From Dryococelus australis (taxonomy: Eukaryota > Arthropoda > Insecta > Phasmatodea > Phasmatidae), in NCBI GenBank assembly GCA_029891345.1, contig CM056993.1:225875924-225939923 (forward strand): 64,000 bases of DNA, in the 5' to 3' direction. A model generated the notes under the pieces. It was not told the origin of the DNA. It saw only the letters and a list, made by a program, of their open reading frames with translations, and made no database searches. Every line of letters begins with the position of its first letter. Position 1 is the stretch's first letter. The translations under genes were made by a program, and so were the position numbers. Of this stretch, positions 1-64,000 are shown in pieces.

Positions 1-1610
1 ACTCAAAACTTCATACATAGCATACACTAAGCATCAGTTTCAGTTGTGTTCAGCAAGTAATGCTGTGTTCATATTCGATTAAAATATTTAGTAATAGGTT
101 TGTCCCAACATTCAGAATTTTCGCTTGTCATTATTTTCTTTCCTGTTTGCATTTTCACTCTAGCGTATTGCAAGTTATTACATTTACGGTTTGTGATCCA
201 TGAAGAGCGTGGACAATGGCCAGCGGTGCGTGGAACTATGAATTGAAGTGACAGGTACAAGAATAAACTTTATCGACTGGTCTGTAGGTAAACGGGCAAC
301 GCTAAACAGTAAAAAATAAATACATGGAACGCAATAAACGAACGGTCGCAAACAAATCACGCGGCATCGACTTTGATATGGGAGTTGTCAAAACGCCCTT
401 TAATGAGCACTGGCTGTTGCCTGAGTTAATATTGCGGTCACGTAATAACAGCGGCATAACTGCACGAATGGCAAACATAATGCGGTTCATAAACCTGTTA
501 AATAGGTCAGCAATAAAATATCACGATGTGGCATGGTATATAAAATACAGGTATACCCTATAATCAAATTTTTAAAAAGAATTTTAAAAGAACGGGAAAA
601 ACTTAAAACTGGTTTTTGTTGATTCTCACGACCAAACACGCGTTATTAGATAAAATAAATTAGATATTTCCCGGGAGAGAATAATTTTTTAACCTTCTAA
701 ACTGTCAATCAAAAATGGAGAAACAAGTATTGGTTGTTTTCGTATCATAAAGTTTTCAGCCATATAATTATAGGAAAACGTTGTCTTGTTCACAGGAACG
801 TATACATGAATCTGCGCAGTTATTACTACACGTTTATATTTCTGGACTTGTTAAATAGTTAGAACACATATAAACGTCTGTGGTTATCATGACTTATCCT
901 CGTACACCTGCGTTAATTCTTTTCAATATCAGTTATTAGTAACACACGAAGGCAGGCTTGAGGTCGCCGAGATATTCTAAGTTATCTAAATCCTCCTGCT
1001 ATCATGCATACCTCTCTTAACAATTTTCTCAAATAAATATGAAAATAAAACAGTCTCCCGCTTGTTGATACCAAGTAATTATAATCGAAGTTATTAATTA
1101 CGCTGCAGGTAATGTATTTTTATAAACATGACATTCTAATTCGCATCGATGTCTGTAAATTCACGTCACACTTTGCGTGTTAGCAAGAACGGGAAGGAAT
1201 ATATATTTTTAAGATCTTAGCTATAATATAGACATTTACACATTAACAGGTTAGTTTAGTGTTGAGCAACTTGCTCAGAGACTATGTCAGTAATGATGAA
1301 AAAACATTCTACATCTAAGGCAACTGATGCTATGTCATTGAAGTGACATACATGCAGAAACTGGGTTCAAGAATGGCAATCTAGTGCCAGCGAGTGCCAC
1401 AATTAAAAAAATTATCTCTATTGCGACTAGCCCTAAACACACTCGGCAAGTTACTGACTCCCTGTCAGTAAAATAAGAAAAAATTGCAGCAGAATATTAA
1501 TTGGTCTGCAAAAAATTAAGGATGAAGTATATAAATTAATGCAACAGCAGAACATAAAAGGCATAACCGAACGAAAACTCATTAGGAGATCACCAAGTAT
1601 CCGGTATGGT
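1..1610. other. AT-rich DNA, nothing recognised
   Basis: No coding region, known repeat or RNA gene could be recognised on either strand. Open frames here are all under 80 codons and have no family-like motif. The stretch runs up to the outer tip of foldback element A at about 1612. Confidence 0.5.
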
Positions 1611-1714
1611 AGAGCATGTTAGTAGTAGGGTATACTTGCTTACCACGTAAGGGCATCTGGCATCGGAGCCAGAGACAGGAGGCCACCATGTTGTGAGGTC
1701 ACCCGACCGCCATA

Positions 1715-1862
1715 TTTTTTTCCTCAAATTTCCCTTTTCCCCCCAAAATTAATTAAATTTTCCTAAAAATTTCCTTTTCCCTAAATCTTACATTTTCCCT
1801 CAAAATTTCCCTTTCTCCAATTTGCAAAATAAAGACCTCCAAAAATTTCCAATTTTTCCCGT
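1715..1862 (+). repeat. TTTCCC-rich block, outer left arm of A
   Basis: Irregular repeats of a roughly 15-20 base unit alternating AAATTTCC and CTTTTCCC. They follow a GC-richer tip that contains a GCCRCCAT-type motif (1682-1732). The same block, same tip and same spacing occur in reverse at the right end of A. Confidence 0.65.
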
Positions 1863-2127
1863 AGCAGGCAAAGAGATTAGCGGCTCCAAGCCAGGGATTA
1901 GCCAGAAGAGCAGGACTCATTACCTTTGACCGAAAAATCCAAATAATTCTAAAAAATTGCAAATATACCAATTAATTTTTAAAAAGTATTATTAAAATTA
2001 TTAAAGATAATAAATATTTAATATAAAAAAAATTATGTATCAAATTTACTTTCCTAAGCTTTCCCCCTCTCCCGTCTCCAAAATGAATTAGTCAGCAGGC
2101 CTCCACCCCTCTCGCCAAACCCAGTCC

Positions 2128-2580
2128 GCAAGCATAATACATTACTAACTACTATCACCATATTGGATGCACACGACCTTGCCCTTGACTCCATGTTCTT
2201 GAATGACCTTGTAAACAACAACTCGAGAAGAATTATATAAAAGTCAACAAGTATAATACATTACTAAATATCGCCAACATATTACATACAGACTACCCTG
2301 ATCTTGACCACGTAATCATAAAATAAATTGAAATCAAAAACTCGAGAAACAATACATAAAAGTCAGGAAACATATCACATTACAGATTGCTACCACCAAA
2401 TTAGATGCAGACACTACCTCGACCTTGACTCCATGACCTTGATTACAAAAACTCGGAAAAATACATACAATTCAGCAAGAATATCATATTACAGACCACG
2501 AACACCATATTAGATGCAAATTACATTGACCTTGACTGCATGACCTTTAATGACTTTGAAAAGAAAAACTCGAGTAAAAC
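2128..2580 (-). repeat. About 118-bp minisatellite, left arm of A
   Basis: About four tandem copies with starts near 2131, 2250, 2369 and 2487. Each has a TAATACATTAC-like start, a CCATATTRGATGC core, a GACCTTGACTCCATGACCTT core and an AACTCGAG end. The reverse-strand counterpart lies at 6840-6918 and 18144-18365. Each unit carries matches to the TCAAGGTCA monomer nuclear-receptor site, exact at 2434-2442 and 2527-2535 on the minus strand. Confidence 0.75.
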
Positions 2581-3269
2581 CTATGCGAAGATGTAGAACC
2601 TAGCCGAGATGATGTATCTTTCACGACAGTCGTCAAACTAAGCTTCCCAGATTACCTCCCTACTGCTTATAATGTACGTATATGCAAACCCTATGATGTA
2701 GTATTGACATTGAACTTATTAATACATTGTGCGGACACCGAATAGCCAATCACCGAGTTGCTACGTGATTTCAGCTGACCAATCGCATAAAGGCATTGAC
2801 ACATTACTGACAGGCAGGTAGGCAGGCTTTAGATGCTAGTTCCTTGATCACATTACCTTACAGTTAAATCTTCAACAGTTTCTTCCAGGCTAGTTCTTCG
2901 CTCGCCTATAAATTATGGTCACACTTAAAGCAGACAACTGACTCCTGTTTTCAGATCGACCCCTCACAAGACTGACCCATTGACCCATGAACCATGGCCC
3001 ATTCAATCATTGACCCATTAGGACCCACGATTGTGCTGCTGATTGCTATTGCACTGCTAAGTGCGGTGCTGATTGTGACTGTGGTGCTTAAGTGCGTGCT
3101 AAATGAGGTGCGGATGCAAGTTAAAAAAAAATATATCCCTCTGTTTAAAAATAAAATTATATACTAAAACCTCGAAAAGCTGAAAGGCGAACATTATATT
3201 TATCAATCTCGCTTTAAAAAAGTATATATCGGTGTCGGTATATTTCATCACTTCCTGAGTAAACTGTAT
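2580..3269. repeat. Conserved arm body of A, left copy
   Basis: Mirrors 6165-6835. It contains a stretch with CCAATC/GATTGG motifs (about 2745-2795, matched at 6590-6640) and a TATAAAT at about 2906, which could be core-promoter-like. A short tandem tract at 3035-3115 of GCACTGCTAAGTGCGGTGCT type is longer in the right arm (6340-6500). No protein is recognised in this part. Confidence 0.5.
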
Positions 3270-3530
3270 TTACACATTGCAATAAAACTGTCTAGAACAA
3301 CAGCAGGCTCCCACCACGATGCACAACTTGGACTTTGCACTGAACAATGCTTCCCATTTGGTAGTCACGTATAAAAGACTGTTGGTACAGACCACCCTGT
3401 CATGCCGGCGAACATTTAGAAAATAGGTGAAAAGTCGATCGCAGAATCGACACTGACGTTGGCCATTTAGCGATGATACAGGTCGTGGCTCCATGGTCGT
3501 TGAGGTCAATCCTTTGTATTTGCAGTTCAT
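3270..3530 (-). pseudogene. C2HC zinc-finger coding relic, left arm of A
   Basis: An 86-codon open stretch. It contains a finger-like pattern C-x2-C-x12-H-x4-C (CRFCDRLF...RRHDRVVC, about residues 27-48), followed by an AKSK segment. The right arm encodes a related, degraded version at 5880-6162. Finger-like relics also occur in element B (27949-28455), and possibly in C (about 23100-23240). I read this as a fossil of a gene captured or once carried by the foldback family. It has no complete gene context, and its function is unknown. Confidence 0.4.
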
Positions 3531-3559
3531 GTTCGCGGTATAGGAGCACTCTGAAAATA

Positions 3560-4095
3560 CCCAAATACTTGTTCGCCCAAGAATAAAACAGGCATGTGCT
3601 TACATAACGATGCGTTATTTAAATATGATTGTAGGCATATGAATATAAATATAAACGTTTCAGTTATTTGTATTTTTCCATATTTAAACATGGTTCATTA
3701 ATATGTATAAAATAAACAGCAAATAATTTTATATGTCGTATTTACATGTCTAAACATAATTGTGTAGAAAAAAATTGAAATTAATTTTATAATAATTTTA
3801 TATATAAAATTATGTATAAAATTAAAGTGAAAACAATTTTTTTTTGAAACTTATATACCTATACCTTTATATAATTATGTACAAAACCAAATTTTAAAAA
3901 AATTGTTTTTTACTTATTTTTATAGGCCTACCTATAAATAAACTTATTATGGATATGGTAAATTGAAAGATTTTATATTCCCATATTTATATACTTATAC
4001 ATATTTATATACCTATACATAATTTTGTATTAAATAATTTGAAATTAAAAATTATTTTCCATATTTATATGTACATACATATCTAGAAGTAGTAC
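3560..4095. repeat. AT-rich stretch inside left arm of A
   Basis: More than 80% A/T, with repeated ATTTATATACCTATAC-type words. The right arm has only a short counterpart (about 5765-5820), so this part either expanded on the left or was lost on the right. No gene is seen. Confidence 0.5.
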
Positions 4096-4104
4096 GAAAA
4101 TGTA

Positions 4105-4290
4105 TGTTTGGGCACAAAGGCGTGGGGCGTCAGAGCCAGAGCCACACGGCCGCCATCTTATTACATCACCCGATCAACATTTTTCCCTTTTTTCCCTCAA
4201 AATATTCCTTTTTTCTCGAAAAATTTCCCCTTCTCCCTAAACATTTCCCTTTTTTTTTTCCTTAAGAATTTCCCTTTTTACTTCAAAAAA
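4105..4290 (+). repeat. Inner tip and TTTCCC block, left arm of A
   Basis: Begins with TTTGGGCACAAAGGCGTGG, continues with a GAGCCAGAGCCACACGG segment and GCCGCCATCTT (YY1/Pho-like), and ends in a TTTCCC-rich block. It is mirrored at 5572-5760 and resembles, in direct orientation, the outer tip at 1650-1862. Confidence 0.65.
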
Positions 4291-5571
4291 GTTAGAAACA
4301 CACAAACTTGTAAACAGACACAAATATTTGCTTGTTATTCAACAACGTGGGGATTATCGACCATGAAAGAGGTGGTTCTGATCATAAGAACAGTTAAGTA
4401 TCGGGGTTATATCAGATGATGTGATGAAGTGCTTTCTTCTGAAAATGTATTTACACAATAATAATAAATCATTATTATAAAATAGTTTTTATTAATTTTC
4501 GTGTGTCGTATCCTGCTATTGGCCTTATTTTTTTAATAACAACATTATATATTTTTGGTTTTTTAATAAATTAAGCTTGTAGTGAGTCATGCGTCATGCA
4601 TTATCATCGCAATTATTCGAAAAAAAATTTTTTTGAAACATAGGAAGGAAAATTGCAATAGTCGTCACCTAGTAAGAGGGCGGTAGCCTACCAAAATGGT
4701 AACCTCCTGTAATGAATAAACAAATTAACGAAATAACAGATTTGGTAGCCTCCAGTAACATATAAACAAAGATGACTGCCTCCAGTAGCATGTAAACAAA
4801 TGACGAACGAAAAACAAATATGGCCGCCTCCAGTAACTTATAAACAAAGCTGCCTGCCTCCAGTAGCATGTAAACAAATGACGAACCGAAGAAATCAAGA
4901 TGGCGGAATGAGTATATGTGACGGGAGTGGAGGCGACGGAGTCTGTCGTCTGTTGGATTCGAACAGAGGTGAGTAATTGGTGGTGTGGTGGGGAGATCTC
5001 AGGAAATTTAAGTCTTTTAATTAAATTTTTTATAAATTTCAAAGGGAATTTTTTTAAGGGAAAAGGGAAATTTCGAGGAAAATAGGGGGATAATGGCCAC
5101 AGGGGTTACAAACTTTTAATAAAAAAATTTTTTAATTTCATTATTTAAAAATACATTTTTAAACGGTTTTTAAATTTTTTAGAAGAGTTTTCATTAATTT
5201 TAAAAATAATTTTTTTACTAAAATTTTCATCAACTTTTAAATTTTGAAACTATTTTTTAACAAAATTTATTGTTACGGATTTTTTAAATAATTTCTGCTT
5301 TTCGAAGTTCAAAGGTCAAGGTCACAGGTAAAATGTCACGGTCGGGGTCAAAGGTCAAAGGTCATCTGCATACAATATTAATGCATGATGGCTGATGCTT
5401 AGGCCTGAGCTCTATCCTCTCTACCTGGTATCTATTTGGCATAGGGTATGCCTATAAAATCAACATGGCCACCACTGGTCTGTAGGTCCGAAGGAAGCCC
5501 CCCAAATGAATTAAATTGACAAATGTTGGATTTCAGAGGCTTGTTTCTGCACAAGGGGGGTTTCTACCATT
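4291..5571. other. Centre of element A, no gene
   Basis: Unpaired spacer between the arms. It holds a minisatellite (4668-4880), A/T-rich filler, and a GGTCA-rich patch at 5306-5368. That patch has an exact TCAAGGTCA (5316-5324) and a perfect AGGTCA-A-AGGTCA direct repeat (5352-5364). No coding potential beyond short chance frames. Confidence 0.5.
4668..4880 (+). repeat. Minisatellite with GCCTCCAGTARCATRTAAAC units
   Basis: About six imperfect copies of a 30-45 base unit. Each combines a GCCTCCAGTAACATATAAAC-like core with a variable AAGATG or AATGACGAAC spacer. Open frames across it on the minus strand (66 and 105 codons) are products of the repeat and not genes. Confidence 0.7.
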
Positions 5572-5760
5572 TTTGGAGGCTTCTAACTTTTTTGAGGGAA
5601 AAAGGGAAATTTTTAGGAAAAAAGGAAAATTTTAGGGAAAAACGGAAAATTTTGAGGGAAAGAAGGGGGAAAAAATGGCAGTCGTGTGATGTAACAAGAT
5701 GGTGGCCGGGCGGCTCTGGCTCCGACGCTCCACGCCCTTGTGCCCAAACATACATTTTCC
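5572..5760 (-). repeat. Inner tip and TTTCCC block, right arm of A
   Basis: Reverse complement of 4105-4290, reading GGGAAA-rich on the plus strand and then a tip with AAGATGGTGGCC and GTGCCCAAACATACA. It gives the inner pairing point of the foldback. Confidence 0.65.
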
Positions 5761-5879
5761 TACTACTTCTAGAGAAATTTAAATTAATTTTATATATTCC
5801 AATCTCATATATATGTAAAAATGCCTGCATGTTTTCTTCTTGGGCGAACGATTATTTGGGTATTCTCAGAGTACTCGCA

Positions 5880-6162
5880 TACTGCGAAGATGAATTGCGA
5901 ATACGAAGGCATGCCTTTTGACTTCGACGACTATGGAGCTACGACCTGCGTCATCTCTAAATGGCTGACTGCAATGTTGATTCTGCAATCGAGTTTTCAC
6001 CTATGTTCAAATTGTTCGTCAGCATTACAGCGTGGTCTGTACAAAGAGTCCTTTTATCACGCGACGACCGAATGTCGTGAATTGTTCAGTACAAAGTCCA
6101 AGTTGTGCATCGATCAATGGCGAAGCGTGGTGGAAGCATACTGTAGTTCTAGGCACTTTTAA
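5880..6162 (+). pseudogene. C2HC zinc-finger coding relic, right arm of A
   Basis: Mirror partner of the relic at 3270-3530, clearly alignable along its length at roughly 80% by eye. The finger region lies at about 5970-6045. Like its partner it is a decayed fragment, with no sign of expression or of a complete gene. Confidence 0.4.
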
Positions 6163-6339
6163 TGCAAAGTGTAAATACAGTTTACCCAGGAAGTGATAAA
6201 ATGTACTAATAGGGTTGGATATATACTTATTTTAAGCGAGATTATTAAATAAAATGTTCGCTTTTCAGCTTTTGGAGGTTTTAAAATATAATTTAATTTT
6301 AAATAAAGGGAATTATTTTAATTTGCGCCTTACACACAT

Positions 6340-6500
6340 GCGCGCCACATTTAGCACTGCACTAAGCACTGCAATAGCAATCAGTACCGCACTTATCACC
6401 GTACTTAGCACCATAGTCGCAATCAGTACCACACGTAGCACCGCAATCGCAATCAGCACCGCACTTAGCACCACAAATGCAATCAGCCCCGCAATCATAG
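6340..6500 (+). repeat. Minisatellite GCACCGCACTTAGCACC type, right arm of A
   Basis: Tandem GCAATCAGYACCGCACTTA-like units. This is an expanded counterpart of 3035-3115. It explains the alternating isoleucine/alanine/serine/threonine open frames on both strands here, which are not genes. Confidence 0.65.
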
Positions 6501-6918
6501 GTCCTTATGGGCCAATGGTCCAGTCTTGTGAGTGTTCGGTCTGACAACAGGAGTCAGCCTGCCTTCCTGCCTGTCAGTGATCTCTCAATACCTTTATGCG
6601 ATTGGTCAGCTGCAATTACATAGCAATTCGGTGAGGGGCTGGTTTGTGTCCGCACTATGTATATATAGCATAATACCATTGGTTCAAAGTAAATATGACG
6701 TCATAGGTTTTGCATATGCATATATATTATACGCAGTAACGAAGTAGATTTGGAGGCTAAGTTTGAAAATGGCTGTCGTGAAAGATACGTCATCTCAGCT
6801 AGATTCTGCATCTTCGCATATATTTTTTATAGAGCTTTTGTTTCCAAAGTCATTGAAGGTCATGGGGTCAAGGTCAAGATAGTATGCATCGAATATGGTG
6901 GCAACAGTCTGTAATGAT

Positions 6919-7522
6919 TGATGTGACCCCCGCTTTCATCAAATGGTCACACACCCACTAAGGAGTAATAGTCAAAGATAGCAAGGCAGTTTATGCAAAA
7001 CACTACATTTATTCTCTCCAAAATCTAATACAATCAATTACGCTTAAAAGGCACCTCACTTACTGCTATAGTACAATTACTGATACTGTTATCTCTACGT
7101 TCCAAGTTCAGAGTACAAGACAATTAGAGTTTAATCTAGCTTTTAAGGAGCTCTCAGAGTCAGCCATCACTATCCGTGTTTCAAACACCTAGGATGCCCT
7201 GATGGGATTTATATTTACCCTGTAAATCGTCGACGGCTGTGCCGACGCGCTCTCAGTGACTGCGTTCTCCAGGCGTCGATCTCGGACCGCAATGATGGCG
7301 GTCCTCTCATGAGCAGTCTCTTCGGCAGGGCCTCCGGCGCAGTCGGGAACAAGATGGTTGCGAGATACCTCCGCTCGCCCATTATATATGCTGGTGCCCG
7401 GCCTTGTTTGGATAAGCATTCCTCTCAGCTGTTTTAATTACTCAAAGCTCTAGTTGCCGAGGCTGGCTTCCTCCAGGCATCCGAGCTCGACCTGGCAACC
7501 CTTGACTGTGACGATCACAGCA
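6919..7522 (-). repeat. 3' LTR of the gypsy fossil
   Basis: Direct copy of 17535-18143. Read on the minus strand it has a TATATAAT box (complement of about 7382-7389) and an AATAAA (complement of about 7006-7011), consistent with U3-R-U5 order. It contains GATGGCGG and AAGATGG motifs (about 7294 and 7351) like those in the tips of element A. A weakly purine-rich tract lies just inside it (7523-7540). Confidence 0.9.
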
Positions 7523-8600
7523 TGGCCCTTCATCCTCGAAAACTCGTGCGTCCTCGCGCACTGATTGTATGTTGTATCTCCAGGGTGTTGCCAGTTGCGT
7601 GAAATTTGGGAGAGTGTTACAGATAGGCTTTAAAATAGATTTCTGTGCTTGGTTGTGCACACGTAAGAGTGAATATTTTATTATATGAATGAGCATCACT
7701 ACTGTGAGCTGTAATCATGTATAATACTAGAGTACATACATTTGTTAAGGTCACCTATTTTTAGTTATGACACTACAATGGTGTGGAACTGTCATTTAAA
7801 GACTAAAGTTATTTTACATACATATGTTATAGTTAGAAATTTTGAAAATTCTATAGCAATTAACTTGTATCGAAAGTTTTTTGTTAGGTGGATATAAAAC
7901 ATTATTTACAGGATAAACTTTCTTGTGGTTTGTCCAATTTATGTACAAATTGCAATTAATATATACAAGTTTTCACTGTGATATATATATATATATAATG
8001 TAAAAAAAACTTTGTGCGGGCAATATACTAATTACTACTAACAGAACTATTGTTTCTTGTTGACTGTGGAAGAGGAAGGAGCATGTTTAAGCACCGATTA
8101 TTAAGCTTCCATTAAATGTTGTAAATAAGTAAATAAATCCCAGCGCCGATCACAGGGGTACAGGGTTTTGGGTCAGACGGTCCACCACTTTTTGGTCAAC
8201 ATTCCACAATAGTCCCTCTGTGGTGTACTAACTGTAGTACTAATTACGAAAAAATATGACATTGCCATGCTGGGTTGAGAGTGTATTGGTATGTTGATAA
8301 ACAATACAGAGTACTAGTTTTCACAAGTGTAATTCTATCAAAAGTTATGAAAAAGAATTGATGTATGAGTCTTGAAATTCTTATTGTACATACTAATTAT
8401 GGTCGATATATTAAAATAATTACAATGTCTAAATGCTTACGGAAGTTAATTGGGGCCCCATCTGTTAATGAAATAAAACAATGGCGTTCTCGCCGCACGG
8501 AAGAATTCTACCTAACAGAGCTCTCTAGAGCTTACACTTTGATATATCTGACTGCATTACCGTATGCTACTCCACTCTGCTGACTTGAATCCTAATAACC
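7523..8600. other. Between env and 3' LTR of the fossil
   Basis: About 1.1 kb with no recognised domain, AT-rich with a short TA tract near 7983-7998. It may be 3' non-coding DNA of the LTR element or may include other inserts; I cannot tell. Confidence 0.4.
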
Positions 8601-10335
8601 TTTATCTATGCAGTCTTAACTGCTTTTTTCAATAACACCGCTTTTTTGACTCCTTTATAATACATTATAGCGAGGTCGATAGTGAGACCTATGATCGTCG
8701 CCATAGTTATGTAGTTTAAATGCTCTTGTGATAGTACGTAAAAATACTCGTTATTGAAATTGTAGAGAAGCGTAACTGCCTTGAGCATAATTTACTGTGG
8801 GTAGCTCCACGTTTAATATTTTCCAATCATTATTTATACTACCGTTTAACGAACAAAACGATATTCCTTAATCTGTTTTTAAATGTCTGACCTCAAAGTT
8901 ATTCTGTGTCAGCCAGTGTATGGGTATAACTTTGTGCGTGATTGGTTACACTGGGCTCCTTGGATCGCAAAATGTGTTGCTTGCAAGAGTGTAAATTGTC
9001 CTGACGTAAGTTTAGTCACATGGAACGTGAACTTCGAAACTGCAAACTGCTGTGTTGGGAATTTCTTTACTCAGAGACGTGTTTACGCAGCATAGCACCA
9101 ACATGTTGGGTCCATTAGTGATGACATATTTGTGTGGTTGTATAGTGTTCACGAATAAAGGATTACCTGTTACGCATGTGAATTTACAATGCCGGTACAG
9201 CTGTTCAATATTATTCAATTTAATAGCTGTTTTTAGGTAGTTTACCTGCAGACTATCGGCTGTTTGGCAGTATAGTAAACACAGTTTACCTGTTCCTGTG
9301 TGTTGGTTGCCCGACGTGTTTCTTGGGTGTTTGTCAGTGGCAATTACTTCGCTAGGAGTTTCAATGTGGCAGGTTTCATTAAAAAGTAAGAATAGTATCT
9401 TTGTTGTGCGAAATAACTGCCAGTTATTATTAGTGTTCTGTACAGGGACTTGGATCTCCAACAGCATTTGTGTCGTAGATATCATACATTCAGTAATGGG
9501 CATAATGTAATATTTTATAATCCCGTTGGTTGGAATCCTAAGTCTCAATTTAAAGTATTTAAGCGTAGCTTGCAGTTTTCTAAATCTAACTTTAGTGTTT
9601 TATGAGAAACTGCTTGCAATGGCATGTGATGACGTTGACAGTGCTGCATGAAAGTAGCAATTCTAACTTCATTAATAATATTATTCATCAGTTGCAGTAT
9701 GATACACGTTAACACCTGACATTGAATTTTCGCAATTTCCATTTCATGACGTTTGATAGTTACTTTATCTGACATATAATTGATTGCATGTGCGAGAGAA
9801 TTTACCTTAACTTCTACTTGTGTTTTAATTTCAGCTATTCCATATATTGACACGTTTAAATTCTTATTTGACAACATAATATTATTTTGCAATTCATTCA
9901 CCTGAATTGATAACATCTCGTCATTGGACAGCAAGGATTTTGGGTGATGGGATGTAAGGATGTAGCAGCACCAGCTAGCGACATCCCCAATGAATGTAAT
10001 TCCATGCTATATTCGGAAACTGACATCTCATTTAAAAATTCGTCGACTAAGCTAATTGTTGTGTCGTTGAAAAATTGGTGAAGTGCTTCTGCGTTGCCGC
10101 AGACCGTACTGTTCCGCATGGCGCAGGCGCTATGAAGCCACATCTGAAGATTGGTTGGTAAGCTGGGCTGCTGGAGCGGGGTGCTATAGACCAGCGACAA
10201 CGTTTCTTCATAGTGGAGCTGTAGAAACAGCTCTTGGAAGTACACTCCAGCGTGTGTCCGGTACAGTTGTTCACTTGCGGCCACTTGGGATAAGAGCAGC
10301 ACAAGTAAAATTGTGCTGGTGGCTGTATATCCCAT
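8600..10335 (-). pseudogene. env region of the gypsy fossil
   Basis: Membrane-glycoprotein fossil. It opens with a hydrophobic signal peptide (ILLVLLLSQVAA core). Next come a heptad-rich part, a cysteine-rich ectodomain-like part with N-x-S/T sites, and a hydrophobic anchor followed by basic residues near 8615-8700. Position after integrase and layout fit the F-type (baculovirus-like) fusion glycoprotein of insect errantiviruses, an inference from build and not from a search. It is broken in several places. Confidence 0.6.
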
Positions 10336-10672
10336 GATGGATTTGCATTACCTGTAACATAAGCGGTTAGCATTAACATCAGATATTAGCGATTTTTCTG
10401 TCTGTTGTGCTAACTGTGTCGATTTTCGTGTGACCACATTTATGTATTTCGATAGCGATGGTGGATTGTCCTAAGATATCATGGATCCTGTAAGGACCAC
10501 AGTATTTGAATGTAAGGGGTTTTTGCCTAGCGTGGGTTTTGACCCATTCATATTGTCCTATTTTGAGTTAATTCGTTTTGAATTTGGCGTCAACAATTTC
10601 TTTTTGCTTTCGTTGTGATGAAATTAAATTTATTTTGGCCTATTCGCGCTCGTGATTGAAGTGTTCGCACCA

Positions 10673-11745
10673 TTAACTGCCACGTTCTAAATATACATGA
10701 GTGATAACATTTGAAGGTTGGACTGCTTCAACACCAGGCAAAAGGTAAACTGGGCTATACTTTGTGATTTGGCTGTAAATCGAATTGTAATTGAAAATAA
10801 TATAGGGTACGTACTCGGTCCAGTGGGAGGGATCTTCATTGGCACACAATGTGAGTAGTTGTGAAAAAACCTTATTAATTTGCTCTGCCAGTCTGTTGCA
10901 TGCGGGATTATATGCCGATGTTTGTAATTTCATACTTTGTGATTTTTTCAATAACTCCACGATTAGATCATTGTTAAATTATGTGCCTCTGTCTGTCAAA
11001 ATTGTTTTTGGACACCCAAATTGGAGTATAACTACCTTTACAAAATTGGCACAAGTGAAAGCATCAATTGACTTTAATGGTTTAGCGACTGCATAATGGC
11101 TGAAAAATTCCGTCATTACAAGTATATATTTATTTCCCTTCGCACATGTTTGTAAAGAGCCTTTGGCATCAAAACCCCACGCAGGGTGAAGGGGGGGGGG
11201 GAAGAGGATTGGTGCCATCTGTCCGATACTTTTCTGATTCAAGGGTGTTATTTTTGACACACTGGAGTTTTTATGTGCAATTTAACATCCTTATTAATGG
11301 AATCGTAATAATAGGTGTTTTTAATATTTTGCAAAATTTTGAATTGACCAAAGTGACCTCCGCCGAGAAGGGCGTCATGGTGTGCAGTTATATCAGGAAA
11401 CTAATACTGGGGAACGAGGGTCAATTTATTCTCACCTTCTGGGGTACGTAACTTCATACATATTTCGACGTTCCCAGCAATGGCCTAACATATCACTAAA
11501 TGACGGTATTTGGGGGTTGCTTTTTCCGGATCAGTTAGAGCAATTTTTATCTGTTGTATGTGTGGATCCTTAAAGTATTCGTCGAGAAATGGGGACATGT
11601 TGTTTTGACCAAGGGGTGCTATGAGTAAATGCGAACCAACTTCAATTTTAATGTATTCTTGTTCATGTAAGTAGCCAGGGAAGTAGCGTGGTATATTGTT
11701 GTGAGATTTGATGACTATTAGCAATTTAGGTCGAGATCTACACAT
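10673..11745 (-). pseudogene. Integrase region of the gypsy fossil
   Basis: The catalytic-core pattern of Ty3/gypsy integrases is visible: a KYILVMTEFFSHYAVAKPL segment, then a CPKTILTDRG segment, then a QTSAYNPACNRLAEQINK segment that normally follows the third acidic residue. An HHCC-type front part may lie toward 11600-11745. Broken, non-functional. Confidence 0.8.
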
Positions 11746-11779
11746 GTTATTTTGTAGTCATGTGCCTCCATAGAAATAT

Positions 11780-12880
11780 CTACATTGTAATGCTGCTGCA
11801 AAATATCACCATACCGATCTCAGTATTTTATTCCACCTAACCAGCTATCCACCACGTGGTAATACTCAGCTACCAGGGTTATGAAGACTTGCCAGTATGT
11901 TGTCCCCTTCGATGGCGAGCGAGGAGCTGACGTGCAGTGTGACTGTACTGCTGGACTTCGGATTCAGCACTGCATGACGCCGCCAGCTGACTTCCCCCCT
12001 CCCCGCAACTCCTTGCTGGCTACCACCCTTCATTGCAGTTGGCCGTCGATAGGATCTACAGTGTGGCGGCATACGTAATCAAGAGATTTAAATGAACTGA
12101 TTTTTGTACTTGTGGCAAACCCTCCATACTGTTATTCCATGTTCCTCCACACTCTACAGCACTAAGGTTGGACTATATATGATTGGTGTTGATACCCAGA
12201 CAAGACACACCACACCAGACATGCGACAGGAGGAAACACATACCACACTCACATTTAAAGTGTGAAAGGGGAAAAACAGGCAGAAGGCATTTTCCTGTCA
12301 TGTTTTTAATTGAGACATTTTAATTGGCATATTTTAAATTTTAAATACAAGCAAAACACAAGTCTGGGCATTTATATGAAATTTGAGTAATATTTCAATT
12401 TTTGGCAATGATTTTGTACTAAATTTTTATCAATGTTTATATGTAGTCCTTTTTGGGAATAGTGGTAAATTGTAACAGATCTATACTCATGTGCCCCTAT
12501 TGGCACACTTTGTGTTCTTGGAGATTGTTATCAGGCATAATTGTATTTAACCAGTCTTTATAAATTTCGTATAACATATTTTTGGGGCATTGTATAAAAA
12601 AAAAAGAATTTAGCCCAATAACAGAAATAAAACTATATTTGTGGTTTGTTCATTTCTCACCATTTTGGAGGTAAAACTGCTACAGTATTAACGGGATACG
12701 AAAAACCTTTGTTTTTAAACTCTGCTAAACATCTGTTTAACTCTGATGAGCATCTAGAGCTTGATATGACAGTTGGTGAGAGTTGTGGTCACTACCACGG
12801 AGTTTGAGTTTCCTCCAGGTGCTCTTACTTCCATGACAACATTTACTTGGTATAGTGTAGTAATTATTTTGGCGATAGCC
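11780..12880. other. Spacer between RNase H and integrase in the fossil
   Basis: About 1.1 kb without a recognised pol domain. A GC-richer patch at 11860-12075 differs in composition from its surroundings and could be a later insertion. No TIRs or target duplication were seen. Confidence 0.3.
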
Positions 12881-13259
12881 TGTAAGTGTAAGTACTATTC
12901 ACTGATAATCATTTTGGCCACGCATACCTTATCGGTTGTGTGAAGTTCATTCTTTACAAGGGGTTTTATATCCGCCCCATTGTTTGTGACATATTTGGCA
13001 ATAGTAGATTTAATTCGTGATTTTTGTTCTAATCTTGAAATAGCTATTTGACAAGGGCCTTGTAAAAGGATGTGCAACTGATGAGTTCTTTTTTATTAGT
13101 GTAACTGTTTGTTATTTACAGATTGTCAAATAGTGTCAGCTTTTCTGGCAGTAGTTACTCTCCTCATGGCATCAGCCAGTACATTTAATTTTCCTTTAAC
13201 TATATCTGCTTCAAAATCATATTCGGTAGCTCAATTGACATTTTTTGTATTCTAATATT

Positions 13260-14420
13260 ATGTTCGGCCATGGTTTTTAATTAACACAAGCTCACATGGT
13301 CTGTTTCAATAATAAACTTTCGGTCGTATATGTACTGTCTGAAGTAGTTTACAAAGTATTTAACCGCAGCGAACGTTCTCTCCGTAGCTGACCAACGTTT
13401 TCCATTTAGTGAAAACTTTTTGGAAGCGACTGTGATTATAGCCCGCTCTTTCGTACCTGGTATATCTTGCATCAATACTGCGCCTATCGCTGTTTGTGAT
13501 GTGTTGCAAGCTAATATGGTATGCCTTTTGTCATTGAACTTAGCTAGTAAGGGCGAGTTGCAGAATGGTTGCTTTTAAGTTGTCAACCGCTTCTTGTTCG
13601 TTTGCTGTCCACTTAAATGATATGTTGTCCTTTGTCAATTCCGTAAATGTTTTTCTTTTGTAGGAATAATTTTGTATATAGCGTCGCAAGTAGGACGTGA
13701 GCCCGATAAATGTCGCTAGCTGTTTTATGTTTTTTGGTGGTTTCATATTTTGTATTCTGTACATTTTCTCTGGATCTGTTCGTACCCCTGATGGTGTGAT
13801 ATAGTGTCCAAGTATTTTGATCTCTTTGTGTGCAAAGGAACATTTTTGTGTTGATTTTGACTTTGAATGTACATAGTCTTTCCAAAACCTTTTGAATATT
13901 GTGTGGATATTCTTGGAATGTGTTGCCTGTTAAAAATATGGCATCTATATAAGTGACAGCAATGTTCCACCATAAGGGGCCTGCATTATATCGACGAAGT
14001 TCTGAAAGTATTTAGGGCTTGTGGCCAATCCCATTGGCATGCGGGCGCACGAGAATGCAATTTTTCGCGGTCCTCCTTGCAGACTAGCATTGCATAAAAA
14101 ACGCTAAACATGTTGATAGATCTAATACATTTAGAGTTTTTCAACATTGTTATGATGTTCTCGGTACACGGTATAAGGTATTTGACTCTCTTTAAGTGTT
14201 GGTTAAGTAGCATGAAGTCTGTTAAGAACCTAATTCTGCCCTGATGTTTTTTATAACAAAGCTCGGGACGGTGTAAGGAGATTCCGACAGCGTGATAATT
14301 CCTGAATCGAGCATTTGTTGAATTTGTACTAATACCTCTTCCCGTAATTTTGGGTTATTCCTATATGGCCTGGTATGTATTGATTTGTGCGCAGTTAATT
14401 CTAACTTTATTTCATAGTCT
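13260..14420 (-). pseudogene. Reverse transcriptase and RNase H region of the fossil
   Basis: RT signatures typical of Ty3/gypsy: an RMPMGLATSPKYFQNFVD block (about 14000-14050), then ILGHYITPSGVRTDPEK and FIGLTSYLRRYIQNYS (13680-13820). RNase H follows with ASKKFSLNGKRWSATERTFA and a FIIETDH block (13281-13440). The order RT then RNase H then integrase is the Ty3/gypsy order. Fossil with many interruptions. Confidence 0.85.
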
Positions 14421-14869
14421 TTGGTTTCTGTAAGTTTCGTGATGGAGCTGGCAAACTTGCCTTTGTATGATTGTTGTAATTCTTGTAGTGGTTATCTTTG
14501 CTGTACTGGTAATATAGTATTAATATTACCGAGCGGTAGGCTGGGAGTTGCCTTTTAGTTGCTTTCTATATCATTAATGTAATATTCTATCGAATTAATC
14601 ATGTCGTATTCGATTGGATTGGTATTTATAGGTACTTATAGAATTTAATTTTTTGTTTGATGCATGAATAAACATTATGTTCTTATTTAGTACTGGTACA
14701 ACATCATATTATTTCATAATGTCGATGTCAAAGATAACATCGAGCTTGAGGTTATCTATTAATAAAAATTCCTTTTGAAAGGTCTTTTCCGAAATGCTAA
14801 TATTTGTAGTTTTTTTTTAAATTTCGGTACTTCAATGTCTTGTGTGATGCCGATAAGCAAAAATGTTTC

Positions 14870-15075
14870 AGTTCATGGTTCACGCTTTTGTTTGGTAATC
14901 AATGTTGATGCCATGCAAGAGCAGGAGCATTCGGCGTCGATGAGTGCATTGTATGTCTTTCTGTTGACACAGACAAGGATGCATGGTGTTGATGTTGCAT
15001 GATGGCATGTTGATGCATGATGGCAGTCGTCCTTGTGTACCAGTGTGTCATGCTTGTGAGCTGTTTGCATGTGGA
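14870..15075 (-). pseudogene. Protease region of the fossil
   Basis: A short piece with the ILVCVNRKTYNALID segment expected around the active site of a retroviral-type aspartic protease. It lies between gag and RT as expected. Fossil. Confidence 0.5.
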
Positions 15076-16049
15076 ACTCGTGGCTTAGATTTCACTTGCA
15101 CTTTTCATCATCGCCATGTGGTTCCGTGTTGATGTTTAGTGTTAGAGGTGTTGTGACTTCGTGTCAGTTCGTGTGCGCAGTAACTTGAGCTTAGTGTGGT
15201 CAATGACGAACCTTTGTTTGTATTTCTGGAATCGCGCGGCAATGTCGGTGTTGAATTCTTGCTGCTAATTGGGAAACATGGGCAAGCAGCTGCCTAGTGG
15301 CATATGTACAAACACAGGGCGCATGTGAGGGCCGACTACGTGCATGGGCCGATGAAGGTCGTGCATTCCTTGCTCCCATCGCGGTTGCACTGAATGCGGC
15401 ATTCCGCGGTGACATCATATTCGGCCACTTCCGTGTTTGCCCTGCTCTCGTCTTTCATGGCTGCTGTCTGTTGTGTATTAACCTGGTTATTCCTGCGGAT
15501 TCGTGTTGACTTATGCTCGGGTTTCCCTGTCCTGCATTTAATGTTGCGAAACTGAATACTGAAAATGTTTGGTTTTCTGATTTGTTCCACATTGACTGTT
15601 TTTATACTTATAATTGGAATTGACTTAACTGTGCGAAATTTTCGCTTCTAGCATTGAATATGTCTGTGTATGTTCTGGTGGGTACATGTTTACTGAATAA
15701 TACCTGTCACACATTGATTACTAGTTGCATGTGTTTTTAATTTTTTCGTGGAGGCGATGCCTACTGCCCCCTCGTGAAGGAGTTTTTTTTATTGCACATT
15801 GTGTTTGAGCGGCCTTGGGGATGTTCGTAACTTTTGTGTCGTTGGAAGAATTTGTCCAGGCGACTTTACGTGTTGCGGCGGTAATTAGTGTGTTCTTGGT
15901 AGTTTCTGGGAGAGATTGTTCTCCGATTTCCGGACTGGAGTGGTTGTTGGTTGAGATATTTGGGCGGTTTTGCCATGTACTCTTTAATAAAAATTACTAG
16001 CTCTCTGTCTTGTCTTGGGTAATTTGTCTGCTCATTATGCTCATAACGT
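15076..16049. other. gag-protease interval of the fossil
   Basis: About 1 kb between recognised gag and protease parts. I see no clear CCHC knuckle or other domain. It may hold the decayed 3' part of gag. Confidence 0.3.
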
Positions 16050-16720
16050 TTCTAGTGGTGTGGTTGTGTATACTGGCATGGTTGTGTGTACTGGTGGGTA
16101 TTGGACATATTTTGTTGATTTTGGGTTTGAATATTGAGATTCGCGATATCATCTTTCAATTTTACTACATCGGCCTGTAGAGTGTGTGTGTCTGTGTTTG
16201 ATTGGGTACCAGTCAGAACTTGGTTGTATCGAAAAAGACCTAGCTGGAAGCGTTTGAAATTGGTGATCATGTCAGCGACTGTGTCATTACTAGACAGATA
16301 ATTTTGTCGGTGATTGAGGGGAGAATAGATTGCCATGCTATGCATATAAATTCAGCATCACTGACATGTAGGTTATATTTTATCATGTGTTTTTGAGCAC
16401 TATCCCCAATCTTTTGTTTTAAGCGTTCTTCGATAACTGGTACCGAAAATGTGTTTTTGAGTTTCGTGACTATGTTGTTCCAAGTAAGCTGATCCCTTTG
16501 GGCTTGTACATTATTTTCGAGCGCATGCATTTCTTTGGTTCATCCCAGTTGTTAGTGTCGGCAGCTAAGTTGTATTGCTCTAAAAACTCTTGCATCTTTT
16601 CATGGTTGTCTCCTGAGACCCTTAGGAATAGACACAGGGTGCTGCACAATAATGTTGATTGGGGATGGGTTGTCCATGTTGGTGTTTTGTTCGGTGTCGC
16701 CAAGTGGTTTAGTTAGAGGT
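16050..16720 (-). pseudogene. gag region of the gypsy fossil
   Basis: Capsid-like part with MQEFLEQYNLAADTNNWDE, a typical retrotransposon-gag start of the capsid domain. Next comes a helix-rich part (TWNNIVTKLKNTFS...) and then a basic/glutamine-rich tail. About 0.8 kb of leader separates it from the 5' LTR. Fossil with a few interruptions. Confidence 0.75.
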
Positions 16721-17534
16721 GAGTTTTCATATGCGTGTTCTGTGTTAGTGGTTATATATATATAGGTGAGTAGTACTCTGATGTGGTTGCAGTTATATTT
16801 TCGTTTGTGGTTTGGTTGGTGGATGGTGGTGTATTGGGCAGAAGGTTGCTGTTAATTATCTTATTTATTAAAAAGTGTGTTAATCGCGTGGAAGTGGCGT
16901 TCAATTCGTCTATTTATTCTGAGTTTTGTTACAATAATTTCTCTGTACATGTGATAAGGTGTAGAAATTTGGCTGTTGTGTTGGTGTTAAGTGATTGTAT
17001 TTTCGTTTGTGTGTCGCTAAGATCGATTGTGGTATGTTTAAATATGTTCTTAGCCATCTGTACGAAGTATATTGGGGTGTTTGCTATTATTAAGTGTAGA
17101 TGGCTGAAAAAAATGTTTGTGTGTTTTTATTATATACTAACATGCACACACTTCAAGTGTTTTTCTATACGTTGGGCATTCTGTAGAATAGAGAATTTGC
17201 ATTTGCAAAAAGATAGTATGGCCCGAATAGCAGTGCCGTGATATTGAATGCATTAAGTTTTAATAAGCAGAAGCTCACACACACACGTTCTACAGCTACA
17301 AGACAATGGGCTTTTGTCCAGTCGCGTTTTGGCTTCCGCGGCAGATTTGCTCGTGTGTCATGTGCGACCGCAATTTGCTAACACTGAGTATACACAGCGG
17401 GGTCTGAATGAACTTTCAATGTGACTACTACTTATTACTGGCTATTGCACTCTGAATTTAGGAATTAATTTTAGACTGTAAGTTAATAGGGTAGGCTTTG
17501 CTTGAGGTGGGTTACGTGAGGTGCCTCCACCAAT
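16721..17534. other. 5' leader of the gypsy fossil
   Basis: AT-rich leader between the 5' LTR and gag in minus orientation. A 152-codon plus-strand open frame (16783-17241) is hydrophobic and cysteine-rich by composition, lies antisense to the element and looks like chance. A possible primer-binding site lies at its right edge. Confidence 0.45.
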
Positions 17535-18143
17535 TGCTGTGACCTCGCTTTCGCCAGAGGGTCATGCATTCACTAAGGAGTAATACTTATCCAAAGTTGG
17601 TGAGGCACTTTATGCTAAACACTACATTTATTATCTCCAAAATCTAATACAATCAATTACTCTTAAAGGGCATCTCAATTACTGCAATATTACAATTACT
17701 GATACGGTTATCTCTATGTTCCAAGTTCAGGGTACAAGTCAATTTGAGTCTAATCTAGCTTTTAAGGAGCTCTTAGAGTCAGCTATCACTATCCCGTGTT
17801 TCAGACATCCTAAGATGCCCTGATGGGATTTATATTTACCCTGTAAAACGTCGACGGATGTGCTGAGGCTCTCTCAGTGACTGCATCCTCCAGGCATTGA
17901 TCTCGGACCGCAATGATGGCGGTCCTCTCATGAGCAGTCTCTCCGGCAGGGCCTCCGGTGCAGTCGGGAACAAGATGGTCGCGAGCTACCTCCGCTCGCC
18001 CATTATATATGCTGGTGCCCGGCCTTGTTTGGATAAGCAGTCCTCCAAGCTGTTTTAATTACTCAAAGCTCTAGTTGCCGAGGCTGGCTTCCTCCAGACT
18101 TCCGAGCTCGGCCTGACACCCTTTGGCTGTAACGATCACAGCA
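17535..18143 (-). repeat. 5' LTR of the gypsy fossil
   Basis: Partner of 6919-7522, with perfect TGCTGTGA/TCACAGCA ends. About 88-89% identical to the other LTR by eye, differences being mostly transitions and a few small indels. It retains the TATATAAT and AATAAA boxes on the minus strand. Confidence 0.9.
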
Positions 18144-18365
18144 ATATGCTTGCTGAATTGAATTTATTTTTTCTCGAGTTTTTTGTTTTCAAGGTCATTC
18201 AAGGTCATAGGGTCAAGATCGAGGAAGTCTGCATTTAAAATGGTTGAAGTAGGTAGTAATGTATTATGCTTGCTGACTGTTATGATTTTTTGCTCGAGTT
18301 TTTGTTTCCAAGGACATGCAAGGTCAGTGGGTCGAGGGTAAGGTCGTCTACATCCAATATGGGGG
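18144..18365 (+). repeat. About 118-bp minisatellite, right arm of A
   Basis: Two copies of the reverse-complement unit of 2128-2580, cut off on the left by the LTR insertion; the remainder lies at 6840-6918. Two exact TCAAGGTCA sites in direct repeat sit at 18189-18197 and 18199-18207. Confidence 0.75.
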
Positions 18366-18950
18366 TAGTAGTTAGTAATGTATGATGCTTGCTAAATGGC
18401 TTGGGCGAGGAGGTGTAGGTTTGCTGACTATTTCTTGGGGGGGGGGGGTGAGGGTTATCCTTAGGGAATTAAAATTTTTAAATAATTTATGAAATAAATA
18501 GTTATTAATTTATTAATCATTTTTAATAATAAATATTTTTAAATTCTTTAAATTTTTTCAAATAATAAGAATTTTTTTTTGGATTTATCGGGTCAAAAGT
18601 CAAAGGTCAAGATCAAAAGTCTTGGGTCCTTCTCTTCTGATTCAGAGTCACTAATTCCTGACTCGGAGTCGCTAATTCCCTTGGCCTACTCCTGGAAAAA
18701 TTGAGAATTTCTGCAGCCCTTTATTTGCACATGAGAAAAAATTCAAAAAAAAAGAAATTTTTAAGGAAAAAGGGAAATTTTTAGGGAAATTTAGCTTATT
18801 TTGAGGGAAAAGGGTAAATGTTGAGAAAAAAAGGAAAGCTAAGATGGTGCTCCTGTGACGTCACAACATAGCGACCCCCTGGCTACGGTTCTGACACCCG
18901 ATGGTCATGTGTTTCAAGGGACTACACCCTCCTACTCATTTGCATATATG
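18366..18950 (-). repeat. Outer right arm of A with TTTCCC block
   Basis: Mirrors 1612-2128. It has a G-run (18440-18448), AT-rich filler, a GGTCAAAAGTCAAAGGTCAA patch (about 18590-18610), a GGGAAA block (18735-18838) and the tip with AAGATGGTG and GACGTCAC. The foldback pairing fades beyond about 18945. Confidence 0.6.
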
Positions 18951-19319
18951 TAGCATTACATACTGTACTGTGGGTGTGAGCGAAGTGTTTATATACCGAG
19001 CGCGGTGTAAACTCAGCCTTGCAGGGGAAGTTATTGCATAGTGAACATTTATTTGAACGACTTTTGAGTTGCTGTCTATGTATGTGGTGTGGTCAACAGA
19101 CAGTACCAAAGCCAATAGCTGGACGAATTTACCCGAGTTCGTTTCATTGGGAGAATGGAAGGATACTCTTACCTCTCGACGGGGTTATGGTAGTATGTAA
19201 ATAATTATACATATTATAAACAATACAATAAAATATCATACAATACGATGATTATATATGGTATGGACCTTTTTGCGCTAAGGGCAGGGGGCTGGTATAC
19301 TCTGGCGCTGGTATACATC

Positions 19320-19465
19320 TTAAAATTTCTTTTTTTTTTCCTTAAAATTTCCATGTTTTCCCCTCAAAATCAGCCACTTTCCCCTTAAAACAATCCAAAT
19401 TTGCCTGTTCCCAAAACATTTCCCTTTTTTCCGTAAATATTTCCCGTTTTTCCCTCAAGAAAAGC
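19320..19465 (+). repeat. TTTCCC-rich block, left end of B
   Basis: Same type of AAATTTCCC/TTTTCCC block as in A, here with CCTCAAAATCAGCCACTTT. It is mirrored at 32225-32385. This is the clearest sequence link between the two foldback elements. Confidence 0.65.
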
Positions 19466-20331
19466 CATGCCCTAGAATATTCAGTAGTGAGCCGCAGAAA
19501 GGCAATTTTCGAGCAATTTGAAAGATTTCGGAGGCTCACTTCATACTTCTAACCCATCACCGATCAGGCTCCTATGAAATTTTGTTTTTTCATGCTCTAC
19601 CATTCCATCTTGGCAGTCTGTCATCCCATCTTGTCTCTCTATCATTCCATCTCTTTCCTTTCTACCGTGTCGTCTTCTGCGCCAGCCGTCTAAATAGTTC
19701 CTTCATAGCGTGCTAGAGTGCGCGAATCGCCAGTGCGTATATTTATTTATGAATTTGAAGGTATAATTTTTCCATATACGAGAAAGTATATAACAAATTA
19801 TTGTAAAGTACATTACAGACCAAGAATTTGTAAAAAATATTCGAGCTTTAAGAATAAATTTCTTAAAAAAACTTATAAATAGATATTATTTTGTTTATTT
19901 TATTCAATTGGTTTTTACTGTTGTTTGAAAAAGAAATATTTAAAATTAAGCCATCTAGCGTTGTAATCATGCACGCGTGTATCGACAGGCGCGCGAGGCA
20001 CACGCATATATTATGACAGGAAAAGAGTGCAGGCTACATTCTTAGGGCACCGCGGGGAAGAGGCGCCTAGTAGACATGTGCGTGCAAACTGACCGGTGAT
20101 CGAGCGTCAATTGCTGTGCAGTCTTGTCAAATCAATCATATATATAAGAATCGATGCATTTATAATTAATTTGAAAAAAATTATTTAAATGTATTTTATT
20201 TATCAATTGAAAAATGCCTAAAACCTTAAAAATACAGTAAAATAAACCAAAGATGTGTTTTTAATGTTATATTGATTAAAAAATTTTAATTAAGTTTATT
20301 GTACACTTTCACACGACAACTGGTACCAAAT

Positions 20332-20420
20332 AAAATTAAAACATTACCATGGCATGGAGGGACAGGAATTCGAACCCACGACCTCTCGAATAGGAGTCGG
20401 ACATTCTGATCATTCACCTA
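20332..20420 (-). other. tRNA-like patch in left arm of B
   Basis: On the minus strand, a TGTAGGTGAATGATCAGA stretch (box-A-like) is followed by GTGGGTTCGAATTCC (box-B-like). Its mirror lies at 31265-31345. Stems are weak, so it is a tRNA-derived relic at most, not a tRNA gene. Element C inserted right at its 5' edge. Confidence 0.35.
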
Positions 20421-21331
20421 CAGCCAGCAAACACATCCTGTTGGCAAAGTGTCAGCAAATCGGCGGGCTGGCACCAGCACTGTCGGCAACTGTCGCTTAT
20501 ATGCAAGAATATAGCCATCTGACAACGCCATGATGTCTTTTTTGAGACGGATTGCTAGCCGTCATGGCAAAGACAAAGACCTCTATGGTATCCTATCAAT
20601 ATTATAGCTGCTAAATTTCTTCAATATTTGAAGTACACTAAAACGTATAATTTTTATGGGTATTTTTATGGTCATATTTTCATCTAAAAGTTAAAATGTC
20701 TTTACCAGGTACCATAAAAACTGTATTTGCTGTAACTTTGTGCTGGGTAGTGAAGAACTTGTTACTCTTTGTGAAATAGATTTTTCGTTCATGTGCAAAA
20801 CTTGTAATATTAAGGATGTTTGATACCACAATATTAATAATTTTAAATTTTTACCAGATATTTTTTAACTTGTACGTATTGTATGTAATATATTTTTTCT
20901 AAAATACAAGAAAGCTTAAACTTTATACATTGTGAATAATTTAATGTAAATTACAAAAGTTTTCTGTTCGATGAAGCGGCAATAACAAATACTAAGTTGT
21001 ACAAATGAAGACTTTACAGAATAAACTTATGCAATGGTCTACTGTTTGACATATATGGAATCACAAAATAACTCTTCACACACATGTGAACAATGTTTTC
21101 ATATACATGGCTTGTAATTTGGTGATTATATAAGTCATGTAGAAGCCCACTGCACTTTTTAACTTTGAAAACTTTTTTTCATTTGTACGACCACCGGACT
21201 ATTTCGTTTGCAAGCTTCAGCAAAAATTAACGTTATACAATCCATGCTTAAAATTAATACTTTATATTTTAATAGAATTTATACTTTACCTTATAATTTG
21301 TGTCACGATATATTCGAAATTACTGGTGAGA

Positions 21332-21411
21332 GTCGAGAATATACTCAGTGGAGTAGGTTACCATGTTGGACTGTTGACTAAACGATCATAGGTTCGAATC
21401 CCATACTCGAC
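21332..21411 (+). tRNA. tRNA-like sequence (possible Asn anticodon), probably a relic
   Basis: An 80-base stretch. GTCGAG at the 5' end can pair with CTCGAC at the 3' end. ACTCAGTGGAGTAGG resembles the D-arm box A. GGTTCGAATCC is a perfect box B, and the middle loop reads CTGTTGA with GTT in anticodon position. The anticodon stem is poor and the length is above the usual 73-76. Since it lies inside a mobile element, I take it as a tRNA pseudogene or SINE head. Confidence 0.4.
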
Positions 21412-21545
21412 AAGCTAAATATTTTCACATAATTTAATGTGTTGAAAAGTAAATGAAATTAATGTATGTAAAGAGGAAATAACAATTACTAAAATCTTTA
21501 AGCGAAAAAATTTAAGTTTCTGTAAGGTTGTATTGCTTATTGCCT

Positions 21546-22280
21546 GGACATCATGCCACCATAGACCAGGCAACATTGCGACATATAGTTGGCAAAATCC
21601 CGACATCATGACGACAACCAGCTGTTGCAAACCCGCCACCGAGGCGACATCCAGCTATCACAAGTCCGGTATTGAGGCTACATCCAGCTGCCGCAGACCC
21701 AGTATTATTGTGGTATCCAGCTGTCGCAGACCCGGAATTGTGGCGACATCCAGACGTTGAAGGTCCGGCATTATGATGGCATCATGCCGTCACTGGCCTG
21801 GCATCGTGGCGACATCCAGCCATCACAGGTCCAGCATTGTGGCCACATCCAGCTGCTGCAGACCTAGCATCATTGCAATATCCAGCTGTCGCATGCCCGG
21901 CATTGTGGTGACATCCAGCCATTACAGGTCCGGTATTGTAGATACATCCAGCTGCCGCAGACCCAGCATCATTGTGATATCCAGTTGTCGCAGGTCCGAC
22001 ATTGTGGCTACATCCAGCTGCCGCAGACCCAGAACCATTGCGATATCCAGCTGTCGCAGGCCTGGCAGTGTGGCGACATTCAGTCGTTGCAGGTCCGGCA
22101 TTTTGGCAACATCAAGCCGTCATTGGCCAGGCATCGTGGCGACATCCAGCCGTCACTGGCCCGGGATCGTGGCGACATCCAGCCGTCACAGGATCTGCAT
22201 TGTGGTTACATGCAGCTGCTGCAGACCCATCATCATTGTGATATCCAGCTGTCGCAGTCCCGTCATAGTGGTGGCAACTG
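21546..22280 (+). repeat. 33-bp minisatellite, first array of C
   Basis: About 22 copies of a unit like CAGCTGTCGCAGACCCGGC plus ATTGTGGCGACATC. Because 33 is a multiple of 3, frames stay open (202 and 145 codons on the plus strand), giving 11-residue peptide repeats (SSCRRPGIVAT type). No start context, domain or conservation suggests a protein. Confidence 0.8.
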
Positions 22281-24735
22281 TGCCATCTCAAACACGACAG
22301 TATTTTTTAATTGCGTGTTTAATTATGGCATTAAGAAACTATGTGTCTACAATTTTTTATGCGACTATATTAATGTTTTAATTATGTCACCATATTTTTG
22401 TCTTTTGTGTTTGCATCAATGATTTGTGCATTATGTATCTCGATAAATTTTTGATGTATTATTTTTTAACTTTTTTTGAAACATAATTTTAAATGTTTTG
22501 ATCAGTTACTAAATTATAGAGAATTATCATAGATTTTCGATTTGTTACTTAACTAAATATTAATTACTGTCGGTATTCATGTTAAGTGCCTATATTCTGA
22601 GTTTTTTTTATCAAATGTGTTGTTACTTTCATTACCTTTATTATGATCGGAAATTAAACTTGTATTACATTTTTATCTACATATGAGTTATCTGATTAAC
22701 AAGTAAAGTTTACTTCCTATATGTTTATTTATCTCCATTTTCATTTTCATCAAGTAACTTATATACTGTTAACATTTGTTTATCTGGCCATATATAATCG
22801 ACTATAGTTCTTATCTCAACCTACTTCATTTGAGTTTATTAATATTTTAACATTTAAACCCTTTTTTTTAAGTTTCATTTCAATACTGTTTAAGTCGTAT
22901 TTTCAAAGCTTCATTTTCAATCTCGTTAGCGGCATCCAGAACCGCATTTCATGTCCTTGTTTTCATTTTTCACCGGACGTGCTGTGAAACGTAGCGCATT
23001 CCTTTTGTCGCAACAGCCATCGTTATCCCCTTCCACACTTCATGTTGGCGTGGCTGTGTTCGCAAAGTCCGCGGTGATCATGCATCCAGTGGGTGACTTT
23101 GCATTAAAAAATGTCTTTTGTTCACGTGCTCACTTGCCAGTTTTGCAGATCTTTCTCATGTTCAAGTCCCTTTTGCAAAATCCACGACATCTAGCGGCGG
23201 TCCCGGAACTATCTGTACCTGGGTTTGCTGCAGTGGCATCCCCTGGTGATCGTCTTTGGTACAGACTTTGTTCCTAGGCTCACTGCCGTCATGACGTGTT
23301 GGCGACATGCGGCGACCGTGAGGCGGTTTGTGGGGACATAAGCCCCTTTGAAGTTTTGCAACAAAATGTTGTTCATCATGTAGTGGAGCCTAGTAGTAGT
23401 TTTTGTGTGTTTATGGGAATTTTAAATTGTTTTTATTTTGGTGCTTCTCTGCTTGATTTCGGCATCCTTCTGGATAATGTAGTATTTCTCGTCACTACCC
23501 TCATGGTGAGTACTTCTTCAATTTGTTTTGCCTCGTTTGTGTCACTTATTAATTATTTATTAGCTATTTTTATACAATTGTATTGTGTGTTGTCATGAGA
23601 AATCTTCCCGGGTTTCAACTTTCTACCTGCTTGACGTCCACGAGGTTTCCTGTTTGGCTCGTGCGTTTCTTTTCGTATCCAAGTCTCTTTATGATCAAGT
23701 ATATGCTATTTTTCTTGGATATTTAAAATTTCGCCTTCTTCAGCATTCAAGTGATGTTGGTTCTAACACTTTGGACAGCTAAGTGGATTAACCATTAGAA
23801 TTAATAATTTATCTATTGCATGCACAAGTAATTTACATACTGTGTAGTTACCACTTTATCTGTGTGGTTTAATCTCTTTATAACTTTGGCAATAATGTTT
23901 ACTTTACTCTTTTGTTTCTTTTTTTTAAATAAAATTTTTTCGTTGTTTTGTTACGCACATTAACATAACTTAATTGACATGCATATTAAAAATAATGCAT
24001 GTTTTATATATAAATTTTATACCATAATGTGCGGCGATCTCTTTTGAATTGTTTAAATGCTAGCCATACGTACTTTTATATATTTATATATCATTGAAGG
24101 TTAGCATTTTTATGATACGGTTAAGTTTTTTATCTTAGCCCTATGTTCAAGAAGCTCAAGTGCATTATATTCTGAAAACTAAGTTTTTAACGTTTTATAA
24201 ACGCAATATTATACCTTCATATTGCTGAAAATATTTAATTGTAGTCTATCATTATCAAAATGTTATATTTAATACTCATTTTACTACTTGTTGATTTATT
24301 TATGCACACCAGGGTGTAACATTGTTTCGTTGTTTATATATGTTTTACATTGATCTCAAAAGAAAATAATAAATTAAAAAAAAAAAAGAGATTATTTAAG
24401 CACACCACCACAATGAACGTCATTTTACTAATAATCTAGTTGATTTACCTTTGGTCCTAAGATTGTTTACCATTTGACAAGCAGGTATTAATTCTTGCCA
24501 ATTTATAGGACATTTTCATCCTTTTGTGCCATGTACGATTCCCAGAATGTATCACTAATGTGTTTCTTATGCCACTTCTATAACTATATATGTATATGTT
24601 ATTTCTCAATAATTTTATGTTACTGTAGCCACCTTTATGCAGTGTTATGTGGTGATTCTATTTCTAAGGGCTGAGTTTTTCCCTTTTGAGGTGGATCTAC
24701 TACTAATTTTTTTCCCCTTATTATCGTAAATCGGC
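22281..24735. other. Middle of element C
   Basis: Mostly AT-rich DNA. A GC-richer part (22920-23350) encodes on the minus strand a possible decayed finger relic (CRGFCKRD-LNMRK and FFNAKS-like words, about 23100-23240). This recalls the finger and AKSK segment of element A. The plus-strand 108- and 100-codon frames (22951-23277, 23296-23598) show no recognised domain. Confidence 0.35.
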
Positions 24736-24736
24736 A

Positions 24737-25025
24737 CACATCCAGTTGTCACAGGTCCAGCACCGTGGCGACATCCAGCCGTTGCAGGCCCGGCATTGTG
24801 TCGACATCCAGCCGTCACAGGTCCTACATTTTGGCGACATCCAGCTGTCACAGGTCCGGCATTGTAGCTACATCCAGCTGCCACAGACTCAGCATCATTG
24901 CGATATCCAGCTGTCACATGCCCAGAATTATGGCGACAACTAGCTGTCGCAGGCCCGGCATTGTGGTGACATCCAGCCGTCTCTGGTCCGGCATTTTACG
25001 AGATCCAGTTGTCGCAGTCCCGCCA
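24737..25025 (+). repeat. 33-bp minisatellite, second array of C
   Basis: About nine copies of the same 33-bp unit and same orientation as 21546-22280, 2.5 kb away. Since they are direct and not mirrored, they are not arms of a foldback. Confidence 0.8.
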
Positions 25026-25844
25026 ACAGTTAAATATACATTTTGTGTCTTATCGGTTCCATTCGAGAATATTTTTGATGCTGTTGGCAAACAGTTAGCC
25101 GACAGTCCATATTTATATCTGCCCGCTTCCAGCATAGGATAGTGGGCTAGAATTAGCTGGCCATAGTTAGTCGGCTAGCTTTTACTGGCCCGATTCTTGC
25201 TCATGCCTTTCGTGTTTGCTGGCAGTCACCACGAAACAGACATGCTTAAATGTTATATTAAATACTTCTGTTACTTTCTGAATCCCATGTGCCTACGTTC
25301 GTATTGATTGTTTTTATATGTTATTTATAAATGATTATAGAGCAGACTGCATGTTTTCGCAATTCGTGCTGTAAGGAAAAACATATGTACATCTATAGGC
25401 GATTATAATTCGCGATTTATTAAGGCCAGGCTCATTAAATTCGGTTTACAAGTATCATTTCTAGATCCAGGAATGTATGTTTAAACCCTTTATTACCATA
25501 GTGATTAGCATTCATATTTGCTACATAGTAATTTTTTTAACGGAGACCGTTTATAACAGACTGTTTACGATACGGGATTAAAATACAATTAAGTAATACG
25601 TTAATATGTAAAACAATATATTAACATATATATTTATACAAAAAACACACAAAAATGATTCCAACTACTTATATACTTGCTGATGTTGACCTTGACACCC
25701 TCTATTTGTTCCTGGTAACAATATTACTCTTCACAGGCATAGGGATATATCAAACAAAAAAAACATTTTTATTATTCAACTACCAGCCCACCATCGCGTC
25801 GCTCAGATTTCATGGAGTTGTTGAATTACATAACTATATATGCG

Positions 25845-25975
25845 ACTACCCGTGACTACATGCGACAACTTGCGGCAGCCTGCGACTACCTGCGACAACT
25901 TGCGGCTTGCCTCAATCTGCGACTACCCATGACTACCTGCGACTATCCGTGACTACCCGTGACTACCAGATACTA
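25845..25975 (+). repeat. Short tandem repeat GCGACTACCYGTGACTACC
   Basis: About 10-11 base units (GCGACTACCT, GTGACTACCC, GCGACAACTT). It is absent at the matching place in the right arm of B and thus is a left-arm gain. Confidence 0.7.
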
Positions 25976-26351
25976 TTATTTTAATTAAACATAGCATATG
26001 TCCATCTGGAAGAATGTAGCTGCCTAATAGTGAAACAATTATAATAATCTGCCCTGTAGTTTCGTTTCACATGCTTAGAAATCAGAAAAGTAGTTAATTT
26101 TTCTCCGGCATTGTTTACAAATCTAGTAATTTCTCAATAATTTTTTATTTATATTAAACGTAGCCTATGTCCATCTGAAAGAATGTAACTTTCTAACCGT
26201 GAAACTATTATAAGAATCGGCAATGTGGTTTTAGTTGGGCATGCATAGAAAGCAGCCAAGTAGGTAATTTTTCTCCGACTTGTTTCATAAATATTGAAAT
26301 TTCTCAAGGATGTTTTTTTTTTAAATTTAACAGAGCCAATGACCATCTGGA

Positions 26352-27433
<1,082 letters not shown>

Positions 27434-27559
27434 ACACACACATATTTATATCTGTGTGTGTGTGTGTGTGTTTGTATTTGGCATACCTCCGAAGACAAAC
27501 ATAAAAAAAGAATCCTTAAATTTTTAACACCATACACGTAATTTCATTACAGCAGCATG

Positions 27560-28200
27560 CACACTTTTAATGTAGTCACTATAATCTGCTTATACACCGC
27601 TTAAGACAGTCTACATTAGCAAGCGTCCAATCAGAAACCTTGGCCATATATTCTTCTTCTCCACGACAGAGTATTTATTCCAAGGCCTCTAAGCCCCTGG
27701 GATACAATAACCGTTGTACAGTGCTTGATTCGCAGTCTTGAATGCTCTGCGACTGATTGCTTCATCCAAGGGCTGAGGCTTTTTGTAGGCACACTCCAGC
27801 CAAACATAGTATTTTATGGGACCTCCTTCAACTTCTTCTGTTGATTGATTATCCTTTGCTTAATGTGGTTCAGGTATGTACATATGTCTTCCGTACCTAC
27901 AAAGTTATTTCCAACCACGTAATACTTTAAAGTGCCCTTGAATGTCGATTATTTCAGGTAGAAACCGTTTGATGTGGTTTCGCCAACAGCTAGTACAAAT
28001 CGTTCCTTAGCTGCAGAAACTGTACCTTTACTGTTCTTCTTGTCTCTCTTTAGGTTATCGCCGCATTTGAACAGATGTGTGTATTTGTCACACCGTTGCA
28101 TATCACATATGCACATATCACAGGAAGGACCCTTCACACAACTAGTTCTTTCATGCTTCCTCGCACTTTGCACCTCCGACTTCTTCGGATGGATCACCTA
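27560..28200 (-). pseudogene. Finger-gene fossil, left of the centre of B
   Basis: Mirror partner of 28255-28840. It reads outward from the centre of B on the minus strand: a cysteine-rich finger-like part (28050-28180), a VLAVGET-NGFYLK segment, and further decayed coding sequence. Together with its partner it resembles the front part (finger, then spacer, then a KGS-containing stretch) of polymerase-type genes found in Polinton-like and related large elements. That family call is a low-confidence inference. Broken in many places. Confidence 0.35.
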
Positions 28201-28254
28201 CCGCAATTTTACCATCGGAGACTTTGCCAAGGCTTCGTTGTTGCTATTGTGACA

Positions 28255-28840
28255 AGGTATTGCCTACAGTCACGGTGATAGGAAGCATGAAATAACTACT
28301 TGTGTGAAGGGACCTTCCTGCGCTATGCAGCTATGCATCAACTGCAAGCGTCTGTTCACACTTGGTGATACGCTGAAGAGACATAGCAAGAACTGTAAAG
28401 GTTGAGTTTCAGCACCTAAGAAGAAACGACTTGTACTAGCTGTTGGTGAAACCAAATCGAACGACTTCTACCTAAAACAATCTGCATTCAAGGGCACTTT
28501 TAAAGGATTATGTGATTGGATATAACTTTGTAGGTACAAAACGCATAAGTTTGTATGTGGACCATATTAAGCAAAGGATAATCAAACAATTAACAGAAGA
28601 AGTTGAAGGAATGTCCCATAAAATACTATGTTTGGCTGGAGTGTACCTATGAAAACCTCAGCCTTTGGATGAAGCAATCAGTCGCAGAGCATTCAAGACT
28701 GCGAATCAAGTACTGTACAATTTTGACTGTATCCCAGGAGCATTAGAGGCCTTGGAAGAAATACTTTGTCATGGGGAAGAAGAATATATTGCTAAGGGTT
28801 CTGCTGCAAAGATACTACATTGATGGTGTGAAAAATTTAA
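28255..28840 (+). pseudogene. Finger-gene fossil, right of the centre of B
   Basis: Reads outward on the plus strand. Visible parts: a C-x2-C-x12-H-x3-C finger (CINCKRLFTLGDTLKRHSKNC is its approximate extent, 28325-28400), VLAVGETKSNDFYLKQSAF, and a last open segment with ALEALEEILCHGEEEYIAKG. Better kept than its left partner. Possibly derived from a Polinton-like or related large element (inference). Fossil with several interruptions. Confidence 0.4.
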
Positions 28841-29471
28841 GAATTCTGTTTTTATGTTTGCCGTCTGAAGTATGTAGAATATGTAAATATATATATGATT
28901 TCAAAGAAAAAGTCTTTTAATTTCTCGTAGGTGTTATATTTTGTCTACTTCCTCTGATATAGAGAATAAGATGGTGCTGGGTTTAGTCACATAAACATAC
29001 ATTCAAAAAAAGCCGAGTAGGATAGTTGTCCCTACAAAACCTTCCTGATAATGAATAATTAGCAGATAGCGACTGTGTTATAGTTAGACTTCAAGAGAGG
29101 AGACCTGAAATGAAGCTGAGAACTTTTTGCTTTTTTTTATAACTTTACATACTATCTAAGAACAACTTGAAATATATTAATTAAATAGGTTATAAAACCT
29201 AATAATAAATACAGACTTTTTATTTGACATCACCCTATGCCTACGAAAAGTTATATGGTTATGAGAAAGAAATTCAGAAGCCAAGTCAGTATCAGCAGTT
29301 ATATAAGTAATTAGTTGGGTTCATATTTTAAGTGTCTTTGTAGTAATATATTTTAATAAATTTTAAAACATTTTAAATGTAATATTTTATTTCCTGCATC
29401 GTAACCAGTCTGTTATAAACGGTTCTCGTTAAAAACATTAATATGAAGCAAATATATAGGCTAATCACTAT

Positions 29472-30998
<1,527 letters not shown>

Positions 30999-31264
30999 AT
31001 CACTATGCTTATAACGGGCTTAAACATGCATTCCTGCAGCTAGAAATGATCCTTGCAAACTGAATTTAACGTGCCTGACACTAAGAAATCGCAAATTATA
31101 AACACACATACATGTACATATTTGTTTGCTTTAGCCCGACTTGCAAAAAAACGCAGCCACCTACATAATTATTTAAAAAGAACATATAAAGCCCATCAAT
31201 GCAAGCATATGCACATTAAATTCATAAAGTATAAAAGACTTTTAATCCAACCTATAAGCATCAC

Positions 31265-31345
31265 TGTTCGTGGCGACTGTAGGAGAGTAGTCAGAGTGCT
31301 CGACTACTAATGGAGAGTTCGTGGGTTCGGCACACTGTCCCTCTG
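31265..31345 (+). other. tRNA-like patch in right arm of B
   Basis: Mirror of 20332-20420: CTGTAGGAGAGTAGTCAGAG (box-A-like) then GTGGGTTCGGC (box-B-like). Stem pairing is weak. It supports a tRNA-derived piece being part of the ancestral arm. Confidence 0.35.
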
Positions 31346-32224
31346 TGAGATTTTTTTCAAATCTCACTCGCTGTCCTGCGAAAGTGTGAAATTTATATTA
31401 TTTATACTTTTAAAGTGGATTAGAATTAAAAATACATTTTCGATGTATTCAACTGCATTTTATGAAATGTTTGGGCATTTTTCAAATAATAAATGCAATT
31501 AATTTAAATAATATATATATGATTATTTATAAATGTATCGATTCCTAGACGTCCGATTGATTTGACAAGGCTTCACAGCAGCTGACTTGCGATCGTGGTC
31601 AGTTCGCACGCACTTGTCTCGGGGGGTCATTGATACTGGTCGCCTCTTCCCCTGCGGTGCCCAACGAACGTTGCCTCGCTCTTAGTTTGTCATAAAAAGT
31701 ACATATGTCTCGCGTGCCTGTCGATGCACGCGAGCGTGGTTACAAAGCCAGATGGCTTCATTTTAAATTAATTGTCTTCGTACAACAGAGATACAAACTG
31801 AAGAAAGTAAATATATTTAAAAAAATCGATTCAATGGATTTATAAAAATGGAGGATTAAAATTTGATTTTTTTTTTTAAATTCCTGCCTGGAATGTACTT
31901 TACAATGATTTTTTATTTACTTTCTCATTTATGCAAGATTACATCTTCAGATTTGTAAATAAATATACACATTGGCGATTTTTGCATTCTGTCAGGCGAT
32001 GAAGGAGTTACATATGTGGCTGGCAAAGAAGTCGACAAGAAAGAAAGGAAAGAAATGGAATGAGAGAGAGAGACAAGATGGAATTACAGACAGTTAAAAT
32101 GGAATGATAGAGCATGAAAAAAGTACTAGAAGCCTGATCGGTAGTAGGCTTAAAGTATGAAGCAAGCATACCAAATATTTAAAGTTCGAAAATAGCCTTT
32201 CTGTGGCTGGCTGCTGCATATTCT

Positions 32225-32385
32225 AGGGCAAGGAATTTTGAGGGAAAACTGGGAATTTTTGGAGAAAAAAATATATATTAAAGAAAAAGTTAAATTTTGT
32301 GTGTGTTTTAAGGTTAAAGTGGCTGATTTTGAGGGAAAAATTTGAATATTTTTTAGGCAAAAATATTCAAATTTTAAGGTGGCAG
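32225..32385 (-). repeat. TTTCCC-rich block, right end of B
   Basis: GGGAAA-rich on the plus strand, with AAGTGGCTGATTTTGAGGG mirrored at 19365-19385. Just outside lies a GGTGGCGTGGGG-type tip (complement of 32392-32410). Confidence 0.65.
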
Positions 32386-32819
32386 CCAGAACCCCACGCC
32401 ACCTGTCCCTGCCCTCTGAGCTATAAGTTCCATAGGGCATCTACTACGATAATATATCTTACACTATCAAAAATACGATAAAATATCATACAATACAATA
32501 AAATGACATATAGTATGATATACAATAAACTATCATAAAATACAATATCATACAATGCAATGTAATAAAATATCATGCAAAACAAAATAATATCGTTTTG
32601 TGTCATGCAATACTATAAAATATGATGTAATATTATACCATATATTATACACTATAATACTAATAATAAATGCATATGGAGAGGACCCAGGGTGAGGCGA
32701 CTCTTCCGAGTGACGGGCTTTCCAGTGTGATCTGAATAGTGGCAATTCAGATCAGAAATGTGGTAAGGGAGGAGTGGCTAGTTAATGGAACAAACGATAT
32801 GAATAAGAATTATTTCAAT

Positions 32820-33250
32820 ATTTAAGACGAGAAACACAAACGACGTTACGCACTGATAAAAGGAAATACTTGTCACAATTTCTTGAAGAGGCAGAACATG
32901 ACAGCAAGTACAATCAAGCGAGGAAGTTCTATAGGAAAATCAAATAATCGAGAGATGGCCCACATACGTAAGTCAGCTTCATCCTTGAAAATAATAAAAT
33001 CATGTTGTCACATAAAGATAGCAAATTAAATGTTGGGCAGAATACTGCTCCGAAGTTCTTAACTGTGAAGAATCATCAGAACCAGTAGAACGCGATGCGC
33101 TTGTGCAAAGTTGGGAGGTAAAAGGGATAAAAGAAGTCACTTTCAAAGAAGTGAAGAAGTGCATCAATAGGTTGAAAAAAAAATAAAGCACCTGAGGAGG
33201 GTAGAATTGCGGTAGAATGGCTTAAATTTGGATAGCCACTGCACAAACAC
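32820..33250 (+). pseudogene. LINE piece 1: region before RT
   Basis: Plus-strand frames give LEEAEHDSKYNQARKFYRK, then a KKNKAPEEGRIAVEWLKFG segment (33165-33230). The latter matches the NKAPGxDGIxAEWLK block at the start of LINE reverse transcriptases. Several stops and frame changes. It ends at PLHK, just before a CA microsatellite. Confidence 0.65.
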
Positions 33251-33268
33251 ACACACACAATACATATC

Positions 33269-33301
<33 letters not shown>

Positions 33302-33530
33302 CGAGTGAGGCACCTAAGGCAGGCCACCGGAATAACACTGCCAATTTCAGTGGTAGAAGAAAATGTTTCAGACAATAGTTGCTTGGGTACAAGAGCTAAT
33401 TACTTGATAGAGATATTTTCCCCGTCCGTGGAAGGGTAAAGAAGGTACGAATGTCAACATCAATAATCTAAATGAAATGATAATTATCATTAACGCCCTT
33501 AGACAGTGTATATAATGTAATAAATTTAAT

Positions 33531-34149
33531 TATAACTGTCATTAACACCTCTCGACAGTGCATATTTTTGCTATAGCGTGGTCAGGCCTTATATTTCGAC
33601 CGCTTCCCTTAACACACCACCACACTTGAACAGAATTCAAGACAGCCAGTTGCCGCAATCTGCGTTCGCATTGCCAAACCCTGGTAAGCAGGAATCCCCT
33701 CTACCAGCCTGAGAATTATCACATGTTGCGTTATACGACGCCGATATGAGGAAAATGTAGAGTGGTGGAAGGCATCTTTCTCCATGTGATGATGGCCGAG
33801 ATGGACGACCCAAAAAGCCTGCTGTGCCGACCGCCGTAACCCGCCTTACTTCAACAGCCTCCAGGTATTACTCAAGATGTGACCAACTACAATAACATGG
33901 CTCTTAAAAAGGTAGTTAATGTAATTACATAAACAATGCGTCCCCGACCTTTCAGTGTTCCATGTAATGTCCAGATGTTCAGTTATATACCCAGATATAA
34001 ATTGTATAGTCCTTTATATTTATTTGCCCTATATTTCTCTACCACCATGAGTTACCCACTTAGTTATTAGCTTCATGTGATTTCCCCCCAACCTTGAAAA
34101 CAAGTAACAGCTTAGCCACATTAAAAAATAAAATAAAACAGAATAAAGT
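33531..34149. other. Extra 620 bases in left TIR of the mariner-like element
   Basis: Sequence without a match in the right TIR. It begins with a partial tandem copy of the TIR words (GACAGTG at about 33501 and 33555) and holds no recognised gene. Probably an insertion or local rearrangement. Confidence 0.45.
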
Positions 34150-34308
34150 TGTAATAAATACAATGACAATTGCCAGTCATTCAAGATCGCTGAAGATCAA
34201 TGATGAAGCAAACTGAGCCAACGCACAGAACAATGGCTCATTAGTCTGCGCTGTGCTGTTGTAGCGATCATACGTCTTTGTGAAATTATTCGAATTAGCA
34301 CAACGTAC

Positions 34309-35361
34309 ATGACAGCCGAAAGAGCTGATATGGTTTTCATTTATGGTGAAAGTCATCGCAGCATTAGAGCAGCAGTGTGATTGTATGCTGAGAGATATCC
34401 TGCTTGTGCCACACATGTACGATCTGTCTTTGCGAACATAATAAATGCATTCCAAGAATTTGGAAGCATGTGAAAGAAAAAATACCAATGAAGAAAAACA
34501 GAAACTGATGAGGGCAATGCAATTAACATCTTGGCTGTGGTAGCATACAATCCACATGTCAGCAATAGGCAGCATGAATGTAAGAGTGGGATCAGTCAGT
34601 GGAATATTCCACGAATATTAAAAAGCAAAAAATTTCATCATTTCCATAATTCACTTCATCAACAGCTACATGGAAATTACTTTCGATATTGGGTACAGGT
34701 CTCCGAATATTGTCTAGAAAACTACAAACCGATGACACATTCCTGTCCAAGATTTTGTTTACCGATGAAGCATCATTCATAAGCTATGGGCTGATTAACC
34801 TTCACAACATGCACTACTGGTCAGTTGACAACCAACACAGGCTGAGAGAAGTGGACAAACAGAGACCATGATATGTAAACGTCTAGTGTGGTGTTGTACA
34901 TAATAGCCTAATTTGTCCCTATTTTATTGATGGGATAGTAAAGAGAATCAAGTAGTTAATGTCCCTAACAGAATTGCTGCCGCAATTATTGGAAGACATC
35001 GCACTGGACGTAAGGCAGTTCATGTAGCACCAACATTACAGATTTCGCACTCATTCTGCACAGAGTTTTACAATGGATGTTAACAGAACTTACAGTCAGT
35101 GTAGGATTGATCAGTATGGAAACATATAATGGCCTGCATGCTCGTCAGACTTAACACCTATGGACTTTTATCTGTGGGGAACATTAAAGCAACCGGTCTA
35201 CAAAGAACCACTGACGACTCCCGAAGACACGAAAGACCATATAACACGATCTTGTTCTGCAATTAAGTCCAAATAAATTTTGACTTGTGGTATTGTCTGC
35301 TCGGAGTCGCTTTACAGTATGTATCAATGCACAAGGTCACCAATTTAAACACCTGATATAA
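34309..35361 (+). pseudogene. Mariner/Tc1-type transposase relic
   Basis: Starts with MTAERADMVFIYGESHRS, the N-terminal helix-turn-helix start of an insect mariner-like family. Next come ILFTDEASFISYGLINLHN (first catalytic Asp), NVWCGVVHNSLICPYFIDG, then SSDLTPMDFYLWGTLKQ (C-terminal catalytic part). It ends QFKHLI with a stop at 35359-35361. The full span is 1,053 bases (350 codons), normal for the family, but the frame is interrupted by stops and small shifts (for example stop codons around 34375 and 34870). Confidence 0.8.
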
Positions 35362-36315
35362 CAATAAAATTAATGTATCGTTGTTTGAGGCTGACATTTG
35401 TTTAAACAAACTGTTATGAATATGACTTTATGTCATACTCATACATGAGAGGGTCATGAGCATAACTGAATAATAAGATATGTTATGGTAGAGCACTACT
35501 GCGAATGATGGTGTATATATTAATATTATGAACACACAATTACATATTACATTAATAATAATTACTCCAGGATATTATAGTGAATTCATTAAACAATTAA
35601 CCTGTTATGAATTATTGCTTGATACCACTACTATGACAAACTAACTGAAATGTCCCCACCTTAATCATTGTTCCAGAGGCTGTTCTAGTAGGCAGTTATT
35701 AACGATCAGACACACCAATTCTGTGATGGTCTCTCATTGCTGGCATGATGAGGAAAGATGATGCGCCTAGAGTGGGGCTAGCCTATATCGTCGTGTTGTT
35801 TAGCATACCTGTTCCCGATCACTGGCCTGTGGAGTGGAATTTTGTCGCTCGCTTTTTCACAATAAATAGTAGCAGTTATGCTCATATCATGGTTTAATCC
35901 TTAAATGTGTGATCAGGCAGGCTGTCTGCTTCAGACCTGATCAAATCATTACAAAATGTCCGCTACAGGACTGCTGCAGTCGCTACAGAACGGCGCTACA
36001 TTGCGTCAGCCTATTGTTCTGTATGGCGACACAGTTTGTTCAGTCATTAACCTTCAGCGATCTTGAATGACTGACAAATGTCAAAGTATTTATTACATCT
36101 TCATACGCACTGTCGAAGGGTGTTAAAAATATTTTATTCCATTTAGATTAGTGACACTGACATTATACCTTCTTTACCCTTCCATGTACAGGCTAATTCT
36201 AACTATAATGTTATTAATGCATTGGACCCCAGCAACTTTTGCCTGAGACATTTTCTTCTACCTCTGAAATTGGCTGTGTTATTCATGTGGTTTCCTTAGG
36301 TGCTTTATCCTGTAT

Positions 36316-37282
36316 ATTAACTGATGGGCAATATCTGGAGCATGGAAGATATGCCTGGGGATTGGATATTTTCATTTATATGCCCAATTTATAAAAAAAG
36401 GGCCGAAAAACAGACGTTAATAAGAATGTGCATCCAAGGGTCGGATGCGGTAGTGTTGAGCGATGTGAAGGTGGTGAAAAGGTACAAAGTGAGAACAGGC
36501 CTGAGACAGGAAGACTCCTTATATGGTTTTCTATTCAACTAAGTTTTGCAATGGGTTATGAGGCATACAGATAACCCACACTGGGATGAGTTATTACTAA
36601 AAGGCTTTTATAAATGACTAGCACATGCAGATGACATCGTGCGGATGAGCCAAAACAAGGAAGGGTTAAAGTGGATGATGAAAGCTGTAAAGCAACAGGT
36701 TGCCAAATTGGGACTGCATATCGAGGGCAACAAAAATACATGTTGACGTCGAGACATAAACAAGACGAAGATTCGCTAACTATAACGAAATGAGTTTAAA
36801 ATTAGTAGATAAATTCAGATGCCAAGGGGCATCGTTCACCAGACGTAATGAAGGGGGCTTCGACACAAAGAAAAGATTCGAGGCAGGAAATATATGTTTC
36901 TACAGCCTACGAAATACACTGAAATGCAGAGACCTGTCGCGACGGACAAAGATCATGATCTACAAAACTATCATTCGTCGGATTGTACTCTTTGGGTCAG
37001 AAACCTGGACGCCAAGGAAGGCTGGTTGAGACAAGATTGACATATTTGAAAGAATAGTGATGCGATAAATTCTAGGACCTATCGATGATAAAGGAGAATG
37101 CAGAAAGAGGACGAATGAATATGTCTGCAGTGTAATGGGCAAATGCAAAATCACAAACATCTTGAAAAGCAGATGGATACAATGGGCTGTTAATGTGATG
37201 ATGATGCCTGATGATGCAATGCTCAGAGCATTGATTGAGGGGATATAGTGGGACAACCAACAAAGTGAGGTGCGAAGACCCC
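36316..37282 (+). pseudogene. LINE piece 2: reverse transcriptase and C-terminal part
   Basis: Begins with NIWSMEDMPGDW and FICPIYKKR. Then KVRTGLRQEDSLYGFLFN (RT motif with GLRQGDSLSP), a LAHADDIV block in place of AYADD, and FYSLRNTLKCRDLSRRTK with IVLFGSETWT. It ends near GKCKITNILKS and MPDDAMLRALIEG. The stretch between the PIYKK block and the GLRQ block is shorter than normal, implying an internal deletion, and there are several stops. Confidence 0.8.
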
Positions 37283-39515
37283 AGTGTCAGGCGACGGTCA
37301 TGTGGGCGGAGCTTGTGGAAGGGGAGGGGGTCAGTTGAGCGGATTCCTGCAGGCAGAGCCACCATTCCAGGTTAGTCACCTCGTGATCTGTGTTACACGA
37401 TCCGACCGGACCTATGGCATGAACCTCACAAGAACTCAAATCAACAATAAGTTCGATATGGCCTTTACGGCGACAGGCACGAGAGATTGTGTACGACGCT
37501 GCTACACATTTAAAATACCAGAAGAAATTGTACGGGCTGAAGTACAATATCGCTGATGCAACAAGTGATGTGACAGGATTTTCAACAACCACAGTCAAGT
37601 AGATTATGGCTGAGAGAAAAGTGAACAGTAGAAATCTCAGTTCTTCAAAGCTAACGGGTAAAAAAAAACAACACAAGAAAATAATTGATGTGGATGATTT
37701 TACCTGTGGTGCTCTGAGAAGAAAAGTAAATGAGTTTTATACAGATACGAAAACTGTCCCAACATAAAAAAAAATAAAGAAGGCTTTGCGGGAGGACGGG
37801 GTTTTAGATTGTAGCAGCGAATACTTGTGGCGACTGTTAAAAATACTAGGATTCCGTTGGAAGAACTGCCAGTCGAAGAGAAGAATTCTAGTGGAGAAAC
37901 CTGTAATTACTGCATGGAGAGGTCAATATCTACAAGAAACGCGTCGGTTTCGCGAAGCAGGTAGGGAAATTGTTTATGTCGACGAAACATATGTGCATGC
38001 CTCACATTGTATTAGTCCTTGTTGGTAGTCGGACAAGTAACTCGGTGTCACCGAACCTATTGGAAAGGTCCGCTGTTTATTACTGTACATGCAGGAGGAG
38101 GACAAGGTTTTGCCCCGAATGCACTGTTAATTTTCACATCGAAGCAGAAATCGGGGGATTTCCATGAGAGTATGAATTACGACAATTTTTCCACTTGGGT
38201 CAAACTAAACTACTTTCAAATTTATCTGAAAAATTTGTATTTCTTCTTGATAATACAAGCTACCACAATGTTCAGCTAAATATTAAACCCACATTGGCAA
38301 ACACTAAAAAAAAATTCAAGACTGGCTAACAGTAATTAACATTTCATTTTCATCTGGCTTGACGAAAGCCAATCTGCTGTTGTTAGAAAAAACAGTTTTA
38401 AGAGTAAAAACATTCAAAATGATGAAATTATCAAATCGCATGGCCATGATGTCATCAGGTTGCACCCATATCACGCAGATTTGAATACAATCGAACTCGT
38501 ATGGGGAAATACAAAATATAAGATAAGTGAAAAAAAATCTTCATCTCTTGATGATAAGAAGAAATTTTGTGAACAGTTGCTTGGCAGCTATTCTATTGAA
38601 CAATGGGCACAATGTTGTAAACATGTAAAGAACATTTAAACGGCATATTTCAAGAGTGCTGGACTGTTGGACATTGAAATTGACAGAATTATCGTTAAAA
38701 TCGGAACGTCATTTGACGAAGACTCAACAAGTGACTCGGAGAAAGAGAAGAGCCTCAGCTCAGAATCAGAATAATTAGGTAGGTATTATTTGTTTTGATT
38801 CCAGTGGATTAATTCTATAAAGTTTGAGATTTGAAATGTGTGTTTATTGCTAAAATTGAATTTAAATATTAAATACTTTAGTTAAATAATCTACACAATT
38901 TTGCAATCCCTTTAGGAGACAGTGTTTACAAAGCAGAAATTTCCAGCGCGGTGTTGAAATGTAATAAATAATAAATTAATTAAAAAATTGTAAATTAACG
39001 CTCAGCTTGCAAAACATGGCTGTTGGCATGTACTTAGCATTCTTAAGTAAATTTGTAAATAACTCATAACATGGCAAATAAATATTCTGGGAATGCGAAT
39101 CTCCCAAAGAAATGGAGATAAAATGAGTTATCTAAAGTTCTCTAGTCTTTCTTGGTTTTTTAATAAGTGTTTTAAAAGAGACATCTGTTAAAAGTTGTGA
39201 GGTACAATTAGCAGAGTATAACTCAACGACGGAATTACGGCACACCAATTCACGTAGAAGAGGTAGAAATTTAGGTACACACGTGTTATTCGCCCATGTT
39301 GCTATCTTGCTTCTGTGCTCTGATTGGGCGGAACGGTTCCCTATCGTGTATGTCAGATTTGTCCTCCCTCCCTGAGGAATGCGGGGGCGGGGCGAGACTC
39401 ATAGCAGCCTTCCAACTATCCTGCTGTGGTTGGCCTTGGTGTGAGGGGCGGAAAGAACACCAGCGCAGAACGAAACAAGTACCGGGTCGTTATGTTAGTT
39501 TTCGCATTATAGCAA
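37283..39515 (+). mobile_element. Second DDE transposon, inserted in the LINE
   Basis: Bounded by the two broken ends of the LINE C-terminal region (a VRRP-like end at about 37282, and an RPLGRQTT start at about 39520). It carries the transposase relic 37606-38774. I could not find clear TIRs. GC-rich ends (37285-37390, 39290-39500) may be its terminal regions. Confidence 0.6.
37606..38774 (+). pseudogene. IS630/Tc1-type DDE transposase relic
   Basis: MAERKVNSRN start, a helix-turn-helix part with LREDGVLDCSSEYLWRLLK, then GREIVYVDETYVHASH (first catalytic Asp). Next PLFITVHAGGGQGFAPNALL and KSGDFHESMNYDNFSTWV, then an HADLNTIELVWGN block (catalytic Glu). The tail is acidic and serine-rich, ending SESE and a stop (38772-38774). 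The length is near 390 codons, as in intact relatives. Several frame changes (for example between 38025 and 38060, and near 38200) and stops. Confidence 0.8.
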
Positions 39516-39946
39516 GTAAAACGCGCCCCCTTGGAAGACAAACTACAATGGCAGACTGAGTTGGAAAAAGATGTGAAACAATTGGGCTACGATGGAGACT
39601 GGAGAAGTGAGTGAATAATGAAAAGATTTGGGCGGCTCTTAACAGTGAGGTCTTGATAGCCAATGAGGGTTATTGAGGTGAGTATGGAGCAGCGCCGGAA
39701 TGAAAGGCAGGGGAAACGAGAGATCCCCGAAAAAAAAAACCGCAGACCAACGGCATCGTCCGACACGATTCCCACTTGCGAAAATCCCGGTGACCCGTCT
39801 TGGGATTGAACCCGGTTCGCCTTGGTGGGAGGCGAGTGGGCTAACTGCTCAGCCACCGCAGCCCCTAGACTGGAGAAGGGAAGCATCACGCCGGCCGAGA
39901 TGCAGGCAACTTGTAGAGGCAGCACGTAGTCTTCAGGGCCTGTGAT
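39515..39946 (+). pseudogene. LINE C-terminal end, split by a SINE
   Basis: RPLGRQTTMAD, then ELEKDVKQLGYDGDWR up to 39607. After the SINE comes REASRRPRCRQLVEAARSL and stop (39878-39946). This matches the usual C-terminal end of many insect LINEs, where an acidic helix is followed by DRxRWRxLVEAA. An AATAC/TAATAC-rich tail follows (39955-39990). Confidence 0.75.
39608..39866 (-). mobile_element. SINE (family 1) with 12-bp target duplication
   Basis: Flanked by AGACTGGAGAAG at 39596-39607 and 39867-39878. On the minus strand it begins GGGGCTGCGGTGGCTGAGC, a tRNA-like head with box A and a GGTTCAATCCC box B, and continues into a unique body (CATTCCGGCGCTGCTCCATA). Related copies are at 54129-54240 and 56325-56560. 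Transcribed by RNA polymerase III if at all; copied by LINE machinery. Confidence 0.9.
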
Positions 39947-39989
39947 CGCTATATTAAGTAAATACAAAATGTAATACAATACAACACAA

Positions 39990-41569
39990 CATTATTAAAT
40001 ATATTAATATAGCTTTTATTACAATAATGTAATATATTTTATATAATAATGTAATATATATTATATAGGGATATAATATTATTTATTATATAAATACACA
40101 ATATTATTATTTGTAACATAATATAATAAAATAATATTTTTATATACTATTATTACATATCATACTTTAATGTATAACATTAAAAAATGTTGAATGTTGA
40201 ATATAGTACATAATATATACTATGCTATGTATTATATTATATATGCTTTGCACCCATTTGTAACACTGCTGCGCGACATTGTATGCAAAAATATTTCCAG
40301 GCATTAATTTCTGTACATCAGTGTACTTCAACTAAACGTCATATCCATGCACTCGCTCAAATGTATGTGTTATTATTTTTCCGTATGTAGCCGATTTACT
40401 AACCAATTCGTCATGCAGAAACTTGTAAATAGTGAAGATTAAATCGTCTCTTCCAGAAATTAAGACCAAGATTTCGAGAAAATTTTGCGTATAGTTGATT
40501 CATGATAACTTCGGGCTTTTCTGAAGCCCTGCCAAATTTCTACTAATGGTTACTGGTTACGCATCCTTCTGTTACACGTAAACATAAAAACTGCCATGTG
40601 ACTTCCACTTTTATAACTGTTAAATGTGTTGGTTACTGTTCACAGCTGTTCAGAGAATTATGTCATATTGCAGAAACCATTTCCTGCGAATGTTCACTAT
40701 TTAGGCCTATAACAATATTTATGTTAGCTTTATAACTATTTGTTACACGTGATATAGGACATTACACATTATACACAATATTTTGCACGGTGGTGTTTGT
40801 TACAACTGTGGCGGAAACAACAGTTGTATTTAACATGTTGTTAGTAATATGTGTTTGGAATAAAAATTAAAACGAAGAGAGAACCTGTCCAACAAAACGA
40901 CTCAGTAAATTTAAGCACACAACTCGTGTCGCTTATTTATTGTACTACTTAGCATGGACTAACGTAAAATATGATGGTGAACATGCAAACACATAGGCCT
41001 ACCGTAACATTTATTCCGCTAATATTTACATGCATTGGTACTTACTGGTTTGTAGGTAAATTTTATTATTTATTTAAATTTTTGTGAGTGGGCTTAGTAT
41101 TTCGTTGGGATTGTGGCAAACATTTAAATCACAGAAATATAAGCTTGTTACACAACTGTGTTTCAAACACCTAGCGCGAAGGTACAATGTTGTGATAAAT
41201 AGACGTCAATATAAATAATTAACTTCGTCATAACATCAGTTCATGGTTAAAACGTATAAAAATTGCATATATTTGAAATCCACAGGCCTGCGTAACAATT
41301 ACAACACAGCCACAATAGACGGAAATGGCGGATACTCCCTTGCACACACAGTTATCACAACACTCGTCACAGTATATTAATTAACCCTGCCGTGTCGTGG
41401 AAACATATTTATCAAAAAATTGTAACTTTCCTAGGATGTTTCAAAAACACAAGTACGAACTTAAAGCTTCGTTCAGAAACACGCAGTGTCATCGACATGT
41501 CGCCACACCACTGCCAGTCGTAAATGCACTGGGTATAATCAGAGATCAGAGAAGGTACAGATAGAACAC
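39990..41569. other. AT-rich intergenic DNA
   Basis: 39990-40260 is almost pure A/T with TAATATAATA-type words. The rest is moderately AT-rich with no coding signal, TIR pair or tandem repeat recognised. Confidence 0.45.
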
Positions 41570-41886
41570 GATGTATACTTTTAGGCGAGGGGACTGAAGT
41601 CATACGATAGAAGGGGGAAGTAGACTTCCACCATATTGTGATGTGAAGAAAGTAGTTTTTTCTCATAAGAGATGTGTAGCGGTTGACGTAAAAGTGTTTC
41701 GTTATTTATTAAGGACATTCTTGTCGCTTGATAGCAGTATATATTTGATACAGAACATGTTATCAGTTTTCTTTCCTAATATCATGTGATGCCTAATTAT
41801 TTCTAGAATAGAAGTTTTTCACATGTGTGATGTGCTGTAGTGAAATGGACTTCAGTTTCAATTTTCGCCTGTAAAAGTGAAGAGAA
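41570..41886 (+). promoter_or_regulatory. Possible 5' region of the THAP gene or relic
   Basis: Lies just upstream of the THAP start codon. It contains a CCATATTGTGA motif (41630-41640) and lacks an upstream in-frame start near the ATG. No TATA box at an obvious place. Promoter activity is only an inference from position. Confidence 0.25.
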
Positions 41887-41981
41887 ATGTCATCCTGTGT
41901 AGTGTATAGGTGTGCCAACAGGAATGCAAGGAAGAGAGTAAAGCAAGTGTTCATTGATCGTGTTCACCTCACTTTCAACAG
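41887..41981 (+). CDS. THAP-domain first exon (partial)
   Basis: ATG SSCVVYRCANRNARKRV..., the opening C-x4-C of a THAP zinc finger, with the HLTFNR segment in the place of the usual VSFHRFP. The exon would end at CAACAG followed by GTATAT, a usable splice donor, so the second half of the THAP domain should be in a later exon. I did not find that exon with confidence. THAP domains bind DNA and are common in P-type transposases and in domesticated host proteins. The C-terminal transposase piece 0.8 kb downstream on the same strand suggests one P/THAP-type transposon relic. Confidence 0.5.
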
Positions 41982-42743
41982 GTATATAGTGGATGTATTT
42001 TATAGCTTTTGCTATTTATATTCATGTGTACTTCAGATTGTTTTTATTCCAGAAGCGTGCAGACTGAATTGTGAGGTTATGTCCTAGTAAGGAATGTGGA
42101 ACCACAGGCTTCTTACTTTTTACATTTTTACCCTGAGATTTACCTGATATTCACATTCCCCACTAATGTGTAGTTTAAGTTGTAGATTACATACAATAAT
42201 GTGCCCATGTGGAAATGAATACGAAATTTACACGGGAACTATCTGGCTGGTGGTATTATGATAGTGTGATACCTTTATGCGTGGAAGTGCTAAGGGCGAG
42301 CAGGCACCCACATCAGGGCCCTATATCATAAAACATGACAGGTGTGACATTAAGACAATTATGTGGAATGTGACAAATTTGTCAATATGTCATGACAATG
42401 TTATGTTCCATAAATAATACAGGTTTCACTTATTTGACAGGTAAAATAGTGTAAATTTTCAGCCTTAAAATGACTGTTTCATAAACGTGACAATGATATG
42501 TGAAACCGTAAGTTTCATTTATTACACACTAGGTAGCTCTCGAGTGCGCTTACGATAATCAATCGGGAAACAGACCATTTGTAATTGTTACATTCACAAG
42601 AAATTACAGAATTTGCACGTCATGTAATTATTCACATTTCTGGATTTGTTGTTCGTCGTCTGATCAAAGTTATAAAATGTGAAAATTATTTGAGCTCTCT
42701 GTCTGGAAATTCATAAAATTTGTTGGATTCATTAATTCATTAA

Positions 42744-43104
42744 ATGTACAGGGGTAGATTATTGTACCCGCCCCATAATGTAGTTGAGGTATGCAAAATA
42801 TGTGAGAAGGTGATTCGAACTGCACTTGCAGAAAGTGGTAGGAAATTTCTACTGAAGAAATTTATAGTTCCCAGACGTGTATTTTGTATTGGAACACTAC
42901 ATGGCTTTGAAAAGGCATCTTTTTGCTCACCTGGATGAACATTCAAACGATCAGGAACCTTTGAACAACTGTATTCATTTGATTCGTGCATTAGCTGAAA
43001 ATTATTTTCAGATTAGTGAATATTATATTTGTGAGAAATCAGTTGCCAGGTCAGAAAGCAAAAGGCAAGTATGGAACAAAATTATTATTTTTAAAGGATA
43101 CTAA
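42744..43104 (+). pseudogene. C-terminal part of a THAP/P-type transposase
   Basis: Preceded by an acceptor-like TTAAATGTACAG. Reads RGRLLYPPHNVVEVCKICEKV, then LFAHLDEHSND, LIRALAENYFQISEYY, and a VWNKIIIFKGY end with stop at 43102-43104. This is the pattern of the C-terminal region of THAP9-like/P-type transposases (GGL-xPS start, KLILFKG end). A frame change lies between about 42880 and 42920. The central catalytic RNase H-like part is not seen between here and the THAP exon, so the copy is internally deleted or its exons are lost. Confidence 0.6.
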
Positions 43105-45712
43105 CTGTAATACACTGGTATATAAATATATGTATATTCTTTTAAACAACAATCCCTTGGTTTTTCGTGTGAGTGAACAGCATTATAGTGTAATACAGTA
43201 GAACCCCTATTTTACTGTTTTCTAGGGTCAAAAGAAAAAATGGTGTAAATAAGGGGAATGTGTAAATACTATTGAGTGACTAGTTACTCAAAATTGTTTT
43301 TACAGAAATGTAATGAAAGATAAATTTGTTTTTTAGAATTGTTTCCCCATTTAAGTCATAATACTCATATGTTGCGAGTAAGCGATGATTTAATATCTGT
43401 GATGTTTTTCTTCTGTATGACTAGTGACATTTTTGTGTATACAGCTGTAACAATTTTATTTTAATGCACTTTTGAGTAGGTCTACTTGTATTTTTTTCAG
43501 TGTAACCTACATTTTATTTACACATTTTTTTGTACAGTTTATATCTGGTTATTACATAGCCATTGTAATTTCACTTATCTATATTTAATATTTTATTATA
43601 GTGAGTCTGTGGAATTGCTGTTTTTTTTTTTTACTTGATGGATTTTTCCTGCAATAGTTTTGAATTTGGTTTTATCACTGTTGTTGGTGAAATTACTTAA
43701 TGTAAATGTAAATTTAAGTGTGCTAGTGGCAAGATAGTACCGTACTTTTTGCTATTTTGACATTTTTGTATGCTTGTCAATCAAAAGTTGTTTAGATGAA
43801 ATCCTCCACAATAGAATTATTGTTTACAGTGTAGGCCCTACAATTTATCATTGATGCTATCACAGCTGTGTGTATTGTGTACTTTTAGAATATCTTTTAA
43901 TTCCTGTCGTACTTCTTATGGTGATGTATGTAAATAAAATGGTTGAATTTTTGTACTGTATCGAAGAAAAAATATACAATGAACACTATGCAAGTAGTTA
44001 TTTAGTACATTGCCTATTTTGTATTAAGTTACCTAGTTCATGTTTCCTTGTTATTTTGACCAGTGTAAATTCGAGATAAAGATTACATGCATTTTAAAAT
44101 ATTTCATAGATCTAGGGTCAACTTTTTATTGACATTGCAGCAAGCTGAGACAGTATTTTATAGTTCTTACAACTGTGGCATTTTGCAGTGCAATACTGAT
44201 AAAGTAACATTTACAATAATGTTATATATCTATAGACACACACACCCAACTACTTCCTTAAAAAAGTGTTGTGTCCACAGAAAAAATAGGTAAACTTGAG
44301 CTCCGAGAAATTGCGTTAGTAGACTACTTCCGTCAAAGACAATATGCAACAAGCTTATGATTAAGTCCTGCCTTTATCTGCTTATAGGTTAAGTAGATGT
44401 AGATAGTTTGCAAGGTGTGACATATACACGTCGTTATATACATATTTATAAATTTCAAATGAAAGAATTAAAAGGTTTGTGAGAATCTGGATATTTTATA
44501 GCCTCACTGTAAATAGTTCAGTGAGGGCACAAATCTGAGCATGAACCAGTATTTTATTTTGTTGTTAATATTTTGACTGGAATAATCACAACTTCAAGGA
44601 AGGAAAAGGTGTGACATAAAATTGGGGAATTCCTTAGCCTATTTTGTTGAATGAAATATCTTATGAGACTGTCTTAAAATACAGTATTCTGTAGCCTTGT
44701 TATCTAATAGGCTTTCAGCATTTCTATGCACAGTGTAAATAGTAGTGAATTGGCACATCTTTATTGAAGTGATAAATGCTTGATTTTAGGCTATATACTG
44801 CCCACAATTTACATCAACGACTCTACCCTCTTAATTTAAATGCCTTTAGACCAAGTTAAATGGTAAATACTGCTTGTTTTCACAAGTACTTGGGGTTAAA
44901 CCTGCCAACTTCTATTGATTCAACTGATGACATTTTGGAATGCATATTGATGAATGAGGTCAAGCCTAACCACTTGGCTATATTTAAGTAATGATTTACA
45001 CAAGACTTGTAATATAAAATCCAATCAAACACTTTACTGTATAATAATAAAACTTATGTTCCTCTAGCATTTTTCTTTATTTAGTGTGATTTTTGTCCTT
45101 TAGGTTCCCAGCTGGTGGTAATGACAATTACAGGCGGAAAGGTTTGTCTCTAACAGTAACATATGAATATTAAACCACTTTCACACATACTTAAAATTTA
45201 GAATCAATAATGATTTCTTTTCAGCTTGTCAAAATGAAACATTTGGTCACCACCTTCAATTGAGTAGTTTTGACCTCCTACAACAGGCAATAAGGTGTAA
45301 ATCAAATTCTATGCTTTCATATCTAGTTTTTCTTTCACAATCACCACCCGGGATTCAATTACAGCTTTCGGGTTGACGCATGGGTCTGCAGTGTCTCGAG
45401 TAAATGGTGTTACGTGTATCTTGTGCCATGCCATGTCTTAAATAGTAACCTACTAAAGGTACTACTTAATAAGTAGGCCCTAAAGATTTCAGTGGACTTT
45501 CAAACATGATAGATATGCCTACATATTGCACATAGCATTTACTGCAGAATTACCACAAGCACCTGTTGGGTTGCAGTATTTCAACCAAAGGTTAAAAAGT
45601 GAAGTTAGGCCTAGATTGAACAAGATTTGATTTACACATAATGCAATTTTGAAATCAAATATATTTTAAAAATAAATAAAAAGCAAGACAAATCGATTCT
45701 AAGTTCTGTAAA
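43105..45712. other. AT-rich DNA downstream of the THAP relic
   Basis: No recognised gene. A short hairpin (CCCCTATTTTAC at 43206 against GTAAATAAGGGG at 43246) might be the end of a decayed MITE. Frames at 43870-44293 have no domain. Confidence 0.4.
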
Positions 45713-45960
45713 CAGGGATTTCTTTGCACCTGCAGGGGTAACCTTACACAGCTCAGAATGTTTAGTTTTTGTAATTTAGAAAGTGCACATCGAACTGTTT
45801 TAACCATTTGGAAAGGCAACAGTGATCTGCAGCTGAATTTTTTTTAACTTTAAATTTTATCTGTACAGGTCAAATGTGATATTCCTTCAACGAAAAGGCA
45901 CCAAAACAAATAATTTTAATGATGCAAAGTTATCTGCTTTGCAGGTGCAAAGAAACCCTG
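45713..45960. mobile_element. MITE with 22-bp TIRs
   Basis: 248 bp. The ends CAGGGATTTCTTTGCACCTG and, inverted, CAGGGTTTCTTTGCACCTGC match with one base gap. The interior is non-coding with A/T runs. A CAGGG end is frequent in hAT-type and some other MITEs. No clear target duplication was seen, so the superfamily is open. Confidence 0.75.
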
Positions 45961-47021
45961 GTTTATAGTAATGTTAAAAAATATTTTACAGTCGACTGAA
46001 AATCCTGACAATACAAATTTAGAAGATGCTAAAGTATACTGCGAAATGTCTGAATATGCATGTCATCGTAGTTTGGTGTTACAAATGACAGGTAAGGATA
46101 CAGATCTTTTAGACTAATAATTGAAAATAAAGTATATAGGAGTGATATATATATATATTTATATATAATGGAATCTCGGACATTTTAATGGAAAAATGCA
46201 GTTGCAACAAAATTGCCACTTTTGTTAATTTGTCCTTATCATTCCACAAAACCACCAAAATACTCTAAAGCTGAAGGGAACAAGCCGTATGCAATGAGGT
46301 GGCCACCTCTCTTAATTATGTGTTTTGCTTATATTGTTAACATGACATTTTACGAATTTTTAAACTGGTATACAATAATACTTTTTATTTTAAATTCGTT
46401 TTCAAGTGTGAGTATCTCTAGTAGTAGGTCTTTGGGATTAACCAATTCTTATTGTATATACACATAATTTTCAATAAGGAATGTATTGCCGATATGTTTT
46501 GGGGCAAGTTACTGAATTAGGTACTAGTATAATAATAGCGGTGATATTAAAGTCATCGAATTTGCTAAAAGCTATTCAATACATAATTTACGTTTGTCAA
46601 CAGAGAAAAATTTGATTGCATTAAAAAACAAACGTCGCCATATTGTGACCTGAATAAACAATATCCGCTTGGCCTCGCTCCGGCCTGCTAATGTTCCATC
46701 TGTAACTTCTCTAGTCTCTGGGTACAATCGCCCACCGCCGCCGTATCTGGAACGTTGACCAAAATCTAGATTCTCATTTCCACACCACGTCTGCCAACCT
46801 GCTGGATTGGAAGTGTCGCGCAACGAGCTGTGTGTCGCCTTCGCATCTAAAATATGTCGTTGCATCTAAATAGCATGTAATAGGTATTTAAACAATAAAA
46901 TCTCGTTTCGGTTGTAAATTACAATCTCAAATATCATTATTGTTGCTGTAATTAGTATGAAATGTGCTGAAATTAGAAATAACCAAATGTATACCTTTCC
47001 TAAACAGGTGGTACGATCTTC

Positions 47022-47025
<4 letters not shown>
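45961..47025. other. No gene recognised
   Basis: An open stretch at 45990-46075 followed by ACAG/GTAAGG looks like a possible exon with splice donor. It has no known motif and no partner exon. A GC-richer patch at 46640-46860 (97-codon minus frame) is not recognised either. Confidence 0.3.
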
Positions 47026-47107
<82 letters not shown>

Positions 47108-47115
47108 AGAGAGAC
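47026..47115 (+). repeat. (GA)n microsatellite
   Basis: About 90 bases of GA with one GGA interruption. It produces the serine/leucine and glutamate/arginine frames seen on both strands. Confidence 0.95.
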
Positions 47116-48942
47116 ACTCTCTGCTTCGCTTATTTAACCTTTATTCCGGACGGAAAAAAACACCAGCCTACACACGGGAATTTGCGCGGATATTTTTAAC
47201 TGCAGCAATGAAATGTATTTCCATTAGTGCTATCTAACAATACAAATATATTAATTGGCAACGTTTAACTTACAAATAGTATACATAAAAACGAGGTTAA
47301 AAAATATTGTAACTGTGACATATTTCTTACCGGCCATTGCCAACACGTCGCTGCTCTCGCTGTTGATAATTCATATTTAATACGAAATAAATATTACATG
47401 TTATAGAAGATACTAAGGTAAGGTTTCATTTATTCAATAATACAGTACTCTTAAGTTAATCACAGTGTTAAATATTTGTGGAATATAAGTTATTGGAAAA
47501 TAGGTTGACATAATACGCCTAGGGTAATTTTTCAAATGTTCGATTCCAAAAGGCCGAAGAAAGCGTGAATGGACTATACATATTCTGTTCATGATAAAGC
47601 GAGCACTTCTGATGCCCTAGTTACTTTTTTCTTTCAGTAATTTTTTTTGTCCTTTAACCATCATTTATAATAAATATTGCCATGTAAATAATAAACACAT
47701 TATGCATGTTTCACCGAACTCAGAAGTTAACGTCTAAGGCTAAAATAAAGTATATTTATTGATTATTATTACAAATAAGAGAACTTTCAAAAGTGCTCAC
47801 TTTACCGTGAATTGCCTATAAGCAGTGCTACGCAGCATAGATTATGTTAACAGAATTTTTTATCATAGCAACCTTTCCGATAATAAATAATATTTATACG
47901 TTTTTAATAACTAACGAAATTATTTGAAACAGTTACCTCAAAAATATTTGAGTGTCATGTTATACTTATGCAACCAGTTTCCTAACGCAAACCAAATTTT
48001 TGTGCTGGCACCAATTAATAAGAAATTTAATTAATTTAATAACTATGCATGATCTATTTAGTAAGACAGTGTCTTCTGAAAATTTAATCATTGTTTAAAG
48101 AATTATTTGAATGATAACTGGCAATGTTGTTATTAACTGATAACAATAAAATAAATAAACAGGAATTTAAGCTTATATTCGGATCACACGAAACTTACCA
48201 AGTTAGTGGCTTCTTGAAATATCATATCGATGGCACATTAAAGAATTACAGCAGGGACACATGCGTCAAACCGCCATTGCATGGACTCCCAAAAGCGTTT
48301 ATGTATTCCAGGAGGATTTTTGATCGTTTTAATAGCCCATTATCTAAATCTACCCTCGCCCGACTGATGCACACGTGAAACTCGTAGCTTCCAGCTCGAT
48401 GCCACATCGGACAGTACACTGCTGCGTCCAGTTAAACGGTTGGTTCGATACGTCTAGTGATGGCATTCCACACAAACATGATCCAGCCAGTAGACCACAC
48501 AATGTACGTTGTGTAATGGGAGCTGTAGTAAATTAAATAAACGTTTCTGAACATACGTTCATATAATATTTTAGCGTACCTCTAGACGTGAGAATCGTTA
48601 CACCAATTTATTGACATTTATTTTTACAACAACTTGTATATGCGTACACTGTCGGACAATGACATACTATTGAAGAGTGCCAAATGGCATAGCACAGATC
48701 CATGTGTAATTGTCCTGTTGCTCTGTTTTTTTAATCACGTATATTAGTAATGTATATCACTTCCTCTGTAAGGAGTTTCAGTACTATCCGAGGCATCCTT
48801 CTGTGTGTACCATTTATATTGCTAGTTCCGTACCGGGACTCCAAATGAAAAAGAAATGTGTTTCATTCAAAGTTTGTATAGCTGGAAGGGGACATCATGC
48901 TGCTGCAGAGTCAGCCTAATGGCTTTATTTATTAGTGAGGTA
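47116..48942. other. AT-rich DNA, no gene recognised
   Basis: The 84-codon frame at 48124-48378 and the 69-codon frame at 48710-48919 have no known motif. No TIR or tandem repeat found. Confidence 0.4.
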
Positions 48943-49145
48943 CGAGTACTAACGACACTTATTTAAATGTCATCATGTACCTGATGGTCAAAAGTTCAAT
49001 AAAGCTCAAGATCTATCTGAATATGTAGCACAGTGTACATTACATTGTACTTTCATTACATAAACATTAAATACGACACAGGAAGTGGGATCTCTACTGT
49101 TCATTAGTAGTACTATCCATATTAGTAATACGACGGAAAGAACAT

Positions 49146-50200
49146 TTACATTAGATGTTCAAAGTGATGACCATTGGCAGTGATACACAAGTTCAGTCGA
49201 TGGATGAATGATAACACTGATTCCTCCAGTCTTGCCTGCTGAAGAGCATTACAAGCACACACAATACATTCCAGCATGGTCTCTGGTGCTGTTGTAATAT
49301 CTAGATAGACAGCGCCTTTGAAGTAACCCCAAAGAAAATTGTCCAGGGTGTTAATGTCAGGAATGGGGCAAGCCACTGAACTGGTCCGCCATGACTACCA
49401 GGGTATTTTCGGTCCAGAACTCGACGTCCATACAAGGCTTTATGTGCTGGGCAACATTCATGCTGGTACTACATTATCATTCTCTTACTTAGAATTATCT
49501 CCTGCAGAAGATCAGGAAGGTGGCATACACCCTGGCGTTTCGATTACCGTTCACGAAACAAGGCCCTATAAACATATTGCCAACCATCCCACACCAGACG
49601 TTAATTCTCCATTGACGTTGATGGTCCACCTGTCAAAGTCATTGTGGGTTTCTCGCGCTCACTTTTCCTAAGTTGAAGAACGCGACGATTCGTCGCTAAA
49701 AAAAAAAATCTGATGAAAACTTCAGGTAGACGATTATTTGATGCTGTGCTCCTTGATAGAACTCTACACAATTCTGGAAATCATTTCCGAGCACGTCATG
49801 GTGTACGTGTACATGATAGGGATGGAATATACGACTCTTAAGAATGCGTGCGCACTGGTTTTTGGAATGCCAATTTCGGCTTCAAGTTGGCGTGTGCTGG
49901 CTTGTGGAACTGATACTACAGCTGTGAGAACAGCAACCTCAGCAGCTTCGTCTGTGCGAGTTCTAAGACGATTCCGTTGCTGTAAGTTCAAACTGCCCGT
50001 TTCACACAGCTTCATAATGAGACAGGAAAGCGACCGCCTGAACTGTGGGGTCTTGTCAGGGTTATTGCTCTCTGTAGAATTGCTCCGCCTGACTAGCATT
50101 AGGCCGACCTCCAACAGAATGAACAACTGAGTAAGCCGCAAGCTACTGATAATGGTAATAACATAACTTAAACGTACTACTCTGTACTGTAAGATAATAC
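49146..50200 (-). pseudogene. Mariner/Tc1-type transposase relic (minus strand)
   Basis: N-terminal part at 49990-49850: CETGSLNLQQRNRLRTRTDEA and VPQASTRQLEAEIGIPKTS, a helix-turn-helix typical of insect mariner-like proteins. C-terminal part at 49376-49146: IPDINTLDNFLWGYFKGAVYLD and NGHHFEHLM with stop. The central catalytic part (about 49400-49800) is decayed with stops and frame changes. Same broad family as the transposase at 34309-35361 (both end F-x-HLx) but clearly a different lineage. Confidence 0.75.
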
Positions 50201-50258
50201 GAACACATAATCTTCTAACTTACTTTCTGTATAGATGAGAAGCGTTTTTACCGTTTCG

Positions 50259-50438
50259 CCGACCTCCCGTGGCGCAGTCGGTTCTGGGGTTCGGGAGGCT
50301 CTAGGTTCGAATCCCGGGTAAGTCATGGGTGCTAATTTAAGTTAGGTTATAAGTTAGCCTGTAAGATGTCCCCTGCTAAGTTTTCCAGCATATAACCGGG
50401 GGACGTTCAAAAGCCGTATACAATACAATACATTGTTA
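50259..50438 (+). mobile_element. SINE (family 2), tRNA-derived
   Basis: Flanked by ACCGTTTCG (50250-50258) and ACCGTCTCG (50439-50447). The head CTCCCGTGGCGCAGTCGG carries box A, and GGTTCGAATCCC is box B. The body has TGTCCCCTGCTAAG and a short tail of TACAATACAATACA. It differs from SINE family 1. Confidence 0.85.
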
Positions 50439-50867
50439 ACCGTCTCGTTGTTGGAGTACATTTCTGTTACGACACTCTCACCTTGCAGTGTACTGTATTC
50501 GACTGTACACGGAAGACTGATTGAGTAGTCGTCACGTCACGTGTATTCCTTTGTTTCCTCTAAGCTGAGAATCTGTGGAATGGGGCTCTGAACTCTTCGT
50601 ACCTGCACTGTTTACATCACCTCTACATCAAATGCAGAGCGTCAACGCCATACGGTGCTGTAACATGAAGCGCAATCGTGCCACAAGACATCACATAGCG
50701 GGTTTTCATGAACCATTGTGAGTCCCAGTGTTGTTGCGGTTTACATATAACTATCTGTTTATTAGACTCGTACATTGTGATTCATTTTTGAATAGGTGTT
50801 GACGAGCTTCATTGAACGTTTAACAAATAGATACATGGTGCCGTTTAAATATTTATGTTAGTACTCG

Positions 50868-53800
50868 TATCTTACTAAAAAATAATACTGTAAAGCTTAC
50901 TCGCCAGCAGTATTATTTTCCCTTCCAGTAATGCAATTTTCGTGTGAAACACTTTTTCATTCGCAGCCCCAGTACGGTGTTATTGTGGGTGGTCAAATTA
51001 AATGGACGGTTTCGCGTCAAATCATTATTAATATATTTACAAAAATTAAGTTAATTTCATGAAAATTTTAGCACATACTGATAAAAAAAACTTACATCTT
51101 ACATATTTCCTTACGTATTAAGGCAGCAATAAATAGGAATTTATTAACAATAAAAAAGTTTTAAACACCTAATTTTAACGGTGCTTTATATATTCTTGGA
51201 TGTTCAGAGATACATAATAGAGTGCAAGGAAACCTCATTCTGTTTATTAAATTTTGTAATGTTCGTATTATTCGTCTCTGGAAAGAAAGCGCGTGTACCT
51301 GCACCTAACTAAAATATTGATGTATATTAATCTGTATTCATAGAGTTAGCAAGCAGATGTGTTAACCCTTGCCGAAGGAAATTATGATCTACTTCCAGCT
51401 ATGAATACTTACAACACTAATATAACTTTGTCGTCCTACTCATCGATAAAAAGAAACTTTGTCAAAAGTTTGGAAACACGAGTTCCAGTTGCTGTCCATG
51501 GCGTACAGTGGCATCAAAATTGCTTTATCAGGAAAAGACCGAGAACAAAATCACTCACCACAGACGTAGGGTAAGTTTATTCAATGAATGCTCTTTCCTG
51601 TGTAATCCTATAACAATACTTCTGGTACACAACTTTACTGTAGAAATTAATATAAGTGAGCGATGGTGTCTTACGAAATTAAAATATTTGACTTATAAGT
51701 TGTTTCGCATTACGAAATGTGTGCGTTCATTGATTGTGTCGCTATATGTTATGGAATACAGGCGTATTAAAAATTTCTTGAAAAAATACATAGTTTATAC
51801 GACACTATGAAGAATAAGGGGGTGGGCGGTTACTGTTTATAATCTGTTTTGTTCTCAACAATTTCAACGCCGAGTACTACATGGCAAATTATGATTATTA
51901 ATCGTAACTACCTACATAACTGGGAGCGTGGGCGAGTTTTAAGGCTATCTGAGTGAAGACAAATAAGGCAGTAGAAATCTCTGGATATATCTTAAAAGCT
52001 CTGAATACTGAGAAGGGACTTTCTGTCGGTACTGGAAAGGTAAAACCTTAATTTTTCCCCTAAAATTTACAATATTTTAGACAAAGTCGCGTACCACCAG
52101 TTGGGAACCCTTGATGTATATAGTTTCTAGTTGGGTAGCGAGGTTCACTTTCGACAGGTGACCGATACATATCGCACAGTTGAAAGGTATCGCTATCGAC
52201 AGGTGACCGATACATATCGCGCAATTGAATGGTATCGCTATCGAGGTGCGAGGCTACACTGACTGCTTCCCCACCGTGCGAGGCTATCAGGAAATAACCA
52301 TGTTCTGTTGTTCAGCGCAGGGAGACAGTCGCAAATACTCGCACTACAATGCACAGTAATGTCACTAAATATATACCACTGGCCGGTAGCATGGTATAAA
52401 CACGCCAGAAAATGTTTCGTGACATGTTTACATTCATTCTTTGGACGAAGAAGACAAATATATAGCAACAATGCAAGCAAGTGACATATGTTAATGCAGT
52501 CGTGTATTGCTTCGGGTTTGAACTGAAATGGATATCACTGCACTGGTTTTATATACACAGTATAATGCAGTATGATCAACGAGGAGTAACTGCCACTCAC
52601 AGGGCGTATTTTTTACGTCATTTGAGCAAACTATGTCATATAAATGTAGGTCTTATTCCCAATATCGACAGAGTAATTGAAAAATATGTAGGTTTAGGAA
52701 AAGAGAAATACATTTTCAAAATTAAAAATAATATGTATATATTATGAGACTTTATTGTTTACATCGTATTACATAACGTTCTCCAAATGACTTAAGGAAT
52801 ACGTCCCGAAAGTGTCGGTAGCTCCTCGTGAATTATCCTGTATATTGCCCGTGCACTACCATGCAATAGTTATTTAGTCTAAGGCCGTGTTCTATTTGGT
52901 GCTCTTTAGTAACAAAACAGTCACGTGACCTAGTTTTGTTTACAAAGTCGATGACAATTTTTTGTAATTTGCCTTTTTGTATTGTACCAACTACGAAATT
53001 TACAAATAACCAAATAAAAATGACCAAAATGGCAGTTATGTTAGTGTTAACACTTAATATAACTACTTAGTAAATTAAGTTGCTGAAATTTTCATGAAAT
53101 GTGTATTATTTTAATTGTTTAATTATTGGCTAGTAAGAGAAATCGTTTATTCTAATTTCTTTATAATAAAATTTCATGTTAAAAAGTATTTCCAACATGA
53201 TTTTATCAAAATATAATTTTTGTCTTTAAAAACTCTCGGATTTTTTGTTTTATAATAATAATTTCACATGTGTTGTAAATAAGTGTTGCAAGCAAACAGC
53301 TGCGTAACGGGATAATATAAATAAAACCTTACAGTGTTCAAAATGGAAATTAGGAAAATCCGAAACCGAACTAATTGTAAGGCAACCGCAGTTGTTGGAT
53401 ATTATGAAATGAAACCGTAATTAAGTAGCTGCCAGCGTATTTGAGCAAAAACAATTAATAAATCCATAAGTAAGAACTCACATGTGATGGGTGTAAAATC
53501 AGAATATGTTACGTCCGAACTAAACACTGTTTTATACATAGCTGAGTTTTTCTGAATTCATACATATTTTAAAATTGTTTTTGCTAGTTCCTAAGAAAGA
53601 AGAATGATTTTACAACAACATTCCTTCTTTTTCTTTATGCATAAATATTCTGTTAATACATTTCTAATTCGCCGGAGCGTTTTTTATATCAAACGAAATT
53701 ATATCGTAAAATAAATGTGTGGTTTTGAATTATTGGCATTAATTTTAAGCATTACGAATTAGTAAAATTTTTTTAGAGGGAATCGCCCAATACAAGACAG

Positions 53801-54120
53801 CATATCTGATCACGATAAAGTTTAAGATTCGAAGGTTTTCTACCATGATGTCTTTGAAACTTTTACTAAATGGTTTCAACCGTTATCTGCAACAAATTTC
53901 AATTCACTGCCACCTTACCAAGCCAACCAGGCCAGACAGTGTCACTGACTCAACAATCTACAACTTCTACCAGGGCACAGGTTGGCATCATACATTAAAA
54001 CACTCTACTTTCGTAATCAGAAGTTGATAGGGAGAAATAAACCTCCATGCTTTATCCACCTACGTTGCCAACACTCGCGTGAAGACCTCCATACTAGACA
54101 CGTGGGAAACATGTCGGGGG
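50868..54120. other. AT-rich DNA, no gene recognised
   Basis: Only short frames without motifs (for example 51508-51810, 100 codons; 52481-52747, 88 codons). A tandem duplication lies at 52152-52241, annotated separately. CG-containing patches at 52140-52300 stand out from the AT-rich background. Confidence 0.4.
52152..52241 (+). repeat. 45-bp tandem duplication
   Basis: Two adjacent copies beginning CGACAGGTGACCGATACATA and ending GGTATCGCTAT, with few differences, hence rather young. Rich in TATCG/CGATA words. Confidence 0.85.
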
Positions 54121-54128
54121 TATACTCA

Positions 54129-54240
54129 GGGATTTCCCGTTCCTCCACCCCTTCATTCCGGTGCGGCTCCATACTCACCTCGCTTCACCCCCCTTGGCTA
54201 TCAAGACTTTGACGTTACAAACCGCCCACATTTCTCCACT
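54129..54240 (+). mobile_element. SINE (family 1), 5'-truncated
   Basis: Matches the body of the SINE at 39608-39866: TTCATTCCGGTGCGGCTCCA, CATACTCACCTC and TTGGCTATCAAGAC. The tRNA-like head is missing. Confidence 0.75.
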
Positions 54241-56324
54241 CTACACACTATACCAGAAAACCTCCCAACTGAATAATACTGTAGATAGTTGTGACGACCG
54301 TCTCTGTACAAACCCTGCGGAACAACATCGTCCATCTTACATGTGTTCACCACTTTGCCCTAACAAACAGTTTATTTATGAATTCTCATGTGTTTTAAAA
54401 AGACAACGCGGGCATATGATTGCCAAAATACTAATAATAATTCCAATACAGTGCTACAGAATCGGCCATACGCTGTAAAAAAAAGTTTGTAATTTTTCTC
54501 AGAAATTGTTTGCAATTTTACAAATGCTTCTAAGAGTACAAAGATTCCTCTTTTAAAATTACTCGTTTGTAAAACAACAAGGGCAGTGTTAGTAATAGAA
54601 CTCAAGAAATTTTTGTATTTTACTGACCCGTATCCACGAGCTTCAGCAAAATGGCGGACACTCGGCAACGTAAAACCGTATATAGCTGTTTGTACAAAAA
54701 CTACGTGTAATGTAAAGTGTAGTTGCGTGCAAAAAGAAATGCATTGCATGTTTGAATAAAGTAGATCACTAAACCCAGCAATTCTTTTTTATTCTTTGTT
54801 ATTAATTCGTCACATTAGTTTTTAGAAGAAAAAAATATGTAGACTTCTCAATAATGTAAGTTGTAATACAAGGCTATGATTTGTAATATTACAATATATA
54901 TTTTGCAGATTTTACAAGAAAACTGCCTGTAGTTTTACAGAGGATTTTCTTGGCAACATGGTTACATGTTTGGATCTTGATATAAGCTGTTAATCTCTTC
55001 CTTGTATTATAATTTTTAAATTATGTTTTTTCGTGTAATATTTTCAGAACTCATGAATACGTAAGTAGAAGCTAATTTAGATGATGACATACTTTCTTAA
55101 TATTCAAGAATATTACATGTACAAACGAAAACTTATTTCCAATCAAAAAATGAAGATATTCAGGCATGAATCGGTCACGCATTCTATCTCAAAATCACGT
55201 GTATCTGTGTAGGCTTACTTATAACTGCTCAGGAAAGTTGCAACAATTCTGTACAACTCTTTCATGTTAAAGTGGTGAGATTTAAATAATTGCAAGCCAC
55301 GTTTGTAAATTCTTACGATTTTACACAAGGTTTTAAATATTCTGAGTCACACGCCGTTACTTGTCGGAATTTTTATATTTCTGCGAAACTTTCACGCACC
55401 TTAGAACAAGATACATTATAAATTAGATAACATTTAGCTGTTTCAAAACTTGGGAAATTACTGCTAACATTCTTATAAAACGCAGTGCTTTAATATCAAC
55501 ATGAAGATGACGATAAACCTCCATGATGAAGGAAATAAGGGATTACTGCTATGTAAAACGAATAATAAAATATTCTGTTAAACTCGGCTTAATGTAAATA
55601 TAGTGCGGAAGATGGCATGTGTGGAAATAATCTATAAGTAAATATTTTCCCACTGTCGAAAGCGAACAGAGATATGGGAAACATTCAAATAGGTAACTTT
55701 AAGGTGTAGTTGTAGTTTTAGTGTTTATAGTGTTCTCGTGAACACCAGTCACATACTTAGTGAAGTGGTTGATTATGGAAAATGAGGTAGAGTACATACG
55801 TAATACAACATAAGTCATTAAGGTCATATGGTCATTAAGGAAGACAGACAACTTTAAAAAATTGGAGAAAAAATAGTTATCTTCAAAATGTGAAAAACTA
55901 CTTGAGAAGGAACCACAATTATGTGATCAAATTTAGCCTGACTGAATATATGCCAAATGTAACATTTTACATCTGACGACATCGGCCGTCCTTGGGGGGT
56001 AGCATAACTTGCTGGTAACCTACTACACACTTTCAAATGCTGCATGTTTTATTTATCTTCGAGAACCGTTCGCCGTAATCTGTTACACTTAGGCAACGTT
56101 TTGCCTTACTTTCAAGAAAACATGCATTCTACGTCACAACAATCCATAAACACCCACGGGACTTCCGTTTGTTAATAACATGGCGCATCCTAATTTCCTA
56201 ATGACAGGCGATAATAGAAACCCACCAAATGCTCACATATGGGAAATATCAAATCAGACTACGTCTCTCTCGTTCAACAATCACGTTAGGCGATAGGTCG
56301 TATAAAGTTCTCTTCCTCATTCCA
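54241..56324. other. AT-rich DNA, no gene recognised
   Basis: 54480-54980 has repeated TTTGTAATTTTACA-like words on both strands, perhaps a decayed repeat. The GATGGCGG-like motif AAAATGGCGGACACTCGG at 54647-54664 is isolated. No frame is convincing. Confidence 0.4.
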
Positions 56325-56560
56325 GGCCGTGGTGGTGCAGTGGTTAGACTACTCTCCTCCCACCAAGGCGAACCGGACTCCCCGCTCCCCCCCCCCCCCC
56401 TGATCGTCGCATCGTGGGGCGGAGACGATACCGCTGGTCGTCGAGTTTTCTTTGTGATCTCCAGTTTACTCCGCCCTTACATTCCGGCGCTGCTCCATAC
56501 TCACCAAGTTTCACTACCTTCGGCTCTCTAGACCTCCATGTTGAGAGCCGCTCATCTCTC
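56325..56560 (+). mobile_element. SINE (family 1), with head
   Basis: The head GCCGTGGTGGTGCAGTGGTT is tRNA-like, followed by CCCACCAAGGCGAACCGG and the shared body ACATTCCGGCGCTGCTCCAT. It contains a C run (56388-56400). Box B is less well kept than at 39608. No clear target duplication. Confidence 0.8.
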
Positions 56561-58651
56561 CTCTCTCTCTTTCACTGGAATTGAGAACAACCCTATCTGT
56601 AATATGTAGGGAAAGTACTTACCTGTATACGTATGTTATGGAATAAAGAAGGTTAAGAGTTATTTCATGAATTCACGGGAGATTTAATATTAGTTTAGTG
56701 TAGCATGTGTGTAGCCCCTTAACTAAACTAACGGAATAAAGTCGTTAATACAGACACATGCACACACCTGTAAACGAGCGTACGTAGATATAAATATAAT
56801 GGTCGTCCATAGTGTAAAGAAGACGAATGGGGCGACGAGAGGCCTAACTCACAGCGGAAGTGTTCCATTAAGGCGCCATCGCAGGAGGTCTCAATGACGT
56901 CATAAAACCAGGAATACCGAAGCGCAGTGGGTAGTCTCTATGGCGCTTGATGGCGTGGAATGGCCCAGCCAATCCGAGTACAAACAGAAACCATTTTGGC
57001 CTGCTCATAAAGCCGCCAAATATAATAGCGACATGGAAGTGCAAATGTGGCTTTGTAAAGCGATTTTCTTTTCTATATTGGGTATTCGTAGTTATTATAA
57101 AGTTTTTTTTGGGAGAACGTGTTTTTGAAAACCAAATATTTCCTTTACAACTTTACACTGGCTGCGTATTTGTTTAGAGAAAGCAAAAAGAAAATAGGGT
57201 GGTGGTTTGGGGGGGGGGGGGGGGTGGCATGTGCTGATAATCCTCTAATACTGGACACGAAAAATAATTATTTCAATCCAAATCGTTTTGTATGGTTTGC
57301 GTTAAAGGTGTTACGTAAACATAATATAATGCGAACAGTAGTTTGCACTTACAATGTTGGTAGAGTGTTTGGAAAAAAGTTCTTCTTTCTTAAAGTCTTG
57401 TGTAAAGTAAAGTGTTTGAACTGATGCCGTGTATTTTGGCATGCTCCATGTAAGACAAATATTCGCAAAATCGTTTCATTTCTCTAGTCTTAAATACGTA
57501 GAGTCATTTGAACCGTGCAAAACAGTCTTAACGCCGCGGGGATATTAATTTACGTACGTGGCACAGTTACTGACTACATTAGATAAACCAAGCAAGGCTT
57601 CCATAAGTATTTAATTAATTATGAATTAATTAAATAGGAAAACATTCCGTTGATTTTATATAATACGCTATCTTTTAACATAATCGGAACAAACAAATAA
57701 GTCGCAGTTTTGGCTTAGCCTTCCAACTGTTTATTCAGTTCCAGTAATATTTTTCAATTTGTAAATGATCTTGCCAATCGCACGAAACGCAATGTTCAAT
57801 TTTAGTCACGACGAGATGTAAAACATAATCCCGTCTGAAAATTCCGAAAGACAAAGCTTAAATTGGTTTCGTGACTGAAATAAAAATTCCCGGGTTACTT
57901 GGAAACAAGAAATTTACAACGTAAAAGTACTGGAAACTGGTAAAAAGCACACTTGCTCTCGTGTAGATGTATGCAAATTTCACGTCCCTGTTTCTCAAGT
58001 CCGAATGAGATAATACACGTGTTATCCATTTCAACCTCTTTGACAATGTTTTTTGTAATACTGCAAGACAATGCTTCTTCGTAATACTGTAAGATTCGTC
58101 TCAACACTAGGAAATGATTACACGGCAGTGATACAAATAGTACACAGCATCCATGTAAATTACTGTACGACAAAGTTATAGTCTTTATTGTTACTGCAGA
58201 AATGTTCCGTGACTTAATATGCTATAATTAAACACTTTATACTGACATATGATATCAACGAAATGTTATTTTCTTACTACAGAAGGAAAAGAATTAAAAA
58301 TGTTGAACTATGTATATTGACCAAAATTTAGTGTATTATTTATAGTTTAATCGTGTTATGGAACAAATGTAAAAAGCAGTGAAAACTTTTATGAAAACAC
58401 TATTTTGAGATTTTCAGTTACTTTACTTCTGGTTTTTATTGCAGGAAACAAAAGATAGAAGACAAATGTGGATTACGGCACAGCAATTAAAAAAATAAGT
58501 TATTTACCCAGAAGATTGCAAGCTGGATGACTTGGCTCCATCCGGGAAGCCAAGACAACCAGTTAATTTACCCGTTCCATCATTCCATAGAACAGCGACC
58601 AAGTAACTGATATAGGCCTTAAATTTCAGTAAAATATCTTTCACATTTCTA
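56561..58651. other. AT-rich DNA, no gene recognised
   Basis: Includes a G run (57211-57223). Frames of 60-100 codons (56947-57424, 57895-58173) carry no recognised motif. Confidence 0.4.
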
Positions 58652-58757
58652 GCCTTTCGTTTGTAGTCACTTATTTGTATTGATTTGCATACACACATTT
58701 CATTGCCTTTCGTTTGTAGTCACTTATTTGTATTGATTTGCTTACACACATTTCATT
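58652..58757 (+). repeat. 53-bp tandem duplication
   Basis: Two almost identical adjacent copies of GCCTTTCGTTTGTAGTCACT through CACATTTCATT, with one base difference seen (GCATACAC against GCTTACAC). A recent slippage or repair event. Confidence 0.9.
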
Positions 58758-60440
58758 GTCGCTTTAGGTTTTAATTGGACATTTTACACTTTATTTTACT
58801 TATTATTCTCTTGCATTAATCACATATCATATTTAAATCTTGTCTCTTACTCTTTAAAATAATGTACTAGTATTTTGACGATTTCGGGTACTTTTATAGC
58901 AAACAAACATACTCGACTTGTATTTTTTTTTAAACAATACATTTCTTATTTTACGCATGTTTTCCTACTGAAAGTGTCAATAAGTAGTGTTGTAGAAAGT
59001 CAAGCTAGATATTTAATTTTTTTTTCGCTATCGTTTTATATTCCTCAGATAAATATTTTAATGTTTTACTTACTGCACCTGCCTGCTTTGCTTACTGGGC
59101 ATGTCGAACATGCAGCGGGTCAAGATATATTATTGCATTAAAAATCATCCTTGTAATTTTTTTTTTAGTGTACTTATTTGTAGGAAATACGGAACAGATC
59201 ACTTTCTGTTTTCTGTGCGTGTGTGTCAGTAGTTTTTTTGATTTTTGTACGTTATTTTGGAATGTTTACTCCTCATGTCTCCTACCTGTCCATTTCATGC
59301 AATACATCGATTTTCATTGGAATAGACACACATAAAGTATAGTAAGGATATATATCTTAATACTTTAACCACATATTATACCTGTTTACAAACTTGTCCC
59401 AACGCAAATTTTTGAGGCTATATTTTACAGCTTCACTGACGCTGGGAAAAACAAGAATTTAACTTGATATGTCGGCAGTAGTGAAACAAACACGAAAATC
59501 ATTAACAGATAGTCGTTTCCATCTTCTTTTTCGGAAGACAGCGTCAGCTGAGTAATTAAGCCTTAAAGAGTGTTCAGGAAATGTACAACCATTATCACGT
59601 AATTTTGCATACAAGAAGTGTTTTAGAAGACGTAGTTAGATGAATATTTTCGATATATTTTAGGGTGACACGATCATTTATACAAAATAATTAGCTCAGT
59701 GGTAGTAACTAATCAATGTGTTATAATTACTCTTCCAGTTCTAATTATTGCACCACCGTTGTATCTAGTTACACGCATCCATTTTCACTTTTATTCTTGC
59801 ATTTGTGAAAGCGATGCTCTTTTCCCATGCTTCAATTAGAACTGTCTAGTGTGAGCATGTTGACAGGAGCGGCAGTTTACAGTAGCAAGAGAAAAAAACT
59901 TGATCCTTGAAACATGAATCGTCACCACTGTTGTGCCCATTGTTGCTGCATATTTCAGTGTAAATTGTAGTGATTGTTCCATTGTCAGTCCATTTTAACG
60001 AACTCCTGTGTTATACATGCTTTCTCCTGAGTTGCCACAGTTATAGCACTGTAATTTCATTTCTAAAAATTATTTAACTTCACACGTATTTATTATTCAT
60101 AAGGTTGAAGATTAAAATAAACACTTACTTTGTCAAGAATTATGTACAGCAGGCTAAGAGAACAACTTTTATATATAATAAATACAATTTTATAGCATAA
60201 CACCATCATGTTCGCTGTCTTAATAAGAGCCGTTTTACGTATTACTTGCACTTAGAAACTAAATTATGATGTTTTCTAATCGGTGTGAGCGAAATGTACA
60301 AAATAACTAGTAAACCATTCTTTCTGTTATAACTTGGACCAAGTACTAACTTCGGCCATAAGGAATAAATTACGACATTAGAGTAGTATAAAAAGGGCGG
60401 TTCTGGAGCAACAGGCTGCTGGATGTGGACCCTAATTAGC
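58758..60440. other. AT-rich DNA, no gene recognised
   Basis: No coding signal, TIR pair or tandem repeat recognised. The 88-codon frame at 58875-59141 is hydrophobic by composition only. Confidence 0.4.
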
Positions 60441-60479
60441 ATATTACCTGGCTGCATGCTGTGGACCTCAGGTGCGAGA

Positions 60480-60572
60480 ATTTCCCTTTATCCCCGTCAA
60501 AAATCGTTGATTTCGCGTACAAAAACGTAATTTTTTCCCTTTTCACCCTCAAAATTTCCCGAATTTCCCTCC
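60480..60572 (+). repeat. TTTCCC-rich block, third locus
   Basis: GAATTTCCCTTTATCCC through CCCGAATTTCCCTCC, same style as the blocks in A and B. It is followed by GC-richer sequence with repeated GCCATCTTGGTGGCCA-like words (60590-60600, 60705-60722, 60840-60855, 60903-60915). It suggests a further, truncated or unmirrored member of the foldback family. Confidence 0.5.
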
Positions 60573-61018
60573 AGCTGCCAGCGGCCACATTGGCAGCCAG
60601 TGCCGACCATCATTTTTGCCCTAATTAGGATAATCCGGTGGGTGATCCCTCATGATGGCAAATTACTCACGTGTGATGTGGAATATCACTCCCTCTGCCG
60701 ACAGAAGCCATCTTGGTGGCCAATGCTAATTAGCATAATCGGGGCAGTTTGCCTTTATGGTGGAGGTTTGCCCAATGTGGCTGAATCGGTCAGAGCATAT
60801 CTCAAATTCGGATCTTCTCAAATTCCTATCATTCCCTTCAGCCATCTTGGTACCGATGGCGTATGTCTACCCGGGACAATTGGCAACCAGCCGAGTACGT
60901 CGACCATTTTGGTGGTCAGCTCCACGCCAGCAGTGGCAGTGGGGCAGCAAGGTATCGCGAATGATAGGAACTCGTGTAACACTACTGCCACCTCCTTAAG
61001 TCTGTGTGTGTGCATAAC

Positions 61019-62650
61019 ACTTATAAGCATAGTTGGCTATAATATCCGAATTGTTTAAGTAATAGTTGTCAAATTCATAACATAGGCATTCACCCGACTA
61101 GGAGAAGGGTCGCAGTATCAAATCTGCCCCATGCCAACTTATAAGCATAGGTGGCTGTAATTTCCGAACTGTTTAAGTTATAGACATCAAATTCATAACA
61201 TAGACATCATCCTCATCTAGGAGAAGGGTCGCGGGGTCAAGTTTGCATATGTAAGCATATAAGCAAAGTTGGGTGTAATTTCCGAACTGTTTGAGTAAAA
61301 GTTTTCAAATTCATAACATGGACATCGCACCATGACTATGAGAGAAGTCACATGGATAATTATGCTCCATATCAGCTTATAAGTAGAGTTGGCTGTAATT
61401 TCACAAGCATTTGAGTTAGAGTCGCCAAATTCATAACATAGACATCAACTACGACTATGATAGATGGCTGTAAGTTACAAAGCATGTTAAATACAACTAG
61501 CAAAAAAATCCATAATACATGCATAAACCCCCGACGATGATAAGGGACATGCGGACATTTTCGGCCTGCGTATCCCTCTGTTCTTACTCACCTCTGTCTC
61601 TCCTGTCCCTCGGTGCCACCTCCTGGCGGTACAAACACACATACTTCCTCACGTACTCGCTCCTCGGCACTTCGAACAGCGACCTTCCACTCATTCTCAC
61701 GCTCTCTCTATCCCTTGTCCTCCCCCCTCCACCAGCCTATATCACCCCTGATCTTACATCTGCGAACACTCGCAATGCCTGGCCAAGCACTAACGACTCG
61801 CTGTGTGCCGACCCACCGAGCACTCGTGTAAGAGCATACTTACTTCCAGACAGTCTGTCAGTACCACTGGCCTTGCACCCATGAGCTCTGTACTGAAACG
61901 TCAGTGTATGTTTATACGTATTTAATGAGATGTCACCCGCTATTAATACACAGTCATTGCTAGACAGCCGAGTCCATGCACTTAAAACAACATAAGCTAG
62001 AACTACAAGTATCCTATTATGAAAACGAATTATCCCCTTGATTAAGTAGTGTAACAGTGAATACACATAGGCTACAAGTACATCTCACCATCGCCATCGT
62101 CGTCGTCTTCATCTATGATGTGACCTTTCTGGAAGCAGAGACCACAATGACCGGTCCTGCCTCTTTGTGCACTATACAATACACTCTCTTCTGTTACCTC
62201 AGCAAAGCCACATATACTTCCTCATGCACTCTTAATCCTCGGCACCTCCACCTGCCACACTTTCTCATGCTCTCTATCACTTGTCCTCCCCCCTCCGCCT
62301 ATTCTCTATCACGCTGGTCATACTCCCTCATGTGCTCGCAGCTGCCTGGCTAAGCTCCAGCTGTGTCACCCCGCGCCGACCACCAAGCATACATCTAACA
62401 GAGAGCAGACATCCTTTCCGGCCCTCATGCTCAGGGCATGACATAGGCATCCACCATGACTAGGACAATGGCAATGGGTCAAGTATACCCTATGACGACA
62501 TATAAGAATAGGTGGCTGTAATTACCGAACTGTTTTAGTTATAGTTGCCATATTCATAACATAGACATCAACCATGATTAGAAGGGGCGCAGGGTCAAGT
62601 CTGCCCTATGTCAACTTTGAAGCATATGTGGCTGTAATTTCCAAACCATA
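61019..62650 (+). repeat. Higher-order array: 117-bp minisatellite and C-rich blocks
   Basis: A 114-123 bp unit (GCTGTAATTTCCGAACTGTTT, AATTCATAACATAGACATC and GAAGGGTCGC cores) occurs about five times at 61019-61500 and twice more at 62440-62650. Between are two C-rich blocks (61590-61870 and 62190-62430) that are direct copies of one another (shared CCTTGTCCTCCCCCCTCC, CTTCCTCA-G-ACTC). So the large repeat unit is minisatellite plus C-rich block. The 121-codon plus frame (61519-61884) is within the C-rich block and has no domain. Confidence 0.7.
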
Positions 62651-62689
62651 TAACATAACCATGAATTGTAGGTGGGTGGGAGGTCACCC

Positions 62690-62890
62690 TGGTACCACCT
62701 CCTACTCGTTGGCCTACTGGCTGCCATCATGGGCAGCCAGTACCATCATTTTACAAATGGCTCATGTCGGGCACTGCCCTCCCCACAACCAGCCGCCAAT
62801 ATGTTAGACAGTGTGACTGCCAAGATTCGGCATTCAGATGTCATCTGTAAAAAATTGACAGAAGGATCGAGGTGTTACGTTTGACCCATG
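62690..62890 (+). repeat. Second copy of GGCAGCCAGT segment
   Basis: GGGCAGCCAGTACCATCATTT (62731-62751) repeats in direct orientation the GGCAGCCAGTGCCGACCATC segment at 60591-60610, about 2.1 kb upstream. The whole block 60480-62890 may therefore be a duplicated or composite repeat. Confidence 0.45.
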
Positions 62891-63339
62891 GCTATGTATA
62901 AGCACAGTTATTCGCATTTATCGAACCTTTCGATATACAACTTCCAACAGTCACCCAAAAGGATGGAGCGATCTAGTACTTCCTAAGCATAAATATAAGC
63001 ACCATGGCTAGCGCCAAACAGTTCGGCGTTCATACATTGAGTAATAGCGATAGTTCACGATTAATGACCAGCTTCTGAAATACACTTATTGAAAAATATC
63101 GGGTGTCTACAACATTACGGAAATAATGCTCCCACACACACACACACACAGACATACACACAATTAGAGCGAGATAGTCATATGCATTACTCTGTGTGCA
63201 TTCTCCCGTCATACGCTTGAGTGAACAAAAGGAAATATACCTACCAACCTGTGCGTATTGCACAAGTAGATCATACACAGTATGCCATTCGACTAAATAT
63301 TCCATTTAATTCCATCACTAATACAAATTGTAAGGTTGG
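62891..63339. other. No gene recognised
   Basis: Contains a short CA tract (63133-63151). The 91-codon minus frame (63030-63305) has no recognised motif. Confidence 0.4.
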
Positions 63340-63410
63340 CCAAGCAGCCTAAGACATAGGATATAAACACTGGTTACAGCAAAAGGGAGCATGGGTTCAC
63401 ATCCCTGTAA
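63340..63410 (+). other. tRNA-like relic
   Basis: GGCCAAGCAGCCTAAG (box-A-like) and GGGTTCACATCCC (box-B-like, with GGG/CCC stem). Acceptor ends AAATT/AATTT could pair weakly. Not a convincing tRNA; possibly a SINE head. Confidence 0.35.
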
Positions 63411-63449
63411 TTTACATTTTTTTCTCTGTACCCTAGTGGACTAAATTAG

Positions 63450-63680
63450 TGAAGTCATACTCTCGCTTCGACCTGCATTCATGTACCGAACATTTTGCAA
63501 TTACAGACAGTCATAATGTCTCCAACCAGCACACATGCAACGACCCCTTGCAATTACAGATAGTGATAACCTGTATCCAACCTGTACACATATACCAACA
63601 AAACTTTTGCTATTAAAGACAGACATACTCTGTCCGAAACTTCAGTGCATGTACTAAGCAGTTGAGATTACAAGCAGTCG
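63450..63680 (+). repeat. About 69-bp minisatellite
   Basis: Three to four diverged copies with TTGCAATTACAGACAGTCAT, a GTCCAACC core and CACATGTACCAA-like ends (63495, 63548, 63608, 63665). Units differ by about 25%. Confidence 0.65.
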
Positions 63681-64000
63681 ACCCGAACCATTAATATATG
63701 AACTTAAAGAAGTTTCCATCCAGTATTACATTTCTCAGCTGTTCCCCTATGATAACCTCGATGTTGTGTTTACCCCTAGAGATACGTCTCAAACCCAGGT
63801 CCTATAGGTAGCTGCTTGCTTTCCCCAGTTTCCCGCTAGAGTGTACAAAAGGAAAAACATACAAGAACATGATATGCAATTAAGAAAAAATGTATGCATG
63901 TTCATTCGAAATACTTCCAGCCAAAGTTTCGAAAATAAAACCTACACTGGGGATGCCACTCTAGCAGACCACTAACTCATAGCAGTAACTAAGAAAAATG

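Follow-up and report, generated by a model that had tools for sequence, protein, structure and literature searches.

Mirrored foldback elements with probable Maverick/Polinton-type ends in the stick insect Dryococelus australis

Organization of the Locus

The window is a stretch of 64,000 nt at C1:225875924-225939923 of the Dryococelus australis assembly (3.415 Gb, 646 contigs), and all coordinates refer to it. Self-comparison of the window revealed mirrored arms in two neighboring elements, A and B (Table 1), which agrees with the build proposed for both in a preliminary description. The inverted arms of A and B score 92-424 bits, whereas the maximum was 45.4 bits in ten local dinucleotide shuffles of 1601-32600 (shuffled hits starting in two microsatellite areas were dropped), which rules out a chance origin of the arms. 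The limits given earlier are refined from 1612-18950 to 1621-18936 for A and from 19200-32480 to 19251-32445 for B. The elements had also been described as giant, and this has to be abandoned: much of the length comes from the nested sibling, the LTR repeats, and two inserts, and once insertions are removed A measures ~4.4 kb and B ~6.9 kb. The window yielded no tRNA gene, and no Rfam family reached its gathering score.

Table 1. Coordinates of the features of elements A and B and of a further tip in the window.
Feature	Position	Strand	Details
Left 6-bp flank of A	1615-1620		CATGTT; right flank CATTTG at 18937-18942, 4/6 alike
A left arm	1621-3626	+	Tip AGTAGTAGGG, TTTCCC block 1729-1860, deep arm
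TCTAGA left of nested sibling	4082-4087		Same hexamer at 5768-5773, 6/6, palindromic
Nested sibling foldback	4088-5767	+	1,680 bp in A loop; arms 4088-4323 / 5767-5541, K2P 0.149
A right arm, inner part	5794-6918	-	
Decayed gypsy-type LTR retrotransposon	6919-18143	-	Within A right arm, 11.2 kb
A right arm, outer part	18144-18936	-	GGGAAA block and tip (reverse complement AGTAGGAGGG)
Left 6-bp flank of B	19245-19250		ACGATG; right flank ACGATA at 32446-32451, 5/6
B left outer arm	19251-20423	+	Decayed tip, TTTCCC block, AT-rich arm
Unrelated insertion, B left arm	20424-25222		Ends CCAGCAAACAC / GTGTTTGCTGG, CAG flanks
B left arm, middle part	25223-25776	+	
Young local inverted duplication	26352-27433		98.6% over 364 sites, around AG microsatellite
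Finger-gene relic, left copy	27600-28170	-	Matches D. australis P0001-P0003
Finger-gene relic, right copy	28178-28815	+	Head to head with left copy
B right arm, inner parts	28879-29471	-	
Unrelated insertion, B right arm	29472-30996		1.5 kb, end motif GGGGCGTAT
B right arm, middle and outer parts	30996-32445	-	GGGAAA block and tip (reverse complement AGTAGATGCCC)
Further tip of same plan	60376-60570	+	CATTAG then AGTAGTATAAAAAGG

The arms of A pair as 1621-2375 with 18936-18144 and 2488-3626 with 6915-5794. Without its insertions A consists of arms of 2,006 and 1,915 bp with little in between, and the left arm features tandem units of ~119 bp with TGACCTTGAC motifs. The nested sibling in the loop is younger than A and repeats its plan, has tips of its own, and is mirrored over 0.28 of its length; its interior has matches of 76-84% elsewhere in the genome (40 scored of 7,877 candidates). 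The right arm of A is split by an LTR element whose LTRs, 6919-7525 and 17535-18143, are direct repeats that are 90.4% alike. This element gives an RT_RNaseH_2 match at 4.9e-20 and an rve match at 4.1e-5, under the curated cut-off of rve; the rve match in the window belongs to the LTR element and not to a foldback. For the LTR element a duplication could not be established.

In B, the outer and middle arm pairs are 19251-20423 with 32445-31277 and 25223-25508 with 31279-30996, and the inner pairs are 25498-25776 with 29471-29201, 26491-26799 with 29186-28879, and 27620-28150 with 28815-28275. Segment 26491-26799 lies in the local inverted duplication and doubles as an inner part of the left arm. 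Minisatellites had been counted as part of the shared plan; both 33-bp arrays exist in B, but they are located inside the unrelated 4.8-kb insertion of the left arm. The insertion in the right arm is flanked by a 10-bp duplication, TAATCACTAT, at 29462-29471 and 30997-31006.

Finger-Gene Relics in Element B

A relic of a finger-coding gene had been ascribed to each element. It holds for B, the center of which is a head-to-head pair of relics and where three predicted D. australis finger proteins hit 27600-28815 by tblastn. It does not hold for A, as tblastn with these proteins found nothing at E ≤ 1e-3 from 1621 to 18936. The match to P0002 starts at 28178 in the right copy and at 28164 in the left copy. 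Comparison of the relic pieces with Pfam gave a best E of 0.014, which is under every cut-off. Homologues were searched for with three raw frames as query, and 0 of 3,051 candidates matched at E ≤ 0.01; when a 117-residue region of a longer raw frame served as query, a single candidate of 131 matched, and a follow-up search with the matched finger protein returned 3 of 53 candidates, itself included. Viral and prokaryote collections yielded 47 and 179 pattern stretches, none of which was confirmed. The relic ends in an S-G-W-T-L motif, which may resemble the polymerase polyproteins of Maverick-like elements.

Tips, TTTCCC Blocks, and Flanking Hexamers

The six tips of A, the nested sibling, and B are AGTAGTAGG or decayed forms of it. 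AGTAGT is exact at 1621, 4088, and 5767 and decayed at 18936 (5/6), 32445 (5/6), and 19251, where the strongly decayed left tip of B reads ATTATA and retains 3/6 letters. The first TTTCCC lies 94-126 bp inward of the six tips. A TTTCCC block common to A and B, noted from the outset, is confirmed and is itself mirrored, with TTTCCC on the left tips and GGGAAA on the right tips. In six tip blocks marked out by the analyst (1,525 bases), all 16 left-tip hits are TTTCCC and all 10 right-tip hits are GGGAAA; the other 62,475 bases of the window hold 36 such hexamers. The window has 51 AGTAGT sites, 4 of which have at least three TTTCCC within 260 bp, and each of its six TTTCCC clusters is located behind a tip.

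The flanks of the three elements agree to differing degrees (Table 1). The window contains 248 AGTAGT/ACTACT-like pairs in which 5-6 flank letters agree, and of these 4088/5767 is the sole pair with alike ends (0.93 over 40 bp; the next pair 0.57). Over ten pairs, comprising three in the window, six at fetched loci, and one at a relative of B (L041), 51 of 60 flank letters agree. Two of the flank hexamers, TCTAGA and CCTAGG, are palindromes and could belong to the repeat; TACATT and GTTGTG lack this symmetry. Several flanks are imperfect, and the copies are old.

The tip at 60382, with four TTTCCC at offsets of 99-182, marks a further element, the other end of which was not found within the window. 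Position 62706 was considered as its right end (flanks 4/6) and rejected, as it is without a nearby TTTCCC block and its end sequence is unlike. The tip-like pair 46420/50181 was discarded for mismatching flanks.

Relatives of Element A

A genome-wide search with the left arm of A revealed relatives across the genome, with 57 matches on many chromosomes among 40 scored of 10,116 first-look candidates, a candidate number that is not a copy number. Single-copy arms, which the preliminary description had set against a family, were not found for A overall; the outermost ~500 bp is the part with one short match elsewhere among the scored candidates. Nearly all matches start past query position 500, which shows conservation to be much lower in the outermost part of A.

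Twenty A-type loci of 9.9 kb each were fetched on the basis of their similarity to the arm. A-arm sequence is mirrored in at least seven (L024, L026, L031, L033, L037, L038, and L040), and six contain complete elements with AGTAGTAGG-like ends and 6-bp flanks, which agree at 6/6 letters in L027, L028, and L037, 5/6 in L038 and L040, and 3/6 in L033; GTTGTG, TACATT, and CCTAGG are examples. Copies with a mirror and target duplications, predicted early on for a family, are thus present elsewhere in the genome. A complete tip pair is absent from the 9.9-kb stretch in the other 14 loci. In L027, L028, L033, and L040 the inverted repeats end at the tips. L021 and L023 each have one further tip-like pair, and L036 has three; these five, with flanks agreeing at 4, 0, 1, 0, and 0 of 6 letters, lie off the repeat ends and were excluded from the counts.

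The mirrored fraction of the length is 0.90 in L033, 0.70 in L038, and 0.65 in L040, and it is 0.23 in L027, 0.26 in L028, and 0.17 in L037. With the latter three mirrored over 17-26% only, complete copies are not always palindromes, and the A family comprises plain and palindromic forms.

Relatives of Element B

The finger protein gave 212 matches against the genome (150 scored of 9,087 candidates), including a match to C2 at 99%, and at least three close inverted pairs are present among the matches listed. Two inverted-pair loci, L041 and L044, were fetched with the finger gene. The element at L041 spans C1:201928533-201939094. The arms of L041 are 3.7 kb and 98.0% alike, and those of L044 are 3.4 kb, 80.3% alike, and reach the edge of the fetched stretch. 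Both loci carry B arm 1, arm 2, and the finger center in the same order on both arms, so that the mirrored order of B recurs in each of the two; B arm 4 is matched in L044 only. The ends of L041, picked by eye, are AGTATATT with the flanks TAATTT / TAATTA (5/6).

The two finger-gene copies are spaced by ~4.8 and ~6.2 kb in these relatives and by ~0.1 kb in B. On this comparison B is read as a center-deleted member, which seems to have lost the ~4.8-6.2 kb separating its gene copies. A snap-back origin of the short center of B is weakened by the same spacing, and a deletion fits better.

Divergence and Identical Tracts Between Arms

The arms of A and B differ at 15-22% of sites (K2P 0.19-0.23 for A and 0.17-0.26 for B). 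A fall in divergence from tip to center is weak by block permutation (p 0.02 for B and 0.06 for A) and was set aside as proof. In L041 the arms are 21% different over the outer 160 aligned sites but share an identical run of 2,925 bp, and L044 has a 234-bp identical run inside arms differing by 13%. Shuffling of the differences gave longest identical runs of 443 bp for L041 and 76 bp for L044. Seven elements were tested; A, L038, and L040 have no such run, and the runs of B (46 bp) and L033 (62 bp) are borderline, each being reached by 3 of 1,000 shuffles. The sequence pattern of the L041 and L044 tracts suggests arm-to-arm gene conversion.

The long tract of L041 is also what could be expected if the mirror were an assembly artefact from palindromic reads or collapse, and an assembly effect is possible for this tract and unlikely for the 234-bp tract of L044. 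As an explanation of the mirrored build, an artefact is barely credible: the divergence between the arms of A and B is far above read error, which refutes it for these two elements, single arms are broken by inserts that have their own duplications, and the mirrored copies differ from locus to locus.

Probable Relationship to Mavericks and Comparison with Other Foldback Elements

The preliminary description recognized no named family; this stands corrected, as the ends match a named superfamily, Maverick/Polinton (PMC8097293). The signature described there for vertebrates is (AGT)2//(ACT)2 or (AG)3//(CT)3 ends with 6-bp duplications, together with terminal inverted repeats. The stick-insect elements share the (AGT)2//(ACT)2 end motif (window tips and 6 of the 20 A-type loci), the 6-bp target duplication (4, 6, and 5 letters agreeing in the window, 6, 6, 6, 5, 5, and 3 at the loci, and 5 in L041), and the terminal inverted repeats, and they add the long arms of the foldback class, which mirror much of A. 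From the AGT ends and 6-bp flanks, A, the nested sibling, and B are probably old non-autonomous foldback transposons with Maverick/Polinton-type ends. This grade of confidence covers the whole explanation, including the integration in trans, the origin of the mirror, and the conversion set out below. The elements differ from Mavericks in size and content: intact vertebrate Mavericks are reported to measure 12.7-24.6 kb, to carry 7-8 conserved ORFs, and to have repeats of 46-1,447 bp (PMC8097293), whereas the elements studied here span 1.7-10.6 kb, no such genes were seen in them, and some are mirrored along the greater part of the element. The selected window ORFs and relic pieces that were scanned gave no PolB, integrase, capsid, ATPase, or protease domain.

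No Maverick gene turned up in any foldback studied, and the finger gene gave no Pfam match above cut-off. Both results would also fit a separate cut-and-paste foldback superfamily that is independent of Maverick proteins for its movement and reached its AGT ends and 6-bp duplications by convergence, and foldbacks are reported to have arisen independently in different lineages (PMC4079207). We consider this unlikely, since end motif and duplication length both coincide with those of published Mavericks (PMC8097293) and Mavericks are described as abundant in two other stick insects (PMC5691397).

According to PMC4079207, most foldbacks with an assigned source belong to Mutator, and Galileo, from P, is among the exceptions. 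Like Tetris and other Mutator-type foldbacks as described there, the present elements have long modular arms with internal tandem units and no ORFs, and a Mutator-type family is nevertheless very improbable: Tetris duplications are 8-10 bp (PMC4079207), the flanks of the AGT ends repeat over 6 bp, and the sole 10-bp duplication found here belongs to the unrelated insert 29472-30996. Galileo of Drosophila, a member of the P superfamily, is alike in its long inverted arms of variable length with internal duplications; it is described with mostly 7-bp duplications and a P-type transposase (PMC4168063). Duplications in the P superfamily are 7-8 bp, and those of the present elements are 6 bp. Ginger2 is reported to share the 6-bp target preference and to have an integrase near Polinton in trees (PMC2836005); its TGTNR ends and RTATAY targets differ from the AGT ends and from flanks such as GTTGTG, TACATT, and CCTAGG seen here.

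Proposed Origin of the Mirrored Arms

Under the Maverick-ended reading, the elements would have moved as linear DNA, and an autonomous Maverick would have supplied in trans the integrase for their insertion. The mirror may have been born when one end was copied back on itself, by a snap-back strand switch during protein-primed linear replication; an extension of the terminal repeats is an alternative. Snap-back copying is somewhat favored over repeat growth because Mavericks are described as carrying a protein-primed polymerase (PMC6431247). After insertion some arms may still be homogenized by arm-to-arm gene conversion. In the B family both arms carry a finger gene that is dispersed in the genome, with the two copies head to head. 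Later insertions have brought A and B to their present size.

A possible parallel is offered by palindromic defective genomes of linear DNA viruses, which have one end mirrored around a short center. Among the titles listed by searches of open-licence literature, none reports Maverick-derived foldbacks.

The origin of the mirrored arms of foldbacks is an old question, and foldback transposons such as Galileo are reported to cause chromosome inversions (PMC4168063). A broader reading, offered tentatively and with less than even confidence, is that a lineage of palindromic, gene-poor derivatives of self-synthesising Mavericks, similar to the snap-back defective genomes of linear viruses, may have spread widely in this stick-insect genome, with a finger gene of its own in two head-to-head copies and arms kept alike by conversion; foldbacks could then stem from a replicating, virus-like class and not from a cut-and-paste one. 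If a Maverick lineage makes foldbacks as well, a single genome rich in copies would allow a replication-based origin to be tested, and the tracts of identity within old arms hint at how palindromes stay alike.

Loops, insert and related repeats

The B-type palindromes L041 and L044, two loci found elsewhere in the genome through their finger-gene matches, have loops that are unalike. The L041 loop contains a short ORF with additional finger-like motifs and the L044 loop contains an ORF that appears to be of the pogo/Tigger transposase type. Among the finger-gene matches listed, a third pair is also inverted, and its orientation is convergent, not divergent.

The insert in the left arm of foldback element B features two 33-bp minisatellite arrays in direct orientation. 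One more tip of the foldback plan, in the order CATTAG, AGTAGTATAAAAAGG and four TTTCCC, is followed by a 118-bp tandem array, and no second end of this element was found within the 64-kb window. Two weaker inverted-repeat pairs (best blocks 75–87%) are also present in the window, with ends that lack AGT tips.

Three overlapping ORFs lie close to the 3′ end of the decayed gypsy-type LTR element; these look similar to an insect errantivirus envelope, though no Pfam match exceeded the cut-off. At two further sites, translated matches point to a separate part of P0002, a D. australis gene model, and these are apparently a different dispersed repeat.

Positions of the features (window, unless a locus or a contig, C1 or C2, of the same assembly is named)
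Feature	Position	Ends	Flanking repeat
L041 loop	6491-9292 of C1:201925900-201941800		
L044 loop	3578-6613 of L044		
Third finger-gene pair	C2:250177980-250187201		
Insert, 4.8 kb	20424-25222	CCAGCAAACAC / GTGTTTGCTGG	3 bp, CAG
Further tip with tandem array	60376-61457		
Weaker inverted-repeat pairs	33310-36303; 48854-50956		
LTR-element ORFs	9012-10347, minus strand		
P0002 matches	39607-39791; 56424-56570
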